Positions 1 to 64,000 of a stretch of 64,000 nucleotides of DNA are shown in pieces. The translations under genes and the position numbers were made by a program. This DNA comes from Seonamhaeicola aphaedonensis. Its GTDB lineage: Bacteria > Bacteroidota > Bacteroidia > Flavobacteriales > Flavobacteriaceae. Each line of letters begins with the position of its first letter. Positions within the stretch are counted from its first letter, which is position 1. Below the pieces are notes generated by a model, which saw only the letters and a program-made list of their open reading frames with translations, did not search any database and was not told where the DNA came from. The stretch is taken from NCBI RefSeq assembly GCF_003386195.1, contig NZ_QRDX01000004.1, positions 186,001-250,000 on the forward strand. The letters run 5' to 3'.

Positions 1-1
1 T

Positions 2-172
2 ACAGATCACAACGTTCAGGAAACTCTTGCCATTACAGACAGAACCTACTTAATGTTTGAGGGAAGCATCCTAAAAGCCGGAGAGCCTGAGGATCTTGCT
101 AATGATGAAATGGTTCGTAAAGTATATTTAGGCCAAAACTTTGAGCTACGTAAAAAGAAAATTAGGGATTAG
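2..172 (+). CDS. lptB: LPS export ABC transporter ATPase LptB, C-terminal end (partial)
   Basis: This is the last 56 codons of a gene cut by the left edge of the window. The reading frame contains the stretch TDRTYLMFEGSILKAG followed by EDLANDEMVRKVYLGQNF, which is the typical C-terminus of LptB, the cytoplasmic ATPase that drives lipopolysaccharide transport through LptFGC. The call rests on these terminal motifs only, because the Walker motifs lie outside the window. The last 38 bases of the gene recur in degenerate form at 889-926, on the far side of a repeat-rich insertion. Confidence 0.8.
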   Translation, partial: TDHNVQETLAITDRTYLMFEGSILKAGEPEDLANDEMVRKVYLGQNFELRKKKIRD

Positions 173-187
173 ACACTATATATCATT

Positions 188-280
188 TTTTTATTTGTTA
201 GAATATAGAGATAATATTGATGGATTGTTTTATACACTTCATTAAGTAAAATCTTGATTCCTGCCTTCGCAGGAATGACA
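188..280 (-). pseudogene. Duplicated 5' fragment of a GIY-YIG gene plus its palindrome
   Basis: These 93 bases match 795-887 with only a handful of differences. Read on the minus strand from about 237 they encode the first 17 or so residues of the GIY-YIG gene at 547-843 (YKTIHQYYLYILTNKK) and then run out of frame. The start codon is GTG instead of ATG. The copy carries the same palindrome at 256-280, ATTCCTGC and GCAGGAAT around a CTTC loop, followed by GACA. It is a truncated remnant left by duplication or unequal recombination. The gap from 281 to 519 holds nothing I recognise. Confidence 0.7.
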
Positions 281-519
281 GTGAAACCATAATACTATTA
301 AGATATTAATTTTAGAGTAATTAAAATGATAATTTGAATTAAACACCTTACTTTTTTTGTTTCAAGTATAAATTCATTTTGTTATTCCTACCTGTCGACT
401 TACGTTCAAGATAAACTTTGCTATGAATCTCAAATCCACAAAATCAAAACTAACTACCTAGTAACAGATACTTAAATAAATTCAGCATACCAAGTACATG
501 CTTATAATGGGCATCATCT

Positions 520-545
520 TGTCATTCCTGCGAAGGCAGGAATCC
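520..545. repeat. Palindromic repeat, ATTCCTGC family (left flank of GIY-YIG unit 1)
   Basis: This is a perfect 8-bp stem, ATTCCTGC and GCAGGAAT around GAAG, preceded by TGTC. It ends one base before the stop codon of the nuclease gene at 547. It is in inverted orientation to the copy at 861-887, so the TGTCA/TGACA tags of the two flanking copies face outward. Confidence 0.85.
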
Positions 546-546
546 A

Positions 547-843
547 TTAATCATTCTGACAAAAAACTCCAATCTTTTGATAAATCATCCCATTTAGGGT
601 TATTTTCCATTGTCGTTTCCACTTTTTCATATTTTTTTCACGCTTAATAGCATCATTCACATATTGATACGTTTCAAAATACACCAATTTATTTAAACTA
701 TATTTTTTAGAGAAACCTTCAAATAGCTTGTTTTTATGTTCAAACATTCTTCTTTCTAAATCATTTGTTACACCAATGTATAATGTTCCATTCTTTTTAT
801 TTGTTAGAATATAGAGATAATATTGATGGATTGTTTTATACAT
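547..843 (-). CDS. Small GIY-YIG nuclease-domain protein (unit 1)
   Basis: This is a 98-residue single-domain GIY-YIG protein. The core is visible near the N-terminus (YYLYILTNK, then LYIGVTNDLERRM), and the AIKREKNMKKW helix supplies the usual glutamate. Proteins of this family cut DNA with one metal-dependent active site; the substrate of these stand-alone versions is unknown. The start is an ATG at 841-843. The intact gene is bracketed by inverted copies of the ATTCCTGC palindrome, 1 bp after its stop and 17 bp before its start, and its 5' end is duplicated at 188-245. It is the only intact GIY-YIG gene of the three near the left half of the window. Confidence 0.85.
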   Translation of the reverse strand: MYKTIHQYYLYILTNKKNGTLYIGVTNDLERRMFEHKNKLFEGFSKKYSLNKLVYFETYQYVNDAIKREKNMKKWKRQWKITLNGMIYQKIGVFCQND

Positions 844-860
844 TTCATTGAGTAAAATGT

Positions 861-926
861 GGATTCCTGCCTTCGCAGGAATGACAGCTAAATTTTGAGC
901 TATATAAAAAGAAGATTAGAGAATAG
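861..926. repeat. Palindromic repeat and degenerate copy of the lptB 3' end
   Basis: Bases 861-887 are the ATTCCTGC palindrome ending in ATGACAG. Bases 889-926 align with the last 38 bases of lptB (135-172) with about 7 mismatches. The two lptB-tail copies therefore bracket the 173-888 segment that contains the GIY-YIG gene and its palindromes. Confidence 0.65.
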
Positions 927-932
927 AATTTT

Positions 933-1829
933 CTATTTTTTAGTTTTACCTCTTTTAAAAATTGGCTTAATTATTTGCATTAAAATTACAGCCATAATAC
1001 CCACCACCAGTCCTACACTAAATTCAATTAAGAAGGAAGGTAAATTTATATTTTCAACTAAATGGTGTACAAATTCAATATGATGCACAAAAACACCACC
1101 AGCAACCAATAGCAATGCAATAGTACCTATAACTGCCAAACTTTTAATAATTAAAGGTAAGGCTCTAATTAAAAAATTTCCAACAGAATGCAAAAAGCCT
1201 TTGCCATTTCCTATTTTAACCAGCTTGTATCCAAAATCATCCATTCTTACCAATAAGGCTACAATACCATAAACCCCTACCGTAGCTATAATACATACGA
1301 TGGTTACTACTAATATTTGATTTAAAAGAGGTTCTTGTAAAACAGTACCTAACGCTATTATTACTATTTCAACAGATAAAATGAAATCAGTAAAAATAGC
1401 CGACTTAATTTTCTTTTTTTCTGAAAGAAGTAGTTCCTCTTTAGTTAAATTGTATTCATTAATAATATCCTCTTTGGGTTCAACTTTCTGTTTTTTATGA
1501 AAAAAATACTCATATATTTTCTCAGCGCCTTCATAAGCTAAATAGATACCACCTAGCACTAGGGCAATAGTGATTGCAATGGGTAAAAAGGCACTTAATA
1601 AAAAGGCAACAGGCAATATGATGATTTTATTAAGAGCAGATCCCTTTGTTATAGCCCAAAGTACAGGCAACTCTCTAGAAGCCACAAAACCTGTTGCTTT
1701 TTCTGCATTTACCGCCAAATCATCACCTAAAATACCAGCCGTTTTTTTTGTTGAAATTTTACTCATTACAACAACATCATCCATGAGTGCTGCAACATCA
1801 TCTAATAATGCAAAAAAACCAGAAGCCAT
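933..1829 (-). CDS. DUF808 family membrane protein (YedI-like)
   Basis: This 298-residue protein begins MASGFFALLDDVAALMDDV, the signature opening of the DUF808/YedI family. Several hydrophobic helices follow (for example residues 68-98, 148-165, 170-196 and 215-250, and a C-terminal pair). The family is an inner-membrane protein of unknown function. It starts 4 bp after pssA on the same strand and is probably co-transcribed with it. Nothing is missing compared with the usual family length of about 300 residues. Confidence 0.85.
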   Translation of the reverse strand: MASGFFALLDDVAALMDDVVVMSKISTKKTAGILGDDLAVNAEKATGFVASRELPVLWAITKGSALNKIIILPVAFLLSAFLPIAITIALVLGGIYLAYEGAEKIYEYFFHKKQKVEPKEDIINEYNLTKEELLLSEKKKIKSAIFTDFILSVEIVIIALGTVLQEPLLNQILVVTIVCIIATVGVYGIVALLVRMDDFGYKLVKIGNGKGFLHSVGNFLIRALPLIIKSLAVIGTIALLLVAGGVFVHHIEFVHHLVENINLPSFLIEFSVGLVVGIMAVILMQIIKPIFKRGKTKK

Positions 1830-1833
1830 ATTT

Positions 1834-2562
1834 TTATTTTGAAGTCATATTGTCAAGAACCGACATGATTATATAAAGTAAAATGATTAAGGGAATAGCT
1901 GCAAACTGAAGCACAATTAATAACACCACACAAAGGATAATAAAAATATACCTAGTAGCATTGGGTTTAAAACCCCAAGTTTTAAACTTTAAAGCGAACA
2001 GCTTGATACCAGAATTTAGTAACCAACAACTTAAGATGGTTACCCCAATTAAAAACCATTTGTTTAAAATCATTGCATTGATGGTATCATTATTTTGAAA
2101 TTCCAGTATTAACGGTAACGATACAATCAATAAGGTATTGGCAGGCGTAGGCAAGCCTTTAAAAAAGTTTTGCTGTTCGGTATCTACATTAAATTTTGCC
2201 AAACGGTAGGCTGAGGCTAAAGTGATTGACAACCCTATACAAGCTAAAGGGGTTACGCCAAATAATATCTGTGAATTATCCCAGCTTCCCAATTCTATTT
2301 CAACTAATTGAAACAATTTATACATGATAATCCCTGGTACTAACCCACTGGTCACAACATCGGCTAATGAATCTAATTGCAGTCCTATCTCACTTTGAAT
2401 ATTTAGTTTTCTAGCAGCAAAACCATCAAAAAAATCGAAAAAGATGCCTAGAAATACAAAAAAAGCCGCCGAAACAAAGTTATCGTTTACAGCAAAAATA
2501 ACCGCAATACTTCCACACAACAAGTTTAATAATGTTAGAGCATTAGGAATATATCGCTTCAT
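1834..2562 (-). CDS. pssA: CDP-diacylglycerol--serine O-phosphatidyltransferase
   Basis: This 242-residue integral membrane enzyme makes phosphatidylserine from CDP-diacylglycerol and serine, the precursor of phosphatidylethanolamine. The CDP-alcohol phosphatidyltransferase motif is complete: D46-G47, A50-R51, G60, D64 and D68, with D43 just before. Six or more hydrophobic segments cover the rest. It lies first in a minus-strand pair with the DUF808 gene. Length and start (ATG, MKRYIPNALTLLNLLCG) agree with Bacteroidota PssA. Confidence 0.92.
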   Translation of the reverse strand: MKRYIPNALTLLNLLCGSIAVIFAVNDNFVSAAFFVFLGIFFDFFDGFAARKLNIQSEIGLQLDSLADVVTSGLVPGIIMYKLFQLVEIELGSWDNSQILFGVTPLACIGLSITLASAYRLAKFNVDTEQQNFFKGLPTPANTLLIVSLPLILEFQNNDTINAMILNKWFLIGVTILSCWLLNSGIKLFALKFKTWGFKPNATRYIFIILCVVLLIVLQFAAIPLIILLYIIMSVLDNMTSK

Positions 2563-2616
2563 ATAGAATTAATTAAAAAGAACACCCCGGCGTCCATACC
2601 GGGATTCCATTACAAC

Positions 2617-2642
2617 TGTCATTGCCGCATAGGCGGGAATCC
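2617..2642. repeat. Palindromic repeat, CCGC variant of the ATTCCTGC family
   Basis: A TGTCATTGCCGC arm is followed by a GGCGGGAATCC arm between the divergent pssA and PorV-like genes. It keeps the TGTCA end and the AATCC end of the family while the stem sequence differs. Confidence 0.6.
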
Positions 2643-2712
2643 AAAATAACAAACAATTCTAATCATATACAACTATTAAACAATATCTGTTATATTTTAC
2701 AGTTTATAGATT

Positions 2713-2720
2713 TATATTTG
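2713..2720 (+). promoter_or_regulatory. Candidate flavobacterial -7 box for the PorV-like gene
   Basis: TATATTTG matches the TAnnTTTG consensus of the Bacteroidota primary sigma factor. No convincing TTG -33 element is seen. It lies only 8 bases before the TTG start at 2729, so the mRNA would be almost leaderless. Confidence 0.5.
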
Positions 2721-2728
2721 TAAAAAAA

Positions 2729-3805
2729 TTGCATTTGCGAGTTTACATAAGCATTTTACTTTGTTTACTATCGGTTTCGTTATTCAGTCAAACCACTAGA
2801 AAATATTCTAATGAGTTCATGAATATAGGTGTTGATGCAGCTGCTTTAGGTATGAGTAGTGCCGTAACATCACATACTGCTGATGTAAATTCTGGGTACT
2901 GGAATCCCGCCGGACTTTTGGCTTTAAAAGACAACCAGTTAGCGCTTATGCACTCCAGTTATTTTGCCAACATTGCCAATTACGATTATGCGGCTTACGC
3001 CATGCCTTTAGATAACCAAAGTGCTATTGGCATTTCATTAATTAGATTTGCGGTTGATGATATTTTAAATACTACTCAACTCATTGATGAACAAGGCAAT
3101 ATCAATTACGATAGAATTAGCCTCTTCTCTACTGCTGATTACGGGCTCACCTTTTCTTATGCCCGAAAATTACCTGTTCAAGGCTTAAATTATGGGGTTA
3201 ACGCTAAAGTAATCCGCAGAATTATTGGAGATTTTGCATCGGCTTGGGGGTTTGGTTTAGATGCCGGCATTCAATTTGAGACTAACAACAGTTGGAAGTT
3301 TGGTATCATGGCGCGCGACATTACCACAACCTTTAATGCTTGGGCCATTGATGAAGGTGAATTTGAAAAAATCAGGGATGCCGTTGAAGGTCAAAACCAG
3401 GAACTCCCCGAAAGCACCGAAATTACCATCCCTAAATTACAAATAGGTGTTTCAAAATTATTAAACTTTAATTATGATTACACACTTCTAGCCGCAGCCA
3501 ATTTAAATGTGCGTTTTGAAGAAAATAACGATATTATTTCAACATCTTTTGCCAGTATAAATCCGGCCTTAGGTTTTGAGTTTGGATATGTAGACATGGT
3601 TTATTTACGCGCTGGTATGGGTAATTTTCAAAATGAACTACAAATAGACAACACAGAGCAATTAACCTTTCAACCAAGTTTTGGGGTTGGTTTTAAATAC
3701 AATGGTATTCAAATAGATTACGCCTTTACAGACATTGGCGACCAAAGTGTGGCACTCTATTCCAACGTATTTTCATTAAAACTAGATTTTAGTATTTTTA
3801 GGTAA
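2729..3805 (+). CDS. PorV/PorQ-family outer-membrane beta-barrel protein (PorV2-like)
   Basis: This 358-residue protein has an N-terminal signal peptide (residues 1-20, ending LFSQ) and then a FadL/PorV-like barrel. The opening NIGVDAAALGMSSAVTS and NSGYWNPAGLLAL is typical of the PorV family linked to the type IX secretion system of Bacteroidota; alternating strands run to a C-terminal FSLKLDFSIFR. I infer an outer-membrane location. The start is TTG, since no ATG precedes the signal peptide. It overlaps the next gene by one base, so the two are almost certainly one transcript. Whether it acts in type IX secretion is not shown by the sequence. Confidence 0.75.
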   Translation: MHLRVYISILLCLLSVSLFSQTTRKYSNEFMNIGVDAAALGMSSAVTSHTADVNSGYWNPAGLLALKDNQLALMHSSYFANIANYDYAAYAMPLDNQSAIGISLIRFAVDDILNTTQLIDEQGNINYDRISLFSTADYGLTFSYARKLPVQGLNYGVNAKVIRRIIGDFASAWGFGLDAGIQFETNNSWKFGIMARDITTTFNAWAIDEGEFEKIRDAVEGQNQELPESTEITIPKLQIGVSKLLNFNYDYTLLAAANLNVRFEENNDIISTSFASINPALGFEFGYVDMVYLRAGMGNFQNELQIDNTEQLTFQPSFGVGFKYNGIQIDYAFTDIGDQSVALYSNVFSLKLDFSIFR

Positions 3806-4974
3806 TGACAAAAAAATTACTACTCTTTTTATTAACGCTGTCATCATTCGTATACGGACAACAATTAACATTGTCAAACACCTCAGAGATTAGTGTATTA
3901 ACCGTTGGACCTGGCACATCTCTTAATGATGCTTTTGGTCATAGTGCCTTCAGAATAAAAGATCCAAATTATGGATTGGATGTAGTTTATGGCTATGGCG
4001 AGTACGATTTTGATGCGCCTAATTTCTATTTAAAATTCGCCCAAGGAAAACTAAACTATCTTATGGGTAAAGATAGTTTTAGTAGGTTTTATCAGATATA
4101 TATATATTTTAATAGAACAATAAAAGAGCAGGTTTTAAATCTATCGCAAAGCGAAAAACAAAAACTTTATGATTATCTAATAACCAATTATAAACCTGAA
4201 AATAGAGCCTATTTATACGAATTCTTTTTTGACAATTGCGCTACCAAAATTAAAGACGTCGTTAAAATAGCCACAGACACCCCTATTGCATTTAACAGTC
4301 CTGAGGGTTTTGAAACCAAAACGTTTAGAAACCTAATTTATGATAATGTTGACAAAAATACCTGGGGAAGCCTTGGTATTGATGTGGCTTTAGGTTCGGT
4401 TATTGACAGAGAAGCAACCCCTGAAGAACACATGTTTTTACCTGAAAACATTTACAAATTCTTTGAAGTTGCCACAAAAAACGATCGTTCTAGATTGGTA
4501 AAGAAAAACAACGTCATTTTTACTAAAAGACCTATTAAAACCTCAAACTCCTTTTTCAAAAGTCCGTTGTGTATTTTAGGAATCATCTCTTTTTTCATAT
4601 TATTCCTTACCTATAAAGACTTCAAAAAAAATAAGAGAACCATTTGGTTAGACGTGTTCTTATTTAGTTTTACCGGAATCATTGGAATACTTATTTTATT
4701 CCTTTGGTTTGCAACCGACCACACAGGCACCCATCATAATTACAATCTACTATGGGCTTTTGCTTTAAATATTTTAATGATTGGACAACTTTCAAAAAAG
4801 ACTCCCCAAAAGTGGTTTACTAAATACGTGAAGTTTTTAATCATTATGCTTTGTCTCATGACATTACATTGGATTATCGGGGTTCAGGTGTTTGCTATTG
4901 CTTTAATTCCTTTGTTAATTGCTTTGGGAATTCGATATTTATTTTTGTTAAAACATTATTCCGATAGCCAATAG
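3805..4974 (+). CDS. DUF4105 domain protein with C-terminal membrane helices
   Basis: This 389-residue protein has a signal peptide (about residues 1-18), a DUF4105 (Lnb N-terminal periplasmic) domain and about five C-terminal transmembrane helices. Family hallmarks are visible: GPGTSLNDAFGHSAFRI (residues 35-51) and FFDNCATKIKDVV (141-153), with the conserved His46 and Cys145. These residues look like a papain/NlpC-type arrangement, but the activity is unproven. It is translationally coupled to the PorV-like gene (ATG overlaps the TAA). Its TAG stop codon lies inside a heptanucleotide tandem repeat. It converges with the minus-strand polysaccharide locus. Confidence 0.8.
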   Translation: MTKKLLLFLLTLSSFVYGQQLTLSNTSEISVLTVGPGTSLNDAFGHSAFRIKDPNYGLDVVYGYGEYDFDAPNFYLKFAQGKLNYLMGKDSFSRFYQIYIYFNRTIKEQVLNLSQSEKQKLYDYLITNYKPENRAYLYEFFFDNCATKIKDVVKIATDTPIAFNSPEGFETKTFRNLIYDNVDKNTWGSLGIDVALGSVIDREATPEEHMFLPENIYKFFEVATKNDRSRLVKKNNVIFTKRPIKTSNSFFKSPLCILGIISFFILFLTYKDFKKNKRTIWLDVFLFSFTGIIGILILFLWFATDHTGTHHNYNLLWAFALNILMIGQLSKKTPQKWFTKYVKFLIIMLCLMTLHWIIGVQVFAIALIPLLIALGIRYLFLLKHYSDSQ

Positions 4975-5000
4975 CCAATAGCCAATAGCCAATAGCCAAT
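4966..5000. repeat. Heptanucleotide tandem repeat (AGCCAAT x5)
   Basis: There are five perfect copies of AGCCAAT. The first copy plus two bases of the second supply the last codons and the TAG stop of the DUF4105 gene, so copy number can change without altering the protein. It sits in the 30-bp gap between two convergent genes. Confidence 0.95.
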
Positions 5001-5004
5001 TTAG

Positions 5005-6396
5005 TTACTGTCCTCTGAAGAAAATTACCGTACTAAACGTTTTTATAAGAATATTGATATCTAAGAAAAAACTTCTATGTTTAATATAGTACAAATCATA
5101 CTGAAGTTTAAGTAAGCTATCATCTACCGAGGAACCATATCTTGTATTCACCTGCGCCCATCCGGTCAAACCCGGTTTTACAATGTGACGTGTTTCATAA
5201 AAAGGTAATACTTGTGAGAGCTCTCTAACAAAATACGGACGCTCTGGTCTGGGACCAATTAAGCTCATATCCCCTTTAAGTATGTTTAAAAATTGAGGTA
5301 TCTCATCCAATCTTGTATTTCTTAAAAACTTTCCAAAAAAAGTAATCCTAGAATCCCCCTTTTTTGACCAAGTCGCTCCATTGGGCTCTGCATGTTTTAT
5401 CATGGTCCTAAACTTAATGATCCTAAAAAGACGACCATTTTTACCAATACGTTCTTGCGTGTAAAATAACACCCCTCTGTTAGCTATAATATTACCTATA
5501 ACGATTAATGGTAAAAGTAAAACACCTATTATAAGTCCCAAAACAGCAATAATTACATCAAAAAAACGATGGAAGAACAAGTACATTTTATTTTGATTGC
5601 TTCTACTAAAAGGGAAGTATTTATAGAAATCTTTACCAACAAACTGAACAGGAACTCTTTTGGTTAAATCTTCATAAACCTGTGTATATTCCTTTATAGG
5701 AAAGCCTCCCTCTAAAAGGGTAATCAAATCTGTATAAATTTCGGGAGTAATATTTTCAGAGTTGTAACTCGCTACCACAATTTCAAAGATATTTTCATCT
5801 TTGATAACTTGATAAATTTCTTTTGGGGAGTATTCGGTTAACCCCAAAAACTTAACTTTATCTCCTCTACTTTTCTCACAGTTTATAAAACCAATAATTT
5901 GATAATTAGGATCAGCCGTTTTAAAAGTATCTAAGATGGCTTTAATGTTTGAAGTTTCACCTACCAATAAAACCTTTCTATTAAAACGCGGCGAAACTAT
6001 AAGCTTTATATAAGCAAAACGCCAAACCAATAAAGCCACTAATATAGAGGCAAAAAAGAAAAAAATCTGTAATCGATTTTCTGGTAAAAACGGTGTAAAA
6101 AAAGGTGTTAGTAAATAAAAAAGTACTGTAGTTGATGTAGTAAGAACAATGGTAGTCCAAACACTTTCTAACTTACTGGATTTTTGCAAATCATACATTT
6201 CAAATATGGTTCCAAACACCGAGATATATAACACCAACACAAAAACCCAAGACCAATTTTCTTTACTTACAGTAAAATAGTCAAAATGAAACCCGGTACC
6301 TACTAAGTGAAGCAACAGCAACACAAGTAGAAGGTCAAAAATTCTAAGTAGAAGTTTCCGTTCTGAAATATTAAAATGAATATTTAGACGAGGCAT
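5005..6396 (-). CDS. Polyprenyl-phosphate sugar-1-phosphate transferase (WcaJ-like)
   Basis: This is the initiating enzyme of the polysaccharide: it moves a sugar-1-phosphate from a UDP-sugar to undecaprenyl phosphate at the inner membrane. The 463-residue protein has four or five N-terminal membrane helices, a CoA-binding-like central domain (VLLVGETSNIKAIL) and a C-terminal catalytic domain. That domain contains FRIIKFRTM, RLDEIPQFLNILKGDMS, IGPRPERPYF and KPGLTGWAQVN, all hallmarks of the bacterial sugar transferase family. I chose the ATG at 6396 (MPRLNIHFNISER) over a TTG seven codons upstream. It is the last gene of the locus. The exact sugar cannot be read from sequence. Confidence 0.9.
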   Translation of the reverse strand: MPRLNIHFNISERKLLLRIFDLLLVLLLLHLVGTGFHFDYFTVSKENWSWVFVLVLYISVFGTIFEMYDLQKSSKLESVWTTIVLTTSTTVLFYLLTPFFTPFLPENRLQIFFFFASILVALLVWRFAYIKLIVSPRFNRKVLLVGETSNIKAILDTFKTADPNYQIIGFINCEKSRGDKVKFLGLTEYSPKEIYQVIKDENIFEIVVASYNSENITPEIYTDLITLLEGGFPIKEYTQVYEDLTKRVPVQFVGKDFYKYFPFSRSNQNKMYLFFHRFFDVIIAVLGLIIGVLLLPLIVIGNIIANRGVLFYTQERIGKNGRLFRIIKFRTMIKHAEPNGATWSKKGDSRITFFGKFLRNTRLDEIPQFLNILKGDMSLIGPRPERPYFVRELSQVLPFYETRHIVKPGLTGWAQVNTRYGSSVDDSLLKLQYDLYYIKHRSFFLDINILIKTFSTVIFFRGQ

Positions 6397-6457
6397 GAGG
6401 ACAACGATTAATAGCAACCACTAATATAAAGTATAATTTTATAATCCCTTACTTAAT

Positions 6458-6640
6458 TTAACGTGAGTTCAACATAAAATTCATAAAAAATAGCCAAAAG
6501 TGAAATAAAACAGGCACTTTGTTACCTTGAGCATTGCTAAGTGAAAATATATTTTCAACGAAAGCACTTTGTGAAACACGTCGGAAGGTGTCTAAATAAC
6601 ACTATTTCAATCAGGTTTCGACGGCGCTCAACCTGACAAC
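6458..6640. repeat. Left arm of a long inverted repeat bracketing the polysaccharide locus
   Basis: About 180 bp here reappear in reverse complement at 46525-46705. The best-conserved core is 6523-6588, which includes the perfect 16-bp palindrome TGAAAATATATTTTCA at 6542-6557. The right part (6612-6640) contains a CAGGTTTCGAC...CTCAACCTG palindrome. The gap 6397-6883 otherwise holds only the two palindromes at 6737-6801. Confidence 0.7.
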
Positions 6641-6736
6641 AGATGTTAATTTGTTTATATTTAATTAAATAAACCACTATGGATTTGAAATCCATAGTTT
6701 TAAACAAAAGAATAAAATTCTTTTTCAACGCTCAAT

Positions 6737-6801
6737 TGTCATTCCGCACTTGATGCGGAATCCAGTTTTATCCATGGATTCCTGCCTTTGCAGGAATGAC
6801 A
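6737..6801. repeat. Pair of inverted palindromes, ATTCCGC and ATTCCTGC types
   Basis: The first (6737-6763) has arms ATTCCGCA and TGCGGAAT after TGTC. The second (6776-6801) has ATTCCTGC and GCAGGAAT before GACA. They are head-to-head with about 13 bp between them, so the TGTCA/TGACA tags face outward, as around GIY-YIG unit 1 but with no gene between. Confidence 0.85.
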
Positions 6802-6883
6802 AATCGATTGAAAAAAGTTTATAGAAACTAAAGTAACTGCAACCTTTAATTAGATAATAAATTAAGATGATATCGAACTCCCT

Positions 6884-7894
6884 TTAATTTAAAACATTAT
6901 GCCAAAGCGTTTTAACATGATCCCAATCGAATTGTTCTACTTTTTTGCGGGCATTGTTAATAATATTATTTCTAAGCATATCATCATCTATTATAGTTTT
7001 AATGGCACTTACAAAGGCTTGAGGATTATGAGGAGGCACTAAAATACCCTCTTTATTATGTTCTATCAAATAAGGTATCCCGCCAACATTGGTTGAAACA
7101 ACAGGTAACCCCAAAGCCATGGCTTCAATAACACTTACTGGCATATTGTCAAAATTAGTAGTATTTATGAATACATTATATTCTTTTGATAGAGTAATCC
7201 ATGCTTCCTTTGATAATTTACCTGTAAACCTGACATCTAAGTTATATTTATCTGCTAAATTCTTGAGAGTTTTCAAAGAACCATCATTATCGGGACCCAC
7301 CATACAAAGCGAGGCCTTTATACCTTCATCTGTTAAAGCTTTTAATACCTCAACCGCCAATTGTGGGTTATATATTTTAGAAAAGGATCGTACCCAAAGT
7401 AAATTAATAGATTTAAAGGGTCTTGCTTCAAACTTATAATGTTTTATTTCTATGGTATTAGGAATACTAACAATATTATGATAGCCATAACTTTTAAATT
7501 GTTCCATCATATATTCAGATGGTGCTATACTTATGTAGGCCTTTAAAAATATTGATTGACTTAGTTTAGGATTGCGCTTTAAACGTTTAGCTAAATTACC
7601 ACCATGTAAAATTGGGATGTACTTTAATTGTAATAGCCTGCAGCACTGTGATACGGCATAGGCAAAATAAAAGTTTTGAGTACTATAGGTATCAATAATG
7701 ACATAGTTTGCTATATGTCTGTAAGCAAAACATGCCCATAGCATATCCAAAACACGAAGTAACTTGTTTTTTTTTGAAGAGGCATAATACACTGTATAAG
7801 ATGCTTTTTCAAGCAAAGCCCCTAAGACCTCAATACCAGAAGCATTTTTATTATGCTTTTTTAACTTGTTTCCAATGTATAGTATGGATTTCAC
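6884..7894 (-). CDS. Glycosyltransferase family 4 (GT-B)
   Basis: This 336-residue GT-B enzyme likely adds one sugar to the lipid-linked repeat unit on the cytoplasmic face. The C-terminal donor-binding half shows FDNMPVSVIEAMALGLPVVS followed by NVGGIPYLI, the GT4 EAMA signature. The N-terminus (KSILYIGNKLKKHNKNASG) is a good Rossmann start. I chose GTG at 7894 because it gives that N-terminus without the extra MYFYQ that follows an upstream TTG at 7909. Donor and acceptor are unknown. It precedes the sugar-1-phosphate transferase but is separated from it by a 490-bp repeat-filled gap. Confidence 0.85.
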   Translation of the reverse strand: MKSILYIGNKLKKHNKNASGIEVLGALLEKASYTVYYASSKKNKLLRVLDMLWACFAYRHIANYVIIDTYSTQNFYFAYAVSQCCRLLQLKYIPILHGGNLAKRLKRNPKLSQSIFLKAYISIAPSEYMMEQFKSYGYHNIVSIPNTIEIKHYKFEARPFKSINLLWVRSFSKIYNPQLAVEVLKALTDEGIKASLCMVGPDNDGSLKTLKNLADKYNLDVRFTGKLSKEAWITLSKEYNVFINTTNFDNMPVSVIEAMALGLPVVSTNVGGIPYLIEHNKEGILVPPHNPQAFVSAIKTIIDDDMLRNNIINNARKKVEQFDWDHVKTLWHNVLN

Positions 7895-7931
7895 TTGGTA
7901 AAAATACAAGAATTAATATTCAAAAATGATG

Positions 7932-8756
7932 TTACGTTTGATATACTAATTCCTTCCGAATATTATTTACTGGAAAAATATAGAAGTAGCTTTTCTTGAT
8001 GAGGAACAACCAAAAGTGAATGACAAAAATGGGTAAAAACGTCTGATACCTATCCAAATAAGCATCATAAGTCTTATTATGGTAATTACATATTAAAAAG
8101 GGTGCCCGTGCATCATTCAAAAAGTAATGAGATATAAGAGAATCATCCACAGCATTAGATGCTAAAAAAGATGTGTAGATTACATCCCGTCCCGACTTGT
8201 TATACTCAAACAATTCCATAACAGACAACGGAATATTAGATCCTTTGGCATAGAATAGAATGGTTTTAGACACATCTATCAATATCCATTTATCAAACTC
8301 TTTAGAATAAAATTCGTTAAAAGCATGTCCACCAAAATCCGCACTAAATGGTAATGAGGTAATTCCCCATTCTCGTACTTCAATATCATTAACTACACAA
8401 AAATTATTAAATACTTGGGAAATGTCACTACAAACACCACCTTCGCCCGCTAACATTTTTTGCAAAGCTTTTTCTGAAGACAGACTCAGTCCAGATCCTC
8501 CTTTAATGTTAAGACGTAACCATTCAGCTATTTCCAAAACTTTCTCAAAGGTATTTAAATGCGACTTCTCTTTCAAGATAATAGAATTAACAATATGAAA
8601 ACTCTTAGGAATAAACTGCTTTTTATTAATAAGGTTGTAGGTCTGTGCCTTGATGTCTTCCTGAGAAGCATCTTTAGATAATAACTTGAACCTGGTGTAA
8701 TATAAATAGGGATGCCTTTTGATTAACCAAGTTATTTTCTTTCCTATTTTAAGCAT
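7932..8756 (-). CDS. Transglutaminase-like (papain-fold) protein
   Basis: This 274-residue protein carries a transglutaminase-like core with a plausible Cys-His-Asp triad: GGVCSDIS (Cys109), GGHAFNEF (His144) and WILIDVSKT (Asp161). No signal peptide is seen, and a hydrophobic stretch lies near the C-terminus (FVIHFWLFLIKK). Members of this fold can be proteases, transglutaminases or peptide-modifying enzymes, so the reaction is open. It sits between a GT4 gene and the polymerase gene of the polysaccharide locus. I chose ATG at 8756 (MLKIGKKITWLIK) over a TTG three codons upstream. Confidence 0.75.
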   Translation of the reverse strand: MLKIGKKITWLIKRHPYLYYTRFKLLSKDASQEDIKAQTYNLINKKQFIPKSFHIVNSIILKEKSHLNTFEKVLEIAEWLRLNIKGGSGLSLSSEKALQKMLAGEGGVCSDISQVFNNFCVVNDIEVREWGITSLPFSADFGGHAFNEFYSKEFDKWILIDVSKTILFYAKGSNIPLSVMELFEYNKSGRDVIYTSFLASNAVDDSLISHYFLNDARAPFLICNYHNKTYDAYLDRYQTFLPIFVIHFWLFLIKKSYFYIFPVNNIRKELVYQT

Positions 8757-8929
8757 TTGGAACAACGGGATATGTTATAAATGTAGGAAAATATTTTTAA
8801 ACGTTAGCCATTCTGTAGGCTTCTTAATTAAATCATAATCTAATAACGCGTTACAAACTAATAAATTAACTCCTTGCTAATTTTGATCAAATTCTGTCTA
8901 TTAGAGTAAATTTAACGATTGAAATGAGT

Positions 8930-9105
8930 GAAATTTGCCTGCTGGCAGGTATCGAGAATTAAAATTTTGTAAGAAAAAAAGTTCTCGATACGATTTTCTT
9001 GACTTCGACAAACTTAGTTTGCTACCTTCGTACAAAATATATTTTGTCCTTGGTAATGCTCAGTCTTACAGAAAATCACTCGAACTGACATTAATCTCGT
9101 TTGTT
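8930..9105. repeat. Composite palindromic repeat, TCTCGATAC family with inner AAAATATATTTT palindrome
   Basis: A CCTGC-GCAGG hairpin (8938-8949) is followed by TATCGAGAA ... TTCTCGATA (8950-8990). A composite element (9001-9105) then ends in CACTCGAACTGACATTAA and contains the palindrome ACAAAATATATTTTGT. The 9001-9105 part recurs in direct orientation at 15923-16027. The gap 8757-9131 shows nothing else. Confidence 0.75.
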
Positions 9106-9131
9106 TGTTTTAAAATACAATAGAGGTTAGA

Positions 9132-10544
9132 TCAGGTAGCAATTACAGGGTCTTCTAAAGCTTTCACTGCCTTCTTTTTCTTAGTAAGGGATTTTAAATA
9201 GACTCGTTCTGGCACTACATTTAACAAGGCAAAAGCATACAATAATGATGGCGCAGCAATCCGCATACCCGAATGATTAATGGTAGCAAACCAAAAGGCT
9301 AAAAAGGCATAAAAGTAATAATTTCGTTTATTGCCGGTTCTAAATCCAATAGGTTTAAAAATAAGTATTAAAATAATAACAATGCCTAAAACCCCATGTT
9401 CTGATAATAAGCGTCCTATCTCATTATGAGACGGCAACTCTGTTCCATAAGCTTCTACGCGCTTATCCTTAACGCGGCTTGCTCCTATGCCTAAAAAAGG
9501 ACTACTCAAAAACCCATCAATTTCTTCAATAAACAAGTCTAATCGTCCGGTAGTGATATCTTTCTTTTTTATACCTGCTGAAGTTTCATTGGCATATCGC
9601 CTATCTATAAGTCCTCTCGTTTGGTTGGAACTCACCACCCATGATATGCCACTGGTTAGTACTAACAAAACAAAAGAAACAATAATTTGATTTTTCATTC
9701 GGTTTGACGCATGATAAAAAAGTGTATATAAAAAAGCGCCTATCACAATAATGGCAGCAAAAACCCCACCCCTACTAAAAGTTACAATAGCTCTAAAGGT
9801 CATAGCTCCTAAAATAGCAACGTTCAGGACTTTTAAAAATAAGGTAGGCGATTTCATAAACAAACGCACCACAATGGCGAACATCCCTAATCCTAAGGCA
9901 GTTGACACCTGATTGGGTCCAAATCCCCCTGATAATGCCGCGTTAGAAACAGCACCAGATAATTTATCTTTAACACTGGGGTTGTATAAAAACAAGTAGG
10001 TGGTCATTGAAATAGCTGGAAGCGACAAATACATGATAATGTCCAATAATTGTTTATTAGTCACTTTCCTATCATAACAAAACAAAGCGGCTATTCCCAA
10101 ACATACAGGTCCACTCAATACAAATGCTATATTGGTTCTAAAGTTTACAAAATAGCTTAAGGTTCCAGAAGCTACTAAAATAGAAGGTATTAATAAAATC
10201 AAGTATATAAAATATGGGTATCCTTTTCCGCTTAAGCCTTTAAAAAACATCCCCAATACCATGAATAAGATTACTAGATATTTGGAGGCTTCATAAGCAA
10301 TCCCTCCATCGGTCATTCTAAAAAGCACCTCTGCTCCAGTAAAATAAGCGCAACCCAAAAACACGGCTTGTGTTTTTTTGTGTGATGGTTCTAAAACAAT
10401 TCGAATAATAAAATAGCCCATCACTAGTAAAAAATACAGCTTAGAAAATGGCTCTAGGAAATACAAAACTCCTCCTAATAGTATATGAAATATTACTTGA
10501 GGTATATAATAATCAGTAGATGGTTTTCTAACTCTAGGACTCAA
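9132..10544 (-). CDS. O-antigen polymerase/ligase family membrane protein (Wzy/WaaL-like)
   Basis: This 470-residue protein with about 11-12 hydrophobic helices belongs to the O-antigen polymerase/ligase superfamily. The conserved region TFSRGGVFAAIIVIGAF and, after a periplasmic loop, LPSHNEIGRLLSEHGVLG are typical of it. Such proteins polymerise repeat units or ligate glycans to lipid A or protein on the periplasmic face; the sequence does not separate these roles. The start is TTG 4 bp after the stop of the upstream GT4 gene, so the two genes are probably co-translated. No other polymerase candidate lies in the window. Confidence 0.85.
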   Translation of the reverse strand: MSPRVRKPSTDYYIPQVIFHILLGGVLYFLEPFSKLYFLLVMGYFIIRIVLEPSHKKTQAVFLGCAYFTGAEVLFRMTDGGIAYEASKYLVILFMVLGMFFKGLSGKGYPYFIYLILLIPSILVASGTLSYFVNFRTNIAFVLSGPVCLGIAALFCYDRKVTNKQLLDIIMYLSLPAISMTTYLFLYNPSVKDKLSGAVSNAALSGGFGPNQVSTALGLGMFAIVVRLFMKSPTLFLKVLNVAILGAMTFRAIVTFSRGGVFAAIIVIGAFLYTLFYHASNRMKNQIIVSFVLLVLTSGISWVVSSNQTRGLIDRRYANETSAGIKKKDITTGRLDLFIEEIDGFLSSPFLGIGASRVKDKRVEAYGTELPSHNEIGRLLSEHGVLGIVIILILIFKPIGFRTGNKRNYYFYAFLAFWFATINHSGMRIAAPSLLYAFALLNVVPERVYLKSLTKKKKAVKALEDPVIAT

Positions 10545-10548
10545 TCTA

Positions 10549-11679
10549 TTACAATTTTAAAATATCCAGATTTATTCTGCTATTATAATGAGAAAAGGTG
10601 AATTTTTCAACCACAGCATCAAAGCTTTCTAGCATCTTCCTGTAATTTTCTTCAGAAAGGTTAAACATCTTATCAATCATTGCCATTAGTGCGTCTTGGC
10701 TTACCTCATGAAGCAAAAACCCATGGTCATCCTGTTTAATATAATGTCCAATAGCCGAAATATTCGACACAATAGGAATACAGCCAAAATTCATGGCTTC
10801 GGCTATCACTTTGGGAAACCCCTCCGAAGCCTTTGTTGGCAATAAAAACACATCCGATTGTTTATAAATATCATACACTTTTGCTCGAGGTAAGGCTCCA
10901 TGAAAAACAATATCACATTCACTTTTGTTAGCCAAAGCTTTAAAATATGCTAATTCTTCCCCTGTGCCCACAAAATGAATGGTCCCAATACGTGACACCA
11001 AATTGGCATTCATGCCATCAAAGGTTTTTAAAATGGTTTCCACCCCTTTCTCCCGCTCTAAGCGCCCCACAAAACAGAAGGAAATTTTATCTCCCAAAAA
11101 CTTCTTTTGTCTAATTTGTCTTCCTAAAGCAATATCAACCTCGGTTAAACAAGGGTTTTCAAAACTCAAATGCTGTTTAGGTTGATGCTCCCAATACCCA
11201 TTCATGGTCACGGTTCTTTTTTGACATTTAAGCATCCAACGTTGTAATCTATAACCTAATGGTGGTTGTTTTTGATTCCAATTACCGGCATATTTAAACC
11301 AACCTGTTTTTTTTACAAATAAACTCAAATAAGGAATCAAAAACACACCGATCCCTGTTGGCGTTCTTAGTTGAAAACAATCTACCTCTTCTAAGGTTTT
11401 AGAAACTACCCTTATAGTTTTAGGAGATTGCCAAATGATTTTCAATTTATTATAAACACCTTTACCACCCACCGATGGTATGGGAATAAAATGAATCTTT
11501 TCAGACACATAAGGCAAGGCACTAGCAGGCGCATCCGTATCATATAACATAGCTATATGATATACTTCGTCAAAAATGTCCAACAAATGGTTTATTTCAC
11601 TTACCGTAGCACCCCATCCCACAAGTTGGTTATCCTTAGAAATATAATGCTCGGTATGAGATATTATGGCCAGTTTCAT
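10549..11679 (-). CDS. Glycosyltransferase family 4 (GT-B)
   Basis: This is a 376-residue GT-B enzyme. The C-terminal half has SFCFVGRLEREKGVETIL and SEGFPKVIAEAMNFGCIPIV, a clear E-x7-E nucleotide-sugar binding motif of GT4 retaining enzymes. The N-terminus starts MKLAIISHTEHYISKDNQLV from an ATG. It is followed within 5 bp by the polymerase gene. The upstream gap (11680-11845) separates it from the pseudogene of GIY-YIG unit 2. Confidence 0.9.
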   Translation of the reverse strand: MKLAIISHTEHYISKDNQLVGWGATVSEINHLLDIFDEVYHIAMLYDTDAPASALPYVSEKIHFIPIPSVGGKGVYNKLKIIWQSPKTIRVVSKTLEEVDCFQLRTPTGIGVFLIPYLSLFVKKTGWFKYAGNWNQKQPPLGYRLQRWMLKCQKRTVTMNGYWEHQPKQHLSFENPCLTEVDIALGRQIRQKKFLGDKISFCFVGRLEREKGVETILKTFDGMNANLVSRIGTIHFVGTGEELAYFKALANKSECDIVFHGALPRAKVYDIYKQSDVFLLPTKASEGFPKVIAEAMNFGCIPIVSNISAIGHYIKQDDHGFLLHEVSQDALMAMIDKMFNLSEENYRKMLESFDAVVEKFTFSHYNSRINLDILKL

Positions 11680-11769
11680 TGCTAAACAAAGGTGCTATTT
11701 TTATTTTAACTTAAAAAGTGTTTTTAGTATTTATCATTCAGTTGCATGTCATTCAGAGTATAGTGAATA

Positions 11770-11844
11770 GGAAATTAAGAAGATGCTGAAACATGTTGAG
11801 CACGACATGTGAGTGAGGTGAAAATATCGATACTTATATTGATT
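11770..11844. repeat. Degenerate member of the CTGAAAC-GTTCAG palindrome family
   Basis: A decayed AGATGCTGAAACATGTTGAG arm is followed by CACGACATGTGAG in the gap between a GT4 gene and the GIY-YIG pseudogene. The arms no longer pair fully. Confidence 0.45.
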
Positions 11845-11845
11845 G

Positions 11846-12167
11846 TCACCCTGAACTCGTTTCAGGGTCTAATGGTATCCATAGATTATCCCAATTAGGG
11901 TTTATACTTTCAATTAAGTTGATTTTCCATTGTCTATGCCAATTCTTCAATTGCTTTTCCCGTTTTATGGCATCATCAATAAATTGAAACTCTTCATAAT
12001 ACACAAGCATTTTTAATTTATATTTACTTGAAAAAAGAACTTCCTTTAGCCTCAACATGCCTTTCCATTCTATCATCAATCCCTCCTGTTACACCAATGT
12101 ACAAAACACCTTTTGGTTTATTGGTAATTATATAGACCCAATAGTTGTGATAAGCTCGTTTTGGCAT
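11846..12167 (-). pseudogene. Frameshifted GIY-YIG nuclease gene (unit 2)
   Basis: The 5' part (ATG at 12167) reads MPKRAYHNYWVYIITNKPKG and then VLYIGVTGGIDDRMERHVEAKG. The 3' part, in another frame, reads SSKYKLKMLVYYEEFQF and DDAIKREKQLKNWHRQWKIN. The frames join at a run of six A (12031-12036); removing one base restores a continuous GIY-YIG protein of about 105 residues. The last eight or so codons (LDPETSSG) are encoded by the left flanking palindrome. Both flanks are the CTGAAAC-GTTCAG family in inverted orientation. A sequencing error in the homopolymer is an alternative explanation. Confidence 0.75.
11847..11876. repeat. CTGAA family palindrome inside the 3' end of GIY-YIG unit 2
   Basis: A TGTCACCCTGAAC arm pairs with GTTTCAGGGTCT across a short loop. 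It is the inverted partner of the copy at 12199-12232. Confidence 0.7.
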
Positions 12168-12780
12168 GTAAGTAAATTTGCTTAAATAAATATACTGAAA
12201 TTAAGAAGATGCTGAAACAAGTTCAGCATGACAAAAACCATGTTCATTCAGAACGAGCACAGCAAAGTGAAGAATCTCTTTTAAAACCTTAAAAAAGCCT
12301 CTTAATAAAAGTATTGGAAATTAAGAAGATACTGAAACAAGTTCGGCATGACAAAAACCATGTTCATTCAAAACCTTTCTATTCTGTTAAGGACAGGCTA
12401 TCATTATATAACAATTCTCCAACATTAGCATTAATATTTTGACATGCCTTTAACAGCAACTAGACTGGGCTTAGATAGGGCTTAGATAGGGAGGAGCTAT
12501 TAAATAGTTTGCTTTTAAAGTAAAGAAATTGTTACGTCATCCCGATATCTATCGGGACTCTTCACAATGACGTATATTTGCTTTGAGCCATCATTCTGAG
12601 TGAGGTACGAACGTAAGAATCTGTTGAATGAATTGACCAATCTTATTTAACTTGTGCCATTAAACAAAAGATTGTTAATTCACTTCGTTTCTCACAATGA
12701 CGGTATGTTTACCCTGCGCCGTCATTCTGAGTGAGGCACGAGCGTAAGAATCTTTTTAAAAACTCGTCTAAATTTTATTT
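12168..12780. repeat. Repeat-filled gap between two GIY-YIG pseudogenes
   Basis: There is no gene here. Bases 12196-12253 and 12315-12373 are two direct copies of a 58-bp segment carrying AGATGCTGAAACAAGTTCAG then CATGACA. Bases 12471-12491 hold two copies of a GGGCTTAGATA unit. Bases 12534-12573 hold a CCCGATA-TATCGGG hairpin ending in CAATGACG. Bases 12585-12630 and 12668-12757 are AGATT...TTACG family elements. The 12668-12757 element is a head-to-head pair: AAGATTGTTAA...CTCACAATGACGG, then CGTCATTCTGAGTGAGG...TAAGAATCTT. Confidence 0.75.
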
Positions 12781-13079
12781 ATGGAACAATCATACGTTTA
12801 CATTATCACGAATAAAACAATACTGTTTTGTATACTGGAGTTACAAGTAATTTGACAAAACGTATGTATCAACATAAGTCCAAAACTTTTAAAGGTTTTG
12901 CGGCCAAATACAACTGCGAAAAATTAGTCTATTTTGAAGCTTTTGACTCCATTAATAGTGCTATTGAAAGAGAAAAACAGATTAAAAACTATAAACGTTA
13001 TAAAAAGATTTACTTGATTGAGAAAGAAAATCCAAACTGGATAGACATGTCTGATGGATGGCTATTTTATTTTGATTAG
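12781..13079 (+). pseudogene. Frameshifted GIY-YIG nuclease gene (unit 3)
   Basis: From the ATG at 12781 the frame reads MEQSYVYIITNK and then goes wrong. In the next frame NTVLYTGVTSNLTKRMYQHK continues through FAAKYNCEKLVYFEAFDS and AIEREKQIKNYKRYKK to a stop at 13079. One extra base in the A-run at 12814-12817 would join the two into a normal GIY-YIG protein of about 99 residues. It is flanked by direct copies of a 90-bp head-to-head palindrome pair (12668-12757 and 13088-13180). A homopolymer sequencing error would also explain it. Confidence 0.75.
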
Positions 13080-13087
13080 TTTTTAAA

Positions 13088-13180
13088 AGAAAAGATTGCT
13101 ACGTCACTGCGTTCCTCACAATGACGGTTTGTTTACCCTGCGCTGTTATTCTGAACGAGGTACAAGCATAAGAATCTTTT
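13088..13180. repeat. Head-to-head palindrome pair, right flank of GIY-YIG unit 3
   Basis: AAAGATTGCTACGTCA ... CTCACAATGACGG is followed by a spacer and GTTATTCTGAACGAGG ... AAGAATCTTTT. It is a direct copy of 12668-12757, with the same spacer phrase GTTTACCCTGCGC. The two halves are diverged inverted copies of one family, so the whole can fold into a roughly 90-bp hairpin. Confidence 0.8.
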
Positions 13181-13182
13181 CC

Positions 13183-14301
13183 CTAATAATCCTCCTCAAT
13201 AACGTCCACGTATCGCTTTATAATCTCCTCCCATCGATGTTTATCTGCCCAAATAGATGCTTGTTTTGAAAACTCAGCTTTATGATTCAAAATGGTTTCT
13301 ATAGCACTCAAAAAAGTACTGGTATCATTCCCTCTAATAAGTATACCCGACTTTCCATCAAGTATCGCATCTTCAATACCACTACCTGTAGCACCTATGG
13401 CGGGAATACCTAAAGTATTAGCTTCCAAGATGGCAATACCAAACCCTTCCACATCCCCTGTTTTAGATTCAGAACTGAGCATCACAAAAATATCTGAGGC
13501 CTTAAGCAGAGCTTTTAATCGATCATGGGACACGGCACCATGAAAAGTCACATGGTCTTCAACACCCAGTTTTTGAACGTCTTGTAAACAAGCATCCAAA
13601 TCGTTAGCCAAGCCCAAACAATGATAATGTAATTCTGGATACTGCGTCAATAATCTGGGCAAATGGCGGATTACTTGCCACTGACCCTTTCGTTCTGAAA
13701 CACGCCCCACCGTAATAAGTTTGGGAGCGCCTTTTAAAGGCATACTTTCTATGGCCGACAAATCAAGCCATTTTGCTGTATCAATTCCATTCGGAATAAC
13801 CGTCATATGCTTTAAAAGAAGATTTGACACTAATTGTTTTGTAAAGTTCGAAACAGCAATAACCCTGTCAAACCGCTTTAGCGATTCAGAGGTAACCCAA
13901 TTAAAAAAAGCATTTTTTAAATTAACCTCCGTGCCATGTATAACCGCCAAACACTTCTTACTTTCAAACAACCACAACAGTCCAACGCTCCACAGGGAAA
14001 ACTTCCCTGAAGCAATGATAACCTCATGTTGTTTGGCTTGCTGCCATAAAAACCACAAACGCTTTACATACATAAATAAACGCGGATTCGTAACAGGAAT
14101 ACGAACCACCTGAAAAGCAAGATTGTCATCAAAAGCTGCCTCTTCCAATCCTGTTTTCGACCTACAATCGCTTATAACAGTGACTTTATAACCATTCAAG
14201 TGCAAGTGCAACGCCAAATGATGGGCATGATTCCCTATACCACCGGGTTGAGGTGGAAATTCAGACGTAACTATAAGGATCTGTTCTTTGTTAGAGTGCA
14301 T
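13183..14301 (-). CDS. Glycosyltransferase family 4 (GT-B)
   Basis: This 372-residue enzyme has the full GT4 layout. The N-terminus contains VTSEFPPQPGGIGNHAHHLA, the glycine-rich acceptor-side loop. Residues after 185 show APKLITVGRVSERKGQWQVI, and GFGIAILEANTLGIPAIG gives the E-x7-E type motif. It is PimB/WcaL-like in form; the sugar donor is unknown. It overlaps the preceding GT2 gene by 11 bp, which indicates translational coupling. The stop lies 3 bp from the repeat at 13088-13180. Confidence 0.92.
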   Translation of the reverse strand: MHSNKEQILIVTSEFPPQPGGIGNHAHHLALHLHLNGYKVTVISDCRSKTGLEEAAFDDNLAFQVVRIPVTNPRLFMYVKRLWFLWQQAKQHEVIIASGKFSLWSVGLLWLFESKKCLAVIHGTEVNLKNAFFNWVTSESLKRFDRVIAVSNFTKQLVSNLLLKHMTVIPNGIDTAKWLDLSAIESMPLKGAPKLITVGRVSERKGQWQVIRHLPRLLTQYPELHYHCLGLANDLDACLQDVQKLGVEDHVTFHGAVSHDRLKALLKASDIFVMLSSESKTGDVEGFGIAILEANTLGIPAIGATGSGIEDAILDGKSGILIRGNDTSTFLSAIETILNHKAEFSKQASIWADKHRWEEIIKRYVDVIEEDY

Positions 14302-15628
14302 CCAACGTATCTATTAAAGGGCCTTGTTTTATTTTAATACTCGATAATCTCCAGGATTTACACACCTGAAATACAACCAATGGTAGTATCAATATACAAA
14401 CAAACACCCCCAGTATCAACATCCCTTTATTTTTCTTAAATCGGTAGGGCATTATAGAAATAGGCACCAATCGTAACAACGCTAATCGGGCTCTGGTATT
14501 TCCAAAATAGCTTCTAAAAAAATAGAGTACACTGGGTATGGGTTTTGGTTGAAATACATGATTTGTTCTAAAAGCATCCCAACTCCCCATAGTTCTTAGG
14601 CCTCCTGTACCCACCTTTAAATGTAAGCGTTTGGCTTGGGGATTGGAGATATTTTTAAAACCATTAAGATAAGCCCGCATCCCAAACTCGCCATCGCCCA
14701 TGCGTTGTTTTTCAAACTGCCGGTCGAACAACCCTGTTTCCTTAAAAACCGCCTTCTTGATCATCACATTACCGGTATCCAACTGATCACTAAGCCTAAA
14801 AAACGAATAATGTTCCGGTACCTTATCCCCTACTTTGGAAATGGAAACACCCGAAGATACATCCGCATTAAAAAAATCCAAGCACTTTAAATGCTTTTGT
14901 ATCCAATCCGGTGCTACCCGACTATCATCATCAAAAAAAAGTAAATAGTCTCCCTTGCTATGTTTTATGGCCCAATTACGGGCTTGCCATAAGGCAGTTT
15001 CCCGTTGTTGCTGTACTTTTAAGTTAAGATGAAAGTCTTTATAAAACCTTTCTTGAAACGGTTGGGACTGATCTACCACAAGTACTTCAAAATTATTATA
15101 ATCTTGCACCTCCAGATCCTTAAGCACATCCTTTAAATACGCATACCTGTTAAGGGTTGGAATAATGACACTAACCATGGGTTTTTCTTCAATAAGTGGC
15201 GCCTTGTTATACTCCCAATCTTTGTATTTCATGGGAGTTTTTAAAATTGGCACACGTTTGATATGTTTGGTGCTGTACCAAGACTTAAACTCTTTAAAAG
15301 GGTTATAAAAACTAAGCACCCGAATCACCAAAACATAAAACACCCATGTTGGATTAAAATATTTTCTAATAAATCGGTACTCATCCATTAGAGGCAAAGT
15401 TTCAATGGTTTCTATAGTTTTAGCATGTCCTATATAGCCTTTATGAATGAGTTGCCACGACGCATCATATTGTTTTGCTAGGTCATTGGTATACCTATTG
15501 TCAAACGTAACCGCTTTTAAAACATCCTCCGATAGACTATTGACATCAGGAAATATAGAGGTTCCATTATTTTTTAAAACCGTAAAATAATGAGTGGGCT
15601 GCAAATATTTTAAAAACTGAAATAACAT
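14291..15628 (-). CDS. Glycosyltransferase family 2 with N-terminal extension
   Basis: This is a 445-residue protein. The GT-A catalytic domain starts near residue 145 (PMVSVIIPTLNRYAYLKDVL) and contains FEVLVVDQSQP and LLFFDDDSRVAPDW, the metal-binding acidic motif. About 140 residues of unknown role precede it, and one C-terminal membrane helix is visible (ILGVFVCILILPLVVFQVC). It is coupled to the following GT4 gene. The family is inverting and uses nucleotide-sugar donors; the linkage is not predictable. Confidence 0.88.
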   Translation of the reverse strand: MLFQFLKYLQPTHYFTVLKNNGTSIFPDVNSLSEDVLKAVTFDNRYTNDLAKQYDASWQLIHKGYIGHAKTIETIETLPLMDEYRFIRKYFNPTWVFYVLVIRVLSFYNPFKEFKSWYSTKHIKRVPILKTPMKYKDWEYNKAPLIEEKPMVSVIIPTLNRYAYLKDVLKDLEVQDYNNFEVLVVDQSQPFQERFYKDFHLNLKVQQQRETALWQARNWAIKHSKGDYLLFFDDDSRVAPDWIQKHLKCLDFFNADVSSGVSISKVGDKVPEHYSFFRLSDQLDTGNVMIKKAVFKETGLFDRQFEKQRMGDGEFGMRAYLNGFKNISNPQAKRLHLKVGTGGLRTMGSWDAFRTNHVFQPKPIPSVLYFFRSYFGNTRARLALLRLVPISIMPYRFKKNKGMLILGVFVCILILPLVVFQVCKSWRLSSIKIKQGPLIDTLDAL

Positions 15629-15699
15629 AAATAATTATTAACTCTTGTTTGTTATATTACTTAAAAAAGTCTGATTGTCCGTTTGTATCATAATGTTGA

Positions 15700-16027
15700 G
15701 ATGTCATACTGAACTCGTTTCAGCATCTTAAAACGACTGTAAATATTGATGTTTTATATTGAGAACCTGAAACAACACTTCGACTGCGCTCAGTGTGACA
15801 GTTCAGGTTGACAATGAACTTTTATGACTAATTATTGACATTCAAAAAAAATGTTGTCATTTAAAATAACCGAACAGCAAACATAATTCATCTATTTTGG
15901 GTTTTTATCATATTAGGTTACACTTCGACAAACTTTATTTGCTACCTCCGCATAAAATATAATTTGTTCTTGGTAATGCTTAGTCTGACAGAAAATCACT
16001 CGAACTGACATTAATTTTGTTTGTTTC
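15700..16027. repeat. Palindromic repeat cluster with nested palindromes
   Basis: The gap 15629-16064 has no gene. Bases 15702-15732 are the CTGAAC-GTTTCAG family (TGTCATACTGAACTCG then TTTCAGCATCT). Bases 15763-15803 have outer arms AACCTGAA and TTCAGGTT that enclose a second palindrome, ACACTTCGACTGCG then CTCAGTGTGACA. Bases 15923-16027 are a direct copy, with point differences, of the composite element at 9001-9105. Confidence 0.8.
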
Positions 16028-16064
16028 AAAATGCTCAACAGGTTACAATTTTTATCAAATTATT

Positions 16065-16880
16065 CTAATTTGGAACACAAAAAATGTTTGGGGGTAACAC
16101 AGATCCACTAACATATACCTTTAAAGCCATATCCAACACCTTATAGTTCTTCTCTTTAAAGAAATTAATTATTTCTAAGTTATTATTGGTTTCCACGATA
16201 AATATAGGTTTGAAAGCTTCTATGGTTTTAATGCTCCCTTTTAAAATATCCAGTTCAATACCATCTACGTCAATTTTAATAAGATCACATCTATTCATGT
16301 TATTCGTGTCCATATAGGTATCAATAGTAACCATTGGGCTACTCACTGAATCTATTGCGACTTCAGACATTAAAACATTGGAAGTGGTATTATTTAAAAA
16401 AAGTTTAACCATTTTGTTCTCAAATCCTACCGCTGAATGTTCCAACATGATAGTAGTTCCCAAATTATTCTTAACTATGGACTTTGCAAACGACTCAAAC
16501 ACATAACGATTGGGTTCAAAGGCAACAACCCTTCCGTTTTCCTTACAAATAGTTTGAGCCCAAACCAAACTTAAAAATCCAAAGTTAGCTCCAATATCAA
16601 GTACCGTCAAGTCTTGTCTGTCTGTTTTATGCAAATTACAAAGCTTGATAGAATTATTTAACAAGGTAGTTTCTACGCCTTGTTTTTGAGCTTTTGAAGC
16701 CTCTTTTATTGGTGCAATAAAGCTGAACTTAACAACATATTGCTGATAATTACGATTAATTTCTGCTCTTAACAACTTAAAATTTACACTTTCAAACAAG
16801 CGCTTTAATAGCATTGATTTACGCATAAACTGCTTCACAGAAAAGGGAACAGCATTGTATATTTTAATCAGTGTGTTCAC
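16065..16880 (-). CDS. FkbM family SAM-dependent methyltransferase
   Basis: This 271-residue enzyme has the SAM-binding motif LTVLDIGANFGFLSLVWAQ (residues 91-109) and the FkbM signature IKIDVDGIELDILKG with FIVETN. FkbM proteins O-methylate sugars or polyketides, so I infer methylation of a glycan residue. The start is GTG at 16880, 17 bp inside the upstream GT4 gene, so the two are coupled. Confidence 0.9.
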   Translation of the reverse strand: MNTLIKIYNAVPFSVKQFMRKSMLLKRLFESVNFKLLRAEINRNYQQYVVKFSFIAPIKEASKAQKQGVETTLLNNSIKLCNLHKTDRQDLTVLDIGANFGFLSLVWAQTICKENGRVVAFEPNRYVFESFAKSIVKNNLGTTIMLEHSAVGFENKMVKLFLNNTTSNVLMSEVAIDSVSSPMVTIDTYMDTNNMNRCDLIKIDVDGIELDILKGSIKTIEAFKPIFIVETNNNLEIINFFKEKNYKVLDMALKVYVSGSVLPPNIFCVPN

Positions 16881-18042
16881 TATAAAACGTTACAAATTGT
16901 TCAGCTTGATTTTTTACATCAAAATTACTATTTACATGATTTATGGCGTTAGCCCTCATCCTACGTTTTTCTTCAACAGGTAAGTTCATGACATTTATTA
17001 TCGTTTCTGCTAATAATTTTGGTTGTCGTTTAGGCACCATCCATCCTGTTTTACCATGAATAATATTCTCCTGTAATCCGCCTCCATCTGAAGTTATACA
17101 TAACAGACCTCTGCCTTGAGCTTCCAATACTGCATTACAAAATCCTTCGGAATGACTGTATTGAATATACATGTCTGAATCTTCAAGTACTGCCATAGTT
17201 TCTTCGTGTGTCTTTTGGCCTTCCAATATTACATAATCTTCTATACCTAATTGAAAAATAGCATACTTTAAGTTTTCATATTGTATACCAGAACCAATAA
17301 TAATATACTTAAAGGCTATTTGTTTAGATTTAAGCATAGCCAAAGCCTCTAGCGTGTCCTGCAGCCCTTTCATCCAATGCAATCTAGCTACTGTAACTAT
17401 TTTGAAAGCAGAAGTTTTTTCGGAATCTTGCTTTTTAAAATGCTCTGGAACACAAATAGCTGGTGTAATAATCTGGTACGAAACCGATTTTGGAAGCCCA
17501 ATATTATAAGCTGTATTGAGTAGATAATTAGAGATACTATGCACCTTATCCACTTGATTCCATAGTAATTCATAACACCCTGTATACTTTAGAGGGTAAA
17601 CATCCAAATCAAATCCCCTAAAACTAACTGCCATTTTAGCACCAATGACCTTAGCTACATGCTCACTTTGTATGGCTATGGTAGCAAAACCAAAATGTAT
17701 CCAATCTAAATCGGCTGTTAGTAAATGACTATTATTATAAAGGTTTTTTAACATTTGTTTTTTAGAGCGACCATATTCCCTTTCCAACTCAATAAACTTT
17801 AAAAATCGATTATATTTTAGGAAACCCCTAAAAAATACTATTAAACCACTTCCTAATAGCAATATTAAGTTACGTTTATACACTTTTGGAGCCACTCTTA
17901 CCTCACACAAATTGAAGTCATCTTTTTTATGCTGCACAAATAGCGTTACTTTAAAACCATGCTTCTGTAGCCCCTTTATTTTAGATGTAAAAAAGGTTTC
18001 AGAATAACTGGGGGTTTCAGAAAGCACTATGCCTATTCGCAT
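16864..18042 (-). CDS. Glycosyltransferase family 4 (GT-B)
   Basis: This 392-residue GT-B enzyme starts MRIGIVLSETPSYSETFFTS, an opening shared with WcaL-like GT4 proteins. The donor domain shows IVTVARLHWMKGLQDTLEAL and HSEGFCNAVLEAQGRGLLCI with an E-x7-E motif, then HGKTGWMVP. It overlaps the upstream GT4 by 10 bp and the downstream methyltransferase gene by 17 bp, forming a tight transcription unit. Confidence 0.92.
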   Translation of the reverse strand: MRIGIVLSETPSYSETFFTSKIKGLQKHGFKVTLFVQHKKDDFNLCEVRVAPKVYKRNLILLLGSGLIVFFRGFLKYNRFLKFIELEREYGRSKKQMLKNLYNNSHLLTADLDWIHFGFATIAIQSEHVAKVIGAKMAVSFRGFDLDVYPLKYTGCYELLWNQVDKVHSISNYLLNTAYNIGLPKSVSYQIITPAICVPEHFKKQDSEKTSAFKIVTVARLHWMKGLQDTLEALAMLKSKQIAFKYIIIGSGIQYENLKYAIFQLGIEDYVILEGQKTHEETMAVLEDSDMYIQYSHSEGFCNAVLEAQGRGLLCITSDGGGLQENIIHGKTGWMVPKRQPKLLAETIINVMNLPVEEKRRMRANAINHVNSNFDVKNQAEQFVTFYSEHTD

Positions 18043-19139
18043 CCTAATATCAATTTATATAAAACCTCATGCTTATTAATGCATTCATTTAGATTGTATT
18101 TATCTAATACAAGGCTTCGCATTTGTAAACCTAGGGTCTCTCGCTCCTTTTCTGTCAAAGCTTTCAGTTCTTTTAATTTTAAAGATAGTGCTGCTACATT
18201 AGATGGCGTCACTAAATGATTCTCAAACACGCTCAAAACATCTTTAACACCAGAAACTCTTGAACCAACAACAATTTTACCACTAGCCATTGCCTCAATG
18301 GGGGCAATAGGCAAACCTTCTTTACGCCCCTCATCTTTTGTTGGAATAACAAAAACATCCGCCAAAGCCAAATAAGGACGCACATCATTTTGTTTGCCAA
18401 TAAACCTGATAGCCTCACTTTCATATTTGCTTTTAAGTCTTAACCCATAATCATTTCCATAATCCCCAACAATTAATAGCTTAACAGAGAAGTCATTTAT
18501 TTGTGTAATGCTTTCAATTAAAACCTCAATCCCTTTTACAGGTACCAAATTAGCGACTGTAACAACTACAAAATTAGAATCCCTAATTCCTAAAGTATTT
18601 GCCAAAGACTTATCTGGTTTCTGAGGTTTAAAATGGTTCGTATCTATACCAAGTGGTATATAAGCTACCTTAGGTTCTAGTCTATTAAAAAACTGAGATA
18701 TCATATCCTTATTAATGGCTATAATTCTATTACTCAATTTAGAACGCCATAGCCATGCTTTGTTACCCCATCCCATGGCCTTTTTTGAATAAACAAAAGG
18801 AATGCCGGCTATTTTGGCTGCTAAGGGTTCTGTAACATCAGAGCTCCAATGCCAAGAGTGTATAAGGTCAAATTGGTGCCGTTTAAAAAATCGAGCTATT
18901 TTCAAGATCCTGAAGGGTAAGGACCAATAGGGCTTGTATGGAACTGCAAAAGGAAACACATGTATTTTAACCCCCAAAGCTTCAATGTGTTTGTAAAAAC
19001 CGCCCCGATTGTGAAAACAGCATATCTCGGGATCGAACAAATCTTTATTAAGGCCCTTTACCAAATCATAAACCACCTTACCGCTACCAGCTGTATCAAA
19101 ATTAGGAATGGTAAATAATATTTTAATACGTTTAGGCAT
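18033..19139 (-). CDS. Glycosyltransferase family 4 (GT-B)
   Basis: This 368-residue GT-B enzyme has N-terminal KILFTIPNFDTAGSGKVVYD. Its donor-side motifs are VVTVANLVPVKGIEVLIESI and KEGLPIAPIEAMASGKIVVG, which give the E-x7-E pattern. It overlaps the amidotransferase-like gene upstream by 8 bp and the GT4 gene downstream by 10 bp. Confidence 0.92.
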   Translation of the reverse strand: MPKRIKILFTIPNFDTAGSGKVVYDLVKGLNKDLFDPEICCFHNRGGFYKHIEALGVKIHVFPFAVPYKPYWSLPFRILKIARFFKRHQFDLIHSWHWSSDVTEPLAAKIAGIPFVYSKKAMGWGNKAWLWRSKLSNRIIAINKDMISQFFNRLEPKVAYIPLGIDTNHFKPQKPDKSLANTLGIRDSNFVVVTVANLVPVKGIEVLIESITQINDFSVKLLIVGDYGNDYGLRLKSKYESEAIRFIGKQNDVRPYLALADVFVIPTKDEGRKEGLPIAPIEAMASGKIVVGSRVSGVKDVLSVFENHLVTPSNVAALSLKLKELKALTEKERETLGLQMRSLVLDKYNLNECINKHEVLYKLILGCE

Positions 19140-20520
19140 GCCGCTGTTTTTTATTAAACAAAGACAACGTTAATAACATATTAATAGTGTGAGCATATTT
19201 TAAAGCATCACCTTTTAGAAAAGCACTTAATTGAGCATTTAAAAAGGTCTTAGATATCCATGTATCAAGACCCGATTCCAAAATATATTGTTTTAAAAAG
19301 AACGCGTTGTCTTTTCCTAAAAACTGTAATTCCCAGTTACGCTGCACATAAGGATTTCCTAATAAAGCCTTTATCTCACGCTTTAATTTATTAACCATGC
19401 GATAGGGTAAATTGTAAGGTGGCTTATTCAAATGATAATTATATAAATTAAATGGTCTGTGAACCTGCCATTCAATTTTCGCCAATTCAGGTGCGCTTCT
19501 CTTCATATACTCAATCTGTAATTGCCTGTCCTTTAAATAAGACTCAGGAACTGTACAAATAAATTCACATATCCTATTATCATAATACGGTAAGCTCATG
19601 GGTTTTTGATTATTAAACACCGCTAGATTAACTGAGGTCCATCGTGGTGCCCAGTATTTTGATTTAAAAGCTCTTAATCGGGCATTCGTATCGTCAATAT
19701 CTATGGTATTCAATAAATCAGTTACCCTATTCCTTAAGTAATCTTTAAAGTGCCCCTCCAGTTCCCAAACTTGCCATAAAGATTCTGCAAATTCCAAACC
19801 ACCTCGTTTTAATAATTTAGACATTAGAACATCTACCTGGTGTTCATGTGATAATTCCGGTAGGTTCATGGCATCAAATAAGACATCCCCCCAATGGCCT
19901 AATGAAAAAACAGCTCCCATTTTTGCAAATTCATTCCGGATAGCCATTTGTCTCGGACTTGTAAAGTCTGAATAACAGCCATTTATTTCTACCAAATCAT
20001 CAATCACCTCCCATAAATAGCCTTTTTTTATCTTGTACTTCTGAAATTCAAATCCACAGCTTTTTGCTATTTTTTCGGCTATTTTGGTCTCGGGATAACC
20101 ATTTTCAAATTCATAACTATATGAAAACACTTGGGCTCCCATTTTCTTTAGAGCTACAGCTTGGGTTCTGCTATCTAAACCTCCTGATAATGGTAAAATA
20201 ACTTTTTTACCTGCTGTTTGTTCTTGAATTATAGCTTCAAAAAGTGTAGAGAATTCGTCTAGTGCCTGTTCAAAACTAATATTTCTAGGCTCATAATACC
20301 AATTAAAATATGTGTTAGAATTTACCACCTTATCATTTTCATCTAAGGTGTATTTGGTTCCAGGGCGTAATACTTTGGTATCATGGTAATAGGTGTCTTC
20401 ATCTAAAAAAAAACCAATGGCCGCAAAAACGCAAATGGCTTTTAAATCCAGTTCGTGAGGTGCATTTACCTTAAAAAAGGTCTGTTTTTCAGGAATTATC
20501 GGGGTGGTAATGGTCTTCAT
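19132..20520 (-). CDS. Asparagine synthetase-like protein lacking the glutaminase active site
   Basis: This 462-residue protein has the PP-loop ATP pyrophosphatase motif ILPLSGGLDSRTQAVALK (SGGLDS at 112-117), the synthetase domain of AsnB-type enzymes. The first 100 residues resemble only the tail of a class II glutaminase domain (LRPGTKYTLDEN), and no Cys2 nucleophile follows the initiator methionine. It may therefore use ammonia, use another acyl acceptor, or take ammonia from a partner. I chose ATG at 20520 (MKTITTPIIPEKQ) over ATG at 20529 and TTG at 20535. In polysaccharide loci such proteins are thought to amidate uronic acids; that is inference here. Confidence 0.8.
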   Translation of the reverse strand: MKTITTPIIPEKQTFFKVNAPHELDLKAICVFAAIGFFLDEDTYYHDTKVLRPGTKYTLDENDKVVNSNTYFNWYYEPRNISFEQALDEFSTLFEAIIQEQTAGKKVILPLSGGLDSRTQAVALKKMGAQVFSYSYEFENGYPETKIAEKIAKSCGFEFQKYKIKKGYLWEVIDDLVEINGCYSDFTSPRQMAIRNEFAKMGAVFSLGHWGDVLFDAMNLPELSHEHQVDVLMSKLLKRGGLEFAESLWQVWELEGHFKDYLRNRVTDLLNTIDIDDTNARLRAFKSKYWAPRWTSVNLAVFNNQKPMSLPYYDNRICEFICTVPESYLKDRQLQIEYMKRSAPELAKIEWQVHRPFNLYNYHLNKPPYNLPYRMVNKLKREIKALLGNPYVQRNWELQFLGKDNAFFLKQYILESGLDTWISKTFLNAQLSAFLKGDALKYAHTINMLLTLSLFNKKQRHA

Positions 20521-20614
20521 GTAATACATACGCAATATACAATTTTACATGGTTACAAAAAGCAACATTTTCAGTGTTAAGTTCAGGTTCCTAATACTAT
20601 ATTTTTATTTATTG

Positions 20615-20671
20615 GCTCCCCTCTTGAGCAAAGCGGGGCGTCCACACTCTAGGTGTGGACGGAGTGTTTGA
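20615..20671. repeat. Palindromic repeat, left flank of the DUF559 gene
   Basis: GCTCCCCTCTTGAGCAAAGC GGGG is followed by a perfect 7-bp stem, GTCCACA and TGTGGAC. It is nearly identical to 21135-21191 on the other side of the DUF559 gene. The gap to the gene start is 22 bp. Confidence 0.85.
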
Positions 20672-20693
20672 AAATATTTTCTAAATTTATAAC

Positions 20694-21071
20694 ATGCCAA
20701 AACAAAAACTCCATACAAAAAAGGAACTTCAAGAAAAAAGAAAAGAACTTAGAAAAAACCTAACACCTGCTGAAGCCTTTTTATGGAAACATTTAAAAGC
20801 CCGACAACTAAATGGCAAACGTTTCACAAAACAGCATAGTATTGATAATTATATTGTAGATTTTTATTGTGCTTCAGAACGATTGATTATTGAATTGGAT
20901 GGTGAAGTCCATAATAACCCAATAGCGCAAGAATATGATTTAAAACGTACGACGTTTTTAGAATCATTAAACTATAAAGTAATACGGTTTGAAAACAAAA
21001 TGGTTTTTGAGAATTTAGCTTCTGTGCTACAGGAAATCGTTTTACATTTTAAATCAGAACCCTCCGTCTGA
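20694..21071 (+). CDS. DUF559 (Vsr-like) endonuclease domain protein
   Basis: This 125-residue protein belongs to the DUF559 family, a PD-(D/E)xK fold related to the very-short-patch repair endonuclease. It shows LTPAEAFLWKHLKARQLNG, then YIVDFYCASERLIIELDGE with Asp56, Glu67, Asp69 and His73, and D82/R85. It lies on the plus strand inside the minus-strand polysaccharide locus. Its last five codons (SEPSV, stop) are part of the palindromic repeat at 21058-21116. Both flanks are repeats of related families. I infer a mobile or repeat-linked nuclease rather than a glycan gene. Confidence 0.88.
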   Translation: MPKQKLHTKKELQEKRKELRKNLTPAEAFLWKHLKARQLNGKRFTKQHSIDNYIVDFYCASERLIIELDGEVHNNPIAQEYDLKRTTFLESLNYKVIRFENKMVFENLASVLQEIVLHFKSEPSV

Positions 21072-21289
21072 ATACTTTTAGTATTCAGCCACCTCCCTTA
21101 AACTTAAGGGAGGAGCACCATGTAAAAACAAAAAGCTCCCCTCTTGAGCAAAGCGGGGTGGCCACACTCTAGGTGTGGACGGGGCGTTTGATTGTAACCT
21201 CAAGAGCGTTTAGGAATTTGAATATCTAACCCTCTGTCTAAATGCTTTACTGCATTTAGCCACCTCCCTTTAACAAAAGGGAGAAGCTT
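21058..21289. repeat. Array of three palindromic repeats after the DUF559 gene
   Basis: Bases 21058-21116 carry two perfect hairpins: CTGAATAC/GTATTCAG and a 10-bp CCTCCCTTAA stem. Bases 21135-21191 repeat the left-flank element (GTCCACA/TGTGGAC). Bases 21226-21289 are a variant of the first with CTAAATGC/GCATTTAG and CCTCCCTT/AAGGGAG(A)AG. The paired changes in the stems keep base pairing. Confidence 0.88.
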
Positions 21290-21327
21290 ATTTATTTTAT
21301 CTGTCTACAAAAAAAATCGAAATTAGT

Positions 21328-22506
21328 CTAATTAACAATTTCTCTATACAACTCCAAAAACTGTTTAATAGAATCTTCTGCATTAAAATGCAACTTCACA
21401 AACTCATGCGCCTGTTTTGTAATATTCTGTAACTCTGACTCTGATGTTTGACTTAGCTCAATAACAGCCTGAACCAAAGCTTCCGGGTTTCTAACTGGCA
21501 CCAACCAACCCGTTTTATTGGGAATAACCACCTCTGCCATACCCCCGCAATCTGTTGAAATAACCGGAACTCCCAATGCCATAGCTTCTAATACTACATT
21601 GGCAATGCCTTCTTCCAAACTTGGTAAAATTACCGCATCAAAACTCTGCATTTTTTTAAATAATATTTCTTGAGGCAACCCTTTCATAATAGTAATCTCA
21701 TTTTCAAGCCCAAGTTGATGGATTTGAAATAAAACGGCTTCCGACACCACATTTGAAGCTATAATAGTGTAATGTATTTGAACACCTTGTTCCTTTAAAA
21801 GTTTTACCGCATCTATAGCATATTTATAACCTTTTTTCCAATGAAAACGCCCTACTGATACTATATGAAAACCATCACTGTTATTTTTTTCAAAAACTCT
21901 AAACGCATCAAAAGTTGGTTTCGCTATTGGCGAATGAATGAGCTCTATTTTATCTTTATCAGCATGATATTTTTGTGCTTCTAAAGCAATGGCTTGTGAA
22001 ACGGCATGGAACCTATCTACTTTAGGAAATAACTGTTTATACGTATTTGCCAGTTCCTCATCGGCTATAGGCGAATAGTTTATATGGGCTCCTCTTAAAC
22101 TTAATACAAGTTTAACACCAAATTTATCTTTTAAAAACACCCATTGTTTGATATCCTTGGCCCACTGAATATGAAACACATCGGGTTTATTTAAAATTAC
22201 CGGAACCAATCGAGATAATATGTTCCACCTTTTATACTCCCCTTCATATATCTTCAATTCTTTCCAAAGTAGTACAAACCGCTTAGGGTATAATACCATC
22301 AACTTTAAAACCCTAAACAAGGTCATTATTACATTAGCGAACTTATTTTTAGGGGTGCCATAAATTTTTATGTTGGGGGAGTCATACTTTACGTGAGCCG
22401 TTTGTTTACCAAATAATAACACTTCATGCTCTGAAGCTACACCTTTGATTAAATTTTCTATAAAGGTAGTACTTGGTATGGATCCGGAGTAGATGGCTAT
22501 TTTCAA
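21328..22506 (-). CDS. Glycosyltransferase family 4 (GT-B)
   Basis: This 392-residue GT-B enzyme begins MKIAIYSGSIPSTTFIENLI from a TTG codon; no ATG is available before the first conserved residues. The donor domain contains HIVSVGRFHWKKGYKYAIDA and EEGIANVVLEAMALGVPVIS with an E-x7-E motif, then NKTGWLVPVRNPEAL. It stands alone between two repeat arrays (21058-21289 and 22616-23042). Confidence 0.9.
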   Translation of the reverse strand: MKIAIYSGSIPSTTFIENLIKGVASEHEVLLFGKQTAHVKYDSPNIKIYGTPKNKFANVIMTLFRVLKLMVLYPKRFVLLWKELKIYEGEYKRWNILSRLVPVILNKPDVFHIQWAKDIKQWVFLKDKFGVKLVLSLRGAHINYSPIADEELANTYKQLFPKVDRFHAVSQAIALEAQKYHADKDKIELIHSPIAKPTFDAFRVFEKNNSDGFHIVSVGRFHWKKGYKYAIDAVKLLKEQGVQIHYTIIASNVVSEAVLFQIHQLGLENEITIMKGLPQEILFKKMQSFDAVILPSLEEGIANVVLEAMALGVPVISTDCGGMAEVVIPNKTGWLVPVRNPEALVQAVIELSQTSESELQNITKQAHEFVKLHFNAEDSIKQFLELYREIVN

Positions 22507-22615
22507 AGATTACAATTTATTTATCAGGTTAAAGATAAATCAATTATCAAATTAATCTAGTTTTTCATGGTGTTTGTGGTTAAGTTGATAATCAAATTTA
22601 TATATAGCATTTGCA

Positions 22616-23042
22616 AACCCTCCGTCTGAATACTTTTAGTATTCAGCCACCTCCCTTAAACTTAAGGGAGGAGCGCCATGTAAAAACAAAAAGCTCCCCT
22701 CTTGAGATAAAGAGGGGAATGAATTTCACGCAGTGAAAGAAAGGGGAGTTTGATATTAAACATCAAAAAACTAAACTTTCTGAATATATTCTTGAGATTC
22801 TTCCCTCGATACATCGGGGTCTGAATGACAGGTATCATTTTTGTTCTTATTTGCAAACCCTCCGTCTGAATACTTTTAGTATTCAGACACCTCCCTTAAG
22901 TTTAAGGGAGGAGCGCCATGTGAAAAATAAAAAAGGGGCGTTTGATTGTAACCTCAAGAGCGTTTAGGAATTTGAATATCTAACCCTCCGTCTAAATGCT
23001 TCACTGCATTTAGCCACCTCCCTTTAACAAAAGGGAGGAGCT
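22616..23042. repeat. Palindromic repeat array between a GT4 gene and asnB
   Basis: The gap 22507-23053 has no gene. Bases 22616-22674 and 22856-22914 are two copies of the CTGAATAC / CCTCCCTTAA double hairpin, both preceded by TTTGCA. Bases 22693-22752 are a variant of the CTCCCC element. Bases 22804-22820 are a CCC(T)CGAT-ATCGGGG hairpin. Bases 22935-22980 repeat 21182-21228 almost exactly. Bases 22981-23042 are the CTAAATGC/GCATTTAG variant. Confidence 0.88.
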
Positions 23043-23053
23043 TAATAAAAATA

Positions 23054-24892
23054 TTAAATTAAGTCTTCTGCTTGTGCCCACTTCTGCCATGCATAAATAT
23101 GCCAAATACCCCAAGCGGCATCATGCTCTTTGTTATAGAACTTTTTCACGTAAGCTTTTACCGCTTCTACATTAATAACATCACTGCCATAAAAAGTTTT
23201 TTTAAACACCATGGTTTCTACATCAGACTTTAATTGATTATGCAACCAGTCATACATAGGAACGGCAAAGCCTTTTTTATGGTGATTGATACTATCTATA
23301 GTATAATAATTTAGCATTAAATCCTTTAAGAGCTTTTTAAGGTCGGCTTTACTGTTATAAGTAACGGGTAACTTATCATGAACCTCTGCCAATACAGCTT
23401 TATCCAAAAACGGTACCCGCACCTCTAAGCTGTTCGCCATACTCATCCTATCTACTTTAATTAGCACCCTTTGTAAATGTCCGTAAAACTCATTGTACCT
23501 AAGCCTACCAAGTAATCCTTTTTTAGAGCGAACCCATTCAAAACCATACAAAGCTTCCATATCTTTTGAAAAGGTAACGTCCTTAAAAAAAGTATTCAGG
23601 TCTTCCTTAAATATATAGCGATGCTTACCCATCACCCACTCACCTATGGTTTTGTAATGAAAGGGCCCCCAGGTGTTATTTAACTTTAATTTATTGGCCA
23701 CACGAATCAGTGGTTTTCTAATATAAAACGGTATGTTAAACCAACGTCTGTTTTTAACCACATCCAACATTCGGGGGTAGCCAAAAAAGAGTTCATCGCC
23801 CCCATCACCCGAAAGCATCACGGTATGCCTTTGCTTTGCTTTTTTAGTAATTACATAGGTAGGAATGCTGGAATAATCACCAAAAGGTTCTCCCAAATAT
23901 TTAAAATGATTATTTACTTCCTCTAGTAAATCACCTTCATTCACCTTATGAATTTCCTGTTTAATCCCCAATGCTTTGGCATATATTTCGGCCTGTTTCC
24001 CCTCATCAAGTTGGTCATCATTAACCGATAAGGTAAAGGCTTCCAAATCTGCCTTTTGTGTTTTAGCCATCGCCGTTATTAACGGACTATCAATACCGCC
24101 ACTTAAAAAAGAGGCCAAGGGTACATCGCTCACCAATTGTCTGGAAACCGCTTCTTTTAGAACTGTTTCTGTATTAGCAATATCGAATGATATATTTGGT
24201 TTTATGCCCTGAAAAAACTCCTGAAATTTAACGGTTGTTATCTGTTGTTTGTTATCAATTTTAATATACTCCCCTGGGTTTACCTGAAATATTTGCTTAA
24301 AAATGGTATGAGGCGACTGCATATACCCAAACCCAAAATAGGCTTTCACTACCTCAGGTTTTAAGGCTAAACTGTTTTGAAACCAAGGATGCTTAAATAT
24401 TTGATTAAACTGCGAAGCCGCTACCACGCCATTTTTAGAAACCCCATAGAACAACGGCTTTATCCCCGCAAAATCCCGAGCTAAATATAGCGTTTGTGAG
24501 ACCGTATCCATAATGACCATAGCAAACATCCCATTAAGGGCTTTTAGGGTATCTTCAACCCCTAAAATATCCAATAGGTGTATTAACACTTCGGTATCAG
24601 AACTTGAGTTTAAGTTGGTAAGTTGGTACTGGTCTTTTAAGGCTTTGTAATTATAGATCTCCCCATTAAACACCACATGGTAGCGTTGTGAGGGACTAAA
24701 CTTAGGTTGATTCCCTTGGGCACTTAAATCCAGTATAGCCAAACGGTTAAACCCTAAGCGGTAGTTTTGTTGGGTATTTATGGTGGTGTTATCTGGTCCA
24801 CGGTGTTGCGATAGTTGCAATAACTGCTCAAATACTGTACTATCTGTAACAGCATGATTATTAAAAGAAAACTCCGTTAAAAAGCCGCACAT
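23054..24892 (-). CDS. asnB: Asparagine synthase (glutamine-hydrolysing)
   Basis: This 612-residue protein has both domains of AsnB. The N-terminal class II glutaminase begins MCGF with Cys2 as nucleophile and shows RGPDN and FNGEIYNY. The synthetase domain has SFLSGGIDSPLITAMAK (SGGIDS 264-269) and MLSGDGGDELFFGYPR. The enzyme moves ammonia from glutamine to an activated carboxylate. Within this locus it may amidate a uronic acid residue rather than serve asparagine supply. It starts 2 bp before the stop of the upstream GT2 gene region, so co-transcription is likely. Confidence 0.92.
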   Translation of the reverse strand: MCGFLTEFSFNNHAVTDSTVFEQLLQLSQHRGPDNTTINTQQNYRLGFNRLAILDLSAQGNQPKFSPSQRYHVVFNGEIYNYKALKDQYQLTNLNSSSDTEVLIHLLDILGVEDTLKALNGMFAMVIMDTVSQTLYLARDFAGIKPLFYGVSKNGVVAASQFNQIFKHPWFQNSLALKPEVVKAYFGFGYMQSPHTIFKQIFQVNPGEYIKIDNKQQITTVKFQEFFQGIKPNISFDIANTETVLKEAVSRQLVSDVPLASFLSGGIDSPLITAMAKTQKADLEAFTLSVNDDQLDEGKQAEIYAKALGIKQEIHKVNEGDLLEEVNNHFKYLGEPFGDYSSIPTYVITKKAKQRHTVMLSGDGGDELFFGYPRMLDVVKNRRWFNIPFYIRKPLIRVANKLKLNNTWGPFHYKTIGEWVMGKHRYIFKEDLNTFFKDVTFSKDMEALYGFEWVRSKKGLLGRLRYNEFYGHLQRVLIKVDRMSMANSLEVRVPFLDKAVLAEVHDKLPVTYNSKADLKKLLKDLMLNYYTIDSINHHKKGFAVPMYDWLHNQLKSDVETMVFKKTFYGSDVINVEAVKAYVKKFYNKEHDAAWGIWHIYAWQKWAQAEDLI

Positions 24893-24893
24893 A

Positions 24894-25850
24894 TTAAAAT
24901 TTTATTTTAAAAAACCGCTTTATCAAACGTAACTGAAATAGGAAATAATATATCACCCTAGTTAATTCAACTTTGGTATAATTCAATATTCTAGAATCTA
25001 TTTTATGAAGTTCGGTTTTTATTTCTTTACAAATAGGTTCGTAGTTTCTTAAGAATTTTGTATAATTCTCAAACTGGTAATTAAAAAAATATTCTTTTAA
25101 TTCTTCATCTAAAAATCCTTTTTCTTCAAGCTTTTTATAAACAAGCTTAGATGATTGATACCTGTTATAGCGTCTATTAATATTTATTGAATTACCTATT
25201 CTATCTTTATTTTCTAGTCTAACAAAAACCATTTTCCCTTTCACTATTTCATAAATCGGCTTAAAAAGTAACATTTTAGCATGAAACTCCCAGTCTTGCG
25301 AAGACTTCAAGTTTATATTAAAAAGTTCTTTTCCCTTCAAAAACGATTCTCTCCATAATGGAGCATTAGTTGACCACCCTATTTTATTCATTATAAAATC
25401 TTTATATGGTAGTTTACTTATTAATTTTTGATTCCAAACTGTATCATTTTTTTTTATTTCGTCTTTAAAAAAGTACGTTTGTGACACCACAAAATCCAGT
25501 TTCTCATTATCATTTAAACATTTTACCTGATACTTTAGCTTATCTTCATGAATTAAATCGTCACTATCTAACCAATTAATATATTGCCCCTTAGACATTT
25601 TATAACCATAATTTCTACATGAACTAGCCCCTTTAGGGTACGATTTTGGACGTAAAAAATATTTTATTCTTGAGTCATTTAACGAATAAGACTTAACAAG
25701 CTTTTCTGTATCATCTGTACTGCCGTCATCTACAACAATACACTCCCAATTAGTATAGGTTTGGTTTATAACAGATTCTATAGTGGCTCCTAATAATTTT
25801 GCTCTATTGTAAGTAGGTATAATAATGGATATCAGGTTATTTTGAATCAT
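24894..25850 (-). CDS. Glycosyltransferase family 2
   Basis: This is a 318-residue GT-A enzyme. Visible motifs are ISIIIPTYNRAKLLGATIES (residues 7-26), WECIVVDDGSTDDTEKL, GASSCRNYGYKMSKG and INWLDSDDLIHEDKL with the catalytic acidic cluster. It closely resembles the gene product at 34434-35384 over the whole catalytic domain. The start overlaps the upstream gene by 14 bp. Bases here look more AT-rich than in the 13-15 kb genes. Confidence 0.9.
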   Translation of the reverse strand: MIQNNLISIIIPTYNRAKLLGATIESVINQTYTNWECIVVDDGSTDDTEKLVKSYSLNDSRIKYFLRPKSYPKGASSCRNYGYKMSKGQYINWLDSDDLIHEDKLKYQVKCLNDNEKLDFVVSQTYFFKDEIKKNDTVWNQKLISKLPYKDFIMNKIGWSTNAPLWRESFLKGKELFNINLKSSQDWEFHAKMLLFKPIYEIVKGKMVFVRLENKDRIGNSININRRYNRYQSSKLVYKKLEEKGFLDEELKEYFFNYQFENYTKFLRNYEPICKEIKTELHKIDSRILNYTKVELTRVIYYFLFQLRLIKRFFKIKF

Positions 25851-26880
25851 TTAACTGGGATAACAAAAAATTACTATAACTTTTAGAAACATTAAACGGC
25901 AGATTAGGTGTATATACTTCTAAATAATTATACGTTTTTCTATGACACAATGCTTTTTTTAAAGCTTTACTTGCAGATGTTATACTAGAAGGATCATATA
26001 AATAATGACATTCATTGTTTAAATTCTCTGTAATATTTCCTGTTTTTGGACCTACTACGGTTTTATTATATGAAAAAGCCAAGAACACATTACCCGAATT
26101 TAAATGATTAAACCTTGGAATAAACACTACATCAGCAGCAGTAAAAAACAAAGCTACATCTTCTTTCTTAACAAAATCATAAAAGAATTTATACTTAGAA
26201 AACAAACTGTAATAGAATCTAACTATTTTTTTTAATAAAACTTTAAGTCGCCATGAGGGCACCCAATCTAAAAAATAAGGCATTCTTGAAACTAAAAGTA
26301 GTTTATTTTTAACGTTTAATTTACCAAAAGCTCCCAAGATAAGCTTTCGTTCTTGCTTCGTTCTTATTTTACCAAAAACTAAAACAACTTTAGCATTTTC
26401 ATTTACCCCTAAATAATTTTTAGCCTTATTAATCTTTACTTCCTTTTTATATTTTAAATATAGTGGATGTGGTATTATTGTATGACTTTTATTTTTGATA
26501 AAATCAAAAGTATTAATTAATTGATTTTTTCCATAAGTTCCCAAATGTATAAATCCATCAGCATATTTTAATACTAAATAATAAAGCTTTTCTGCATTAG
26601 TCAATTGGGTATTATGTGGTAAAGTATTATGACAAGTATATACAATCTTAGATTTAGCTTTCCATAGTTTCAAACACCTTTCAAGCTCTTCTAAATCTGC
26701 ATCTGTTGGGTTTTGCCACCTAAATATGGCTTCTGGCCAATGAATATTTACTATTTGATAGTCAGCTTTGTAATCATACAAATCTCCATAAATAAAGCTT
26801 CCTTCAAAATAATATTCAATTTCATCAATAAAACTATTGTTGTTCCTTTGAAAGGGTAAAAACACCTTCATATCTTTCAA
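25837..26880 (-). CDS. Divergent GT-B glycosyltransferase
   Basis: This is a 347-residue protein. The N-terminal half has VNIHWPEAIFRWQNPTDADL and SKIVYTCHNTLPHNT, features seen in some GT-B enzymes that build exopolysaccharides. The C-terminal half has KVVLVFGKIRTKQERKLIL and DVVFIPRFNHLNSGNVFLAF, the nucleotide-sugar side. The classical E-x7-E motif is missing. It overlaps the upstream GT2 gene by 47 bp (ATG at 26880) or 38 bp (ATG at 26871). The fold is a confident inference; the sugar is unknown. Confidence 0.7.
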   Translation of the reverse strand: MKDMKVFLPFQRNNNSFIDEIEYYFEGSFIYGDLYDYKADYQIVNIHWPEAIFRWQNPTDADLEELERCLKLWKAKSKIVYTCHNTLPHNTQLTNAEKLYYLVLKYADGFIHLGTYGKNQLINTFDFIKNKSHTIIPHPLYLKYKKEVKINKAKNYLGVNENAKVVLVFGKIRTKQERKLILGAFGKLNVKNKLLLVSRMPYFLDWVPSWRLKVLLKKIVRFYYSLFSKYKFFYDFVKKEDVALFFTAADVVFIPRFNHLNSGNVFLAFSYNKTVVGPKTGNITENLNNECHYLYDPSSITSASKALKKALCHRKTYNYLEVYTPNLPFNVSKSYSNFLLSQLNDSK

Positions 26881-27766
26881 TTTTGGAAAATATTCCGCTA
26901 ATAAAACCTTTAAACTTTTTAATCAAAAAAGGAGACCTTTGCTTTTTACTTAAAATTACGTTCTTAGATTCCTTAATTAAACCCATTAACACTATTTTAG
27001 TAGTTCTCCAAAAATATTTATTAAACCGCTTTGCTATTAAGAGCCTGTTTCTTGTCATGTAAAAGTGGTATAATCCATTTTTATTACTTGTAGAATGGTA
27101 AGCTATTACATTTGTATTAACCTTTATTTTATAACCTAGCTGTTTGGCTCTTAAACACCATTCAGTTTCTTCATAATATAGAAAAAAAGTATCCAAAAAC
27201 ATTCCTATATTTTTCAAAGAAGAAATACGTACCATCAAACAACTCCCATTTATATAATCTATAGTTTTTTTTAACAGGCTTTTATCTTTAACATTCTTTT
27301 TGTAATTTAAGTGTGATGACCTAAACCCCAGAGAGGCATTAACAAGTCCTCCATCTGAGTAAATCAACTCAGGTTGATTCCTAAAACAAATTCTAGGCCC
27401 TACAGCCACAAGTTCAGAATCCTTTTCCAGTTCCTTTAATAGTTCTAAAATTGTTTTCTCCTCTAATCTAATATCTGGATTTAAAATAAGTGCGTAATCA
27501 TATGACTCATTAACTGCTTTTTTTAACCCAATATTATTTCCTGAACCATAGCCCTTGTTCTTTTTATTTATTATTAAATTTTTTGAGGGGATTTCTTTCT
27601 TTAACAACTCCTGATCTATCTTATTTGAGTTATTATCAACTATTAATATCGACTTTCTGAATGCTAGAAAATCATTAATTAACCTGTATAAATTAATAGT
27701 GTCCCTATAACTATTAAAGTTCAGAATTATTACTAATAATTTTAATTTATCTCCACCTTCTGCCAA
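26834..27766 (-). CDS. Glycosyltransferase family 2 (rhamnosyltransferase-like)
   Basis: This 310-residue GT-A enzyme resembles WbbL/RfbF-type rhamnosyltransferases. The pattern VIILNFNSYRDTINLY, ILIVDNNSNK, KNKGYGSGNNIGLK, ALILNPDI and FFLYYEETEWCLRAKQLGY is characteristic of them. The start appears to be TTG at 27766, 5 bp after the stop of the WbsX gene, since no ATG precedes the first beta-strand. Rhamnose as donor is only a family-level guess. Confidence 0.85.
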   Translation of the reverse strand: MAEGGDKLKLLVIILNFNSYRDTINLYRLINDFLAFRKSILIVDNNSNKIDQELLKKEIPSKNLIINKKNKGYGSGNNIGLKKAVNESYDYALILNPDIRLEEKTILELLKELEKDSELVAVGPRICFRNQPELIYSDGGLVNASLGFRSSHLNYKKNVKDKSLLKKTIDYINGSCLMVRISSLKNIGMFLDTFFLYYEETEWCLRAKQLGYKIKVNTNVIAYHSTSNKNGLYHFYMTRNRLLIAKRFNKYFWRTTKIVLMGLIKESKNVILSKKQRSPFLIKKFKGFISGIFSKIERYEGVFTLSKEQQ

Positions 27767-27771
27767 TCTAT

Positions 27772-28866
27772 CTAAGTTTTTAATTTTACTTTAGCTTTAG
27801 TCAAAGCTTTTTTTGTGGCTTTAAGGTAGGCTTTTCCAAATTTTTTACAAGGTTCTAAATGATTACCCTCCCCCCACTCATTCATGGCATTAATAAAAAG
27901 AAAATCTTCTTCTTTAGAAAATGGATGAAAATTTTCAATTAATGTTTTAAGCCAATTATAATATCTTTTAGGAGAACTATTTAATACCACAACTCCACTT
28001 TCTTGTTTTCTTGCAACATTATCAAATGATGGTGCTACACACCTGTAAAGTTTATAGTCTGGCATTTTTCTTTGCGTACTAAACTCTACAGCCAATTTAT
28101 AATTTCGTTTATGCAAACCATCTCTTTTTTTTATCTTAAGTCTAAATAAAATCTTGTCTATGAATGTATTCTTTAGTTTATGTTTTATTAACTCATGTGG
28201 AGCAAATTCCACACTTGCATCAAAATTTATACTGGCTGGGTCTTTAACATTTCTAAAACTTTCTGTAGCACATAAATATAACCCTTTATAACCAAACTCT
28301 TTCATTGCTATATGACGCCAAGTACTTGCCGTCTCTTTTATATTAGGCAGTAACTCATCTCTGTAAACCATAAAAACAGGACAATCATTTATTCTAATGT
28401 ACCTTTCATCAGAAAAAACAAATTCGCATAGCCATCTCATATGCGCTTTATCATCCTCTTTAGAATATTCTTGCTTGATAAGAATTTCATCATCCTTACC
28501 ATCCCAACGTCTGGTCCAATTTTCGTTAGCCCAACAATACATAAAAGGCATGTTAGGTTTACCTAATTTAATCATTTCATCTAAAGGATAATTAAGTAGG
28601 CGTTTACCATTAAACCAATAGTGGTAATAACAAAATCCATATATACCATATTCTTTTGCCAAATTTGCCTGTGCTTCTCTGGCCTGAGAGTCTCTTAAAT
28701 CATAATATCCTAATTCTGTTGGTACATGGGGCTGGTAATGCCCTTTAAATAGGGGTTTAGCCTTTTTTACATTGGTCCAATCTGTAAACCCTAAACCCCA
28801 CCATTTATCGTTTTCAGGTATAGGATGGAACTGAGGTAATACAAAAGCAATTAATCTAACCTTCAT
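27772..28866 (-). CDS. WbsX-like protein (GH99-like domain)
   Basis: This 364-residue protein matches the WbsX/GH99-like family of O-antigen and capsule loci: VRLIAFVLPQFHPIPENDKW, WGLGFTDWTNV, GFCYYHYWFNGKRLL, YCWANENWTRRWDG and FINAMNEWGEGNHLEPC. The family is related in fold to endo-alpha-mannosidases, and its role in glycan building is unsettled. I chose ATG at 28866 over a TTG three codons earlier. It lies 51 bp from the methyltransferase gene. Confidence 0.9.
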   Translation of the reverse strand: MKVRLIAFVLPQFHPIPENDKWWGLGFTDWTNVKKAKPLFKGHYQPHVPTELGYYDLRDSQAREAQANLAKEYGIYGFCYYHYWFNGKRLLNYPLDEMIKLGKPNMPFMYCWANENWTRRWDGKDDEILIKQEYSKEDDKAHMRWLCEFVFSDERYIRINDCPVFMVYRDELLPNIKETASTWRHIAMKEFGYKGLYLCATESFRNVKDPASINFDASVEFAPHELIKHKLKNTFIDKILFRLKIKKRDGLHKRNYKLAVEFSTQRKMPDYKLYRCVAPSFDNVARKQESGVVVLNSSPKRYYNWLKTLIENFHPFSKEEDFLFINAMNEWGEGNHLEPCKKFGKAYLKATKKALTKAKVKLKT

Positions 28867-28917
28867 TTTCAACAAACTATTTTTTAATTACATTTTTTAG
28901 TCAAATCGATATTATAA

Positions 28918-29709
28918 TCACTCATTATTCTTCTTTTTGGCAACTACAATCTCTATATACTCAGCCCTTACTCCAAAATCTAAATTATTGATATACTCTA
29001 TTTTAGTATCAGCATCAACATATTCTTTAATAAACTCAACTATGTCATATCCCCAATGCATAGTTACTGGAGAGCCTTTTTTATTTATGGGATTTCCGTG
29101 CCATTCAGGTTCATACAAAAAAACAGGACTATCATCTTCGCCTTTTTTAGCCCATCGCTGGGTTGGATTGAACTTGTTAACTAAAGGAACACTAAAGATA
29201 TGAGCGCCTCCTGATTTTAAAGTTCTGTGTATTTCTCTAAATGCCATTTCTGGATTATAAATATGCTCCATGACATCAGAAGTTATAACTAAATCAAAGC
29301 TAGAATCATCAAAAGTTTGACATTCTAAATTTTCATTTTGAACATTTTTGACTAATGCCCCTAACTGTTCATTTGGATAAAATTGTGTCTCTTTATAATA
29401 TTTTGCCAACCTCCTAAGTTTTTGACTATGGCCTCTATTGTTTGGTGATGATTCATGAATTTTTAACTGCTTCCAATTTGGGTAATACTTTTCTATTGTT
29501 AACATTAAAGCTCTCTCTCTTGGAATAGAACCACAATTGTTACACTTAAAGAAATCTCTAAGCCAACTATTATGAGAAACAAATTCAACTTGTTTATCAC
29601 AACAAGGACAAAACCCCTTACATTTAAAATAAAAATCTCCTATAATGGCTTCTAGCATAGGAAAGATTAACTTTTTCAAGTAGTATTTGGATTTACCAAT
29701 TAATTTCAT
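28918..29709 (-). CDS. SAM-dependent methyltransferase with N-terminal zinc-ribbon-like cysteines
   Basis: This is a 263-residue protein. A CPCC pair (residues 34-37) and a CNNC pair (56-59) suggest a zinc ribbon at the N-terminus. The methyltransferase part follows, with IHESSP, FDLVITSDVMEHIYNPEMAF and IHRTLKSGGAHIFSVPL, typical of the Methyltransf_11 group. The substrate is probably a sugar or a lipid-linked glycan. ATG at 29709 is preferred to a TTG two codons upstream. Confidence 0.85.
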   Translation of the reverse strand: MKLIGKSKYYLKKLIFPMLEAIIGDFYFKCKGFCPCCDKQVEFVSHNSWLRDFFKCNNCGSIPRERALMLTIEKYYPNWKQLKIHESSPNNRGHSQKLRRLAKYYKETQFYPNEQLGALVKNVQNENLECQTFDDSSFDLVITSDVMEHIYNPEMAFREIHRTLKSGGAHIFSVPLVNKFNPTQRWAKKGEDDSPVFLYEPEWHGNPINKKGSPVTMHWGYDIVEFIKEYVDADTKIEYINNLDFGVRAEYIEIVVAKKKNNE

Positions 29710-29723
29710 TTTCAATAATTTTG

Positions 29724-31103
29724 TTAACTCCTATTAATACTAATTCTTTCTTTTTTTAATATAGTCTCCAAAGCATTAATATAATTCATGTTTTCTTCTC
29801 CATAATGCGATGCTATTATAGAGCTAATTTCATTCAATTCAATGTTTGAATATTCCAATCCATTTTTAAACTTCATTTCGAAATCTGCTTTGCTTTCAAA
29901 AATATCGTCAGGCATCCCTCCAACATCAATAAAATTATCATCTTTAAATCTAAAGCACTTTCTCTTATTAATTAATGAACGTAAATATAGACTTGTTGTA
30001 TGACAGAGTATAAATCGCTTTTCCATAATAAAATCATCAAGATTTTTAAGATTTTGAAAGCACTGATTTTCATTTATATAATTGATTATATCTATATATT
30101 CAAAAATCTTATTAGATGGATGAAATAAAACTTGAAATTCATAACTGTTTTCTTGTGAAAATTTATGGGCAATTTCTAACATTTCAATATTAGATTTTCT
30201 CCAATACTCTGCACTTAGAATAACCCCAAAAACGTTTTTCTTTGGCATATAAAAACCCTTTTTTTCTTGTATGTCAATACCCTTGGGTAAATTCGTTCCT
30301 GAGTATACAATCTTTGTAAAATCAAACCCCACTCCATTCCATTGCTCATTAATTGACTTACCCCATGCCATAAAATAATCAGATATTAAATTTCTATAAT
30401 TTAAGACAGGTTGTGAATAGCTGCTATCGTTCATTCCTATGTATAAAGCATGTTGTTGAGTAACAGTCACTGCTTTTAGGTTTATTGCAGCTTGAGTAAA
30501 TAAGTTCGCATACTCTTTGGCATCACAAAAAGTTATTAGTATTTTTATTTTAGCTTCTTTAAGCACCTTAAACAAGTACAAATAGTAATCGTAGTACAAA
30601 AGAGAGTTTCTATAAAACTTCAAATTATGATATGCACCATGAGAATCATAATTACTGCTACTACTAAAAGTATAAAACATTAGTTTAGTTAGAAGCCCCA
30701 CTTTTTTAAAAGACTGTACAGGCTTAATCTTTTCTTTCAAAACTTTGTCTTTATTTACAAAAATTTCGGTAAAAGGATAATTTTTTAATTGCTTTAAAAC
30801 GTAATTACATTGTTCTTGATAGTCTTTTCTGTTATCTTCTTGATGAAGAAAAAAAATATCCTTGAAAGTTGAATTAAAATCAAATGGGGTCTCTATTTTA
30901 GTAAAAATAACTGCTTTTAGGAGTCTTAAAATAAGAGTGTAAGTTTTATCTTTAGAACGTTTTCTCAACTTACTATCATAATGGCAAACGTAGAAAATCT
31001 CATTAGCCATTAATCTTCCAATATTTAATCCTGAGTGCTCTACTTTAAGCCATTTTCTCCAAATAGAATTGACCTTTTTTTTGTAAGCCAAACCAACTGT
31101 CAT
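29724..31103 (-). CDS. Protein of unknown function, possible GT-B transferase
   Basis: I do not recognise this 459-residue protein. It has no signal peptide and no clear membrane helix. The region around VTVTQQHALYIGMNDSS and DYFMAWGKSINEQW, followed by VFGVILSAEYWRKSNIEML and FILCHTTSLYLRSLI, resembles the donor half of some capsule GT-B enzymes in which a histidine and a hydroxyl-rich loop hold the nucleotide sugar. The gene starts 9 bp after the CMP-sugar synthetase-like gene, so it may use the sugar that enzyme activates. The region is strikingly AT-rich. Confidence 0.5.
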   Translation of the reverse strand: MTVGLAYKKKVNSIWRKWLKVEHSGLNIGRLMANEIFYVCHYDSKLRKRSKDKTYTLILRLLKAVIFTKIETPFDFNSTFKDIFFLHQEDNRKDYQEQCNYVLKQLKNYPFTEIFVNKDKVLKEKIKPVQSFKKVGLLTKLMFYTFSSSSNYDSHGAYHNLKFYRNSLLYYDYYLYLFKVLKEAKIKILITFCDAKEYANLFTQAAINLKAVTVTQQHALYIGMNDSSYSQPVLNYRNLISDYFMAWGKSINEQWNGVGFDFTKIVYSGTNLPKGIDIQEKKGFYMPKKNVFGVILSAEYWRKSNIEMLEIAHKFSQENSYEFQVLFHPSNKIFEYIDIINYINENQCFQNLKNLDDFIMEKRFILCHTTSLYLRSLINKRKCFRFKDDNFIDVGGMPDDIFESKADFEMKFKNGLEYSNIELNEISSIIASHYGEENMNYINALETILKKERISINRS

Positions 31104-31112
31104 AAATTATAA

Positions 31113-31817
31113 TTAGATATTTTCTAGATAATAGGAATACAAACTCAAAGCCATATTATAATCTTCGATTTCATCGATGTCTACTCCAGAAACTTTATCA
31201 ACTAAAAATTTATAAGGATTATGACCTAAAAAATACTCTTTTTTTAAAATACTCTTTTTATCATACATGTACAATCCATTAGTTATTCTGTATATATTAG
31301 GTAAATCTTGACTTACTGTATGGTGTTTGTCTGCTCTGTAATTTATTGGTTGGTTTTCTCCCCATAAATATTCCTTTAGTAAATTAAATGAAGCTAAGGA
31401 ATCATAGGTAGAATTTTTATCATTAACTATCTCAAGATATTTTTTAAAAGCATTTAAATATTCCTTTGGTCTCATTAAAGGTACAACTACAGTTACCCAA
31501 GCAATAATTGGATATTCAACAGATTTAACAACTCCACAAATGACTTCATTAAAACTAGCTTTATGATCTTCACATAAATATTTCTCCCTAACACTATATT
31601 TAACATTGTTGTTTTTTGCTATATCAATTAACTTTTGTGAATCGGTACTAACAATAATTTGATGGCTTGAAATCACCTGCTTTAATTGATTTATTTTCCA
31701 TTCTAATAATGTTTCATCCGTACCAAAAGGTAATAATACTTTATTCTTAATTCTAGAACTACCTTCTCTTACAGGTATCACCACCCCTATGTCATTTAAT
31801 TTTAATTCCTTTCCCAT
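31113..31817 (-). CDS. CMP-sugar (acylneuraminate) cytidylyltransferase-like protein
   Basis: This 234-residue protein has the nucleotide-binding opening IGVVIPVREGSSRIKNKVLL of CMP-sialic acid and CMP-Kdo synthetases, then IIVSTDSQKLIDIAKNN. It probably activates a nonulosonic acid or a related acidic sugar with CTP. No NeuB or NeuC homologue lies in the window, so the sugar must come from elsewhere or the substrate differs. It overlaps the upstream GT2 gene by 16 bp. Confidence 0.8.
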   Translation of the reverse strand: MGKELKLNDIGVVIPVREGSSRIKNKVLLPFGTDETLLEWKINQLKQVISSHQIIVSTDSQKLIDIAKNNNVKYSVREKYLCEDHKASFNEVICGVVKSVEYPIIAWVTVVVPLMRPKEYLNAFKKYLEIVNDKNSTYDSLASFNLLKEYLWGENQPINYRADKHHTVSQDLPNIYRITNGLYMYDKKSILKKEYFLGHNPYKFLVDKVSGVDIDEIEDYNMALSLYSYYLENI

Positions 31818-32722
31818 TTAATTTTTTTAAATCTATTCATTACATACCTAACATAATAGAAATCAAAATACAACAAAAAATAGCATAGACCATAACATAC
31901 CATACTAAATTTATTGCGGTTTCCCAACTCAATTTTTCGGTGTACTTTAAGTGCTTTAGAATACAATTTCCTGCTAACCATTTCAGGAAACTCCTTTTTA
32001 AAATCTTTGAGTAATTGTCTAGAGGCTTTAAACTGCCCCCATTTATTGGTAGTAACCGATTGCCTTTTTGTAGACCGGTTCATGTGTACCAACACTTTAG
32101 GGATACCATATACCTGAGATACCAAAGCAAAACGCAATACATAATCCCAGTCTACATTAAAATTACCATAGGTGTTATTAAACTGCAGTTGGTTTTCTTT
32201 ATGTACCGTTTTACGTATCATCATACAGGTATTGACCACCTTTAGTTGGTTTTCATATAAATACTTAAACAGCACCTCTCCCTGTGGAAATGGATTGCCA
32301 TTACATAAAATACCAGGAAAGCGAACATCCTTGCTATCTCCTTTAAAGACCGCTATGCCAGATACCAAACCCACCTCTGGGTGTTGTTGCATGACGGTTA
32401 CTTGCCACTGTAGTCGCTCGGGCACATAGACATCATCTTGTTCTGCCATGGCTAAAAACTCAGACTGTGGTGCACTGGCTTGTATTAATGCATTTAGGTT
32501 ATTGGCTAGTCCTAAATTTTGGGGGTGTTGTATGATTTTAATTCTGGCATCTTTAAAGCTTTCTGCAATGGCTTGAGAGCCATCATAGGTTCCATCAATG
32601 CCTACCAAGATTTCAAAATGTGGGTAGGTTTGCGCCAATAAACTCTCTAAAGTAGCCTTTATGGTGTTTTCGCCGTTATATACCGGTAATAAAATGGTCA
32701 CTAAGGGGTTACTTTTGAGCAT
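31802..32722 (-). CDS. Glycosyltransferase family 2
   Basis: This 306-residue GT-A enzyme has VTILLPVYNGENTIKATLES, FEILVGIDGTYDGS, NLGLANNLNALIQ and FLAMAEQDDVYVPERL. The EQDD motif takes the place of the usual DxD. It overlaps the neighbouring GT2 gene (32709-33593) by 14 bp and the cytidylyltransferase-like gene by 16 bp. The codon composition looks less AT-rich than in the genes just downstream. Confidence 0.9.
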   Translation of the reverse strand: MLKSNPLVTILLPVYNGENTIKATLESLLAQTYPHFEILVGIDGTYDGSQAIAESFKDARIKIIQHPQNLGLANNLNALIQASAPQSEFLAMAEQDDVYVPERLQWQVTVMQQHPEVGLVSGIAVFKGDSKDVRFPGILCNGNPFPQGEVLFKYLYENQLKVVNTCMMIRKTVHKENQLQFNNTYGNFNVDWDYVLRFALVSQVYGIPKVLVHMNRSTKRQSVTTNKWGQFKASRQLLKDFKKEFPEMVSRKLYSKALKVHRKIELGNRNKFSMVCYGLCYFLLYFDFYYVRYVMNRFKKIKWERN

Positions 32723-33593
32723 GCCATTTTTGTTTTAAAGATACCAATCCTTTAAACACCGGGTGGTATAATTTTAATAGTTTTAATTGGTTTTTGGGGT
32801 GTAAATACCAAAACAAATGCTTGTAATATTGCTTATACAGTAAGGCTTTATCTGGAATAGGGCGTTGTTTATTTATGGCACTGGCTTGCGCATCATGTAA
32901 ACGGAACTTAACTAAAGCTTCATTGACAAACCCCATATCATAGTACTTCATGACCCGATACCAAAACTCACAATCTAGCGTTTGTTTTAAAGCTTTATTA
33001 AAATAGCCTACTTTATCAAAACATGCCCTTTTTAATAACACGGCTGTGGGTTCGCCTATTTTATTCTTGGGGCTATTTAAAAACTGGCGGTCTTTTAAAT
33101 AGGACTTCCCATGTAGCACCCCTTGTTCTACTTTAATATCCTGCCAATAGGTGTGTAAATTACCGTAATAAGCCACAAACTCCTGAATTTTTGAGGTTAA
33201 ATGATTGTATAGAAACGAACGCTTACAATATACCAATCCCACTTTAGGGTTTTTTAGTGCTAAGTCCATCATGATTTCGATACAATGGGGTTCTAATACA
33301 TCATCCTGAAATAAAAATTTGATATAATTCCCTTGAGCCTGTTTTACACAATGGTTCCAATTGGCACCAATACCTGCTGGTGTATGCTGGTAGACTTTAA
33401 TGGGAATGGCGGTTTTCTCTTTAAAGGTCGCTACTATTTGTAACGTGTTATCTGTAGATGCATCATCAGACACGACAATCTCTAAATTGGTATAGGTTTG
33501 AGCAATAGCTGACTCGAGAGCTTTGGCTATATAGGTTTCCCCGTTATAGGTGGGTATGCATATGGAGACTAAGGGGGTTGACTTATCATTCAT
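32709..33593 (-). CDS. Glycosyltransferase family 2
   Basis: This 294-residue GT-A enzyme shows VSICIPTYNGETYIAKALES, LEIVVSDDASTDNTLQIV, GIGANWNHCVKQAQG and IKFLFQDDVLEP. I chose ATG at 33593 (MNDKSTPLVSIC), which overlaps the stop of the upstream gene in an ATGAATGA arrangement; a GTG 13 codons upstream is less likely. It forms a coupled run with the two flanking genes. Confidence 0.9.
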   Translation of the reverse strand: MNDKSTPLVSICIPTYNGETYIAKALESAIAQTYTNLEIVVSDDASTDNTLQIVATFKEKTAIPIKVYQHTPAGIGANWNHCVKQAQGNYIKFLFQDDVLEPHCIEIMMDLALKNPKVGLVYCKRSFLYNHLTSKIQEFVAYYGNLHTYWQDIKVEQGVLHGKSYLKDRQFLNSPKNKIGEPTAVLLKRACFDKVGYFNKALKQTLDCEFWYRVMKYYDMGFVNEALVKFRLHDAQASAINKQRPIPDKALLYKQYYKHLFWYLHPKNQLKLLKLYHPVFKGLVSLKQKWHAQK

Positions 33594-34422
33594 CCTTATA
33601 AAGTGGTTTATGAATGTTATTAACCAACTCACCTTTTGTATTGATGTTCCACGAAGCCGATTGATTGGCTGTCTTTATATAGTATTCCTGTTCTTCGGTT
33701 AAATTATCAATATCGATATACCACCCCCCATGAATGGCCTGTAAAGGATAATCGGTTCGCCATGCCTTTGTAAAATCTTTAAGTTTATATTTATACCCCG
33801 GCCTATATAAAGCAAAAGTGGTATCAATCTCTGCTTTAAAAGCTACATCGTGAATTTTAGTGGTCCAATATTTAGACTCCCAGTTCATGATTTTAGATCT
33901 GCTGGGGTTAGTTTCTGGAATATCATCCAACTTTAAGGAAAAGCCAACTTTGGTTCTGTCCCAAGCTTTGTTCAACAACTTACGAAAATGTAACATAAAA
34001 TCTTCAGGACACTCTGTTACAGGAACCACATCGGCATCAGTTACTACATAATATCCCTTACAATGCGCCTTAAAAATAGTTTGGTTTTTCCATAGTGCCA
34101 GATGACCATGATTGGTTTTTAAACGATATATTGTAACCTTATCTTTAATAGTTTTGAAATATTGTAAAAGTGGTTTATAAGTAGAATTATTGTCTATAAT
34201 GACAATATTAGCATACCCATTATTTAATAAAAAAGTAATGAGTTTCTCCAAATAATATAATTGATTAAAACTTATGATTATTATGGGAATCGCTTTGTAA
34301 TTTTTAATTTGATGCCTTACTGTTTTATTTAATGCATGATTTTTTTTAAGGTTAAAGGCATACTTTAAAAGCGCAGTGAATTTTTTGACATTAGTTATTG
34401 ATATCTTACTTCTAAAACCCAT
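33586..34422 (-). CDS. GT-A fold glycosyltransferase (GT2-like)
   Basis: This is a 278-residue protein. A nucleotide-sugar GT-A core begins near residue 46 (IPIIIISFNQLYYLEKLITF) with IVIIDNNS and YYVVTDADVVPVTECPEDF, where DAD is the likely metal site. The stretch HGGWYIDIDN late in the protein may hold the acceptor. It is more divergent than the other GT2 proteins here. It is coupled to the next gene by an 8-bp overlap. Confidence 0.75.
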   Translation of the reverse strand: MGFRSKISITNVKKFTALLKYAFNLKKNHALNKTVRHQIKNYKAIPIIIISFNQLYYLEKLITFLLNNGYANIVIIDNNSTYKPLLQYFKTIKDKVTIYRLKTNHGHLALWKNQTIFKAHCKGYYVVTDADVVPVTECPEDFMLHFRKLLNKAWDRTKVGFSLKLDDIPETNPSRSKIMNWESKYWTTKIHDVAFKAEIDTTFALYRPGYKYKLKDFTKAWRTDYPLQAIHGGWYIDIDNLTEEQEYYIKTANQSASWNINTKGELVNNIHKPLYKDE

Positions 34423-34433
34423 AACCTTTATTA

Positions 34434-35384
34434 CTATTCATATAAAGAGACCTTACCCAAATACCCATCTCCTTTATTAAAAAAGTATTTTAATAAACTA
34501 CCAAAGACCAAATTTATATGGTCTCTTAAACTTAACTTATGATATGGCACTAAACATTTACACCAAACATACCATGCCTCTTTAAAATCTTTAAACCTTA
34601 CAAATAACTTAAAAACAAACAGAAAGAAAATATGCAAGGTGTGTGTATTCTCAATTGTTAACTGATCTTTAAGCTCATTATAGAGTTTAAATCTAGCTAA
34701 AAAATAATGCCAATATTTTTTATTAGAGGTATGATTTGAAATATTATTAGGATGACTCCTAATATAGTCTAAAGGCTCATCTACAACTGCATATTCTGGA
34801 TAGTTAAAAAAAATCTTAGCTAAAAAAAACCATTCTTGACCCGCTTGTAAATCTTCATCGTATCTATAATTATTTTCTAACAAGAATGATTTTCTAAACA
34901 ATGAGGCTTGAACCGGAATTACTATGAATTTAGATATGAATGCTTGAAATGGATTTTTAGCAGCAATATTCTTAGACTTTAACCCATTAAGGTTTTCAAT
35001 TGTATTTTCAAAAACATAAGATTTACATATGGAATAATTTAAACTTGATAGTTCCAATGCTTCCAACTGTTTAAGTAATTTGTCAGGATGCATAATATCA
35101 TCACTGTCCAACCAATTAACGTAATCTCCTTGACTTAATTCTAAACCGTAATTTCTACAGGTATTAGCACCTTTTGTTCTAAATTCAGGACGTTTATAAA
35201 ACCTTATACGTTTATCTGTTTCAGTATATTTTTTTACAACAGCCTCACTGTTATCTGTGCTACCATCATCAACAACCAAACATTCCCAATGTTTATATGT
35301 TTGGGATAGAACAGAATCTAAAGACTCTGTAATTAAAGAAGCTCTGTTGTAGTTAGGTATAATAATAGAAATTAGAGGCTGCAT
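34434..35384 (-). CDS. Glycosyltransferase family 2
   Basis: This 316-residue GT-A enzyme shows ISIIIPNYNRASLITESLDS, WECLVVDDGSTDNSEAVV, GANTCRNYGLELSQGDY and VNWLDSDDIMHPDKL. It is a paralogue of the product of 24894-25850, alike in nearly every motif. The start is ATG at 35384. An 84-bp gap separates it from the MBOAT gene upstream. Confidence 0.9.
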   Translation of the reverse strand: MQPLISIIIPNYNRASLITESLDSVLSQTYKHWECLVVDDGSTDNSEAVVKKYTETDKRIRFYKRPEFRTKGANTCRNYGLELSQGDYVNWLDSDDIMHPDKLLKQLEALELSSLNYSICKSYVFENTIENLNGLKSKNIAAKNPFQAFISKFIVIPVQASLFRKSFLLENNYRYDEDLQAGQEWFFLAKIFFNYPEYAVVDEPLDYIRSHPNNISNHTSNKKYWHYFLARFKLYNELKDQLTIENTHTLHIFFLFVFKLFVRFKDFKEAWYVWCKCLVPYHKLSLRDHINLVFGSLLKYFFNKGDGYLGKVSLYE

Positions 35385-35468
35385 GAGTTTAAAATCTAAT
35401 TTTGCTAATATACAAAATGAGATTCTGCAAGTATTTAGAAAGCCTTAAATTTTATATTGAATTGGTTA

Positions 35469-36914
35469 CTAAAATTGAAAATAAATAAACTCTTGTTGAT
35501 TTCCACTATACCAAAAAATCATAATTATCAGCACATAGTATAACGCTAAACGAAACGGTCTGTACCATGTAAAACCTATTTTAGCCAGAGCAAATTGTTG
35601 TTTTCTACCATGCCATTCTACGAGTAAAAAAGCAAAAATCAAGACAATTACAAACAGGGCTTTTTTTATTCCTTGAAATAGAGGGACTTTAAACATGGAA
35701 AATGAAAATATTTCAGAATATATTGTAAACGCATGATTTATTGAATCTGCTCTAAAAAACACCCATAATAACGTAGTGAGCAAAAATGTAGTTGACATTC
35801 TAACTACCTCATTTAATGATGGTAATACTGATGAATCTGCAACAATCTTAAAATATTTTCTATGCTTATTACGTAATATAATAGGCAAAAAACAAAGAGC
35901 GTTAGCCGCTCCCCAAAAAATGAACGTCCAATTGGCTCCATGCCAAAACCCGCTTACCAAAAAAATAATTAACACATTACGTACAGTTTGTGATTTCCCA
36001 CCTCTTGATCCTCCTAAGGGTATATACAAGTAATCTCTAAACCATGTTGTAAGTGATATATGCCAACGTCTCCAAAACTCGGCAATGTCCCTTGAAAAGT
36101 AAGGGTATGCAAAATTCTGTTTTAGCCTAAATCCAAAAAGCTTTGCTGTACCAATAGCTATATCTGTATAACCAGAAAAGTCGCCATAAATTTGAAAGGC
36201 AAAAAAAACAGCTCCAAGAAAATAGGTACTTCCAGAATATTCAATAGATTGATTGAAAATTAAATTCACGAAAACAGCACAATTGTCTGCTATCACAACT
36301 TTTTTAAACAATCCCCATAGTATTTGTCTTAAACCATCAATTCCTAAATCATAATCAAATTGTCTTTTTTTTAAAAACTGAGGCAAAAAATTAGTAGCAC
36401 GCTCTATGGGTCCTGCTACTAGTTGAGGAAAAAAGCATACAAAGGCAGAAAAAGCAAAAAAATCCTTTGTTGGATTTACCTTACCTCGATATACATCAAT
36501 GGTATAACTTAACGTTTGGAACGTATAAAAGCTTATCCCAACAGGTAATATAATTTTTAAAGTATCTACCTCTATATTTCTACCAAAGAACAAAAATGCC
36601 TGTGAAAAATTCAGAACAAAGAAGTTATAATATTTAAAGAAACCTAATAACCCTAGGTTAGTTACAATGCTCACAATTAATAACAGTTTTTTCTTTTGTG
36701 TGAGTGCTGTTTTTACTAATAGTAAACCAACAAAGAAATCTATAAATGTACTGAAAGTAATAAGCGCTAAAAATCTCCAGTCCCACCAACCATAAAACAC
36801 ATAACTGGCTAGTACAATGAATAAATTTTGAACTTTTAATTTTTTATTTAAGCCCCAATATATTGCATAAACAATTGGAAGATAAATGGCAAAATCTAAT
36901 GAATTAAATAGCAT
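35469..36914 (-). CDS. MBOAT family O-acyltransferase (AlgI-like)
   Basis: This 481-residue polytopic membrane protein belongs to the MBOAT family that passes acyl groups across the membrane to extracytoplasmic glycans. Key parts are VGISFYTFQTLSYTIDVYRG, VCFFPQLVAGPIERA, EFWRRWHISLTTWFRDYLY (His285) and SGFWHGANWTFIFWG with the catalytic His325. The gene is followed 2 bp upstream in the locus by an SGNH-like partner, as in alginate and D-alanine transfer systems. I infer O-acetylation of the exported polysaccharide. Confidence 0.93.
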   Translation of the reverse strand: MLFNSLDFAIYLPIVYAIYWGLNKKLKVQNLFIVLASYVFYGWWDWRFLALITFSTFIDFFVGLLLVKTALTQKKKLLLIVSIVTNLGLLGFFKYYNFFVLNFSQAFLFFGRNIEVDTLKIILPVGISFYTFQTLSYTIDVYRGKVNPTKDFFAFSAFVCFFPQLVAGPIERATNFLPQFLKKRQFDYDLGIDGLRQILWGLFKKVVIADNCAVFVNLIFNQSIEYSGSTYFLGAVFFAFQIYGDFSGYTDIAIGTAKLFGFRLKQNFAYPYFSRDIAEFWRRWHISLTTWFRDYLYIPLGGSRGGKSQTVRNVLIIFLVSGFWHGANWTFIFWGAANALCFLPIILRNKHRKYFKIVADSSVLPSLNEVVRMSTTFLLTTLLWVFFRADSINHAFTIYSEIFSFSMFKVPLFQGIKKALFVIVLIFAFLLVEWHGRKQQFALAKIGFTWYRPFRLALYYVLIIMIFWYSGNQQEFIYFQF

Positions 36915-36916
36915 TC

Positions 36917-37891
36917 TTATTGGTTAAAAAACTCTATCTCTTTTATTTTTTCAATTAAATTTAGCGTAAATGCATTTGCTCCTTTTTCATTTAAATGCAT
37001 ACTGTTATAAAAGAGATCTTTATTATAACTCATAGTATCATTTGAATAATCGATAAATTGAATTTCAAATGATTTTGCTATGTCATTATAAATATTAATT
37101 ATTTCCTCTCTATTAGAAACAAACTGCTGTCCCTTTATAAATTCAGGCGGGTATACCATAATGGTTTTAATTCCCAAATCTTGGCACTCTCTTAAAAACT
37201 GCTTCATTAATGCTATTGATTCAGGATGCAACTGAATATGAATCGATTCCATATCTTTTCTGGCATTCTCCAAATCATTGTTCCAACTCCTTTTCATCCC
37301 TCTAAACCCTTTTATCCTGTACGGAACATCTTTTTTTTCCTTAATAATAAAATCATAAATTACCTCTAACTTACCTCGATATCTTAACATTGGAATGACA
37401 TAATCTAATTTTGAATACCCTTTATAATCACTTGTATATTTGTAGATGTCGAAATCGCATAAAAAAGGTAAAAACTGTTCCGAATTATATAAATCTTCAC
37501 GTTTTGCTAAAGTAAAATCTCCTACTGAGAGAATAATATATTTTGGTATTTTGTTATGCTTCAGTATCTTTTTATGTCTTAAGTATTGTAGCCAAAAATT
37601 ATGGCCATCAATACCCATATTATAAGTACTAGTTTTTAAATGTTCTTGAATTAATTTAGAATTAAAATGCACCATGGCTCTCGATGAGCCATAAATTAGA
37701 AGATTATCATTAACATTTCCACTTAATATATCTTTCCATATCTGTATTTCCCCATTAGCATAACTATTCGATTTTTTGATTCTATTTGAAACAATGAAAT
37801 CTGCTGCAATACTTAAAACCAATAAAACCAGTAAAAACTGTATTAGTTTTTTAACAAAAAAAAGAGTACTAAAATTATAATCAATTTTCAA
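36917..37891 (-). CDS. SGNH/GDSL-like partner of the MBOAT acyltransferase
   Basis: This 324-residue protein has one N-terminal membrane helix (residues 12-31) and an extracytoplasmic domain. LLIYGSSRAMVHFNS is the GDS-like block with the nucleophile serine. YPPEFIKG and DLFYNSMHLNEKGANAF carry the C-terminal histidine, although the usual Asp-x-x-His reads Asn-x-x-His here. Its position next to the MBOAT gene fits an AlgJ/AlgX- or DltD-like role in acyl transfer to the glycan. The start is TTG at 37891. Confidence 0.75.
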   Translation of the reverse strand: MKIDYNFSTLFFVKKLIQFLLVLLVLSIAADFIVSNRIKKSNSYANGEIQIWKDILSGNVNDNLLIYGSSRAMVHFNSKLIQEHLKTSTYNMGIDGHNFWLQYLRHKKILKHNKIPKYIILSVGDFTLAKREDLYNSEQFLPFLCDFDIYKYTSDYKGYSKLDYVIPMLRYRGKLEVIYDFIIKEKKDVPYRIKGFRGMKRSWNNDLENARKDMESIHIQLHPESIALMKQFLRECQDLGIKTIMVYPPEFIKGQQFVSNREEIINIYNDIAKSFEIQFIDYSNDTMSYNKDLFYNSMHLNEKGANAFTLNLIEKIKEIEFFNQ

Positions 37892-37913
37892 ATTGCGATA
37901 AGAATTTTAAATG

Positions 37914-39137
37914 TTATTGATAAATATGTACTAATTTTTCACTTAAAAATCTTGAATCATAATTCTTTACAACGAAAGCTCTTCCATTTTCCCCCATTTC
38001 TTTTCTTCTTTCAGAATTATTTTTCAAAAACAATAATTTATCCACAAAAGCTTTAATATCTTTTGTAGGTAAAACATATCCTGTAATTCCATCTAGCACC
38101 CCTTCTTTCATGCCGCCTACATCAGAAACAATCACGGGAACTTGCATAGCCTGTGCTTCTTGGATTACTAACCCCTGACCTTCGCAATGCCCCCTATCAT
38201 CAACAATACCTGGAAACAAAAACACATCTGAACTATCCATTAGCTTCTTAACTTCAACTTGTGACTTACTCCCTAATAAATGAATATACTCAGTAAGGCT
38301 ATTTTGTTCAATGTATGTTTTACACTCAAAAAAACTATCACCCTCACCAACTATATAGAAAGTAATTTTTTTGTCCGTTATTTCAATTAACTGCTCAACA
38401 ATTTTAATGGCTAAAAGAGGTGCTTTTAAAGGTATTAACCTACCTACAAATAAAATAATAAAAGAATCTTTTTTACTCTTACATTCTGGCTTAAATAACG
38501 ATGTATCCAGTCCGACAGGTAAAACTTGTATCTTATTTTCAGGAAACCCCAATTGTATTACCTTTTGCTTAATATAATTTGTATTAACTGTATAATTTAT
38601 GTGATTTAGGCCATGTAATTCTTTAAAAAAATCCATTGGATAGTTATGGGCATCATAACCATGAAAGGTTACGACCAATTTACCATTAAATCTTTTCAAT
38701 TGTTCTAGAAGGTGTACTGCATTATCAGCAAAATGCACATGCACCACATCAAAACGATGAACAACCAAGTAATATTTAAAATAAACTTTAAAAAATTGTT
38801 GATTAGTTCTATCTATATTACCCGATGTTAGATACTTAAATGTTTTAAGTAGTGGAAAAAATGCTTTGGTGCCTGAGCTTTTTAAAAGTATTTTAAATTT
38901 ACCTAAAAAACCTTTGCCCTTTTTTAAGAAACCATTTGGTGTAAATTCTGTTGATAATTTTAAAAGTTTATATTTGGTAACCAGTGGATTAATCACTGGG
39001 GGTTTGTTAACCTCCCTTGTACAAAAAATCTTTACTTGATGACCTTGTTCTTTAAGAGCGCCTATTTGATTTACTATAAAAGTTTCTGAAATTGCTGGAA
39101 ATACTCCAACAACAAAAGCAATTTTTAGAGATTTCAT
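37914..39137 (-). CDS. Glycosyltransferase family 4 (GT-B, WcaL-like)
   Basis: This 407-residue GT-B enzyme starts KIAFVVGVFPAISETFIVNQ, the typical opening of the WcaL/colanic-acid GT4 group. It contains VVHVHFADNAVHLLEQL and LVVTFHGYDAHNYP, and the donor motifs ILFVGRLIPLKAPLLAIKIV and CEGQGLVIQEAQAMQVPVIV. Its ATG overlaps the stop of the upstream GT2 gene by 4 bp. Confidence 0.92.
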   Translation of the reverse strand: MKSLKIAFVVGVFPAISETFIVNQIGALKEQGHQVKIFCTREVNKPPVINPLVTKYKLLKLSTEFTPNGFLKKGKGFLGKFKILLKSSGTKAFFPLLKTFKYLTSGNIDRTNQQFFKVYFKYYLVVHRFDVVHVHFADNAVHLLEQLKRFNGKLVVTFHGYDAHNYPMDFFKELHGLNHINYTVNTNYIKQKVIQLGFPENKIQVLPVGLDTSLFKPECKSKKDSFIILFVGRLIPLKAPLLAIKIVEQLIEITDKKITFYIVGEGDSFFECKTYIEQNSLTEYIHLLGSKSQVEVKKLMDSSDVFLFPGIVDDRGHCEGQGLVIQEAQAMQVPVIVSDVGGMKEGVLDGITGYVLPTKDIKAFVDKLLFLKNNSERRKEMGENGRAFVVKNYDSRFLSEKLVHIYQ

Positions 39138-40078
39138 TTCCTAAAATTAAAAAACGTGAAACCAATTCTTTTAAAGTTTTTAATTAACCCTACGAGGGAC
39201 CAGTTTAAAAAAAACAGTTCTATACTTAATATGAGAGCTTTGAAAATATTTTTATTTTGAATATTAGCTTCAATAAAGTTTTGAGCTGAATGCATAATTT
39301 TTTTCTTTAAAAAAACATTTTTTTTATTATTTAAATACAACTCTTTATGACATTGATAACCTTTTTTAAACCCATTGAATACAGAGACCGAAGAATGTAC
39401 ACCTCCTCCATGAATGCGATAAACAGCCCCAACAAAATTTAAACAGGCCCCTTTACCTTTCTTTAACAGCTCAACTATTATGTATATATCCCTAAAATAT
39501 TTAAATTTTTTAGAATTTTCAATATTGAAACTTTGCTTTCTTAAAACCAAAGTTTGAGTACCGATATGCCACCCTTTTTGAAATGTTTCAAGAGTAAAAT
39601 CTATGAAAACTTGATTAGATTTAAAATACTTTCCGTTAAAATCAATTTTAAAGCTATTGTTTTCTTGATTAAATGTGTTGAATCTAGTATAACAAAAACT
39701 ATAGTCTTCATTGGCTTGAAGAAAGTCTACCTGCCTCTGTAATTTATGTTCATCTATCCAGTAATCATCTCCTTCACAAATTGCAATATACTTTCCTCTA
39801 GCTTTTTTATAACATTGAGTAAAATTATTTCTTCCAGTTGACTGATCCTCTTTATATGCTTCACCTTCCCTATTCCATAAAAATAAGCGTATTATATTTG
39901 AATGCTTTTGCGCATAAATTTCACAAATTTCTCTAGTATTGTCTCTACTTTGGTCCTCTCCAACAATAACCTCATAATTAAAATTTGTCTTTTGTTTTAA
40001 TATGCTATCTAAACAACTTGATATATACTTTTCATGATTATAGGTTGGAACTATAATACTTACTAATACATCTTCCAT
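39134..40078 (-). CDS. Glycosyltransferase family 2
   Basis: This 314-residue GT-A enzyme shows VSIIVPTYNHEKYISSCLDS, YEVIVGEDQSRDNTREIC and IAICEGDDYWIDEHKLQRQV. The EGDDYW motif marks a well-known bacterial GT2 subgroup of capsule loci. It is coupled to the following GT4 gene by an ATGA overlap and lies 2 bp from the beta-propeller gene. Confidence 0.92.
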   Translation of the reverse strand: MEDVLVSIIVPTYNHEKYISSCLDSILKQKTNFNYEVIVGEDQSRDNTREICEIYAQKHSNIIRLFLWNREGEAYKEDQSTGRNNFTQCYKKARGKYIAICEGDDYWIDEHKLQRQVDFLQANEDYSFCYTRFNTFNQENNSFKIDFNGKYFKSNQVFIDFTLETFQKGWHIGTQTLVLRKQSFNIENSKKFKYFRDIYIIVELLKKGKGACLNFVGAVYRIHGGGVHSSVSVFNGFKKGYQCHKELYLNNKKNVFLKKKIMHSAQNFIEANIQNKNIFKALILSIELFFLNWSLVGLIKNFKRIGFTFFNFRK

Positions 40079-40080
40079 GT

Positions 40081-41031
40081 CTATTTTCTTAAAACTGCAT
40101 ATCCAAAACCACTTTCTCCAAACCCATTCCCATTATATATCAAATACCTAACGCCATTAAACAAATAAGTTGTACAATATTCGTTCATAAGACTATCCCA
40201 TCCAACGTCACTCTTTTCAATCCCTGCCAAATCATCTAATCTTTTCCAATACATTCCATCCTCAGACTCTGAATACCCAATTGAGTATGCTGCCTCTTTA
40301 TTTTCTCTATAACCTAAAGCCTTTCTATTTGAGTGATACATTTTATAAATTCCTTCATCTTTAAAAACGCAAGGTCTACCTATAGCATCAATGTTTCCAA
40401 AATCAAAATCAATACAAACACGGTTTTCTCTTAACCAATTAACACCGTCATTAGACTCAGCATATTTGACATTATAAAATGGTTCTGGAATGTTATTAAT
40501 AACTTCAATTTTTTCACAACATAAATACCACATTTTCCAAACGCCTTCCTCTTTAAGCACACATGGTTGCCCTACCCAAATAGGGTCATACATATTTCTG
40601 TCTAGAATTGGCCCTCTAAATAGTTTCTCAAATGAAAACCCATTATCCTCGCTTACTGCTAAACCAATAGATAGTCTATACGATGCATCGATACTCTTAT
40701 TCCAAGCAGTATAATACATGTAAAGCTTATTTTCATGATTTAAAAACCAAGATGGCATTGTTCCTGAGTCATCAAATGACCCTCTTTTACCTTTTTGCAG
40801 CACAGGTAATTTATGAACATATTTTATATTTGAAGGGTCGCCAGGATCTACATCTATAAATGAAACTGAAGAGCAACTATGTTTATCTCTAGTTGAATAA
40901 AAGATTCTTAGAATATCATCATTAATAAGATGTGCGAAGGGTACTTGAGCATGTGTTAAGCTCCAGTCTAAATTACCCTTAGGTTTAAATATCAAACCTT
41001 TCTTTTCCCATTTTGATTTAATATAAGTCAT
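40081..41031 (-). CDS. Five-bladed beta-propeller protein (GH43/GH130-like)
   Basis: This is a 316-residue protein without signal peptide. Repeated blade phrases such as LRIFYSTRD, KLYMYYTAWNKS, VWKMWYLCCEKIE, IYKMYHSNRKALGY and RYLIYNGNGFGESGFG, plus IGLAVSEDNG and IGYSESEDGMYW, show a glycosidase-type propeller. Cytoplasmic members in polysaccharide loci may process nucleotide sugars or lipid-linked glycans; activity is unproven. It overlaps the acyltransferase gene upstream by 14 bp. Confidence 0.75.
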   Translation of the reverse strand: MTYIKSKWEKKGLIFKPKGNLDWSLTHAQVPFAHLINDDILRIFYSTRDKHSCSSVSFIDVDPGDPSNIKYVHKLPVLQKGKRGSFDDSGTMPSWFLNHENKLYMYYTAWNKSIDASYRLSIGLAVSEDNGFSFEKLFRGPILDRNMYDPIWVGQPCVLKEEGVWKMWYLCCEKIEVINNIPEPFYNVKYAESNDGVNWLRENRVCIDFDFGNIDAIGRPCVFKDEGIYKMYHSNRKALGYRENKEAAYSIGYSESEDGMYWKRLDDLAGIEKSDVGWDSLMNEYCTTYLFNGVRYLIYNGNGFGESGFGYAVLRK

Positions 41032-41683
41032 AACTCTTTTTCTCTCCTAAACGTTTTGCTGGATTACCTGCATAAACACTCCATTCTTCTGTACTTTGTT
41101 TTGTTAAACAAGCTCCCATAGCAATCAAAGTACCTTTGCCAATAGTTGAATAATCTCTAATTGTAGCATTTACTCCAAAAAAACAATGAGATTCAATAAT
41201 ACAATGACCAGACATTACTACATGCGATGTAAAAAAAACATGGTCTTTAATTTCTCCGTGATGACCAATATGATTCCCACTCCATAAGACCACATTATTT
41301 CCTATTTTAGTAAAAGGTTGTATGGTATTATCTTCCAAAATAAAACAATTTTCCCCTATTTCATTATTAAAAATTGTTGCTTTACTACTTATATATGTGG
41401 CAAATTTGTAACCTTTTTTCTTACCTTCTAAATAAATTTTCTCTCTTAAAGTGTTCATTTTCTTAGCTGTCATTGGACAAAAAAGTAAATAATTTTCTGG
41501 AGGAAATAAACTTTCTAAATCTTCAAAAGCAACCACTGGAAGTCCACAAAATTCTACTTTATCTATGTAGTCTTTAGTTAATGTAAAAGCTATAACCTCA
41601 TAGTCTGAATCATTTGTTAAATAATAATAAGCAAGTTCTGCAGTATCTAACACTCCAAATATTATTACCTTATTACTTTTCAT
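41018..41683 (-). CDS. Hexapeptide-repeat sugar acyltransferase (PglD/NeuD-like)
   Basis: This 221-residue protein has an N-terminal Rossmann-like domain (VIIFGVLDTAELAYYYLTND) and a C-terminal left-handed beta-helix. Hexad repeats run through ATIFNNEIGENCFILEDNTI, IGNNVVLWSGNHIGHHGEI and IGKGTLIAMGACLTK to YAGNPAKRLG. Such enzymes N- or O-acetylate sugar nucleotides. Its position beside WbqC and a DegT aminotransferase suggests that it acetylates the amino group made by the latter. Confidence 0.88.
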   Translation of the reverse strand: MKSNKVIIFGVLDTAELAYYYLTNDSDYEVIAFTLTKDYIDKVEFCGLPVVAFEDLESLFPPENYLLFCPMTAKKMNTLREKIYLEGKKKGYKFATYISSKATIFNNEIGENCFILEDNTIQPFTKIGNNVVLWSGNHIGHHGEIKDHVFFTSHVVMSGHCIIESHCFFGVNATIRDYSTIGKGTLIAMGACLTKQSTEEWSVYAGNPAKRLGEKKSYDLY

Positions 41684-42381
41684 ATTATTTTTCTTTGATT
41701 TAAAAGAGTTAAAATAGAATCCTTAGAATTAAACATCAATACATCTATAATTGATAAAGAGTCTACAAATTGATGTTGCATTTGACTATAGCAAATGGTT
41801 TCGGGTTGTAAAAAACTGAGATTAACACCTCTATCTTTAAAATAAGTCTTAGTATATAATTTTTGCCCCCCAATAGGATTAATATAATTACATTTACCTG
41901 CCTCTCTTGCTATTGCTATTAATCTATCTGCTTTTTTTAGTGTTTTGCTATTTGAATAATCGCGAGAACTTAAACTAAAATATGGTGTTAATCCTAGATA
42001 AGCACACACCTTACTTACGCTATTGATGGCAATTTGAGATACGTTTTTATAATCTTCTTCTAAAACATTTTGCACCAAATTATAAACACTTTTAAAGTAC
42101 GGTGCATTTTTATAGGCAAATTCTAAGGTCTTTAGAAAACTTTCAATCCATTTTTTTGACAGAGCTACTTCAGTCTGATTTATCAACTTATTTTGGGATG
42201 CTTTTTTTATTGGTAGAGTAAATTGATAGCTATCTCCATTAACTAATATCATATTTCTGTTGATATATCCTTTTTTTATAAAATTAACATCGTCATAAAA
42301 CACAAACTCATCCACAGCATTTATCAATTGAAAATAACCGATGTAAGGAAAAAAATAAGGCTGCATTATGGCTATTTTCAT
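41680..42381 (-). CDS. WbqC family protein
   Basis: This 233-residue protein has the WbqC opening KIAIMQPYFFPYIGYFQLIN and then FVFYDDVNFIKKGYINRN. WbqC proteins are common in O-antigen loci and have been proposed to assist amino-sugar modification, but the reaction is not settled. ATGA overlaps join it on both sides to the acyltransferase and aminotransferase genes. Confidence 0.92.
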   Translation of the reverse strand: MKIAIMQPYFFPYIGYFQLINAVDEFVFYDDVNFIKKGYINRNMILVNGDSYQFTLPIKKASQNKLINQTEVALSKKWIESFLKTLEFAYKNAPYFKSVYNLVQNVLEEDYKNVSQIAINSVSKVCAYLGLTPYFSLSSRDYSNSKTLKKADRLIAIAREAGKCNYINPIGGQKLYTKTYFKDRGVNLSFLQPETICYSQMQHQFVDSLSIIDVLMFNSKDSILTLLNQRKII

Positions 42382-43451
42382 AAATGTGCTTTAATCAATT
42401 CAACAATTCTAGTTTGTTGCTTTTCAGTTAAATCATGATATAATGGTAAACACAAAATAGAAGCTGCTATCTGATTTGAAATCTGACAATGTTGATTTTT
42501 TAGATATGGTAAATTATCTAAGCTTGGATAAAAATAGCGTCTTGGGAATATATCTGCAGCATTTAAAGCATGAACAACATTGAGGAGTTGCGTTTCATTT
42601 TTAAAAATAATTGGATAATAACTGTAGTTCCAATTGGTATGATCTCTAAATTTTAAAAACTTTAGTTTAGTATCTTGAAGTTGCCTGTTATAAAAATCAA
42701 CAATACTCCTTCTACTCTCTAAAATTATATTGAGGTAAGGAAATAAAGCCAACCCCATAGCAGCCTGTAACTCACTCATTTTTGCATTAATACCTAAACC
42801 AAAAAAATCTTCGTTTCCCTTATGCCCAAAATTGTGATGGTAGTAAAAGTCATTGTATAAACCATCATCCTTAAAAACAATAGCGCCGCCTTCACCCGTA
42901 TGAAATAATTTGGTGGCATGAAAACTACAGGTGCTGATATCGCCATAATTGAATATGGATTGATCTTTGTATTGTACTCCAAAACAATGGGCAGCATCAT
43001 AAATTACTTTTAAATGGTGCTTTTTGGCTATAGCGTCTATGGTCTCTACATCACAAGGATTCCCAAACACATGGGTGGCTAATATGGCCGAAGTTTTAGG
43101 GGTAATAGCTGCTTCTATTTTAGTTTCATCAATCGTTAAATAGTCTGGGTGAATATCTACAAAAACAGGTTTACAGCCTTCCCATACAATACTTGAGGTG
43201 GTGGCCACATAACTAAAGGGAGTGGTTATAATCTCACCTTGTAAGCCCAAAGCTTTTATAGCTATTTGTAATGGTAGCGTACCATTAGTCATACAAATGA
43301 TATTAGGAATGCTAAGATATGCTTTAAGTTGCTCTTCAAGCGCCTTCACCAACGCGCCTCGGTTGGTTATCCAGCCATCCTCCCAGACTTTTTTTAATAT
43401 CAACTGGTACTCCTCCTGAGGTGGTAAAAATGTTTTGGTTACATTAATCAT
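42378..43451 (-). CDS. DegT/DnrJ/EryC1/StrS family sugar aminotransferase
   Basis: This 357-residue PLP enzyme shows TPFSYVATTSSIVWEGCKPV, ILATHVFGNPCDV, VIYDAAHCFG (Asp152 binds the PLP ring) and SFHATKLFHTGEGGAIVFKD with Lys181 as the Schiff-base lysine. It resembles FdtB-type enzymes that aminate 3- or 4-keto-6-deoxy sugar nucleotides. No dehydratase is present nearby, so the keto sugar is made by another locus. The ATG overlaps the Wzt-like gene by 8 bp. Confidence 0.9.
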   Translation of the reverse strand: MINVTKTFLPPQEEYQLILKKVWEDGWITNRGALVKALEEQLKAYLSIPNIICMTNGTLPLQIAIKALGLQGEIITTPFSYVATTSSIVWEGCKPVFVDIHPDYLTIDETKIEAAITPKTSAILATHVFGNPCDVETIDAIAKKHHLKVIYDAAHCFGVQYKDQSIFNYGDISTCSFHATKLFHTGEGGAIVFKDDGLYNDFYYHHNFGHKGNEDFFGLGINAKMSELQAAMGLALFPYLNIILESRRSIVDFYNRQLQDTKLKFLKFRDHTNWNYSYYPIIFKNETQLLNVVHALNAADIFPRRYFYPSLDNLPYLKNQHCQISNQIAASILCLPLYHDLTEKQQTRIVELIKAHL

Positions 43452-44709
43452 CCAATCGCTCCCATTTAAATTGTGGCCGGATATACCCGGGCTCTTTACC
43501 CATATAAACGCCTATATCGCGTTTGCCATCTGCTACTACAAAACTCATAATATCCTTTTCAATAAAAATAGCTTTCCTTCTGTCTTTAACGAAGAAAAAA
43601 GACAGAAAATATTGTCCGGACTGTAAAAACCCTTTTGGTAAATAACAACACAACACATTATTGCCTTTTTGTAAAGGTTCTGACGTATTAGAAAAAGAAA
43701 ACATGGCTTCTCCCATTTCATTAAATAAATGGTAGGTAATATGATAATCTTCTGGATTTGAGGCTTTAAAACTTAAAGCTGTTTTTAACTCAATAGCTTC
43801 ATCCTCTACTATAGCGTCCTCTATGGCTCTCGTGGTATTTTTTATACTTATGTGGTGTAATTGAAACACCTCTTTATTAATAGTGTTTCCAAATTGTCTA
43901 TGATTTATTAAATCGGCGCCTCCTTTTAAATAAAAACTCACGGCTTCATCGGTACCTCCCTCGAAAACCATCTCACCATGTTCTAAAACAATGGCCCGAG
44001 TGCATAATGCCTTTACCGATGCCATATTATGGCTTACAAACAAGACCGTGCGCCCTTCACCTCTACTAATATCCTGCATCTTTCCTATGGCTTTTTTTTG
44101 AAACTCGGCATCACCCACTGCCAATACCTCATCAATTACCAAAATATCAGGCTCTAAAAAAGCGGCTACTGCAAACGCTAAACGTACCCGCATCCCCGAT
44201 GAATAGCGCTTAACGGGGGTATCAATATAATTTTGACAACCAGAAAATTCAATAATGGCGGTTTCTTTTTCTTTGATTTCAGCCTTGGTCATGCCTAAAA
44301 TAGCACCATTTAAATAAATATTTTCTTTTCCTGTGAGCTCAGGATGAAACCCAGTTCCCACTTCTAACAGGGATGCTATTCTGCCTTTGCTTTTGACCAC
44401 GCCTGTAGTGGGCATGGTGATTCTGGATAAAATCTTAAGTAGTGTAGATTTCCCAGCGCCATTTTTGCCGATGATTCCTAGCACCTCACCTTCTTCTACC
44501 TCTATATTAATATTTTTAAGAGCCCATATATAGTTAGAATCACTTTTTTTACTTCTATCATTAATGGTACCTACTTTAAGAAAAGGATCTGGTTTTTTTA
44601 AAATCCTGAACCACCAGCGTTTTAAATCATCGCTGAGAGTCCCCGTTCCTACAAGCCCCAAACGGTATTGCTTAGATATATTATCAATCTTTAAAATGAT
44701 AGCGCTCAT
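43444..44709 (-). CDS. wzt: Polysaccharide ABC transporter ATPase with C-terminal glycan-binding domain (Wzt-like)
   Basis: This 421-residue protein has an ABC ATPase domain: Walker A IIGKNGAGKSTLLKIL (GKNGAGKS 81-88), signature YSSGMRVRLAFAVAAF and Walker B LVIDEVLAVGD. It then has about 150 C-terminal residues of beta-rich sequence, ending near VADGKRDIGVYMGKEPG. The extra domain fits Wzt-type proteins that read the terminal modification of the finished chain before export. The permease gene is two genes upstream, separated by a glycosyltransferase gene. Confidence 0.9.
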   Translation of the reverse strand: MSAIILKIDNISKQYRLGLVGTGTLSDDLKRWWFRILKKPDPFLKVGTINDRSKKSDSNYIWALKNINIEVEEGEVLGIIGKNGAGKSTLLKILSRITMPTTGVVKSKGRIASLLEVGTGFHPELTGKENIYLNGAILGMTKAEIKEKETAIIEFSGCQNYIDTPVKRYSSGMRVRLAFAVAAFLEPDILVIDEVLAVGDAEFQKKAIGKMQDISRGEGRTVLFVSHNMASVKALCTRAIVLEHGEMVFEGGTDEAVSFYLKGGADLINHRQFGNTINKEVFQLHHISIKNTTRAIEDAIVEDEAIELKTALSFKASNPEDYHITYHLFNEMGEAMFSFSNTSEPLQKGNNVLCCYLPKGFLQSGQYFLSFFFVKDRRKAIFIEKDIMSFVVADGKRDIGVYMGKEPGYIRPQFKWERLDD

Positions 44710-45542
44710 AGATTTAAATCATTTGTTTTATTTCTAATACGATGTTTAACCAAACGTCGTATTTTTTTATAGAGGATAAATATATAATATCTTAAACTAA
44801 ATGGGATGCTTCCTAAAAAATCAAAGCCTTCTAAATAACGTTTGTTATAAGTGAGTTGTTTTCCTAAAGCATTTGAAATATTTCGGTCATGAATGATTTG
44901 TAGCCAATAAAATCCTTTGTTTACGGAAATATAAGTGACCTCTCCTAACCAAGCGGTATGCTCTTGCTTATATACCGTAACCGGGTTTTTACTTGGTTTC
45001 AAAGATTCACAAAGGCTTATGAATGGTCCAGATATGACATGTTCCCTCAAAGCCAATTTATATGCAGGCGTAGTCTGAAGTGTTAATCCGTTACACAAAT
45101 CAATAATAGCAGTCTCTTTGGTTGTAAAATGATCTTGAATAGTCTTTACAGCATCCTTATGAAAGCAGTCATCATTATCTAATCTGGTTGTAATGACATA
45201 GTTGACCCCCTTCTCTGAATGATCCTTAACAAATTGTGGTACTGTAATGTGAAATGTTTCAAAATTTTTTACATATATAGGTATAAAATTTTTAAAAATG
45301 GTATTTAAAGCAGTATTCTTATCTCTGTAAATTTGTGGTGTAGTCTCATCAAAAAACACCAGCCATTTAAAATCTTTATTGGTTTGGTTTTGTAAAGAGG
45401 GAAAACAATATGTTTCAAAAAGTTCATACCTGCTTTTTAACCAAACGTCACTATTTACCTGAGCCCCTAATTTATCTGAACCCCATATAGACTGCTTTAA
45501 ATTAAAACGCGTAATCACAAAATGATTAAAAGGCTTTGACAT
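44706..45542 (-). CDS. Putative rhamnosyltransferase (PF11316-like)
   Basis: This 278-residue protein has NHFVITRFNLKQSIWGSDKL, YCFPSLQNQTNKDFKWLVFF and VNYVITTRLDNDDCFHKDAV, the hallmarks of the putative rhamnosyltransferase family. The LDNDD stretch is the likely metal site. It lies between the two exporter genes, coupled by an ATGA overlap to wzt and 2 bp from the permease. Rhamnose is the family-level assumption. Confidence 0.8.
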   Translation of the reverse strand: MSKPFNHFVITRFNLKQSIWGSDKLGAQVNSDVWLKSRYELFETYCFPSLQNQTNKDFKWLVFFDETTPQIYRDKNTALNTIFKNFIPIYVKNFETFHITVPQFVKDHSEKGVNYVITTRLDNDDCFHKDAVKTIQDHFTTKETAIIDLCNGLTLQTTPAYKLALREHVISGPFISLCESLKPSKNPVTVYKQEHTAWLGEVTYISVNKGFYWLQIIHDRNISNALGKQLTYNKRYLEGFDFLGSIPFSLRYYIFILYKKIRRLVKHRIRNKTNDLNL

Positions 45543-45544
45543 AC

Positions 45545-46408
45545 TTAAATGGTATCTATAAATCGTTTTTCAGTGGCATTAAAAACCAGCAAACCAAAAA
45601 ATAATACTAGAACAGTAACGATAGTTGTATAGATTAATCCAGGCCAAGAAATAACCCCATCACTCAACAGCATATATCGGGCGGTTTCTATCACATAAGC
45701 CATAGGGTTATACTCCACTAACCAAGCAAAACGCGGTAATTTTTCTCGCATTAAACTTAAGGGGTACATCACAGCAGACAGATACATTAACAACTGCACC
45801 CCAAACCCAATTAAGAACTTAAGGTCTTTATATTTGGTCACCATGGATGAAATAAGCATTCCTATACCCAAGCCAAATAAGCCCATAACCATAACTAGAA
45901 CCGGGAATAGCACAATGAGTTTATTAATTTGTATCTGAGAACCCGTGCTATAATAATATACATAGAACCCTATGAAAATGAGTAACTGGATACCAAACTT
46001 CACCAAATTTGTAATAATCACAGATAACGGTATAATGACACGTGGAAAGTAAACTTTACTAAACATACCAGCATTGGCACTAAACGTGTTTGAGGTTCCT
46101 GTTAAACAGTTTTTAAAATAGGCCCATACCGATATACCAGCCAAATTAAACAAAAAAGGTGGTACGGTTCCCGTATCAATATTGGCAACTTTATTAAAAA
46201 TAATGGTAAAGGTAAGTGCTGTAAACAAAGGTTGTATTAAATACCATAATGGCCCTAAAATAGTTTGTTTATATACAGCAATCACGTTCCGTCTTACAAA
46301 CAAAAACATTAGGTCTTTATATTGCCATATTTCTTTAAAGTTGAAATCTACCAGCTTTCGCTTTGAAGAGATGGTATACAACCATGGGCTTTCTTTAGAA
46401 GTATGCAC
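45545..46408 (-). CDS. wzm: Polysaccharide ABC transporter permease (Wzm-like)
   Basis: This is an inner-membrane permease of about 287 residues and the ABC-2 type, with six helices. FNFKEIWQYKDLMFLFVRRN, YKQTILGPLWYLIQPLFTAL and LVEYNPMAYVIETARYMLL are family hallmarks. It would export the lipid-linked glycan with the Wzt-like ATPase. I chose GTG at 46408 (MHTSKESPWLYTISSKRK), which gives the usual length. The open frame continues upstream to a TTG at 46510 and would add a hydrophobic 34-residue extension that I consider unlikely. Confidence 0.85.
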   Translation of the reverse strand: MHTSKESPWLYTISSKRKLVDFNFKEIWQYKDLMFLFVRRNVIAVYKQTILGPLWYLIQPLFTALTFTIIFNKVANIDTGTVPPFLFNLAGISVWAYFKNCLTGTSNTFSANAGMFSKVYFPRVIIPLSVIITNLVKFGIQLLIFIGFYVYYYSTGSQIQINKLIVLFPVLVMVMGLFGLGIGMLISSMVTKYKDLKFLIGFGVQLLMYLSAVMYPLSLMREKLPRFAWLVEYNPMAYVIETARYMLLSDGVISWPGLIYTTIVTVLVLFFGLLVFNATEKRFIDTI

Positions 46409-46524
46409 ACTTTGGGGTTTTAATCGTGCTAAGATAACAATAAAGATACATATACCCTCTAAAATAACGTGAGTTACATGTAAAGTTAAATCTATTAAAT
46501 TGATTAACAAAAAAATAACTTAAG

Positions 46525-46705
46525 TGTTAGGTAGAGCGCAGTCGAGACCTCATTGAAATACTCCCTATTTAAAGACCTTTCGACTTGTTTCACAAGGTGC
46601 TTTCGTTGAAAATATATTTTCACTTAGCAATGCTCAAGGTGACAAGCTCCAATTTTATTGTATAAATGGAATAAAAATGAGTTTTGTACGTCGAATTCAC
46701 GTTAA
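46525..46705. repeat. Right arm of the long inverted repeat bracketing the polysaccharide locus
   Basis: This is the reverse complement of 6458-6640. The core 46575-46640 matches 6523-6588 at all but a few positions, with the same TGAAAATATATTTTCA palindrome. It lies directly upstream of the first gene of the locus, while the other arm lies just before the gene block's last member. Confidence 0.7.
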
Positions 46706-47120
46706 AATATAAATCAAATAGCCTGTTGGTTTAAGCTTTGACTACCCGAAAGAGATTCTTCGCTGTGCTCTGAATGACCAAGGAGATTCTTTCACTTCAA
46801 TATTGGGTTATCAAGGCACTTTCAATATGACTATATTTACACTTCATTAAAGTGTTGGAATGGCATCAGGTTTTTGGTGACACTTTGACAAACTCAAGAT
46901 AAATGCTCTCAATAAAAATATTTTTAGGTATATATCGTAGATCTCGATACAAATTTTATTTGTTTCATTCACTGAATTCATTGGGCTTACAGTACATTAT
47001 AAAATCTTTTAATTGAAACACCTAAAAAGTTTAACATGTTTTTAACGTAGTTATATAATACTAAAATTCTTACTTAGACGTAATACTATAACACACGCTT
47101 CGCTTTATAATAGACTTTCC
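46706..47120. other. Intergenic gap with decayed repeats
   Basis: There is no gene. Bases 46750-46860 carry AGAGATTCTTCGCTGTGCTC TGAATGACC type elements and a CAAGGCACTTTCAA phrase related to the 209-bp array at 48.1 kb. Bases 46940-46980 carry ATCTCGATACAAATT, a relic of the TCTCGATAC family. The promoter of the polysaccharide locus should lie in 46409-46700, but I see no clear TAnnTTTG box on the minus strand. Confidence 0.5.
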
Positions 47121-47122
47121 AT

Positions 47123-47176
47123 ATACAAAAGGCCTTTGTATTTAATTATTGTATAACCCGTTGTTATTTATAACAA
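47123..47176. promoter_or_regulatory. Two inverted repeats upstream of the isolated gene
   Basis: ATACAAAAGGCCTTTGTAT (47123-47141) and TTGTTATTTATAACAA (47161-47176) are near-perfect palindromes. The second ends 16 bp before the ATG at 47193. They could be operator sites or leader hairpins. Confidence 0.45.
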
Positions 47177-47192
47177 CATAAATTTTTTAATT

Positions 47193-47993
47193 ATGGCAAA
47201 ACAAAAAGGCTATATTGACTTAGAAGGTACGTTGGGAGGACTTACCTTTTATAAAAGTGGTGGACAATCTATTGTTAAAACCAAAAGTGCTATTAATAAA
47301 GACCGCATCTTAAAAGAGTCTAATTTTAAACGAACACGTGAAAATATGACGGAGTTTGGTGGTAGTGCTACGGTAGGCAAAGCATTGCGGCATGGATTTG
47401 CTACTATTATCCCTATTATGAGTGACCGTACCGTTGTAGGACGGTTAACTGCCATTATGAAACGTATTAATGCTAATGGAACAGGTGTGCGTGGTAAACG
47501 CGAATTTGATATATTAACCAATAAAGCACTTTTAGAAGGTTTTGAGTTTAACAAATCAAAGCCCTTGGAAAGTGTTTTCTTTGCTCCTTTTGGCACCCCT
47601 ACATTAGATACTAACCGAAGTATTTGTACCTGGTTAATACCTGATTTTAATACCTTGGACTATATTCATGCTCCTGAAGGCGCTACTCATTTTAAGCTTG
47701 TATTAGGCTGCTCTGTACTAAGCAATTACACTTATAACAATGACCTTAAACAATATACCCCTACAAATCCAGGCGAAAATGAAACCAGTAATATTGTTTT
47801 TAGTAATGAGATTCCCTTAACCGGACCTGTTGGTAGTGACACTACCTTAACTACCGATTTAGGGTTTTCATCTGCTCTACCTATTAGTGTAGCTGTAGTA
47901 ATTACTGTCGGTATCATCTTTTATCAGGATATTAATGGGGTGCTTTATGAATTGGCTAGTGACAATGCTATGACCATACAAGTGGTTGGTTAG
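47193..47993 (+). CDS. Conserved Bacteroidota protein of unknown function
   Basis: I do not assign a function to this 266-residue protein. It starts MAKQKGYIDLEGTLGGLTFY, then KSGGQSIVKTKSA and KRTRENMTEFGGSATVGKAL, a pattern I recall from short Bacteroidota proteins of unknown role. The N-terminal 110 residues are basic; the C-terminal half is threonine- and asparagine-rich and reads like beta strands, ending TIQVVG. It has no signal peptide. It is the only plus-strand gene between the exporter genes and wzc/wza, has its own terminator (48067-48098) and is surrounded by repeats. Confidence 0.65.
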   Translation: MAKQKGYIDLEGTLGGLTFYKSGGQSIVKTKSAINKDRILKESNFKRTRENMTEFGGSATVGKALRHGFATIIPIMSDRTVVGRLTAIMKRINANGTGVRGKREFDILTNKALLEGFEFNKSKPLESVFFAPFGTPTLDTNRSICTWLIPDFNTLDYIHAPEGATHFKLVLGCSVLSNYTYNNDLKQYTPTNPGENETSNIVFSNEIPLTGPVGSDTTLTTDLGFSSALPISVAVVITVGIIFYQDINGVLYELASDNAMTIQVVG

Positions 47994-48066
47994 CGGTTGT
48001 GTTAACTATAGCATTTAGACTATGTATCACGATAAAGTTTCTTATATTTAAGAAGCGATGTGTGTT

Positions 48067-48098
48067 GAAAACCGTTAAACTTGTTTTAACGGTTTTTA
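48067..48098 (+). terminator. Intrinsic terminator after the isolated gene
   Basis: AAAACCGTTAAA and TTTAACGGTTTT form a 12-bp stem with a short loop, followed by TATT. It lies about 75 bp after the stop codon at 47993. Confidence 0.8.
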
Positions 48099-48119
48099 TT
48101 CTACTATTAGCATGTTGTT

Positions 48120-48612
48120 TGTTTTCATATTATGGAAGAGATTCTTCGTTCCGTTTCACTACTCTCTGAATGATAGGGGATTCTTCGCAATGCTCTGAAT
48201 GACAGAGACATTTTGTTAGATTTTATGTTGTACGGTTTGGAAGGGGATTCTTCCTCTTCGATACTTGCTTTACAAGGCGCTTTCAATGCAAATTTATTTA
48301 CATTTAAATAATGCTCTGAATGATAGACATGTTTCACATTATGGAAGAGATTCTTCGTTCCGTTTCACTACTCTCTGAATGACAGGGGGATTCTTCGCAA
48401 TGCTCTGAATGACAGAGACATTTTGTTAGATTTTATGTTGTACGGTTTGGAAGGGGATTCTTCCTCTTCGATACTTGCTTTACAAGGAGCTTTCAATGCA
48501 AATTTATTTACATTTAAATAATGCTCTGAATGATAGACATGTTTCACATTATGGAAGAGATTCTTCGTTCCGTTTCACTACTCTCTGAATGACAGGGGGA
48601 TTCTTCGTTGTG
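48120..48612. repeat. Tandem array of a 209/210-bp unit (2.3 copies)
   Basis: Copies start at 48130, 48339 and 48549, each with TTATGGAAGAGATTCTTCG. Each unit contains several AGATTC...GAATGACAG palindrome relatives and a CAAGGCGCTTTCAATGCAAA phrase. The third copy stops after about 63 bp. The first two differ at only a few positions, so the duplication is recent. Confidence 0.92.
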
Positions 48613-49108
48613 CTATGAATGACGAGTCATAGCAAGTAAATCGTCATTGTTATGCGTCCCAACAGCTATTGGGAACGTGCAACCTCTTGGCATAAAGGGT
48701 ACTAAAATAGCAGATTTGTTAATACATTAAACAGATTCTTACGTTCGTTAGCTTCGCAATGTACCCTCAAGAAAGCAATGCTTTCCTTCGTGTAACGCTC
48801 AGAATGACGATTCGATACAAGATGCCGACATTGTGAAGCGTCCCGATGGCTATCGGGATGACGTGACAATCTATTTGTTTTTAAGAACAAACTAGACTAT
48901 TTATTTAACAGATTCTTACGCTCGAAATATTTCTCGCTCAAAATGACAGATTTTTTTTGTTTTGTGTATTCTATACCGATGATAAGATGTTAGACGCTCA
49001 AAAGAAGACTTAGAATCCACTGAAGAACCTTGTTGGCTCAATATTATATTTGGTAGTTTTTACTTTTGAAAATGTGTTTTGTGGATTCCTGCCTGCGCAG
49101 GAATGACA
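48613..49108. repeat. Dense palindrome cluster downstream of wzc
   Basis: Contents are a CCCAACAGC-GGGA hairpin (48658-48676) and an AGATTCTTACGTTCG arm (48732) paired with a distant CAGAATGACG arm (48808) around an inner GAAAGCAATGCTTTC hairpin. There follow a TCCCGAT-ATCGGGA hairpin with TGACG (48840-48864), an AGATTCTTACGCTCG ... AAAATGACAG element (48910-48948) and an ATTCCTGC palindrome at 49083-49108, five bases from the wzc stop. No gene is present. Confidence 0.75.
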
Positions 49109-49112
49109 GGGG

Positions 49113-51584
49113 TTATAGTTTCTTAATAAACCGCTTTGCTTTCCCAAATAAAGAGCTGTCTTGTTTTTCATGATAGGTCTCGCCATAAACTCCATAGCCG
49201 TAACCATAACCGTAACCATAGCCATAACCATAATTTTGATTGGTTTTATGTTTATAAAAGTTTAACACAAAACTGATATTTTTTAACTCGCCTTTTCTAT
49301 ATTTCGTGTTCACTAATTGTAACATGCCCTTTTTTGTATAGTCTAAACGTACCACAAATAAGGTCGCATCGGCATAATTAGATAGCTCTAAAGCATCAGT
49401 CACCAAACCTAGTGGTGGCGTGTCTAAAACAATGATATCATAAGTTTGACGTAAAGCAGCAACAAGTTCCTGTAATTTTCCTCCCATTAACAATTCGGAT
49501 GGATTGGGTGGTATAGGACCGGAAGTCACCACACTTAAGTTATCGATATGGGTTTTTTTTACTAACGCTTCAAATTGACTGTCTCCAATTAAGTAATTAA
49601 CCATTCCCTTGTCGTTATTTAAATCAAAATCATTAAAGATTTTGGGCTTTCGTAAATCCAAGCCCAGTAAAATAGTTTTTTTACCAGACAGAGCATAAGC
49701 CGTAGCAATGTTAATAGAACAAAAAGTTTTCCCTTCACCACTCACCGAAGAGGTGACCATAAGCGTTCTACCACCCTCCTTATCATTTTTCTTGTAAAAG
49801 AATTGTAAACTCGACCGAATGGAGCGAAAGGATTCGGCTACCGCCGATTTGGGTTTTTCAAAAACTACTAAATTATTGTGATATCTGTATTTTCCAATCA
49901 AACCTAAAATAGGGATGTTAGACAAACGTTCTACCTCATCGGAGCCATGAATGGTGGTATCTAATAAAAACACCACAAAAACAAGTACTAAAGGCGCAAA
50001 AAAACCAACCATGAGCGCCATCATATAATTCAAACTTTTATTAGGACCTATGGGAGGATTACCAATGTCTTTAGCCTCATCAATCATAGATATATCAGAG
50101 ACATTAGCAGCCTTCACTATAGCCGCCTCACTACGCTTTGCCAAATACACATTATAAGCCTCCTGACTTAAATCCAGTTTCCGTTGAATTTTTAAAAACT
50201 GTTGCTGATCCTCTGGTAAATTATTCAATTTAGATTCCAATTTGGCAATTTGATTATTTATGGAATTCAACTGAATACTAACCGTACTTTTAGTACCCCT
50301 AATAATTTCAAACAGCACATTTTTTTCAGCATCAATCCGATTATCCAATTCTTTGAACAAACTAGAGCCCTCTTTAGTGGTGGCTTCTAAATTTTGTCGC
50401 TCAATAGCCAAATTGGTCAACTTGCTCACACTTGCCAAAATATTAGATTCTTCAATCCCTACAGACGTTGGTGCCGCTATTTCTGTGTAATTTGTTTTAG
50501 TTCTGAGATAGGTTTCTAATACATCAAGATACTTTATCTTGTTATTTACTGCTTCCTTTTCTTTATCTAAACCCTTTAGTTTTGAAGACACTTCCTGTAA
50601 TTCTTCATCGACATCGAAGACCTTACTTTGCCTTCTAAAATCATTCATTTCTTCATTTACAGATTTTAAGTCTAAATTAACAGCGGCCAAACTACTATCA
50701 ATAAACTTGATGGTATTGGTAGCATATTGGTTTTTATGTTCTAATTCTGTTTTACTCAGAATCGCTACGGTAGCATTTAAGTAGTCTACTATTTTCCCTT
50801 TATTAGTTCCATTCATGTAAAGCCTTAACACCGAAGAAGTGTTACTACTGGGAGACGCCTTTACTACATTCTTATACTGATTAACGATTCCATCGAAATC
50901 CAAAAATTGCACATAATACTCCGATTGGGGTGTAATAGATGCTAAACTTCTTTTATGTAATGTAAAATTTGCAAATGATAATGTTACCTTATCCCCAATT
51001 TTATATGTTTTTTTAAAATTACCTTTGGGTATAGATACCCTTTCTTTTCTCTTATCAGAATAAATTTGCCCTGTACCATACTCGCTTTCAGACGTCATAA
51101 AGATTTCAAATTGTTCTTCATCTAAAAATCGAATTCCTATATACTTACCTAAAACTTGTGGATTAGACTTGTCTATTTCTAAATAGAAAGGAGCGCTCTT
51201 GTATACGTCTACCATTCTATATTTTCCTTGTATCATGTAACGCGTATAATACTGCAAAGAATCTACTACCTTTTCGTTATGTCGTCTAGTACCTAAGGTA
51301 GTGATTACTTTACCCACTTTACCGGACACCCCGCCCCAGTTAAAAGAGATACTGGTATTAGCAGTAAAAAAAGGGTTTTGGTCATTCTCAATAGAAACCA
51401 AAGCCCCTAAACGGTAGATATTTTCCTTGCGAACATTAATAGAATACGCTATTACTAAAGCGATACCAATACTTAAAACTATAAATTTCCAATGGTGTAA
51501 GACTTTAAATAAAAAGCCTTTAAAATCAAAGGTCATTCCTTTGCTTTCAACATGATCTAAATCTTCAAATTCGTTATAAGACAT
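49113..51584 (-). CDS. wzc: Polysaccharide co-polymerase and tyrosine autokinase (Wzc-like)
   Basis: This 823-residue inner-membrane protein controls chain length and export. N-terminal helix 34-49, a long periplasmic coiled-coil region (about 290-500) and a second helix (521-541) form the Wzz part. The cytoplasmic BY-kinase has Walker A SSVSGEGKT (612-620), Walker A' LLGLDLRKPKIF (639-650) and Walker B DIIVLDTPP (716-724). The C-terminus has seven YG pairs (785-798), then VYGETY, giving nine closely spaced tyrosines for autophosphorylation. It follows wza by 3 bp. The YG tract is encoded by a 6-bp-type tandem repeat. Confidence 0.95.
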   Translation of the reverse strand: MSYNEFEDLDHVESKGMTFDFKGFLFKVLHHWKFIVLSIGIALVIAYSINVRKENIYRLGALVSIENDQNPFFTANTSISFNWGGVSGKVGKVITTLGTRRHNEKVVDSLQYYTRYMIQGKYRMVDVYKSAPFYLEIDKSNPQVLGKYIGIRFLDEEQFEIFMTSESEYGTGQIYSDKRKERVSIPKGNFKKTYKIGDKVTLSFANFTLHKRSLASITPQSEYYVQFLDFDGIVNQYKNVVKASPSSNTSSVLRLYMNGTNKGKIVDYLNATVAILSKTELEHKNQYATNTIKFIDSSLAAVNLDLKSVNEEMNDFRRQSKVFDVDEELQEVSSKLKGLDKEKEAVNNKIKYLDVLETYLRTKTNYTEIAAPTSVGIEESNILASVSKLTNLAIERQNLEATTKEGSSLFKELDNRIDAEKNVLFEIIRGTKSTVSIQLNSINNQIAKLESKLNNLPEDQQQFLKIQRKLDLSQEAYNVYLAKRSEAAIVKAANVSDISMIDEAKDIGNPPIGPNKSLNYMMALMVGFFAPLVLVFVVFLLDTTIHGSDEVERLSNIPILGLIGKYRYHNNLVVFEKPKSAVAESFRSIRSSLQFFYKKNDKEGGRTLMVTSSVSGEGKTFCSINIATAYALSGKKTILLGLDLRKPKIFNDFDLNNDKGMVNYLIGDSQFEALVKKTHIDNLSVVTSGPIPPNPSELLMGGKLQELVAALRQTYDIIVLDTPPLGLVTDALELSNYADATLFVVRLDYTKKGMLQLVNTKYRKGELKNISFVLNFYKHKTNQNYGYGYGYGYGYGYGVYGETYHEKQDSSLFGKAKRFIKKL

Positions 51585-51587
51585 GAG

Positions 51588-52379
51588 TTATATGCGTTGA
51601 AAAACCAAAATAGTCGTAGTGATTAATGATAAAACGGTAGCAACCGCTCCAATATTTTGAAGTACATTGGTACCCGTACCCCAAGACTTTTGCTTTAAAG
51701 GCTTGACATAAATCATATCATTGGGCTGAATGTAGTAATAGGGAGAGTTCATGACATTAACATGGGTTAAATCGATATGGTGGATTTTTTGCCCTTCAGG
51801 GTATTGCCTTATAATCAACACATCTTTCTTATTACCTACATCAGTGATGTCTCCAGCATTCGCAATGGCTTCAAATATGTTAACACGTTCCTGATAAATG
51901 GTTTGCATGCCACTACCAATTTCACCATAGGTCGTATAACGTAGCCCCGTAAGTTTCACCGTTACAAAAATATTGGCGGTTTCCTTGAACTGGTCTGCTA
52001 ACAATTTGTCTGTGATAAGGGTTTCTATTTCTGTAGCCGTATACCCCAACACGTTCATGTCGCCTAATTCGGGGATTCTAATATTACCATGCAAATCTAC
52101 TGTAAAGCCATCAAAATAGGCCCGTTCTGCACCACTGGCGTTTAGATTGCCTATTCCAATGGGATTAAATATTTGCACATTATCCTGATCGGTTACTTTT
52201 ATGCGAATATTCAAAATATCATTGATTTGTACCCTGTAGGGTTTTTGCTGCTCTACAATTTTTTGAATGGAATCTGTTGCCTGAGATTTATTTTGAAGAT
52301 ATACCGTGTCTTTATATGGAATACAGGAAAAAAATGCTGTATTAATCACAACTAAAACAAGAAAAAACGTTCTCTTCAT
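51588..52379 (-). CDS. wza: Polysaccharide export outer-membrane lipoprotein (Wza-like)
   Basis: This 263-residue lipoprotein has a signal peptide MKRTFFLVLVVINTAFFSC with Cys19 as the lipidated residue. The export domain begins YRVQINDILNIRIKV, and SLBB-like segments follow (TVKLTGLRYTTYGEIGSGM, VNIFEAIANAGDITDVG, and VMNSPYYYIQPNDMIYV). A C-terminal helix (VLQNIGAVATVLSLITTTIL) may cross the outer membrane. ATG at 52379 is preferred to a TTG six codons upstream because it yields a proper lipoprotein signal. It is first in the wza-wzc operon. Confidence 0.93.
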   Translation of the reverse strand: MKRTFFLVLVVINTAFFSCIPYKDTVYLQNKSQATDSIQKIVEQQKPYRVQINDILNIRIKVTDQDNVQIFNPIGIGNLNASGAERAYFDGFTVDLHGNIRIPELGDMNVLGYTATEIETLITDKLLADQFKETANIFVTVKLTGLRYTTYGEIGSGMQTIYQERVNIFEAIANAGDITDVGNKKDVLIIRQYPEGQKIHHIDLTHVNVMNSPYYYIQPNDMIYVKPLKQKSWGTGTNVLQNIGAVATVLSLITTTILVFQRI

Positions 52380-52401
52380 ATTGAGGCAAGTTGACAAAAA
52401 A

Positions 52402-52409
52402 CAAATCTA
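52402..52409 (-). promoter_or_regulatory. Candidate -7 box of the wza-wzc operon
   Basis: Read on the minus strand this is TAGATTTG, a match to TAnnTTTG, 22 bases before the wza ATG. A -33 TTG at the expected spacing is not seen. Confidence 0.5.
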
Positions 52410-52466
52410 CATATTTTTTTTGTTTTTAAGCACCCTACATTATTCCTATTCATGCCCTAAACTCTT

Positions 52467-52526
52467 AAGCTCCTCCCTTTGGTCAAAGGGAGGTGGCTAA
52501 ATGCTTTAGCATTTAGACGGTGGGTT
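52467..52526. repeat. Single copy of the CTAAATGC / CCTCCCTT double hairpin
   Basis: In reverse complement it carries CTAAATGC/GCATTTAG and CCTCCCTTT/AAAGGGAGG, the family found around the DUF559 gene 30 kb away. It stands alone here, without a nuclease gene. Confidence 0.85.
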
Positions 52527-52568
52527 TAAATCAAATATATTTGCATTGCAAGTACCTTGCGAAGCAAG

Positions 52569-52928
52569 TAGCGAAGTGAATAATACTTGACAAACGCCTT
52601 TCGCATTGTCACCCTGAATTCTTTGTACTTAGCGGAATCAAAGTATAGTTCAGGGTCTATGTCTATGCTAACCAGTCTTTGTTGTTAGATGCTGAAATGA
52701 ATTCAGCATGACAAAACTAGATTAATTTGTCTTTCAGACAGCAAAACTACGAAACATAAGAATCCTATTGTCATTCAGACACTGAGAGTAACGAAGTGAA
52801 TAATACTTGACACCCCCTTTCGCATTGTCACCCTGAATTCTTGTACTGAGCGGAGTCGAAGTATGGTTCAGGGTCTATGTACATGAGTCTTCTTTAGATG
52901 CTGAAACTAGTTCAGCATGACACGACAA
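52569..52928. repeat. Two direct copies of a 140-150 bp block with nested palindromes
   Basis: Copies at 52569-52718 and 52790-52928 share GAAGTGAATAATACTTGACA at the start. Each contains ACCCTGAA ... TTCAGGGT arms that enclose a TGAGCGGAGTCGAAGTA insert, followed by an AGATGCTGAAA/TTCAGCATGACA palindrome. The gap 52380-53080 holds no gene. Confidence 0.85.
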
Positions 52929-53080
52929 GGGGATCTGTATAGGTGAATTAAGCTTGAATATAATAGTTAACTTACTTTTCTGCCCCGGGAATAATCTCGA
53001 CGCCTCACAAACACTCATCTAGTTAAACAAAAAAATGAATATATCCCCATTTTATCCCATATTTGCAAAAAAGCATTCTT

Positions 53081-54943
53081 TTGAACTACTTAACAGTTGA
53101 AAACATATCAAAATCGTACGGTGAACTGGTTCTTTTTGAAGACTTATCCTTTAGTGTTCATAAAGACCAAAAAATAGCCTTTGTAGCTAAAAATGGTACC
53201 GGAAAAACCTCTATATTAAACATTCTTTCGGGTGATGATGAAGCGGACTCTGGTAATATTATTTACCGAAAAGGGATCAAAGTTTCTTTTTTATCACAAG
53301 ATCCGAAATTCGATAATAACCTGACGGTTGAAGAAACCATTTTTGCCAGTGACAATCCTATATTAAAAATAATTCATACTTACGAAAAAGCGCTTTTAAA
53401 TCCTGAAGACACCGATACGTACCAAAAGGCTTTTGAAGCTATGGAACAACATCAAGCTTGGGATTTTGAAACACAATACAAACAGATTCTTTTTAAACTA
53501 AAACTTGAAGATCTCAATCAGAAAGTAGGGTTATTGTCTGGCGGACAAAAAAAGCGTTTGGCACTAGCTAATGCTTTAATAAATAAACCAGATTTATTGA
53601 TTCTGGATGAGCCTACTAACCATTTAGACTTGGAAATGATTGAGTGGTTGGAAGCTTTTTTTGCTAAGGAGAACATCACACTGTTTATGGTAACGCACGA
53701 TCGTTACTTTTTAGAGCGTGTTTGCAATGAGATTATAGAGTTAGATGAAGGACAACTCTACAGCTATAAGGGCAACTATTCATACTACCTTGAAAAGCGA
53801 GACGCCAGAATAGAACGAGAAGCTGTAGAAACAAACAAAGCCAAACAATTATTTAAAACGGAATTAGAATGGATGCGCAGGCAGCCCAAAGCGCGCACCA
53901 CAAAATCAAAATCTAGGATAGATGATTTCTTTGAAATAAAACACCGAGCGCATCAGCGTAGAAAAGATTATCAAGTTCAGCTTGAAATTAATATGGAGCG
54001 TTTGGGGAGCAAGATCATGGAGTTCCATAATGTATCAAAATCTTTCAAAGACAAAGTTATTTTAAAAGGATTTGACTATACTTTTAAAAAAGGGGAACGT
54101 GTTGGCATCATTGGGAAAAACGGCACTGGCAAAACGACCTTTTTAAATATTTTAACCCAAACCACAAAACCTGATGGCGGTAAAGTGGTTAAAGGTGATA
54201 CGGTTAAATTTGGTTACTACACCCAAAGTGGCATTACCATAAAACCAGAGCAGAAAGTTATTGATGTTATCAGAGAGTTTGGGGATTATATCCCTTTAAA
54301 AAAAGGAAGACAGATAAGTGCACAACAATTACTGGAACGTTTTTTATTCAGTAGAAAAAAACAATATGATTTTGTTGAAAAGCTAAGTGGTGGTGAACGC
54401 AAACGCCTGTATTTATGCACGGTTTTAATCCAAAATCCCAACTTTTTAATTTTGGATGAACCTACTAACGACTTAGATATTGTTACCCTTAATGTCCTTG
54501 AAAGTTTCTTGTTAGACTTTCCAGGCTGTATAATTGTGGTATCCCACGACCGCTATTTTATGGATAAAGTGGTGGATCATCTGTTTGTGTTTAAAGGCGA
54601 AGGTGTGATTGAAGATTTCCCTGGCAATTATACCGACTATCGGGTTTATGAGGATAGTCAGCCGGTTATTTCTAAAGCTACGGAAGATAAAAAGGAACAT
54701 ACTTCATGGAAACAAAACGAGGCTTCTAAACTGTCTTTCAACGAAGAAAAAGAACTTAGAAACATTGAAAGTAAACTCAAATCTTTAGCCTACGATAAAA
54801 AACAATTGGAAGATAAGTTTCTTAATCCTGATTTGTCTCAGGAGGACATTAATCAATTATCGGAAGAACTTCAAGACATTATTAATACCATTGAAGCTAA
54901 AGAAGAACGTTGGTTTGAGTTATCGGAAAAATTGGAAGGCTGA
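53081..54943 (+). CDS. uup: ABC-F family ATPase (Uup-like)
   Basis: This 620-residue soluble protein has two ABC domains. The first has AKNGTGKT (36-43), LSGGQKKRLALANAL and LLILDEPTNHLDLEM. The second has IGKNGTGKTTFLNIL, LSGGERKRLYLCTVL and LILDEPTNDLDIVT. A linker with RQPKARTTKSKSRID lies between them, and a C-terminal coiled coil (ELRNIESKLKSLAYDKKQLE) is the Uup-type CTD. ABC-F proteins act on ribosomes or on DNA rather than in transport. I chose TTG at 53081 (MNYLTVENISKSYGE), the family's normal N-terminus, over a TTG at 53063 that would lie inside a CATATTTG promoter-like box. Confidence 0.9.
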   Translation: MNYLTVENISKSYGELVLFEDLSFSVHKDQKIAFVAKNGTGKTSILNILSGDDEADSGNIIYRKGIKVSFLSQDPKFDNNLTVEETIFASDNPILKIIHTYEKALLNPEDTDTYQKAFEAMEQHQAWDFETQYKQILFKLKLEDLNQKVGLLSGGQKKRLALANALINKPDLLILDEPTNHLDLEMIEWLEAFFAKENITLFMVTHDRYFLERVCNEIIELDEGQLYSYKGNYSYYLEKRDARIEREAVETNKAKQLFKTELEWMRRQPKARTTKSKSRIDDFFEIKHRAHQRRKDYQVQLEINMERLGSKIMEFHNVSKSFKDKVILKGFDYTFKKGERVGIIGKNGTGKTTFLNILTQTTKPDGGKVVKGDTVKFGYYTQSGITIKPEQKVIDVIREFGDYIPLKKGRQISAQQLLERFLFSRKKQYDFVEKLSGGERKRLYLCTVLIQNPNFLILDEPTNDLDIVTLNVLESFLLDFPGCIIVVSHDRYFMDKVVDHLFVFKGEGVIEDFPGNYTDYRVYEDSQPVISKATEDKKEHTSWKQNEASKLSFNEEKELRNIESKLKSLAYDKKQLEDKFLNPDLSQEDINQLSEELQDIINTIEAKEERWFELSEKLEG

Positions 54944-54951
54944 CTTCTCGA

Positions 54952-55055
54952 TACATCCCGATATTCAATCGGGACACTCGAAGTGACCAACCTAACAATA
55001 CTAATGTCAGTTCGAGTGAAATTCTGAAGGATGAAGAATTTTGTATCGAGAACAA
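54952..55055. repeat. Long hairpin repeat, TCTCGATAC family (left flank of GIY-YIG unit 4)
   Basis: Outer arms TTCTCGATACA and TTGTATCGAGAA, and inner arms ACTCGAAGTGACC and GTCAGTTCGAGTG, fold into one hairpin of about 105 bp. A small CCCGATAT/AATCGGG hairpin sits within the left half. It is a direct copy of 55371-55487. Confidence 0.9.
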
Positions 55056-55070
55056 CTTAAAAGCATGCAA

Positions 55071-55361
55071 ATGAAAATATATTACGTTTACATTCTTAAG
55101 TGTTCCGACAAAACATTTTACACGGGCATTACATCAAACTTAACCAAACGTATTATGGATCATAAAACAGGTAAACACACAAGCAGTTACACTTATAAAC
55201 GGAGACCAGTAACCTTACAGTTTTATGCTCAATTTACAAATGTTGAACTAGCTATCTCTACTGAAAAACAGATTAAAAAATGGTCTAGAGCAAAAAAACT
55301 GGCTCTTATTAATAATGATTTTGAAAAGCTGCCTAACTTAGCCAAAAAAACCTTTAAATAA
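55071..55361 (+). CDS. Small GIY-YIG nuclease-domain protein (unit 4)
   Basis: This 96-residue protein belongs to the GIY-YIG family: MKIYYVYILKCSDKTFYTG, then ITSNLTKRIMDHKTGKHTSS, SYTYKRRPVTLQFYAQF and AISTEKQIKKWSRAKK, with catalytic Tyr, Arg and Glu in the expected places. ATG 55071 or 55065 is the start; a longer frame from the TTG at 55041 would read into the flanking hairpin. It is intact and lies between direct copies of the TCTCGATAC hairpin, 16 bp before and 10 bp after. It is the most complete unit of this kind in the window. Confidence 0.87.
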   Translation: MKIYYVYILKCSDKTFYTGITSNLTKRIMDHKTGKHTSSYTYKRRPVTLQFYAQFTNVELAISTEKQIKKWSRAKKLALINNDFEKLPNLAKKTFK

Positions 55362-55370
55362 GGAGTAAAC

Positions 55371-55487
55371 TTCTCGATACATCCCGATATTAAATCGGGA
55401 CACTCGAAGTGACAACTTAAATTTGTCTTTTATGTCAGTTCGAGTGAAATTCTGAAGTATGAAGCATTTTGTATCGAGAACAACTGA
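55371..55487. repeat. Long hairpin repeat, TCTCGATAC family (right flank of GIY-YIG unit 4)
   Basis: It has the same outer (TTCTCGATACA/TTGTATCGAGAA) and inner (ACTCGAAGTGACA/GTCAGTTCGAGTG) arms as 54952-55055. It ends six bases before the ATG of the methyltransferase gene, so it must lie in that gene's leader. Confidence 0.9.
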
Positions 55488-55492
55488 ACAAC

Positions 55493-56260
55493 ATGTTATA
55501 CCAAATAAGTCAATACCTAAAATTCCTGTTTAAATCTACCAACCAGCATGGGGTGCACTCACCATTTGTATATGAGTTAGTTACGAAGTGCTTTTATGAC
55601 CAAACCAAACATACCGAGTATCATACTATTGAAAAATACCGTAATCAACTTTTACAAAACAAAAACACCATTAAAGTTCATGATTTGGGGCCTGGTTCCA
55701 GAAAAACTAAAACCAATATGAGGCAAGTAAATGAAATTGCTAAAACTTCTGGAACTACCTTAAAAAGAGCCAAACTCCTTTTTCGAATAGCAAAGTATCT
55801 CAAACCAGACAAGACACTAGAACTCGGCACTTCATTGGCCATTGCTACACAAGCACTCAGTTTAGGAAACCCGAAAGCTAGAATTACCACTATAGAAGGT
55901 TGTCCAGAGATAGCTTCGCTTTCAAAAAAACAACTTAATGAGTACAGGAATATTGAATTTAAGATTGGAGATTTTAAAAAGGTTATTCCAAAGCTTACAA
56001 GCGAGCATTATGACCTCATTTTCTTTGATGGCAATCATCAAAAGAAAGCTACCTTACAATATTTTGAAACGTTATTGCCAACTATAAACAACAACACTAT
56101 GTTTATTTTTGATGACATCTACTGGTCCAAAGACATGACTGAAGCATGGAAGATCATCAAACAACACCCCAAAGTTACTGTTACTATTGACACCTTTTTT
56201 TGGGGTATGGTGTTTTTTAGAGAAGAACAAGCTAAAGAGCATTTTACGATTAGAGTTTAG
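55493..56260 (+). CDS. Class I SAM-dependent methyltransferase
   Basis: This is a 255-residue protein. The SAM-binding region reads KTLELGTSLAIATQALSLGN, then ARITTIEGCPEIASLSKKQL and YDLIFFDGNHQKKATLQYF, the layout of O-methyltransferase-like (Methyltransf_24) enzymes. An N-terminal segment has NQHGVHSPFVYELVTKCFYD. The start is ATG 55493, since a frame from the TTG at 55469 would include the hairpin repeat. The substrate is unknown. Confidence 0.85.
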   Translation: MLYQISQYLKFLFKSTNQHGVHSPFVYELVTKCFYDQTKHTEYHTIEKYRNQLLQNKNTIKVHDLGPGSRKTKTNMRQVNEIAKTSGTTLKRAKLLFRIAKYLKPDKTLELGTSLAIATQALSLGNPKARITTIEGCPEIASLSKKQLNEYRNIEFKIGDFKKVIPKLTSEHYDLIFFDGNHQKKATLQYFETLLPTINNNTMFIFDDIYWSKDMTEAWKIIKQHPKVTVTIDTFFWGMVFFREEQAKEHFTIRV

Positions 56261-56284
56261 ACCTTTAGTTGTTAAGTCGTTTAG

Positions 56285-56475
56285 CTGTCATCCGCACTGT
56301 CCCACTGAGCGCAGTCGAAGTGTGATGCGGAATCCACTTTTACATTCTGGATTCCTGCTGAAGTTTATCTTGAGTCCTTCGACTAAGCTCAGGACAGGCT
56401 AAAGTCTAAAGGCAGGAATGACAAAATCATTTTTACAATAAAACTTTTAACTTTTAACTTTTAACTTTTAACTTT
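56285..56475. repeat. Two nested palindromes and a heptanucleotide tandem repeat
   Basis: Bases 56287-56335: arms TCATCCGCA and TGCGGAATCC enclose CACTGAGCGCAGTCGAAGTG. Bases 56350-56422: arms GGATTCCTGC and GCAGGAATGACA enclose about 50 bp with GTCCTTCGACTAAGCTCAGG inside. Bases 56442-56475: AACTTTT repeated about five times. Another CTGAGCGCAGCCGAAG element lies near 56545. The gap 56261-56593 has no gene. Confidence 0.85.
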
Positions 56476-56593
56476 GAAACATGAAATGAGCACTCCAGAA
56501 TCGTATCGCTAATCTCCAAAATATTAATAGCGAATTACATTCCTGTACTGAGCGCAGCCGAAGTATGACCTCTAAAACAATATTAACTATCAG

Positions 56594-57169
56594 ATGAAAA
56601 TTTACACAAAAACAGGCGATAAAGGAACCACAGCCCTATTTGGAGGTACCCGAGTTCCTAAACATCATATACGAATTGAAAGTTATGGTACGGTTGATGA
56701 ACTGAACTCGCATATAGGCTTAATTAGAGATCAAAACATCAATCAGCAACATAAAGACATCCTAATTGAAATTCAACATAGCTTATTCACTGTTGGCGCT
56801 ATTTTAGCTACAGACCCCGAAAAAGCCATCTTAAAAAGCGGTAAAGAACGTTTGGATATTGAAAAGATTTCTTCAGATGATATTCAGAAGCTCGAAGATG
56901 AAATGGACACCATGAATGAGGCTTTACCTCCCATGACCCATTTTGTATTACCTGGTGGTCATCAAACGGTGTCATTCTGTCATATAGCACGCTGTGTTTG
57001 CCGTAGAGCAGAACGTTTAGCTACAGCACTTAACGACATTGAACCTGTAGAATCTCATGCTTTAATATACTTAAACCGCCTTTCTGACTACCTTTTTGTG
57101 TTGGCACGAAAGTTGACCCAAGACTTAGAAGCAGATGAAGTGAAGTGGATTCCTGAAAAGACTTCTTAG
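56594..57169 (+). CDS. pduO: ATP:cob(I)alamin adenosyltransferase (PduO type)
   Basis: This 191-residue cytoplasmic enzyme moves the adenosyl group of ATP to cob(I)alamin to form adenosylcobalamin. The N-terminal MKIYTKTGDKGTTALFGGTR, then SYGTVDELNSHIGLIRD, and FCHIARCVCRRAERLATAL near residue 140 are the PduO/MMAB signature. Length and motifs are complete. No other cobalamin gene lies nearby. Confidence 0.92.
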   Translation: MKIYTKTGDKGTTALFGGTRVPKHHIRIESYGTVDELNSHIGLIRDQNINQQHKDILIEIQHSLFTVGAILATDPEKAILKSGKERLDIEKISSDDIQKLEDEMDTMNEALPPMTHFVLPGGHQTVSFCHIARCVCRRAERLATALNDIEPVESHALIYLNRLSDYLFVLARKLTQDLEADEVKWIPEKTS

Positions 57170-57273
57170 ATTTTAAGTTTGTCCAATTTTTTAAGTCTAC
57201 AAAAATTATTTTAATGTTTGTATGCTCAAGAAAAACGCTCTTTAAAATTAATGATAATTAAATGAAATTTTTC

Positions 57274-57303
57274 TTGCACGTTTAAACTAAAAAATTATTT
57301 TTG
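57274..57303 (+). promoter_or_regulatory. Flavobacterial promoter of the DUF2795 gene
   Basis: TTG at 57274-57276 and TATTTTTG at 57296-57303 are separated by 19 bp, the canonical TTG-N19-TAnnTTTG layout of Bacteroidota sigma-ABfr promoters. The start codon is 22 bp downstream. Confidence 0.8.
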
Positions 57304-57325
57304 CAAAAAATTAAATCTACAAGAA

Positions 57326-57547
57326 ATGTATTGGACTTTAGAACTAGCATCTTATTTAAGTGATGCTCCATGGCCAGCTACTAAGGACGAGTTAATTGAC
57401 TACGCTATTAGAACTGGTGCACCTTTAGAAGTTGTTGAAAATTTGCAGTCTATTGAAGACGAAGGTGATTCTTATGATTCTATTGAAGAAATCTGGTCTG
57501 ATTACCCAACAGACGAAGATTACCTTTGGAACGAAGATGAATATTAA
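57326..57547 (+). CDS. DUF2795 domain protein
   Basis: This is a 73-residue acidic protein, MYWTLELASYLSDAPWPATK, with DELIDYAIRTGAPLEVVENL and a C-terminal DYPTDEDYLWNEDEY. It matches the small DUF2795 family that Flavobacteriia carry next to secA; the role is unknown. It has its own promoter and terminator, so it is not simply part of a secA operon. Confidence 0.88.
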   Translation: MYWTLELASYLSDAPWPATKDELIDYAIRTGAPLEVVENLQSIEDEGDSYDSIEEIWSDYPTDEDYLWNEDEY

Positions 57548-57567
57548 AAAAACATAAAGAATGGTTA

Positions 57568-57596
57568 AAAAGTCTCTAGTTTGAGGCTTTTTTTTA
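57568..57596 (+). terminator. Intrinsic terminator after the DUF2795 gene
   Basis: AAGTCTC (57570-57576) and GAGGCTT (57583-57589) form a 7-bp stem with one G-T pair, followed by a run of T. Confidence 0.8.
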
Positions 57597-57628
57597 TTTT
57601 ATTCCTTACGTAACACCTTAACATAATG

Positions 57629-57636
57629 TATCTTTG
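57629..57636 (+). promoter_or_regulatory. Candidate -7 box of secA
   Basis: TATCTTTG matches TAnnTTTG; a TTA at 57606-57608 could be a weak -33 element. The leader to the secA ATG is about 65 bases and contains the inverted repeat CTAGGT-AAA-ACCTAG at 57673-57687, 19 bp before the start codon. Confidence 0.6.
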
Positions 57637-57672
57637 AATGCTTAACTGGATACGTTTATTAAAAAAAATATC

Positions 57673-57687
57673 CTAGGTAAAACCTAG
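57673..57687 (+). promoter_or_regulatory. Inverted repeat in the secA leader
   Basis: This is a perfect 6-bp inverted repeat with a 3-base loop between the candidate promoter and the secA start. It may be an operator or a small RNA hairpin; no regulator is evident. Confidence 0.4.
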
Positions 57688-57706
57688 TTAAAATATATAA
57701 CACATT

Positions 57707-60700
57707 ATGAGTTTTTTAAATTCGGTCTTAAAAGTTTTTGTTGGAGACAAATCTAAACAAGACGTCAAGGCTATCATGCCAATTGTAGATAAAATAAAAT
57801 CGTTTGAGTCTTCACTTGAAGGCTTAACACATGAAGAGTTACGCCATAAAACAGTAGAATTCAAATCGAAAATTGCTGAAGCTTGCAAAGATGTAAACGA
57901 GCAAATCAATAAACTATCTGAAGAGGCTGAAAACACAGAAGATATAGATGCTCGTGAAGATATTTATGAGCAAATTGATAGACTTCACGACACTGTATAT
58001 GACATTACCGAAGGGGTTTTAAATGACATTTTACCCGAAGCTTTTGCCGTAGTTAAAGAAACGGCTAAGCGGTTTGTGAATAATACTACTATTACTGTTA
58101 AAGCAAATGAATTTGACAGAACACTGTCTGGTGAAAAAACCTATGTATCACTAGATGGTGATAGCGCTACCTGGTCAAACTCTTGGGATGCCGCTGGAAA
58201 ACCCATTACCTGGGACATGATTCATTATGATGTTCAGTTAATTGGTGGTATTGCCCTACATCAAGGTAAAATTGCAGAGATGCAAACTGGTGAGGGTAAA
58301 ACTTTAGTAGCTACCCTTCCTGTGTACTTAAACGCCTTAGCCGGTAAAGGTGTGCATTTGGTAACCGTAAACGACTACCTAGCAAAACGTGATAGTGCGT
58401 GGATGGCACCTATTTTTGAGTTTCACGGATTGAGTGTTGATTGTATTGACTACCATCAACCCAATTCTGAATCGCGTAAAAAGGCTTATAATGCTGATAT
58501 CACCTACGGAACCAACAATGAGTTTGGTTTCGATTACTTACGTGATAATATGGCGCATTCGCCAGACGACTTAGTGCAGCGTCCGCACCATTATGCCATT
58601 GTAGATGAGGTAGATTCTGTGTTAGTGGATGATGCTCGTACGCCATTAATTATCTCTGGCCCTATTCCGAAAGGAGATCACCATGAGTTTAACGAACTTA
58701 AACCAAAAGTTGACGACATCGTTAGTGTTCAGCGTAAGTACTTAACAGGTGTTTTAGCCGAAGCTAAAAGACTCATTAAAGAAGGAGACACGAAAGAAGG
58801 GGGTTTTCAATTATTACGTGTTTACAGAGGTATTCCTAAAAATAAAGCACTTATCAAATTTTTGAGTGAAGAAGGCGTTAAACAACTCCTACAAAAAACC
58901 GAAAATTTCTACATGCAAGACAATAACCGCGAAATGCCTAAAGTAGATGCGGAATTGTACTATGTCATAGACGAAAAAAACAACCAGATTGAGTTAACCG
59001 ATAAAGGGGTTGATTATTTATCTGGTAAGGATGATCCAAACTTTTTTGTAATGCCAGAAATTGGGATGGAAATTGCAAAAATTGAAAGTCAAGGATTAAC
59101 CACAGAAAAAGAAGCAGAACTTAAAGAAGAATTATTTAAAGAGTTTGGTGTAAAATCAGAACGTATTCACACCCTAAACCAGTTATTAAAGGCTTATGCT
59201 CTTTTTGAAAAAGACACGCAGTATGTGGTTATTGACAATAAGGTAATGATTGTTGATGAGCAGACCGGTCGTATTATGGATGGGCGCCGCTATAGCGACG
59301 GTTTACACCAAGCCATAGAGGCCAAAGAAAATGTAAAGATTGAAGATGCTACCCAAACCTTTGCCACCGTTACGTTACAGAATTACTTTAGAATGTACCG
59401 TAAATTATCTGGTATGACAGGTACAGCCGTTACGGAAGCCGGTGAGTTTTGGGAAATCTATAAATTAGATGTAGTTGAAATTCCAACCAACAAACCAATA
59501 GCACGTGATGACCGCGAGGATTTAGTTTATAAAACTAAGCGCGAAAAATACAACGCAGTCATTGATGAAGTTACCCAATTATCAAAAGCAGGTCGCCCTG
59601 TGTTAATTGGAACAACCTCGGTTGAGATTTCAGAGTTATTAGGAAAAATGTTAAGTATTAGAAAGATTCCTCATAACGTTCTGAATGCAAAACAACATAA
59701 AAAAGAAGCCGAAATTGTAGATCAAGCTGGTAGAAGTGGCCAAGTAACCATTGCTACCAATATGGCGGGTCGTGGTACCGATATTAAATTAACTGATGAA
59801 GTTAAAGAAGCCGGAGGTTTAGCTATTGTGGGGACAGAACGTCATGATTCCCGTCGTGTAGACCGCCAGTTACGTGGTCGTGCAGGTCGTCAAGGTGATG
59901 TAGGTAGTTCACAATTCTATGTATCCTTAGAGGATAATCTTATGCGTTTATTTGGTAGCGAACGTATTGCCAAAATGATGGACCGCATGGGACTAAAAGA
60001 AGGTGAAGTAATTCAACATTCTATGATTTCTAAGTCTATAGAACGTGCTCAGAAAAAAGTTGAAGAAAACAACTTCGGGGTTCGTAAACGCTTATTAGAG
60101 TATGATGACGTGATGAACGCCCAACGTGAGGTGGTTTACAAACGTCGCCGTCATGCACTTCATGGAGAACGCCTTCGTGTAGATTTGGCTAATATGATTT
60201 TTGATACCTCTGAAGGTATTGCCCAAACAAATAAAGCTGCTAATGATTACAAGAATTTTGAGTTTGAACTGATTCGTTATTTCTCAATGAGTTCACCTAT
60301 TACTGAGGAAACATTTGGTAAACTTTCCGAACAAGAAATCACTTCAAAAATATATAAAGCTGCCTTTGAACACTATCGTGAAAAAATGGAACGTAATGCC
60401 GATATGGCTTTCCCAGTCATTAAAAATGTATATGAAACCCAACGTGATAAATACAAACGTATTGTGGTGCCGTTTACTGATGGTGTAAAAAGTTTAAATG
60501 TAGTTACAGACCTTGAAAAAGCTTATGAAACCAATGGTAAGCAACTGATTACTGATTTTGAAAAAAATATTGCCTTAGCCATTATTGATGATGCTTGGAA
60601 AACGCATTTACGTAAAATGGATGAATTAAAACAATCGGTACAACTGGCGGTTCATGAGCAAAAAGACCCCTTATTGATTTATAAATTTGAAGCTTTTGAG

Positions 60701-61060
60701 TTATTCAAATCAATGATTGACCAAGTGAACAAAGATGTGATTTCGTTCTTGTTTAAAGGCGAGTTACCTCAAGAAACTCAAAATAATATTCAGGAAGCAC
60801 GCACCAGAAAGCAAGAAAAAGTGCAAACCTCTAAAGAAGAAATTCCTAATTTAGATGAACGTGCTGCTGAAAGTAGAGCCGCAGGTAATACACAACGCCA
60901 ACCACAAGTGATAGAAACCATTGTACGTGACAAACCAAAAATTGGACGTAACGATCGTGTGACCATAAAACATGTTATTAATGGTGAAAACAAGACTTTA
61001 AAATATAAACAAGCCGAACCTTTAATTGCTAAAGGTGATTGGGTTTTGGTAGATGAGTAA
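57707..61060 (+). CDS. secA: Preprotein translocase ATPase SecA
   Basis: This 1117-residue motor protein pushes secretory proteins through SecYEG. The Walker A motif MQTGEGKT ends at residue 199, and the DEAD-type Walker B is IVDEVDSVLVDDARTPLI. NMAGRGTDIKL and RQLRGRAGRQGDVGSSQF are the motifs of the second ATPase domain. It is longer than E. coli SecA because of the insertions usual in Bacteroidota, and it ends GDWVLVDE without the cysteine-rich zinc finger. The start ATG follows the leader with the inverted repeat. Confidence 0.97.
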   Translation: MSFLNSVLKVFVGDKSKQDVKAIMPIVDKIKSFESSLEGLTHEELRHKTVEFKSKIAEACKDVNEQINKLSEEAENTEDIDAREDIYEQIDRLHDTVYDITEGVLNDILPEAFAVVKETAKRFVNNTTITVKANEFDRTLSGEKTYVSLDGDSATWSNSWDAAGKPITWDMIHYDVQLIGGIALHQGKIAEMQTGEGKTLVATLPVYLNALAGKGVHLVTVNDYLAKRDSAWMAPIFEFHGLSVDCIDYHQPNSESRKKAYNADITYGTNNEFGFDYLRDNMAHSPDDLVQRPHHYAIVDEVDSVLVDDARTPLIISGPIPKGDHHEFNELKPKVDDIVSVQRKYLTGVLAEAKRLIKEGDTKEGGFQLLRVYRGIPKNKALIKFLSEEGVKQLLQKTENFYMQDNNREMPKVDAELYYVIDEKNNQIELTDKGVDYLSGKDDPNFFVMPEIGMEIAKIESQGLTTEKEAELKEELFKEFGVKSERIHTLNQLLKAYALFEKDTQYVVIDNKVMIVDEQTGRIMDGRRYSDGLHQAIEAKENVKIEDATQTFATVTLQNYFRMYRKLSGMTGTAVTEAGEFWEIYKLDVVEIPTNKPIARDDREDLVYKTKREKYNAVIDEVTQLSKAGRPVLIGTTSVEISELLGKMLSIRKIPHNVLNAKQHKKEAEIVDQAGRSGQVTIATNMAGRGTDIKLTDEVKEAGGLAIVGTERHDSRRVDRQLRGRAGRQGDVGSSQFYVSLEDNLMRLFGSERIAKMMDRMGLKEGEVIQHSMISKSIERAQKKVEENNFGVRKRLLEYDDVMNAQREVVYKRRRHALHGERLRVDLANMIFDTSEGIAQTNKAANDYKNFEFELIRYFSMSSPITEETFGKLSEQEITSKIYKAAFEHYREKMERNADMAFPVIKNVYETQRDKYKRIVVPFTDGVKSLNVVTDLEKAYETNGKQLITDFEKNIALAIIDDAWKTHLRKMDELKQSVQLAVHEQKDPLLIYKFEAFELFKSMIDQVNKDVISFLFKGELPQETQNNIQEARTRKQEKVQTSKEEIPNLDERAAESRAAGNTQRQPQVIETIVRDKPKIGRNDRVTIKHVINGENKTLKYKQAEPLIAKGDWVLVDE

Positions 61061-61063
61061 AAA

Positions 61064-61200
61064 ATTCCTGCGAAAGCAGGAATCTCATAAACATAAAGAA
61101 GCTGTCTAAAAAGTATAAGAACCTGTTATTCTGAATTTATTTCAGAATCTGAAACGAGTTCAGATTGACAAAAATGTGATTTTTTAGACAGCAGCTTTTT
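61064..61200. terminator. Bidirectional terminator region between secA and argS with a palindrome in its loop
   Basis: Bases 61064-61084 are an ATTCCTGC palindrome right after the secA stop. Bases 61101-61112 (GCTGTCTAAAAA) pair perfectly with 61181-61192 (TTTTTAGACAGC), followed by a T-run. The 68-bp loop contains a TTCTGAA/TTCAGAA hairpin and a CTGAAAC/GTTCAG palindrome with TTGACA. The outer stem looks like an original terminator. Confidence 0.7.
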
Positions 61201-61215
61201 TTAAGCCTTAATATG

Positions 61216-63000
61216 TTACATGCGCTCTGGCACCTTGATACCCAAAACACCAAAAGCGTTCTTAATGGTATTGGCAACAACTTTAGAAAGTTGTACCCTA
61301 AAGATTTTTTCATCTTCGATATCTGCTCCAAGAATGGAAACATTTTGATAAAACGAATTAAACTCTTTAACTAAATCGTACGTATAATTGGCTATCAACG
61401 CTGGGCTATGCTGTGAGGCCGCATTTTGAATTACTTCAGGGAATAACTGCAATTGCTTTAATAATTCTTTTTCTTTTTCGTGAAGCTCTATCGCATTTAT
61501 AACTTGGTCACTGAGCTTACTCGAAGTAGCCTTTCTTAAAATAGACTGAATTCTGGCATAGGTGTATTGAATAAAAGGCCCTGTATTCCCTTGAAAATCT
61601 ATAGATTCCCTTGGATCAAAAAGAATGCGTTTCTTAGGGTCTACTTTTAAGATGTAATATTTTAAAGCCCCTAAACCTATGGTTTTATATAAATCTTGTT
61701 TTTCTTCGTCAGAATAGCCTTCTAACTTACCTAACTCTTTGGAAATTTCCTCTGCAGTAGCAGCCATTTCATCAATTAAATCATCGGCATCCACAACGGT
61801 TCCTTCCCTACTCTTCATTTTTCCACTGGGTAAATCTACCATACCATAACTTAAATGATATAGATTTTTAGCCCATTCGAAACCTAGTTTTTTCAGGATT
61901 AGAAACAATACCTGGAAATGATAATCTTGTTCATTTCCAACGGTATAAACCATTCCACCAACATCTGGAAAATCTTTTATACGCTGAATAGCGGTACCGA
62001 TATCTTGAGTCATATAAACCGCCGTTCCGTCTGCTCTTTGTACTATTTTTTTATCGAGACCTTCATCTGTTAAATCACACCAAACCGAGCCATCCTCTTC
62101 AGTATGAAATACACCTGATTTTAAACCCTCTGCCACAAACTCCTTTCCTAATAAATAGGTATTGCTTTCGTAATACAAAGTATCAAAATCAACACCTAAG
62201 TTTTTATAGGTCTCATTAAAACCCTCATAAACCCAACCGTTCATCTTTTTCCAAAGTGCTACTGTTTCATCATCTCCTTTCTCCCATTCTCGTAACATTT
62301 CTTGGGCTTCCAATAAAATTGGAGCGCTCTTTTTAGCCTCATCTTCAGACTTTCCTTTAGATACTAAGCTTTCAATTTCTTTTTTATATTCTTGGTCAAA
62401 CTTTACATAGTAATTTCCAACCAACTTATCTCCTTTCAATCCTGTACTTTCAGGTGTTTCGCCATGACCAAATAATTTCCAAGCCAACATACTTTTACAA
62501 ATATGAATACCTCTGTCGTTAATAATTTGGGTTTTATAAACTTTTTGACCAGCGGCTTTTAAAATTTCAGCAACGCTATACCCTAAAAGGTTGTTTCTGA
62601 TATGACCAAGATGTAATGGTTTGTTAGTATTAGGAGATGAGTACTCCACCATAACAGCCTTTTCACTAGGGCTTGAGTTTACAAATCCGTAGGTATCATT
62701 ATCCTTTATAGTGTCAAAAAAGTTTAAGTAATAAGAATCGCTAATTTCAATATTCAAAAAGCCTTTTACAACATTAAACGCTTTAACATTATCTACATTA
62801 TCAACTAGGTAATTACCAATGGTTTCACCAATGACTATTGGATTCCCTTTTACATACCTTAGCATAGGAAACACCACCACTGTAATATCTCCTACAAATT
62901 CTTTTCTGGTTGCCTGAAATTCCACAGATTCAATTTCAACGTTAAAAGAAGCTAAAACCGCTTGTTTCACTTGGTTTGATAAGGTGTCTTGAAGGTTCAT
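61216..63000 (-). CDS. argS: Arginyl-tRNA synthetase
   Basis: This 594-residue class I synthetase charges tRNA-Arg. The HIGH-type motif PLHLGHIRNN (HLGH 130-133), the KMSK-type loop SGKMKSREG (392-400) and the C-terminal anticodon-binding domain ending GVLGIKVPERM are present. It converges with secA. The start ATG at 63000 gives the normal N-terminal additional domain. Confidence 0.97.
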   Translation of the reverse strand: MNLQDTLSNQVKQAVLASFNVEIESVEFQATRKEFVGDITVVVFPMLRYVKGNPIVIGETIGNYLVDNVDNVKAFNVVKGFLNIEISDSYYLNFFDTIKDNDTYGFVNSSPSEKAVMVEYSSPNTNKPLHLGHIRNNLLGYSVAEILKAAGQKVYKTQIINDRGIHICKSMLAWKLFGHGETPESTGLKGDKLVGNYYVKFDQEYKKEIESLVSKGKSEDEAKKSAPILLEAQEMLREWEKGDDETVALWKKMNGWVYEGFNETYKNLGVDFDTLYYESNTYLLGKEFVAEGLKSGVFHTEEDGSVWCDLTDEGLDKKIVQRADGTAVYMTQDIGTAIQRIKDFPDVGGMVYTVGNEQDYHFQVLFLILKKLGFEWAKNLYHLSYGMVDLPSGKMKSREGTVVDADDLIDEMAATAEEISKELGKLEGYSDEEKQDLYKTIGLGALKYYILKVDPKKRILFDPRESIDFQGNTGPFIQYTYARIQSILRKATSSKLSDQVINAIELHEKEKELLKQLQLFPEVIQNAASQHSPALIANYTYDLVKEFNSFYQNVSILGADIEDEKIFRVQLSKVVANTIKNAFGVLGIKVPERM

Positions 63001-63024
63001 GTATAGGTGTTTATTTTAGATGCG

Positions 63025-63032
63025 CAAAGATA
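63025..63032 (-). promoter_or_regulatory. Candidate -7 box of argS
   Basis: Read on the minus strand this is TATCTTTG, 24 bases before the argS ATG. A TTG lies about 23 bases further upstream, longer than the usual 19. Confidence 0.5.
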
Positions 63033-63456
63033 AAACTTTTATAAAAGCTTTGTAGCAAAAATACAGGCTTTAAACTACCTTATCAATTCTTATAAATTAA
63101 CAAAAAAAAACAATCAATAGCACCCCTTAAATCATACCCTTAAATGAATATTAGAGCATACGCATTTCATCGATAAAAGTGCTTTTTTTCTATGATTTCT
63201 GCCGTTAATCTATTCGTCGATTTTTAGGCTAATTTTAAGGCTTCATTTTATCTAATATATTGGTAGTAAAACCTAGAAATTAGATTTTAAAAGGTCTTTT
63301 TTGAAATTTTGTTAAACAGAGCTATTAATTATTCATTAAAAAATCATTTTCGCAGTCAACTAACAAACATTTTAACTTAACACGTATTAAAGTATTCTTT
63401 TCTCCCTCAATAGCAGAAAACTTTAGATATAGAAGAAGTTTCAAGGTGAACATTAT
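63033..63456. other. Intergenic gap without recognised features
   Basis: This is an AT-rich spacer between the divergent argS and TPR genes. I see no repeat of the palindrome families here, no RNA gene and no clear promoter for the TPR gene. Confidence 0.5.
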
Positions 63457-64000
63457 ATGAAGCAATTAATTACGTTAGGTTTAATTTTGATTACGTTTCT
63501 GGGGTTTTCACAAACCAAGGAAATAGATAGTCTTACTATAAAATTAGCGTATCAAAAGCAAGATTCCTTAAAAGTTGACACTTCCCTACAGCTCATAAAA
63601 GCACTATATAACCTTGAAGATTATAACAAGGCATCTGACTATATTCTGTTAAGCGAAAAACTTTCGGATGACATTAATTACAAAAAAGGTACTGCCGAAG
63701 TTACTTATTACAAAGCTTTGATTTATGCTCAAAAGGACGACTACATTAATGCGCTAAGAGGCTATAATAAAGCTAAAAATTTATTTAAGAGTTTAAATGA
63801 TGTAATAGGAGTTGCCAAAGTAAATAACAATATTGGCTTGATTGAAATTAAAAGAGGGAACTTTTCTGAAGGGCTTCAATATTCTCTAGCGGCTATTAAT
63901 GAACTTGAAAAGCAAGACTTAAAAGAAGAACTAAAATTAGCTTATAGTAATCTAGCAAAAGCTTATAGTAATGTAAATGCTCATGATAAAGCCATTGCGT
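63457..64000 (+). CDS. TPR-containing protein with signal peptide (partial, 5' end)
   Basis: The first 181 codons of a gene are cut by the right edge. A signal peptide MKQLITLGLILITFLGFSQ is followed by helix pairs typical of tetratricopeptide repeats (ALYNLEDYNKASDYILLSEK, YAQKDDYINALRGYNKAKNL, IKRGNFSEGLQYSLAAINEL). In Flavobacteriia such N-termini often belong to TPR sensor histidine kinases or LuxR-type regulators, but the C-terminal part is not in the window. Confidence 0.75.
   Translation, partial: MKQLITLGLILITFLGFSQTKEIDSLTIKLAYQKQDSLKVDTSLQLIKALYNLEDYNKASDYILLSEKLSDDINYKKGTAEVTYYKALIYAQKDDYINALRGYNKAKNLFKSLNDVIGVAKVNNNIGLIEIKRGNFSEGLQYSLAAINELEKQDLKEELKLAYSNLAKAYSNVNAHDKAIA

Follow-up and report, generated by a model that had tools for sequence, protein, structure and literature searches.

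Small nuclease genes bracketed by cognate short repeats: candidate mobile elements in bacteria

Five small nuclease genes, four of the GIY-YIG type and one DUF559, lie between short repeats in a 64,000-nucleotide stretch of the Seonamhaeicola aphaedonensis genome (the window), raising the question of whether each gene and its repeats form a unit that spreads as one. A first-pass annotation had proposed as much. Our analysis favors, with a probability of about 0.65, tiny mobile elements of ~0.4–0.5 kb in which one stand-alone nuclease gene sits between cognate short repeats (REP). The sequences suggest elements based on plain nucleases in place of transposases.

Nuclease genes and repeats in the window

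The five units (U1 to U5) are made up of the following parts, given with window coordinates and strand.

184..281, minus: truncated second U1 copy (5′ end of the gene plus a repeat at 254–280), 95% identical to 789–887
520..546, plus: U1 repeat, TGTC-ATTCCTGC-GAAG-GCAGGAAT-CCA
547..843, minus: U1 GIY-YIG nuclease, 98 aa, intact (Pfam PF01541, E 1.6e-15)
860..886, minus: U1 repeat, exact reverse complement of 520–546
11844..11870, plus: U2 repeat TGTCACCCTGAACTCGTTTCAGGGTCT
11846..12167, minus: U2 GIY-YIG nuclease gene, broken (internal stops; partial Pfam match)
12207..12233, minus: U2 repeat, family of 11844–11870 with compensatory stem changes
12720..12753, plus: U3 repeat CGTCATTCTGAG..GTAAGAATCT, no hairpin on folding
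12781..13079, plus: U3 GIY-YIG nuclease gene (Pfam), broken close to its start, with an open frame from 12828
13093..13126, minus: U3 repeat CGTCATTGTGAGGAACG..AGCAATCT
20615..20671, plus: U5 double-hairpin repeat, CTCCCCTC..GGGG, then a second hairpin and GACGGAG
20694..21071, plus: U5 DUF559 (Vsr-like) nuclease, 125 aa, intact (Pfam PF04480, E 2.9e-35)
21057..21116, minus: U5 double-hairpin repeat, inverted, overlapping the U5 stop codon
54945..55052, unstranded: U4 double (head-to-head) repeat, TTCTCGATAC..CACTCGAAGTGAC (plus) facing GTCAGTTCGAGTG..GTATCGAGAA
55071..55361, plus: U4 GIY-YIG nuclease, intact, 96 aa from ATG or 106 aa from TTG at 55041 (PF01541, E 8.6e-15)
55371..55480, unstranded: U4 double repeat, second copy

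All five genes were found again between repeats, and in left–right flank similarity they rank 1, 2, 3, 5 and 6 among 376 genes in 464 kb of the same genome, rank 4 being held by a gene that adjoins U5 and shares its repeats. This sample comprised the window and 20 stretches of one other contig (C1, 400 kb). Restricting the set to the 39 genes that have 100 bp or more clear of called ORFs on each side, a subset that U1 and U4 fall outside, puts U3, U5 and U2 at ranks 1, 2 and 4; the predicted enrichment over ordinary genes also holds against genes with free flanks. Gene sets for these ranks and for the DUF559 controls below are longest-ORF guesses; flanks are unmatched in the sets of 376, 500 and 400 genes and matched for free flanks in those of 39 and 166. 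Six repeat patterns occur 2–15 times each in the 464 kb and zero times in one dinucleotide-matched random sequence, and solo repeats of the unit families are scattered over the genome.

As first described, each unit carries one family of repeats and the family differs from unit to unit, with inverted pairs at the ends of U1, U2 and U5, related inverted copies in U3 and doublets in U4. The two U2 copies differ by compensating stem changes (CCCTGAA/TTCAGGG versus TGCTGAA/TTCAGCA). An RTGACR tag reported for four of the five units is indeed present in U1–U4 (tags GTCA); U5 carries CTCC arms and lacks the tag. Spacing between gene and repeat, previously put at 0–45 bp, does start at 0 bp but reaches only 39 bp, and the 3′ ends of the U2 and U5 genes lie inside a repeat. 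The flanks had also been called palindromic. Most do fold as DNA hairpins (z-scores −5.3/−4.0 for U1, −3.7/−3.6 for U2, −3.5/−3.8 for the outer arms of U4 and −3.8/−5.5 for U5), but the word does not suit every copy, because the left U3 repeat gave no hairpin by DNA folding (z +1.3) and weak values came from both the right U3 repeat (z −2.0) and the single inner U4 arm that was folded (z −0.3).

Pfam models in the units comprise GIY-YIG, DUF559 and related nucleases only, with no HUH transposase; the likeness to RAYT–REP pairs drawn by the first-pass annotation is one of architecture. The DUF559 family profile matches PDB 3hrl (E 7.8e-33) and also PDB 3r3p (E 2.2e-4), a mobile-intron protein of the Vsr-like homing endonuclease class, and invariant residues are numerous across nine diverse DUF559 proteins. 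A phage or defense gene was rejected as an identity: PHROGs and PADLOC returned weak, generic nuclease matches only, and none for U3 and U4. A point absent from the first-pass annotation is that the U2 and U3 genes, two of the four GIY-YIG units in the window, are both broken, with stops inside the match and changes of frame.

Pairing across genomes and variation between congeners

Across genera, the share of GIY-YIG pairs with a common flank repeat rises with nuclease similarity, from 0–4% of 1,506 pairs at normalized similarity below 0.4 to 83% of 541 pairs at 0.6–0.8 and 96% of 54 pairs at 0.8 or above. Repeat family thus correlates with nuclease clade (Mantel r 0.66; 0/2,000 permutations), as expected of the cognate pairs first proposed. 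We read 79 loci for this comparison and kept 76 (29 U1-like, 29 U4 and 18 U3-like); from one added set 19 of 30 loci entered, and the other 11 were left out because they were already placed in the U1 set. One genome may hold several different nuclease–repeat pairs, and none of 18 same-genome unit pairs had a repeat in common, a comparison that controls for host phylogeny in the GIY-YIG data; the DUF559 statistics are given without such control. When the left flank was compared with the inverted right flank, 21/28 U1, 24/28 U4 and 11/23 U5 relatives exceeded the 99% cross-clade null, versus 0/76 outer controls (79 of 90 loci, those with long ORFs or less than 200 bp on one side being excluded). 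The nuclease–repeat pairing is clade-specific.

The repeat core CACTCGAASTGAC is found in 29 of the 30 genomes that encode a close U4 nuclease (median, 11 copies), the exception being G031, and in 56 of 169 genomes without one (median, 0 copies). In most U4-clade genomes the repeats outnumber the nuclease gene. Some genomes carry many U4-type repeats without a close nuclease, including G179 (84 copies; best nuclease match, 48%), G195 (32 copies) and G131 (27 copies; best match, 56%), and G070 and G093 hold 18 and 10 copies, yet have no U4 match at E 0.001. The GTCA-type tag nearest to the gene points outward in 85 cases and inward in 31.

DUF559–repeat units occur in several phyla. A polypyrimidine hairpin lies on at least one side of 90/94 DUF559 units versus 18/400 genes (18/166 among genes with free flanks), and on both sides of only 55/94. 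Flank similarity was scored at 75 loci from the best 80 of 564 relatives, which are therefore no random sample; among the 66 stand-alone units, 33 were above the mark, versus 8/500 genes and 6/166 genes with free flanks, and 33 were below it. With the own-genome ranks and the cross-clade null, these control comparisons, free-flank sets included, led us to reject chance bracketing.

In-frame units of DUF559 and palindromes also occur, both within leuS, metH and recG and terminally in hemD, hisD and an ilvA-like gene. A palindrome is present at both ends of 22/27 intragenic units and at one end at least of all 27, compared with 3/112 control windows. Among 30 chosen genomes, leuS was filled in 13 and had a linker of 8–18 aa in 15, counts that represent no frequency because half of the genomes were chosen for DUF559 in a long frame; the leuS genes of G113 and G002 contain a weaker DUF559-like match without palindromes. 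We rejected a group I intron or intein, since no Rfam intron reached gathering scores in the window or in nine loci where DUF559 lies within or at the end of a gene, and a Pfam scan of 16 fused proteins detected no intein domain.

Gene and repeats form a segment that differs between congeners, being present, absent, relocated or replaced. In a comparison with six congeners of the window genome, the U4 site is empty in three (G199, G201 and G202), where the same two genes are separated by 4, 22 and 50 bp from stop to next start, and in a fourth it is filled by another GIY-YIG gene with another repeat family. Relocated copies of U1 and U2 in congeners align to window positions 516–887, 11843–12243, 11836–12234 and 11843–12237, ending no more than ~10 bp from the outer edges of the repeats. 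The neighbors of the U2 copy in G202 are separated by ~3 kb of other DNA in the window genome, so this copy is shown to be non-syntenic only and gives no clean reciprocal empty site. Neither the empty U4 sites in G199, G201 and G202 nor the 14 leuS linkers that are plain and short contain the cognate repeat, a pattern that speaks against simple homing into a repeat already in place. By eye, no target duplication was recognized at U4 or leuS, where spacers are too diverged. Empty and filled sites, which had been predicted, thus exist, and together with relocated units and pair replacement among the six congeners they support the proposal that the pairs spread together.

A mobile-element reading and its alternatives

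How might such units spread? The nuclease would recognize its own repeat, probably in hairpin form on single-stranded DNA exposed during replication or DNA uptake, and nick or cut it, after which host recombination or repair would copy or paste the repeat-flanked segment. GIY-YIG and Vsr-like enzymes are cutters not known to join strands; insertion would therefore need a putative host step. From the sequences we infer that cutting of its own repeat by the nuclease may drive the spread, with solo repeats as putative non-autonomous derivatives. Two unrelated nuclease types would have taken up this repeat-bracketed lifestyle: GIY-YIG, mostly with GTCA-tagged repeats whose tags tend to face away from the gene, and the Vsr-like DUF559, whose repeats are CTCC double hairpins. 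Certain DUF559 elements would lie in core genes, internally or terminally and in frame, their repeats belonging to the reading frame. A broader version, to which we give slightly less than even odds, holds that DUF559 is a second, bacteria-wide transposon-like class moving its own CTCC double-hairpin repeats without a transposase, that one lineage hops in frame between leuS, recG, metH and hisD as an unspliced host-protein domain, and that GIY-YIG with CGTC-type REPs is a parallel class supplying the enzyme that those REPs reportedly lack.

The same pairs might instead serve the host, with the nuclease adjusting DNA uptake or recombination through its action on a dispersed repeat and the pair kept by joint function, not selfishness. 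The dispersal of the repeats and their excess over the gene in most U4-clade genomes would suit such a role, as would the many invariant DUF559 residues, and Ssn of Neisseria reportedly connects a nuclease with natural transformation. Nevertheless, we consider this unlikely, given that half of the GIY-YIG units in the window are broken, that units are gained or lost between congeners, that several different pairs coexist within one genome and that DUF559 units lie inside leuS, metH and recG. Small nuclease genes could also be passively carried by repeat clusters acting as insertion hot spots or recombination arms. The window is richer in repeats than the 400-kb sample of contig C1, and one site does hold different units in different species, but the repeat family goes with the nuclease clade rather than the host, the empty U4 sites are repeat-free and matched flanks are rare at ordinary genes (8/500; 6/166 with free flanks). 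We rejected this highly improbable reading mainly on the 0/18 same-genome pairs with a common repeat.

It is very unlikely that a RAYT or other HUH transposase moves the repeats in trans, with the nuclease genes as accessories. Passages of a 2013 survey hypothesize RAYTs as movers of GTAG REPs and note tyrosine transposases in many CGTC-positive species, but state that none of those transposase genes is flanked by CGTC repeats (PMC3733652); the gene between the repeats here is a nuclease with clade-specific pairing. A role of the repeats as transcription terminators or mRNA 3′ hairpins, flanking short genes by chance, has a near-negligible probability: most do form hairpins and adjoin stop codons, but the copies are alike upstream and downstream, their sequence is clade-specific, such repeats are rare at other genes by the same measures, and some lie within open reading frames.

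Bacterial genomes commonly contain short palindromic repeats. In passages of the 2013 survey, CGTC-type REPs were left without an enzyme (PMC3733652). If nuclease-based mobility is correct, pairing every family with a nuclease would account for where the repeats come from, an idea open to test using a single protein and a single oligonucleotide; DUF559 would then represent a new repeat–nuclease class, and the in-frame units in leuS, metH and recG would be unusual mobile DNA tolerated within core proteins. Two nuclease types with many natural repeat families also open specificity to study from sequence.

Relation to known systems

For the GIY-YIG half, a published counterpart is reported. The Ssn nuclease of Neisseria, said to have been described in Nat Commun in 2025, is reportedly a small GIY-YIG protein with a cognate short repeat, NTS, dispersed in the genome; the work reportedly ties it to natural transformation, and its homologs are said to differ in specificity. 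Our units share with it a small stand-alone protein (98 aa in U1 and 96–106 aa in U4; PF01541) and a cognate repeat observed both beside the gene and elsewhere. Unlike Ssn as reported, they relocate, leaving sites empty or refilled by another pair in related species, several pairs occur per genome and a second, unrelated nuclease family behaves likewise. The first-pass annotation's statement that no such system had been described therefore appears out of date for GIY-YIG, and for DUF559 the literature searched contains nothing contrary to it: among the matches listed, neither titles nor abstract openings dealt with the pairing of repeats to DUF559 or small GIY-YIG genes.

Terminal inverted repeats recall insertion sequences, although the Pfam search found no transposase in the units. 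Homing endonucleases have related nuclease domains, presence or absence at orthologous sites and insertion in conserved genes in common with our units, which differ in having no recognized intron or intein, in moving together with their own repeats and in their repeat-free empty sites. Rickettsia palindromic elements are in-frame palindromic insertions within protein-coding genes; our units differ by a nuclease domain between two palindromes. These elements are named in the 2013 survey (PMC3733652). In the relevant passages on Caulobacter VsrA, this DUF559 protein is likewise a Vsr-like PD-(D/E)XK nuclease, but it is linked to mismatch repair and a methyltransferase, and such repeats do not appear in them (PMC12907096).

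The U1 repeat matches the CGTC-REPs, described in passages of the 2013 survey by a CGTC or TGTC tag, an 8–9 bp stem starting with AT, a 4–5 nt loop and a CCA tail (PMC3733652). Both U1 copies have a TGTC tag, an 8-bp stem from AT, a 4-nt loop and a CCA tail, the CGTC-1 type, to which the dRS3 repeat of Neisseria is also assigned there; U2 fits partially (stem from AC, tail CTA) and U3, U4 and U5 do not fit. Those passages report no dedicated transposase for CGTC repeats, whereas the gene between the repeats here is a GIY-YIG nuclease (PMC3733652). With RAYT–REP and REPIN systems, as far as the passages describe them, the units have in common a REP-bracketed gene, repeat-specific genes, scattered solo REPs and head-to-head doublets (PMC3733652); they differ in encoding a GIY-YIG or DUF559 nuclease where RAYTs are HUH tyrosine transposases, and in carrying GTCA or CTCC repeats in place of the GTAG tag (PMC3733652).

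Nuclease genes and their flanking repeats

The window, drawn from a 3.5-Mb genome, contains five units, each comprising a small nuclease gene and short flanking repeats of a single family located 0–39 bp from the gene:

184-281: truncated extra copy of U1 with its repeat, adjoining U1 and 95% identical to 789-887
547-843, minus strand: U1, intact GIY-YIG gene; repeats at 520-546 and 860-886
11846-12167, minus strand: U2, broken GIY-YIG gene
12781-13079, plus strand: U3, broken GIY-YIG gene
20694-21071, plus strand: U5, intact DUF559 gene
55071-55361, plus strand: U4, intact GIY-YIG gene

All of these repeats are asymmetric. Those of U1–U4 carry GTCA at one end, with gene-adjacent copies bearing this tag on the far side from the gene, and U4 has head-to-head doublets to its left and right, a feature in common with REPINs. 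The U5 repeat joins a CTCC hairpin to another hairpin and a second purine arm. Among the best 80 of 564 matches, the named relatives closest to the U5 protein (72%) come from Hanstruepera marina and Winogradskyella arenosi, both Flavobacteriaceae.

We scored flank-to-flank similarity for all called genes in the window and 400 kb of one other contig (n = 376); those encoding the five nucleases ranked 1, 2, 3, 5 and 6, and rank 4 was the neighbour of U5, which shares U5's repeats. When the ranking was restricted to genes with 100 bp or more of free sequence on each side (n = 39; U1 and U4 fall outside this subset), U3, U5 and U2 ranked 1, 2 and 4. Repeat patterns occurred in 2–15 copies each across 464 kb, with 41 of 42 outside ORFs of at least 150 aa, and were absent from one dinucleotide-matched random sequence. 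The first-pass annotation had set these genes between palindromes: the matched flanks agree with this, and DNA folding revealed hairpins at z −3.4 or beyond for 8 of 11 repeats, but not for the left and right U3 repeats or one U4 inner arm.

Other GIY-YIG loci were also seen. On contig C11 of the same genome (locus L003, ~900-1920), a different small GIY-YIG gene occurs in repeated copies, each beside a tRNA-like remnant and together preceding an intact tRNA-Val gene, so that this gene is tied to a tRNA and not to a palindrome. On contig C7 (L009, 153802-156894), a GIY-YIG match falls in a longer protein (256-aa frame), encoded a few hundred bases 3' of a U1-type repeat. Genome G174 has 16 GIY-YIG matches, several clustered on contig C31 in what looks like local amplification.

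Repeat families, nuclease clades and site occupancy

In a set of 199 genomes representing the family with one per genus, 130 have relatives of U1, 68 of U5 and 127 of U4. We fetched 90 of these loci, 79 of them usable. Similarity between the left flank and the inverted right flank reached or exceeded the 99% point for cross-clade pairs at 21/28 (U1), 11/23 (U5) and 24/28 (U4) loci, versus 0/76 control windows 600–800 bp farther out, supporting repeat enrichment near these genes.

For 76 GIY-YIG units, cross-genus pairs were binned by protein similarity and scored for a common flank repeat. Below 0.4, a repeat was common to 4, 0 and 1% of pairs in three classes (n = 211, 1,104 and 191), rising to 7% of 472 pairs at 0.4–0.5, 24% of 259 at 0.5–0.6, 83% of 541 at 0.6–0.8 and 96% of 54 at 0.8 or above. 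Repeat and protein similarity were correlated (Mantel r = 0.66, equalled by 0/2,000 permutations), as they were with the U4 clade removed (47 units; r = 0.55, 0/2,000), and none of 18 same-genome unit pairs, one of them at protein similarity 0.76, had a common repeat. Together, these results show that the GIY-YIG repeat family goes with the nuclease and not with the host, as expected of the cognate pairs first proposed. Of the nearest tags, 85 pointed outward and 31 inward.

The U4 repeat core was present in 29/30 genomes with a close U4 nuclease, defined by a fetched U4-relative locus (median, 11 copies), and in 56/169 other genomes (median, 0; Fisher p = 1.5e-11). It was abundant in three genomes without a close U4 gene (84 copies in G179, 32 in G195 and 27 in G131) and in two without any U4 match at E 0.001 (18 in G070 and 10 in G093); repeats can therefore outlive or miss their nuclease.

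The pairs had also been proposed to spread together, and comparison with six congeners (G199–G204) revealed both empty and filled sites. Three congeners have an empty U4 site: in G202, G199 and G201, 4, 22 and 50 bp separate the stop from the next start of the same two neighbouring genes. In G200 the site is occupied by another GIY-YIG gene, 66% identical at the DNA level over 218 bp and bracketed by another repeat family. No nuclease was seen at this site in G203 and G204, in which the same neighbours enclose short tandem repeats resembling GAAGACGGAAGACC and ACTGAATA (L321 and L324). BLAST found the U1 unit at its site in none of the six congeners, and G200 directly joins the window's positions 172 and 891. 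The U2/U3 interval of G200 contains another GIY-YIG gene and a repeat that is apparently a U3-family variant (GTCATTCAGAG..GAAGAATCTC versus GTCATTCTGAG..GTAAGAATCT). The U5 site of G200 lacks DUF559, with a DUF559 unit bearing CTCC repeats on each side ~30 kb away.

Relocated copies of U1 (G202) and U2 (G202, G203 and G200) lose similarity to the window at most ~10 bp from the outer repeat edges; for a U1-like gene of G200 and a U3-like gene of G203, the match is limited to the gene. Genome G013 has a ~1 kb duplication containing nuclease and repeats; at its locus L089 (contig C15), ~180-bp-period tandem repeats lie beside a U4-type nuclease, and the ~1 kb duplication, nuclease included, is 95% identical. 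No target duplication was recognised at the compared sites. Because the cognate repeat is missing from the empty U4 sites, the units evidently did not simply home to a repeat already in place.

DUF559 units between and within genes

A scan of named genomes yielded 80 DUF559 loci (best 80 of 564) from Bacteroidota, Acidobacteria, Cyanobacteria, Chloroflexi, Akkermansiaceae, Desulfobacterales and the Candidatus groups Moranbacteria and Doudnabacteria. Of these best 80, 33/66 stand-alone genes exceeded the 99% point of controls in flank similarity, versus 8/500 control genes and 6/166 free-flank genes. Polypyrimidine hairpins of at least 6 bp occurred on both sides of 55 of 94 DUF559 units and on at least one side of 90, compared with 1 and 12 of 76 GIY-YIG units, 2 and 18 of 400 control genes, and 1 and 18 of 166 free-flank genes. 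The recurrent form (30 loci viewed) is a CCCCTCC..GGAGGGG hairpin and a second arm, GGGG(T)GG, in many cases with another hairpin between the two; at a few loci (for example, L193 and L197) it is confined to one flank. Repeat similarity climbs with protein similarity (Mantel r = 0.41, 0/2,000; without the same-genome control).

DUF559 also lies in frame in core genes: in LeuRS between NWIG[KR]SxGAxV and xVFTTRPDT, in MetH between B12-binding_2 and B12-binding, and in RecG between DEAD and Helicase_C. It is N-terminal in HemD and in a PALP enzyme taken to be IlvA, and C-terminal in HisD (Pfam scan of one LeuRS, four MetH, five RecG, four HemD, the PALP enzyme and HisD). Among 30 chosen genomes, leuS was filled in 13 (141–211 aa), had an 8–18 aa linker in 15 and one of 26 aa in another, with one not resolved; the window genome's leuS is empty. 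In G061 (L131), the short linker, at the position occupied by the DUF559 unit in other genomes, is itself an in-frame GIY-type repeat (GACACCCTGAGCGCAGTCGAAGGGTCTC); repeats of both classes thus enter at one location.

Pyrimidine-arm palindromes of at least 5 bp marked both ends of 22/27 intragenic or terminal cases (including 12 of the 13 filled leuS) and at least one end of 27/27, versus 3/112 control windows from the same ORFs; at 6 bp, these values were 16/27, 23/27 and 1/112. Two further cases, leuS of G113 and G002, had no such palindromes. By eye, the two leuS end palindromes vary together from genus to genus. In a quick midpoint-rooted tree of 103 short sequences, recG, metH and hemD domains each formed one clade, and recG, metH and hisD were nested in leuS within a single clade (support 0.92), for which reason a DUF559 lineage tentatively seems to have moved between genes. 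A Flavo-1 RNA (RF01705) lies 3' of one metH bearing a DUF559 unit (L342, 4392-4474).

Possible mechanism and known systems

The comparisons demonstrate nuclease–repeat pairing, unit boundaries and presence or absence; as for mechanism, the nuclease would cut the repeat with which it is paired, probably when this forms a hairpin on single-stranded DNA, and host repair or recombination would finish the move. Such a cut-and-copy scheme is plausible because both nuclease types are kin of homing endonucleases: U1 matches PF01541 and, weakly, homing-endonuclease models, and the DUF559 profile matches PDB 3hrl (E = 7.8e-33) and also 3r3p, a mobile intron protein (E = 2.2e-4). Neither type is known to join strands.

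The first-pass annotation knew of no described system of this kind. For DUF559 this stands as far as titles, abstract openings and some passages of the literature mentioning it extend, where no link with repeats was found. For GIY-YIG it probably does not: a Neisseria nuclease, Ssn, was reportedly described in 2025 as specific for its repeat and, if so, the GIY-YIG units here add another case of the Ssn kind, with new evidence that such pairs move and replace one another. The DUF559 units within genes may deserve ranking as more than a variant of something known.
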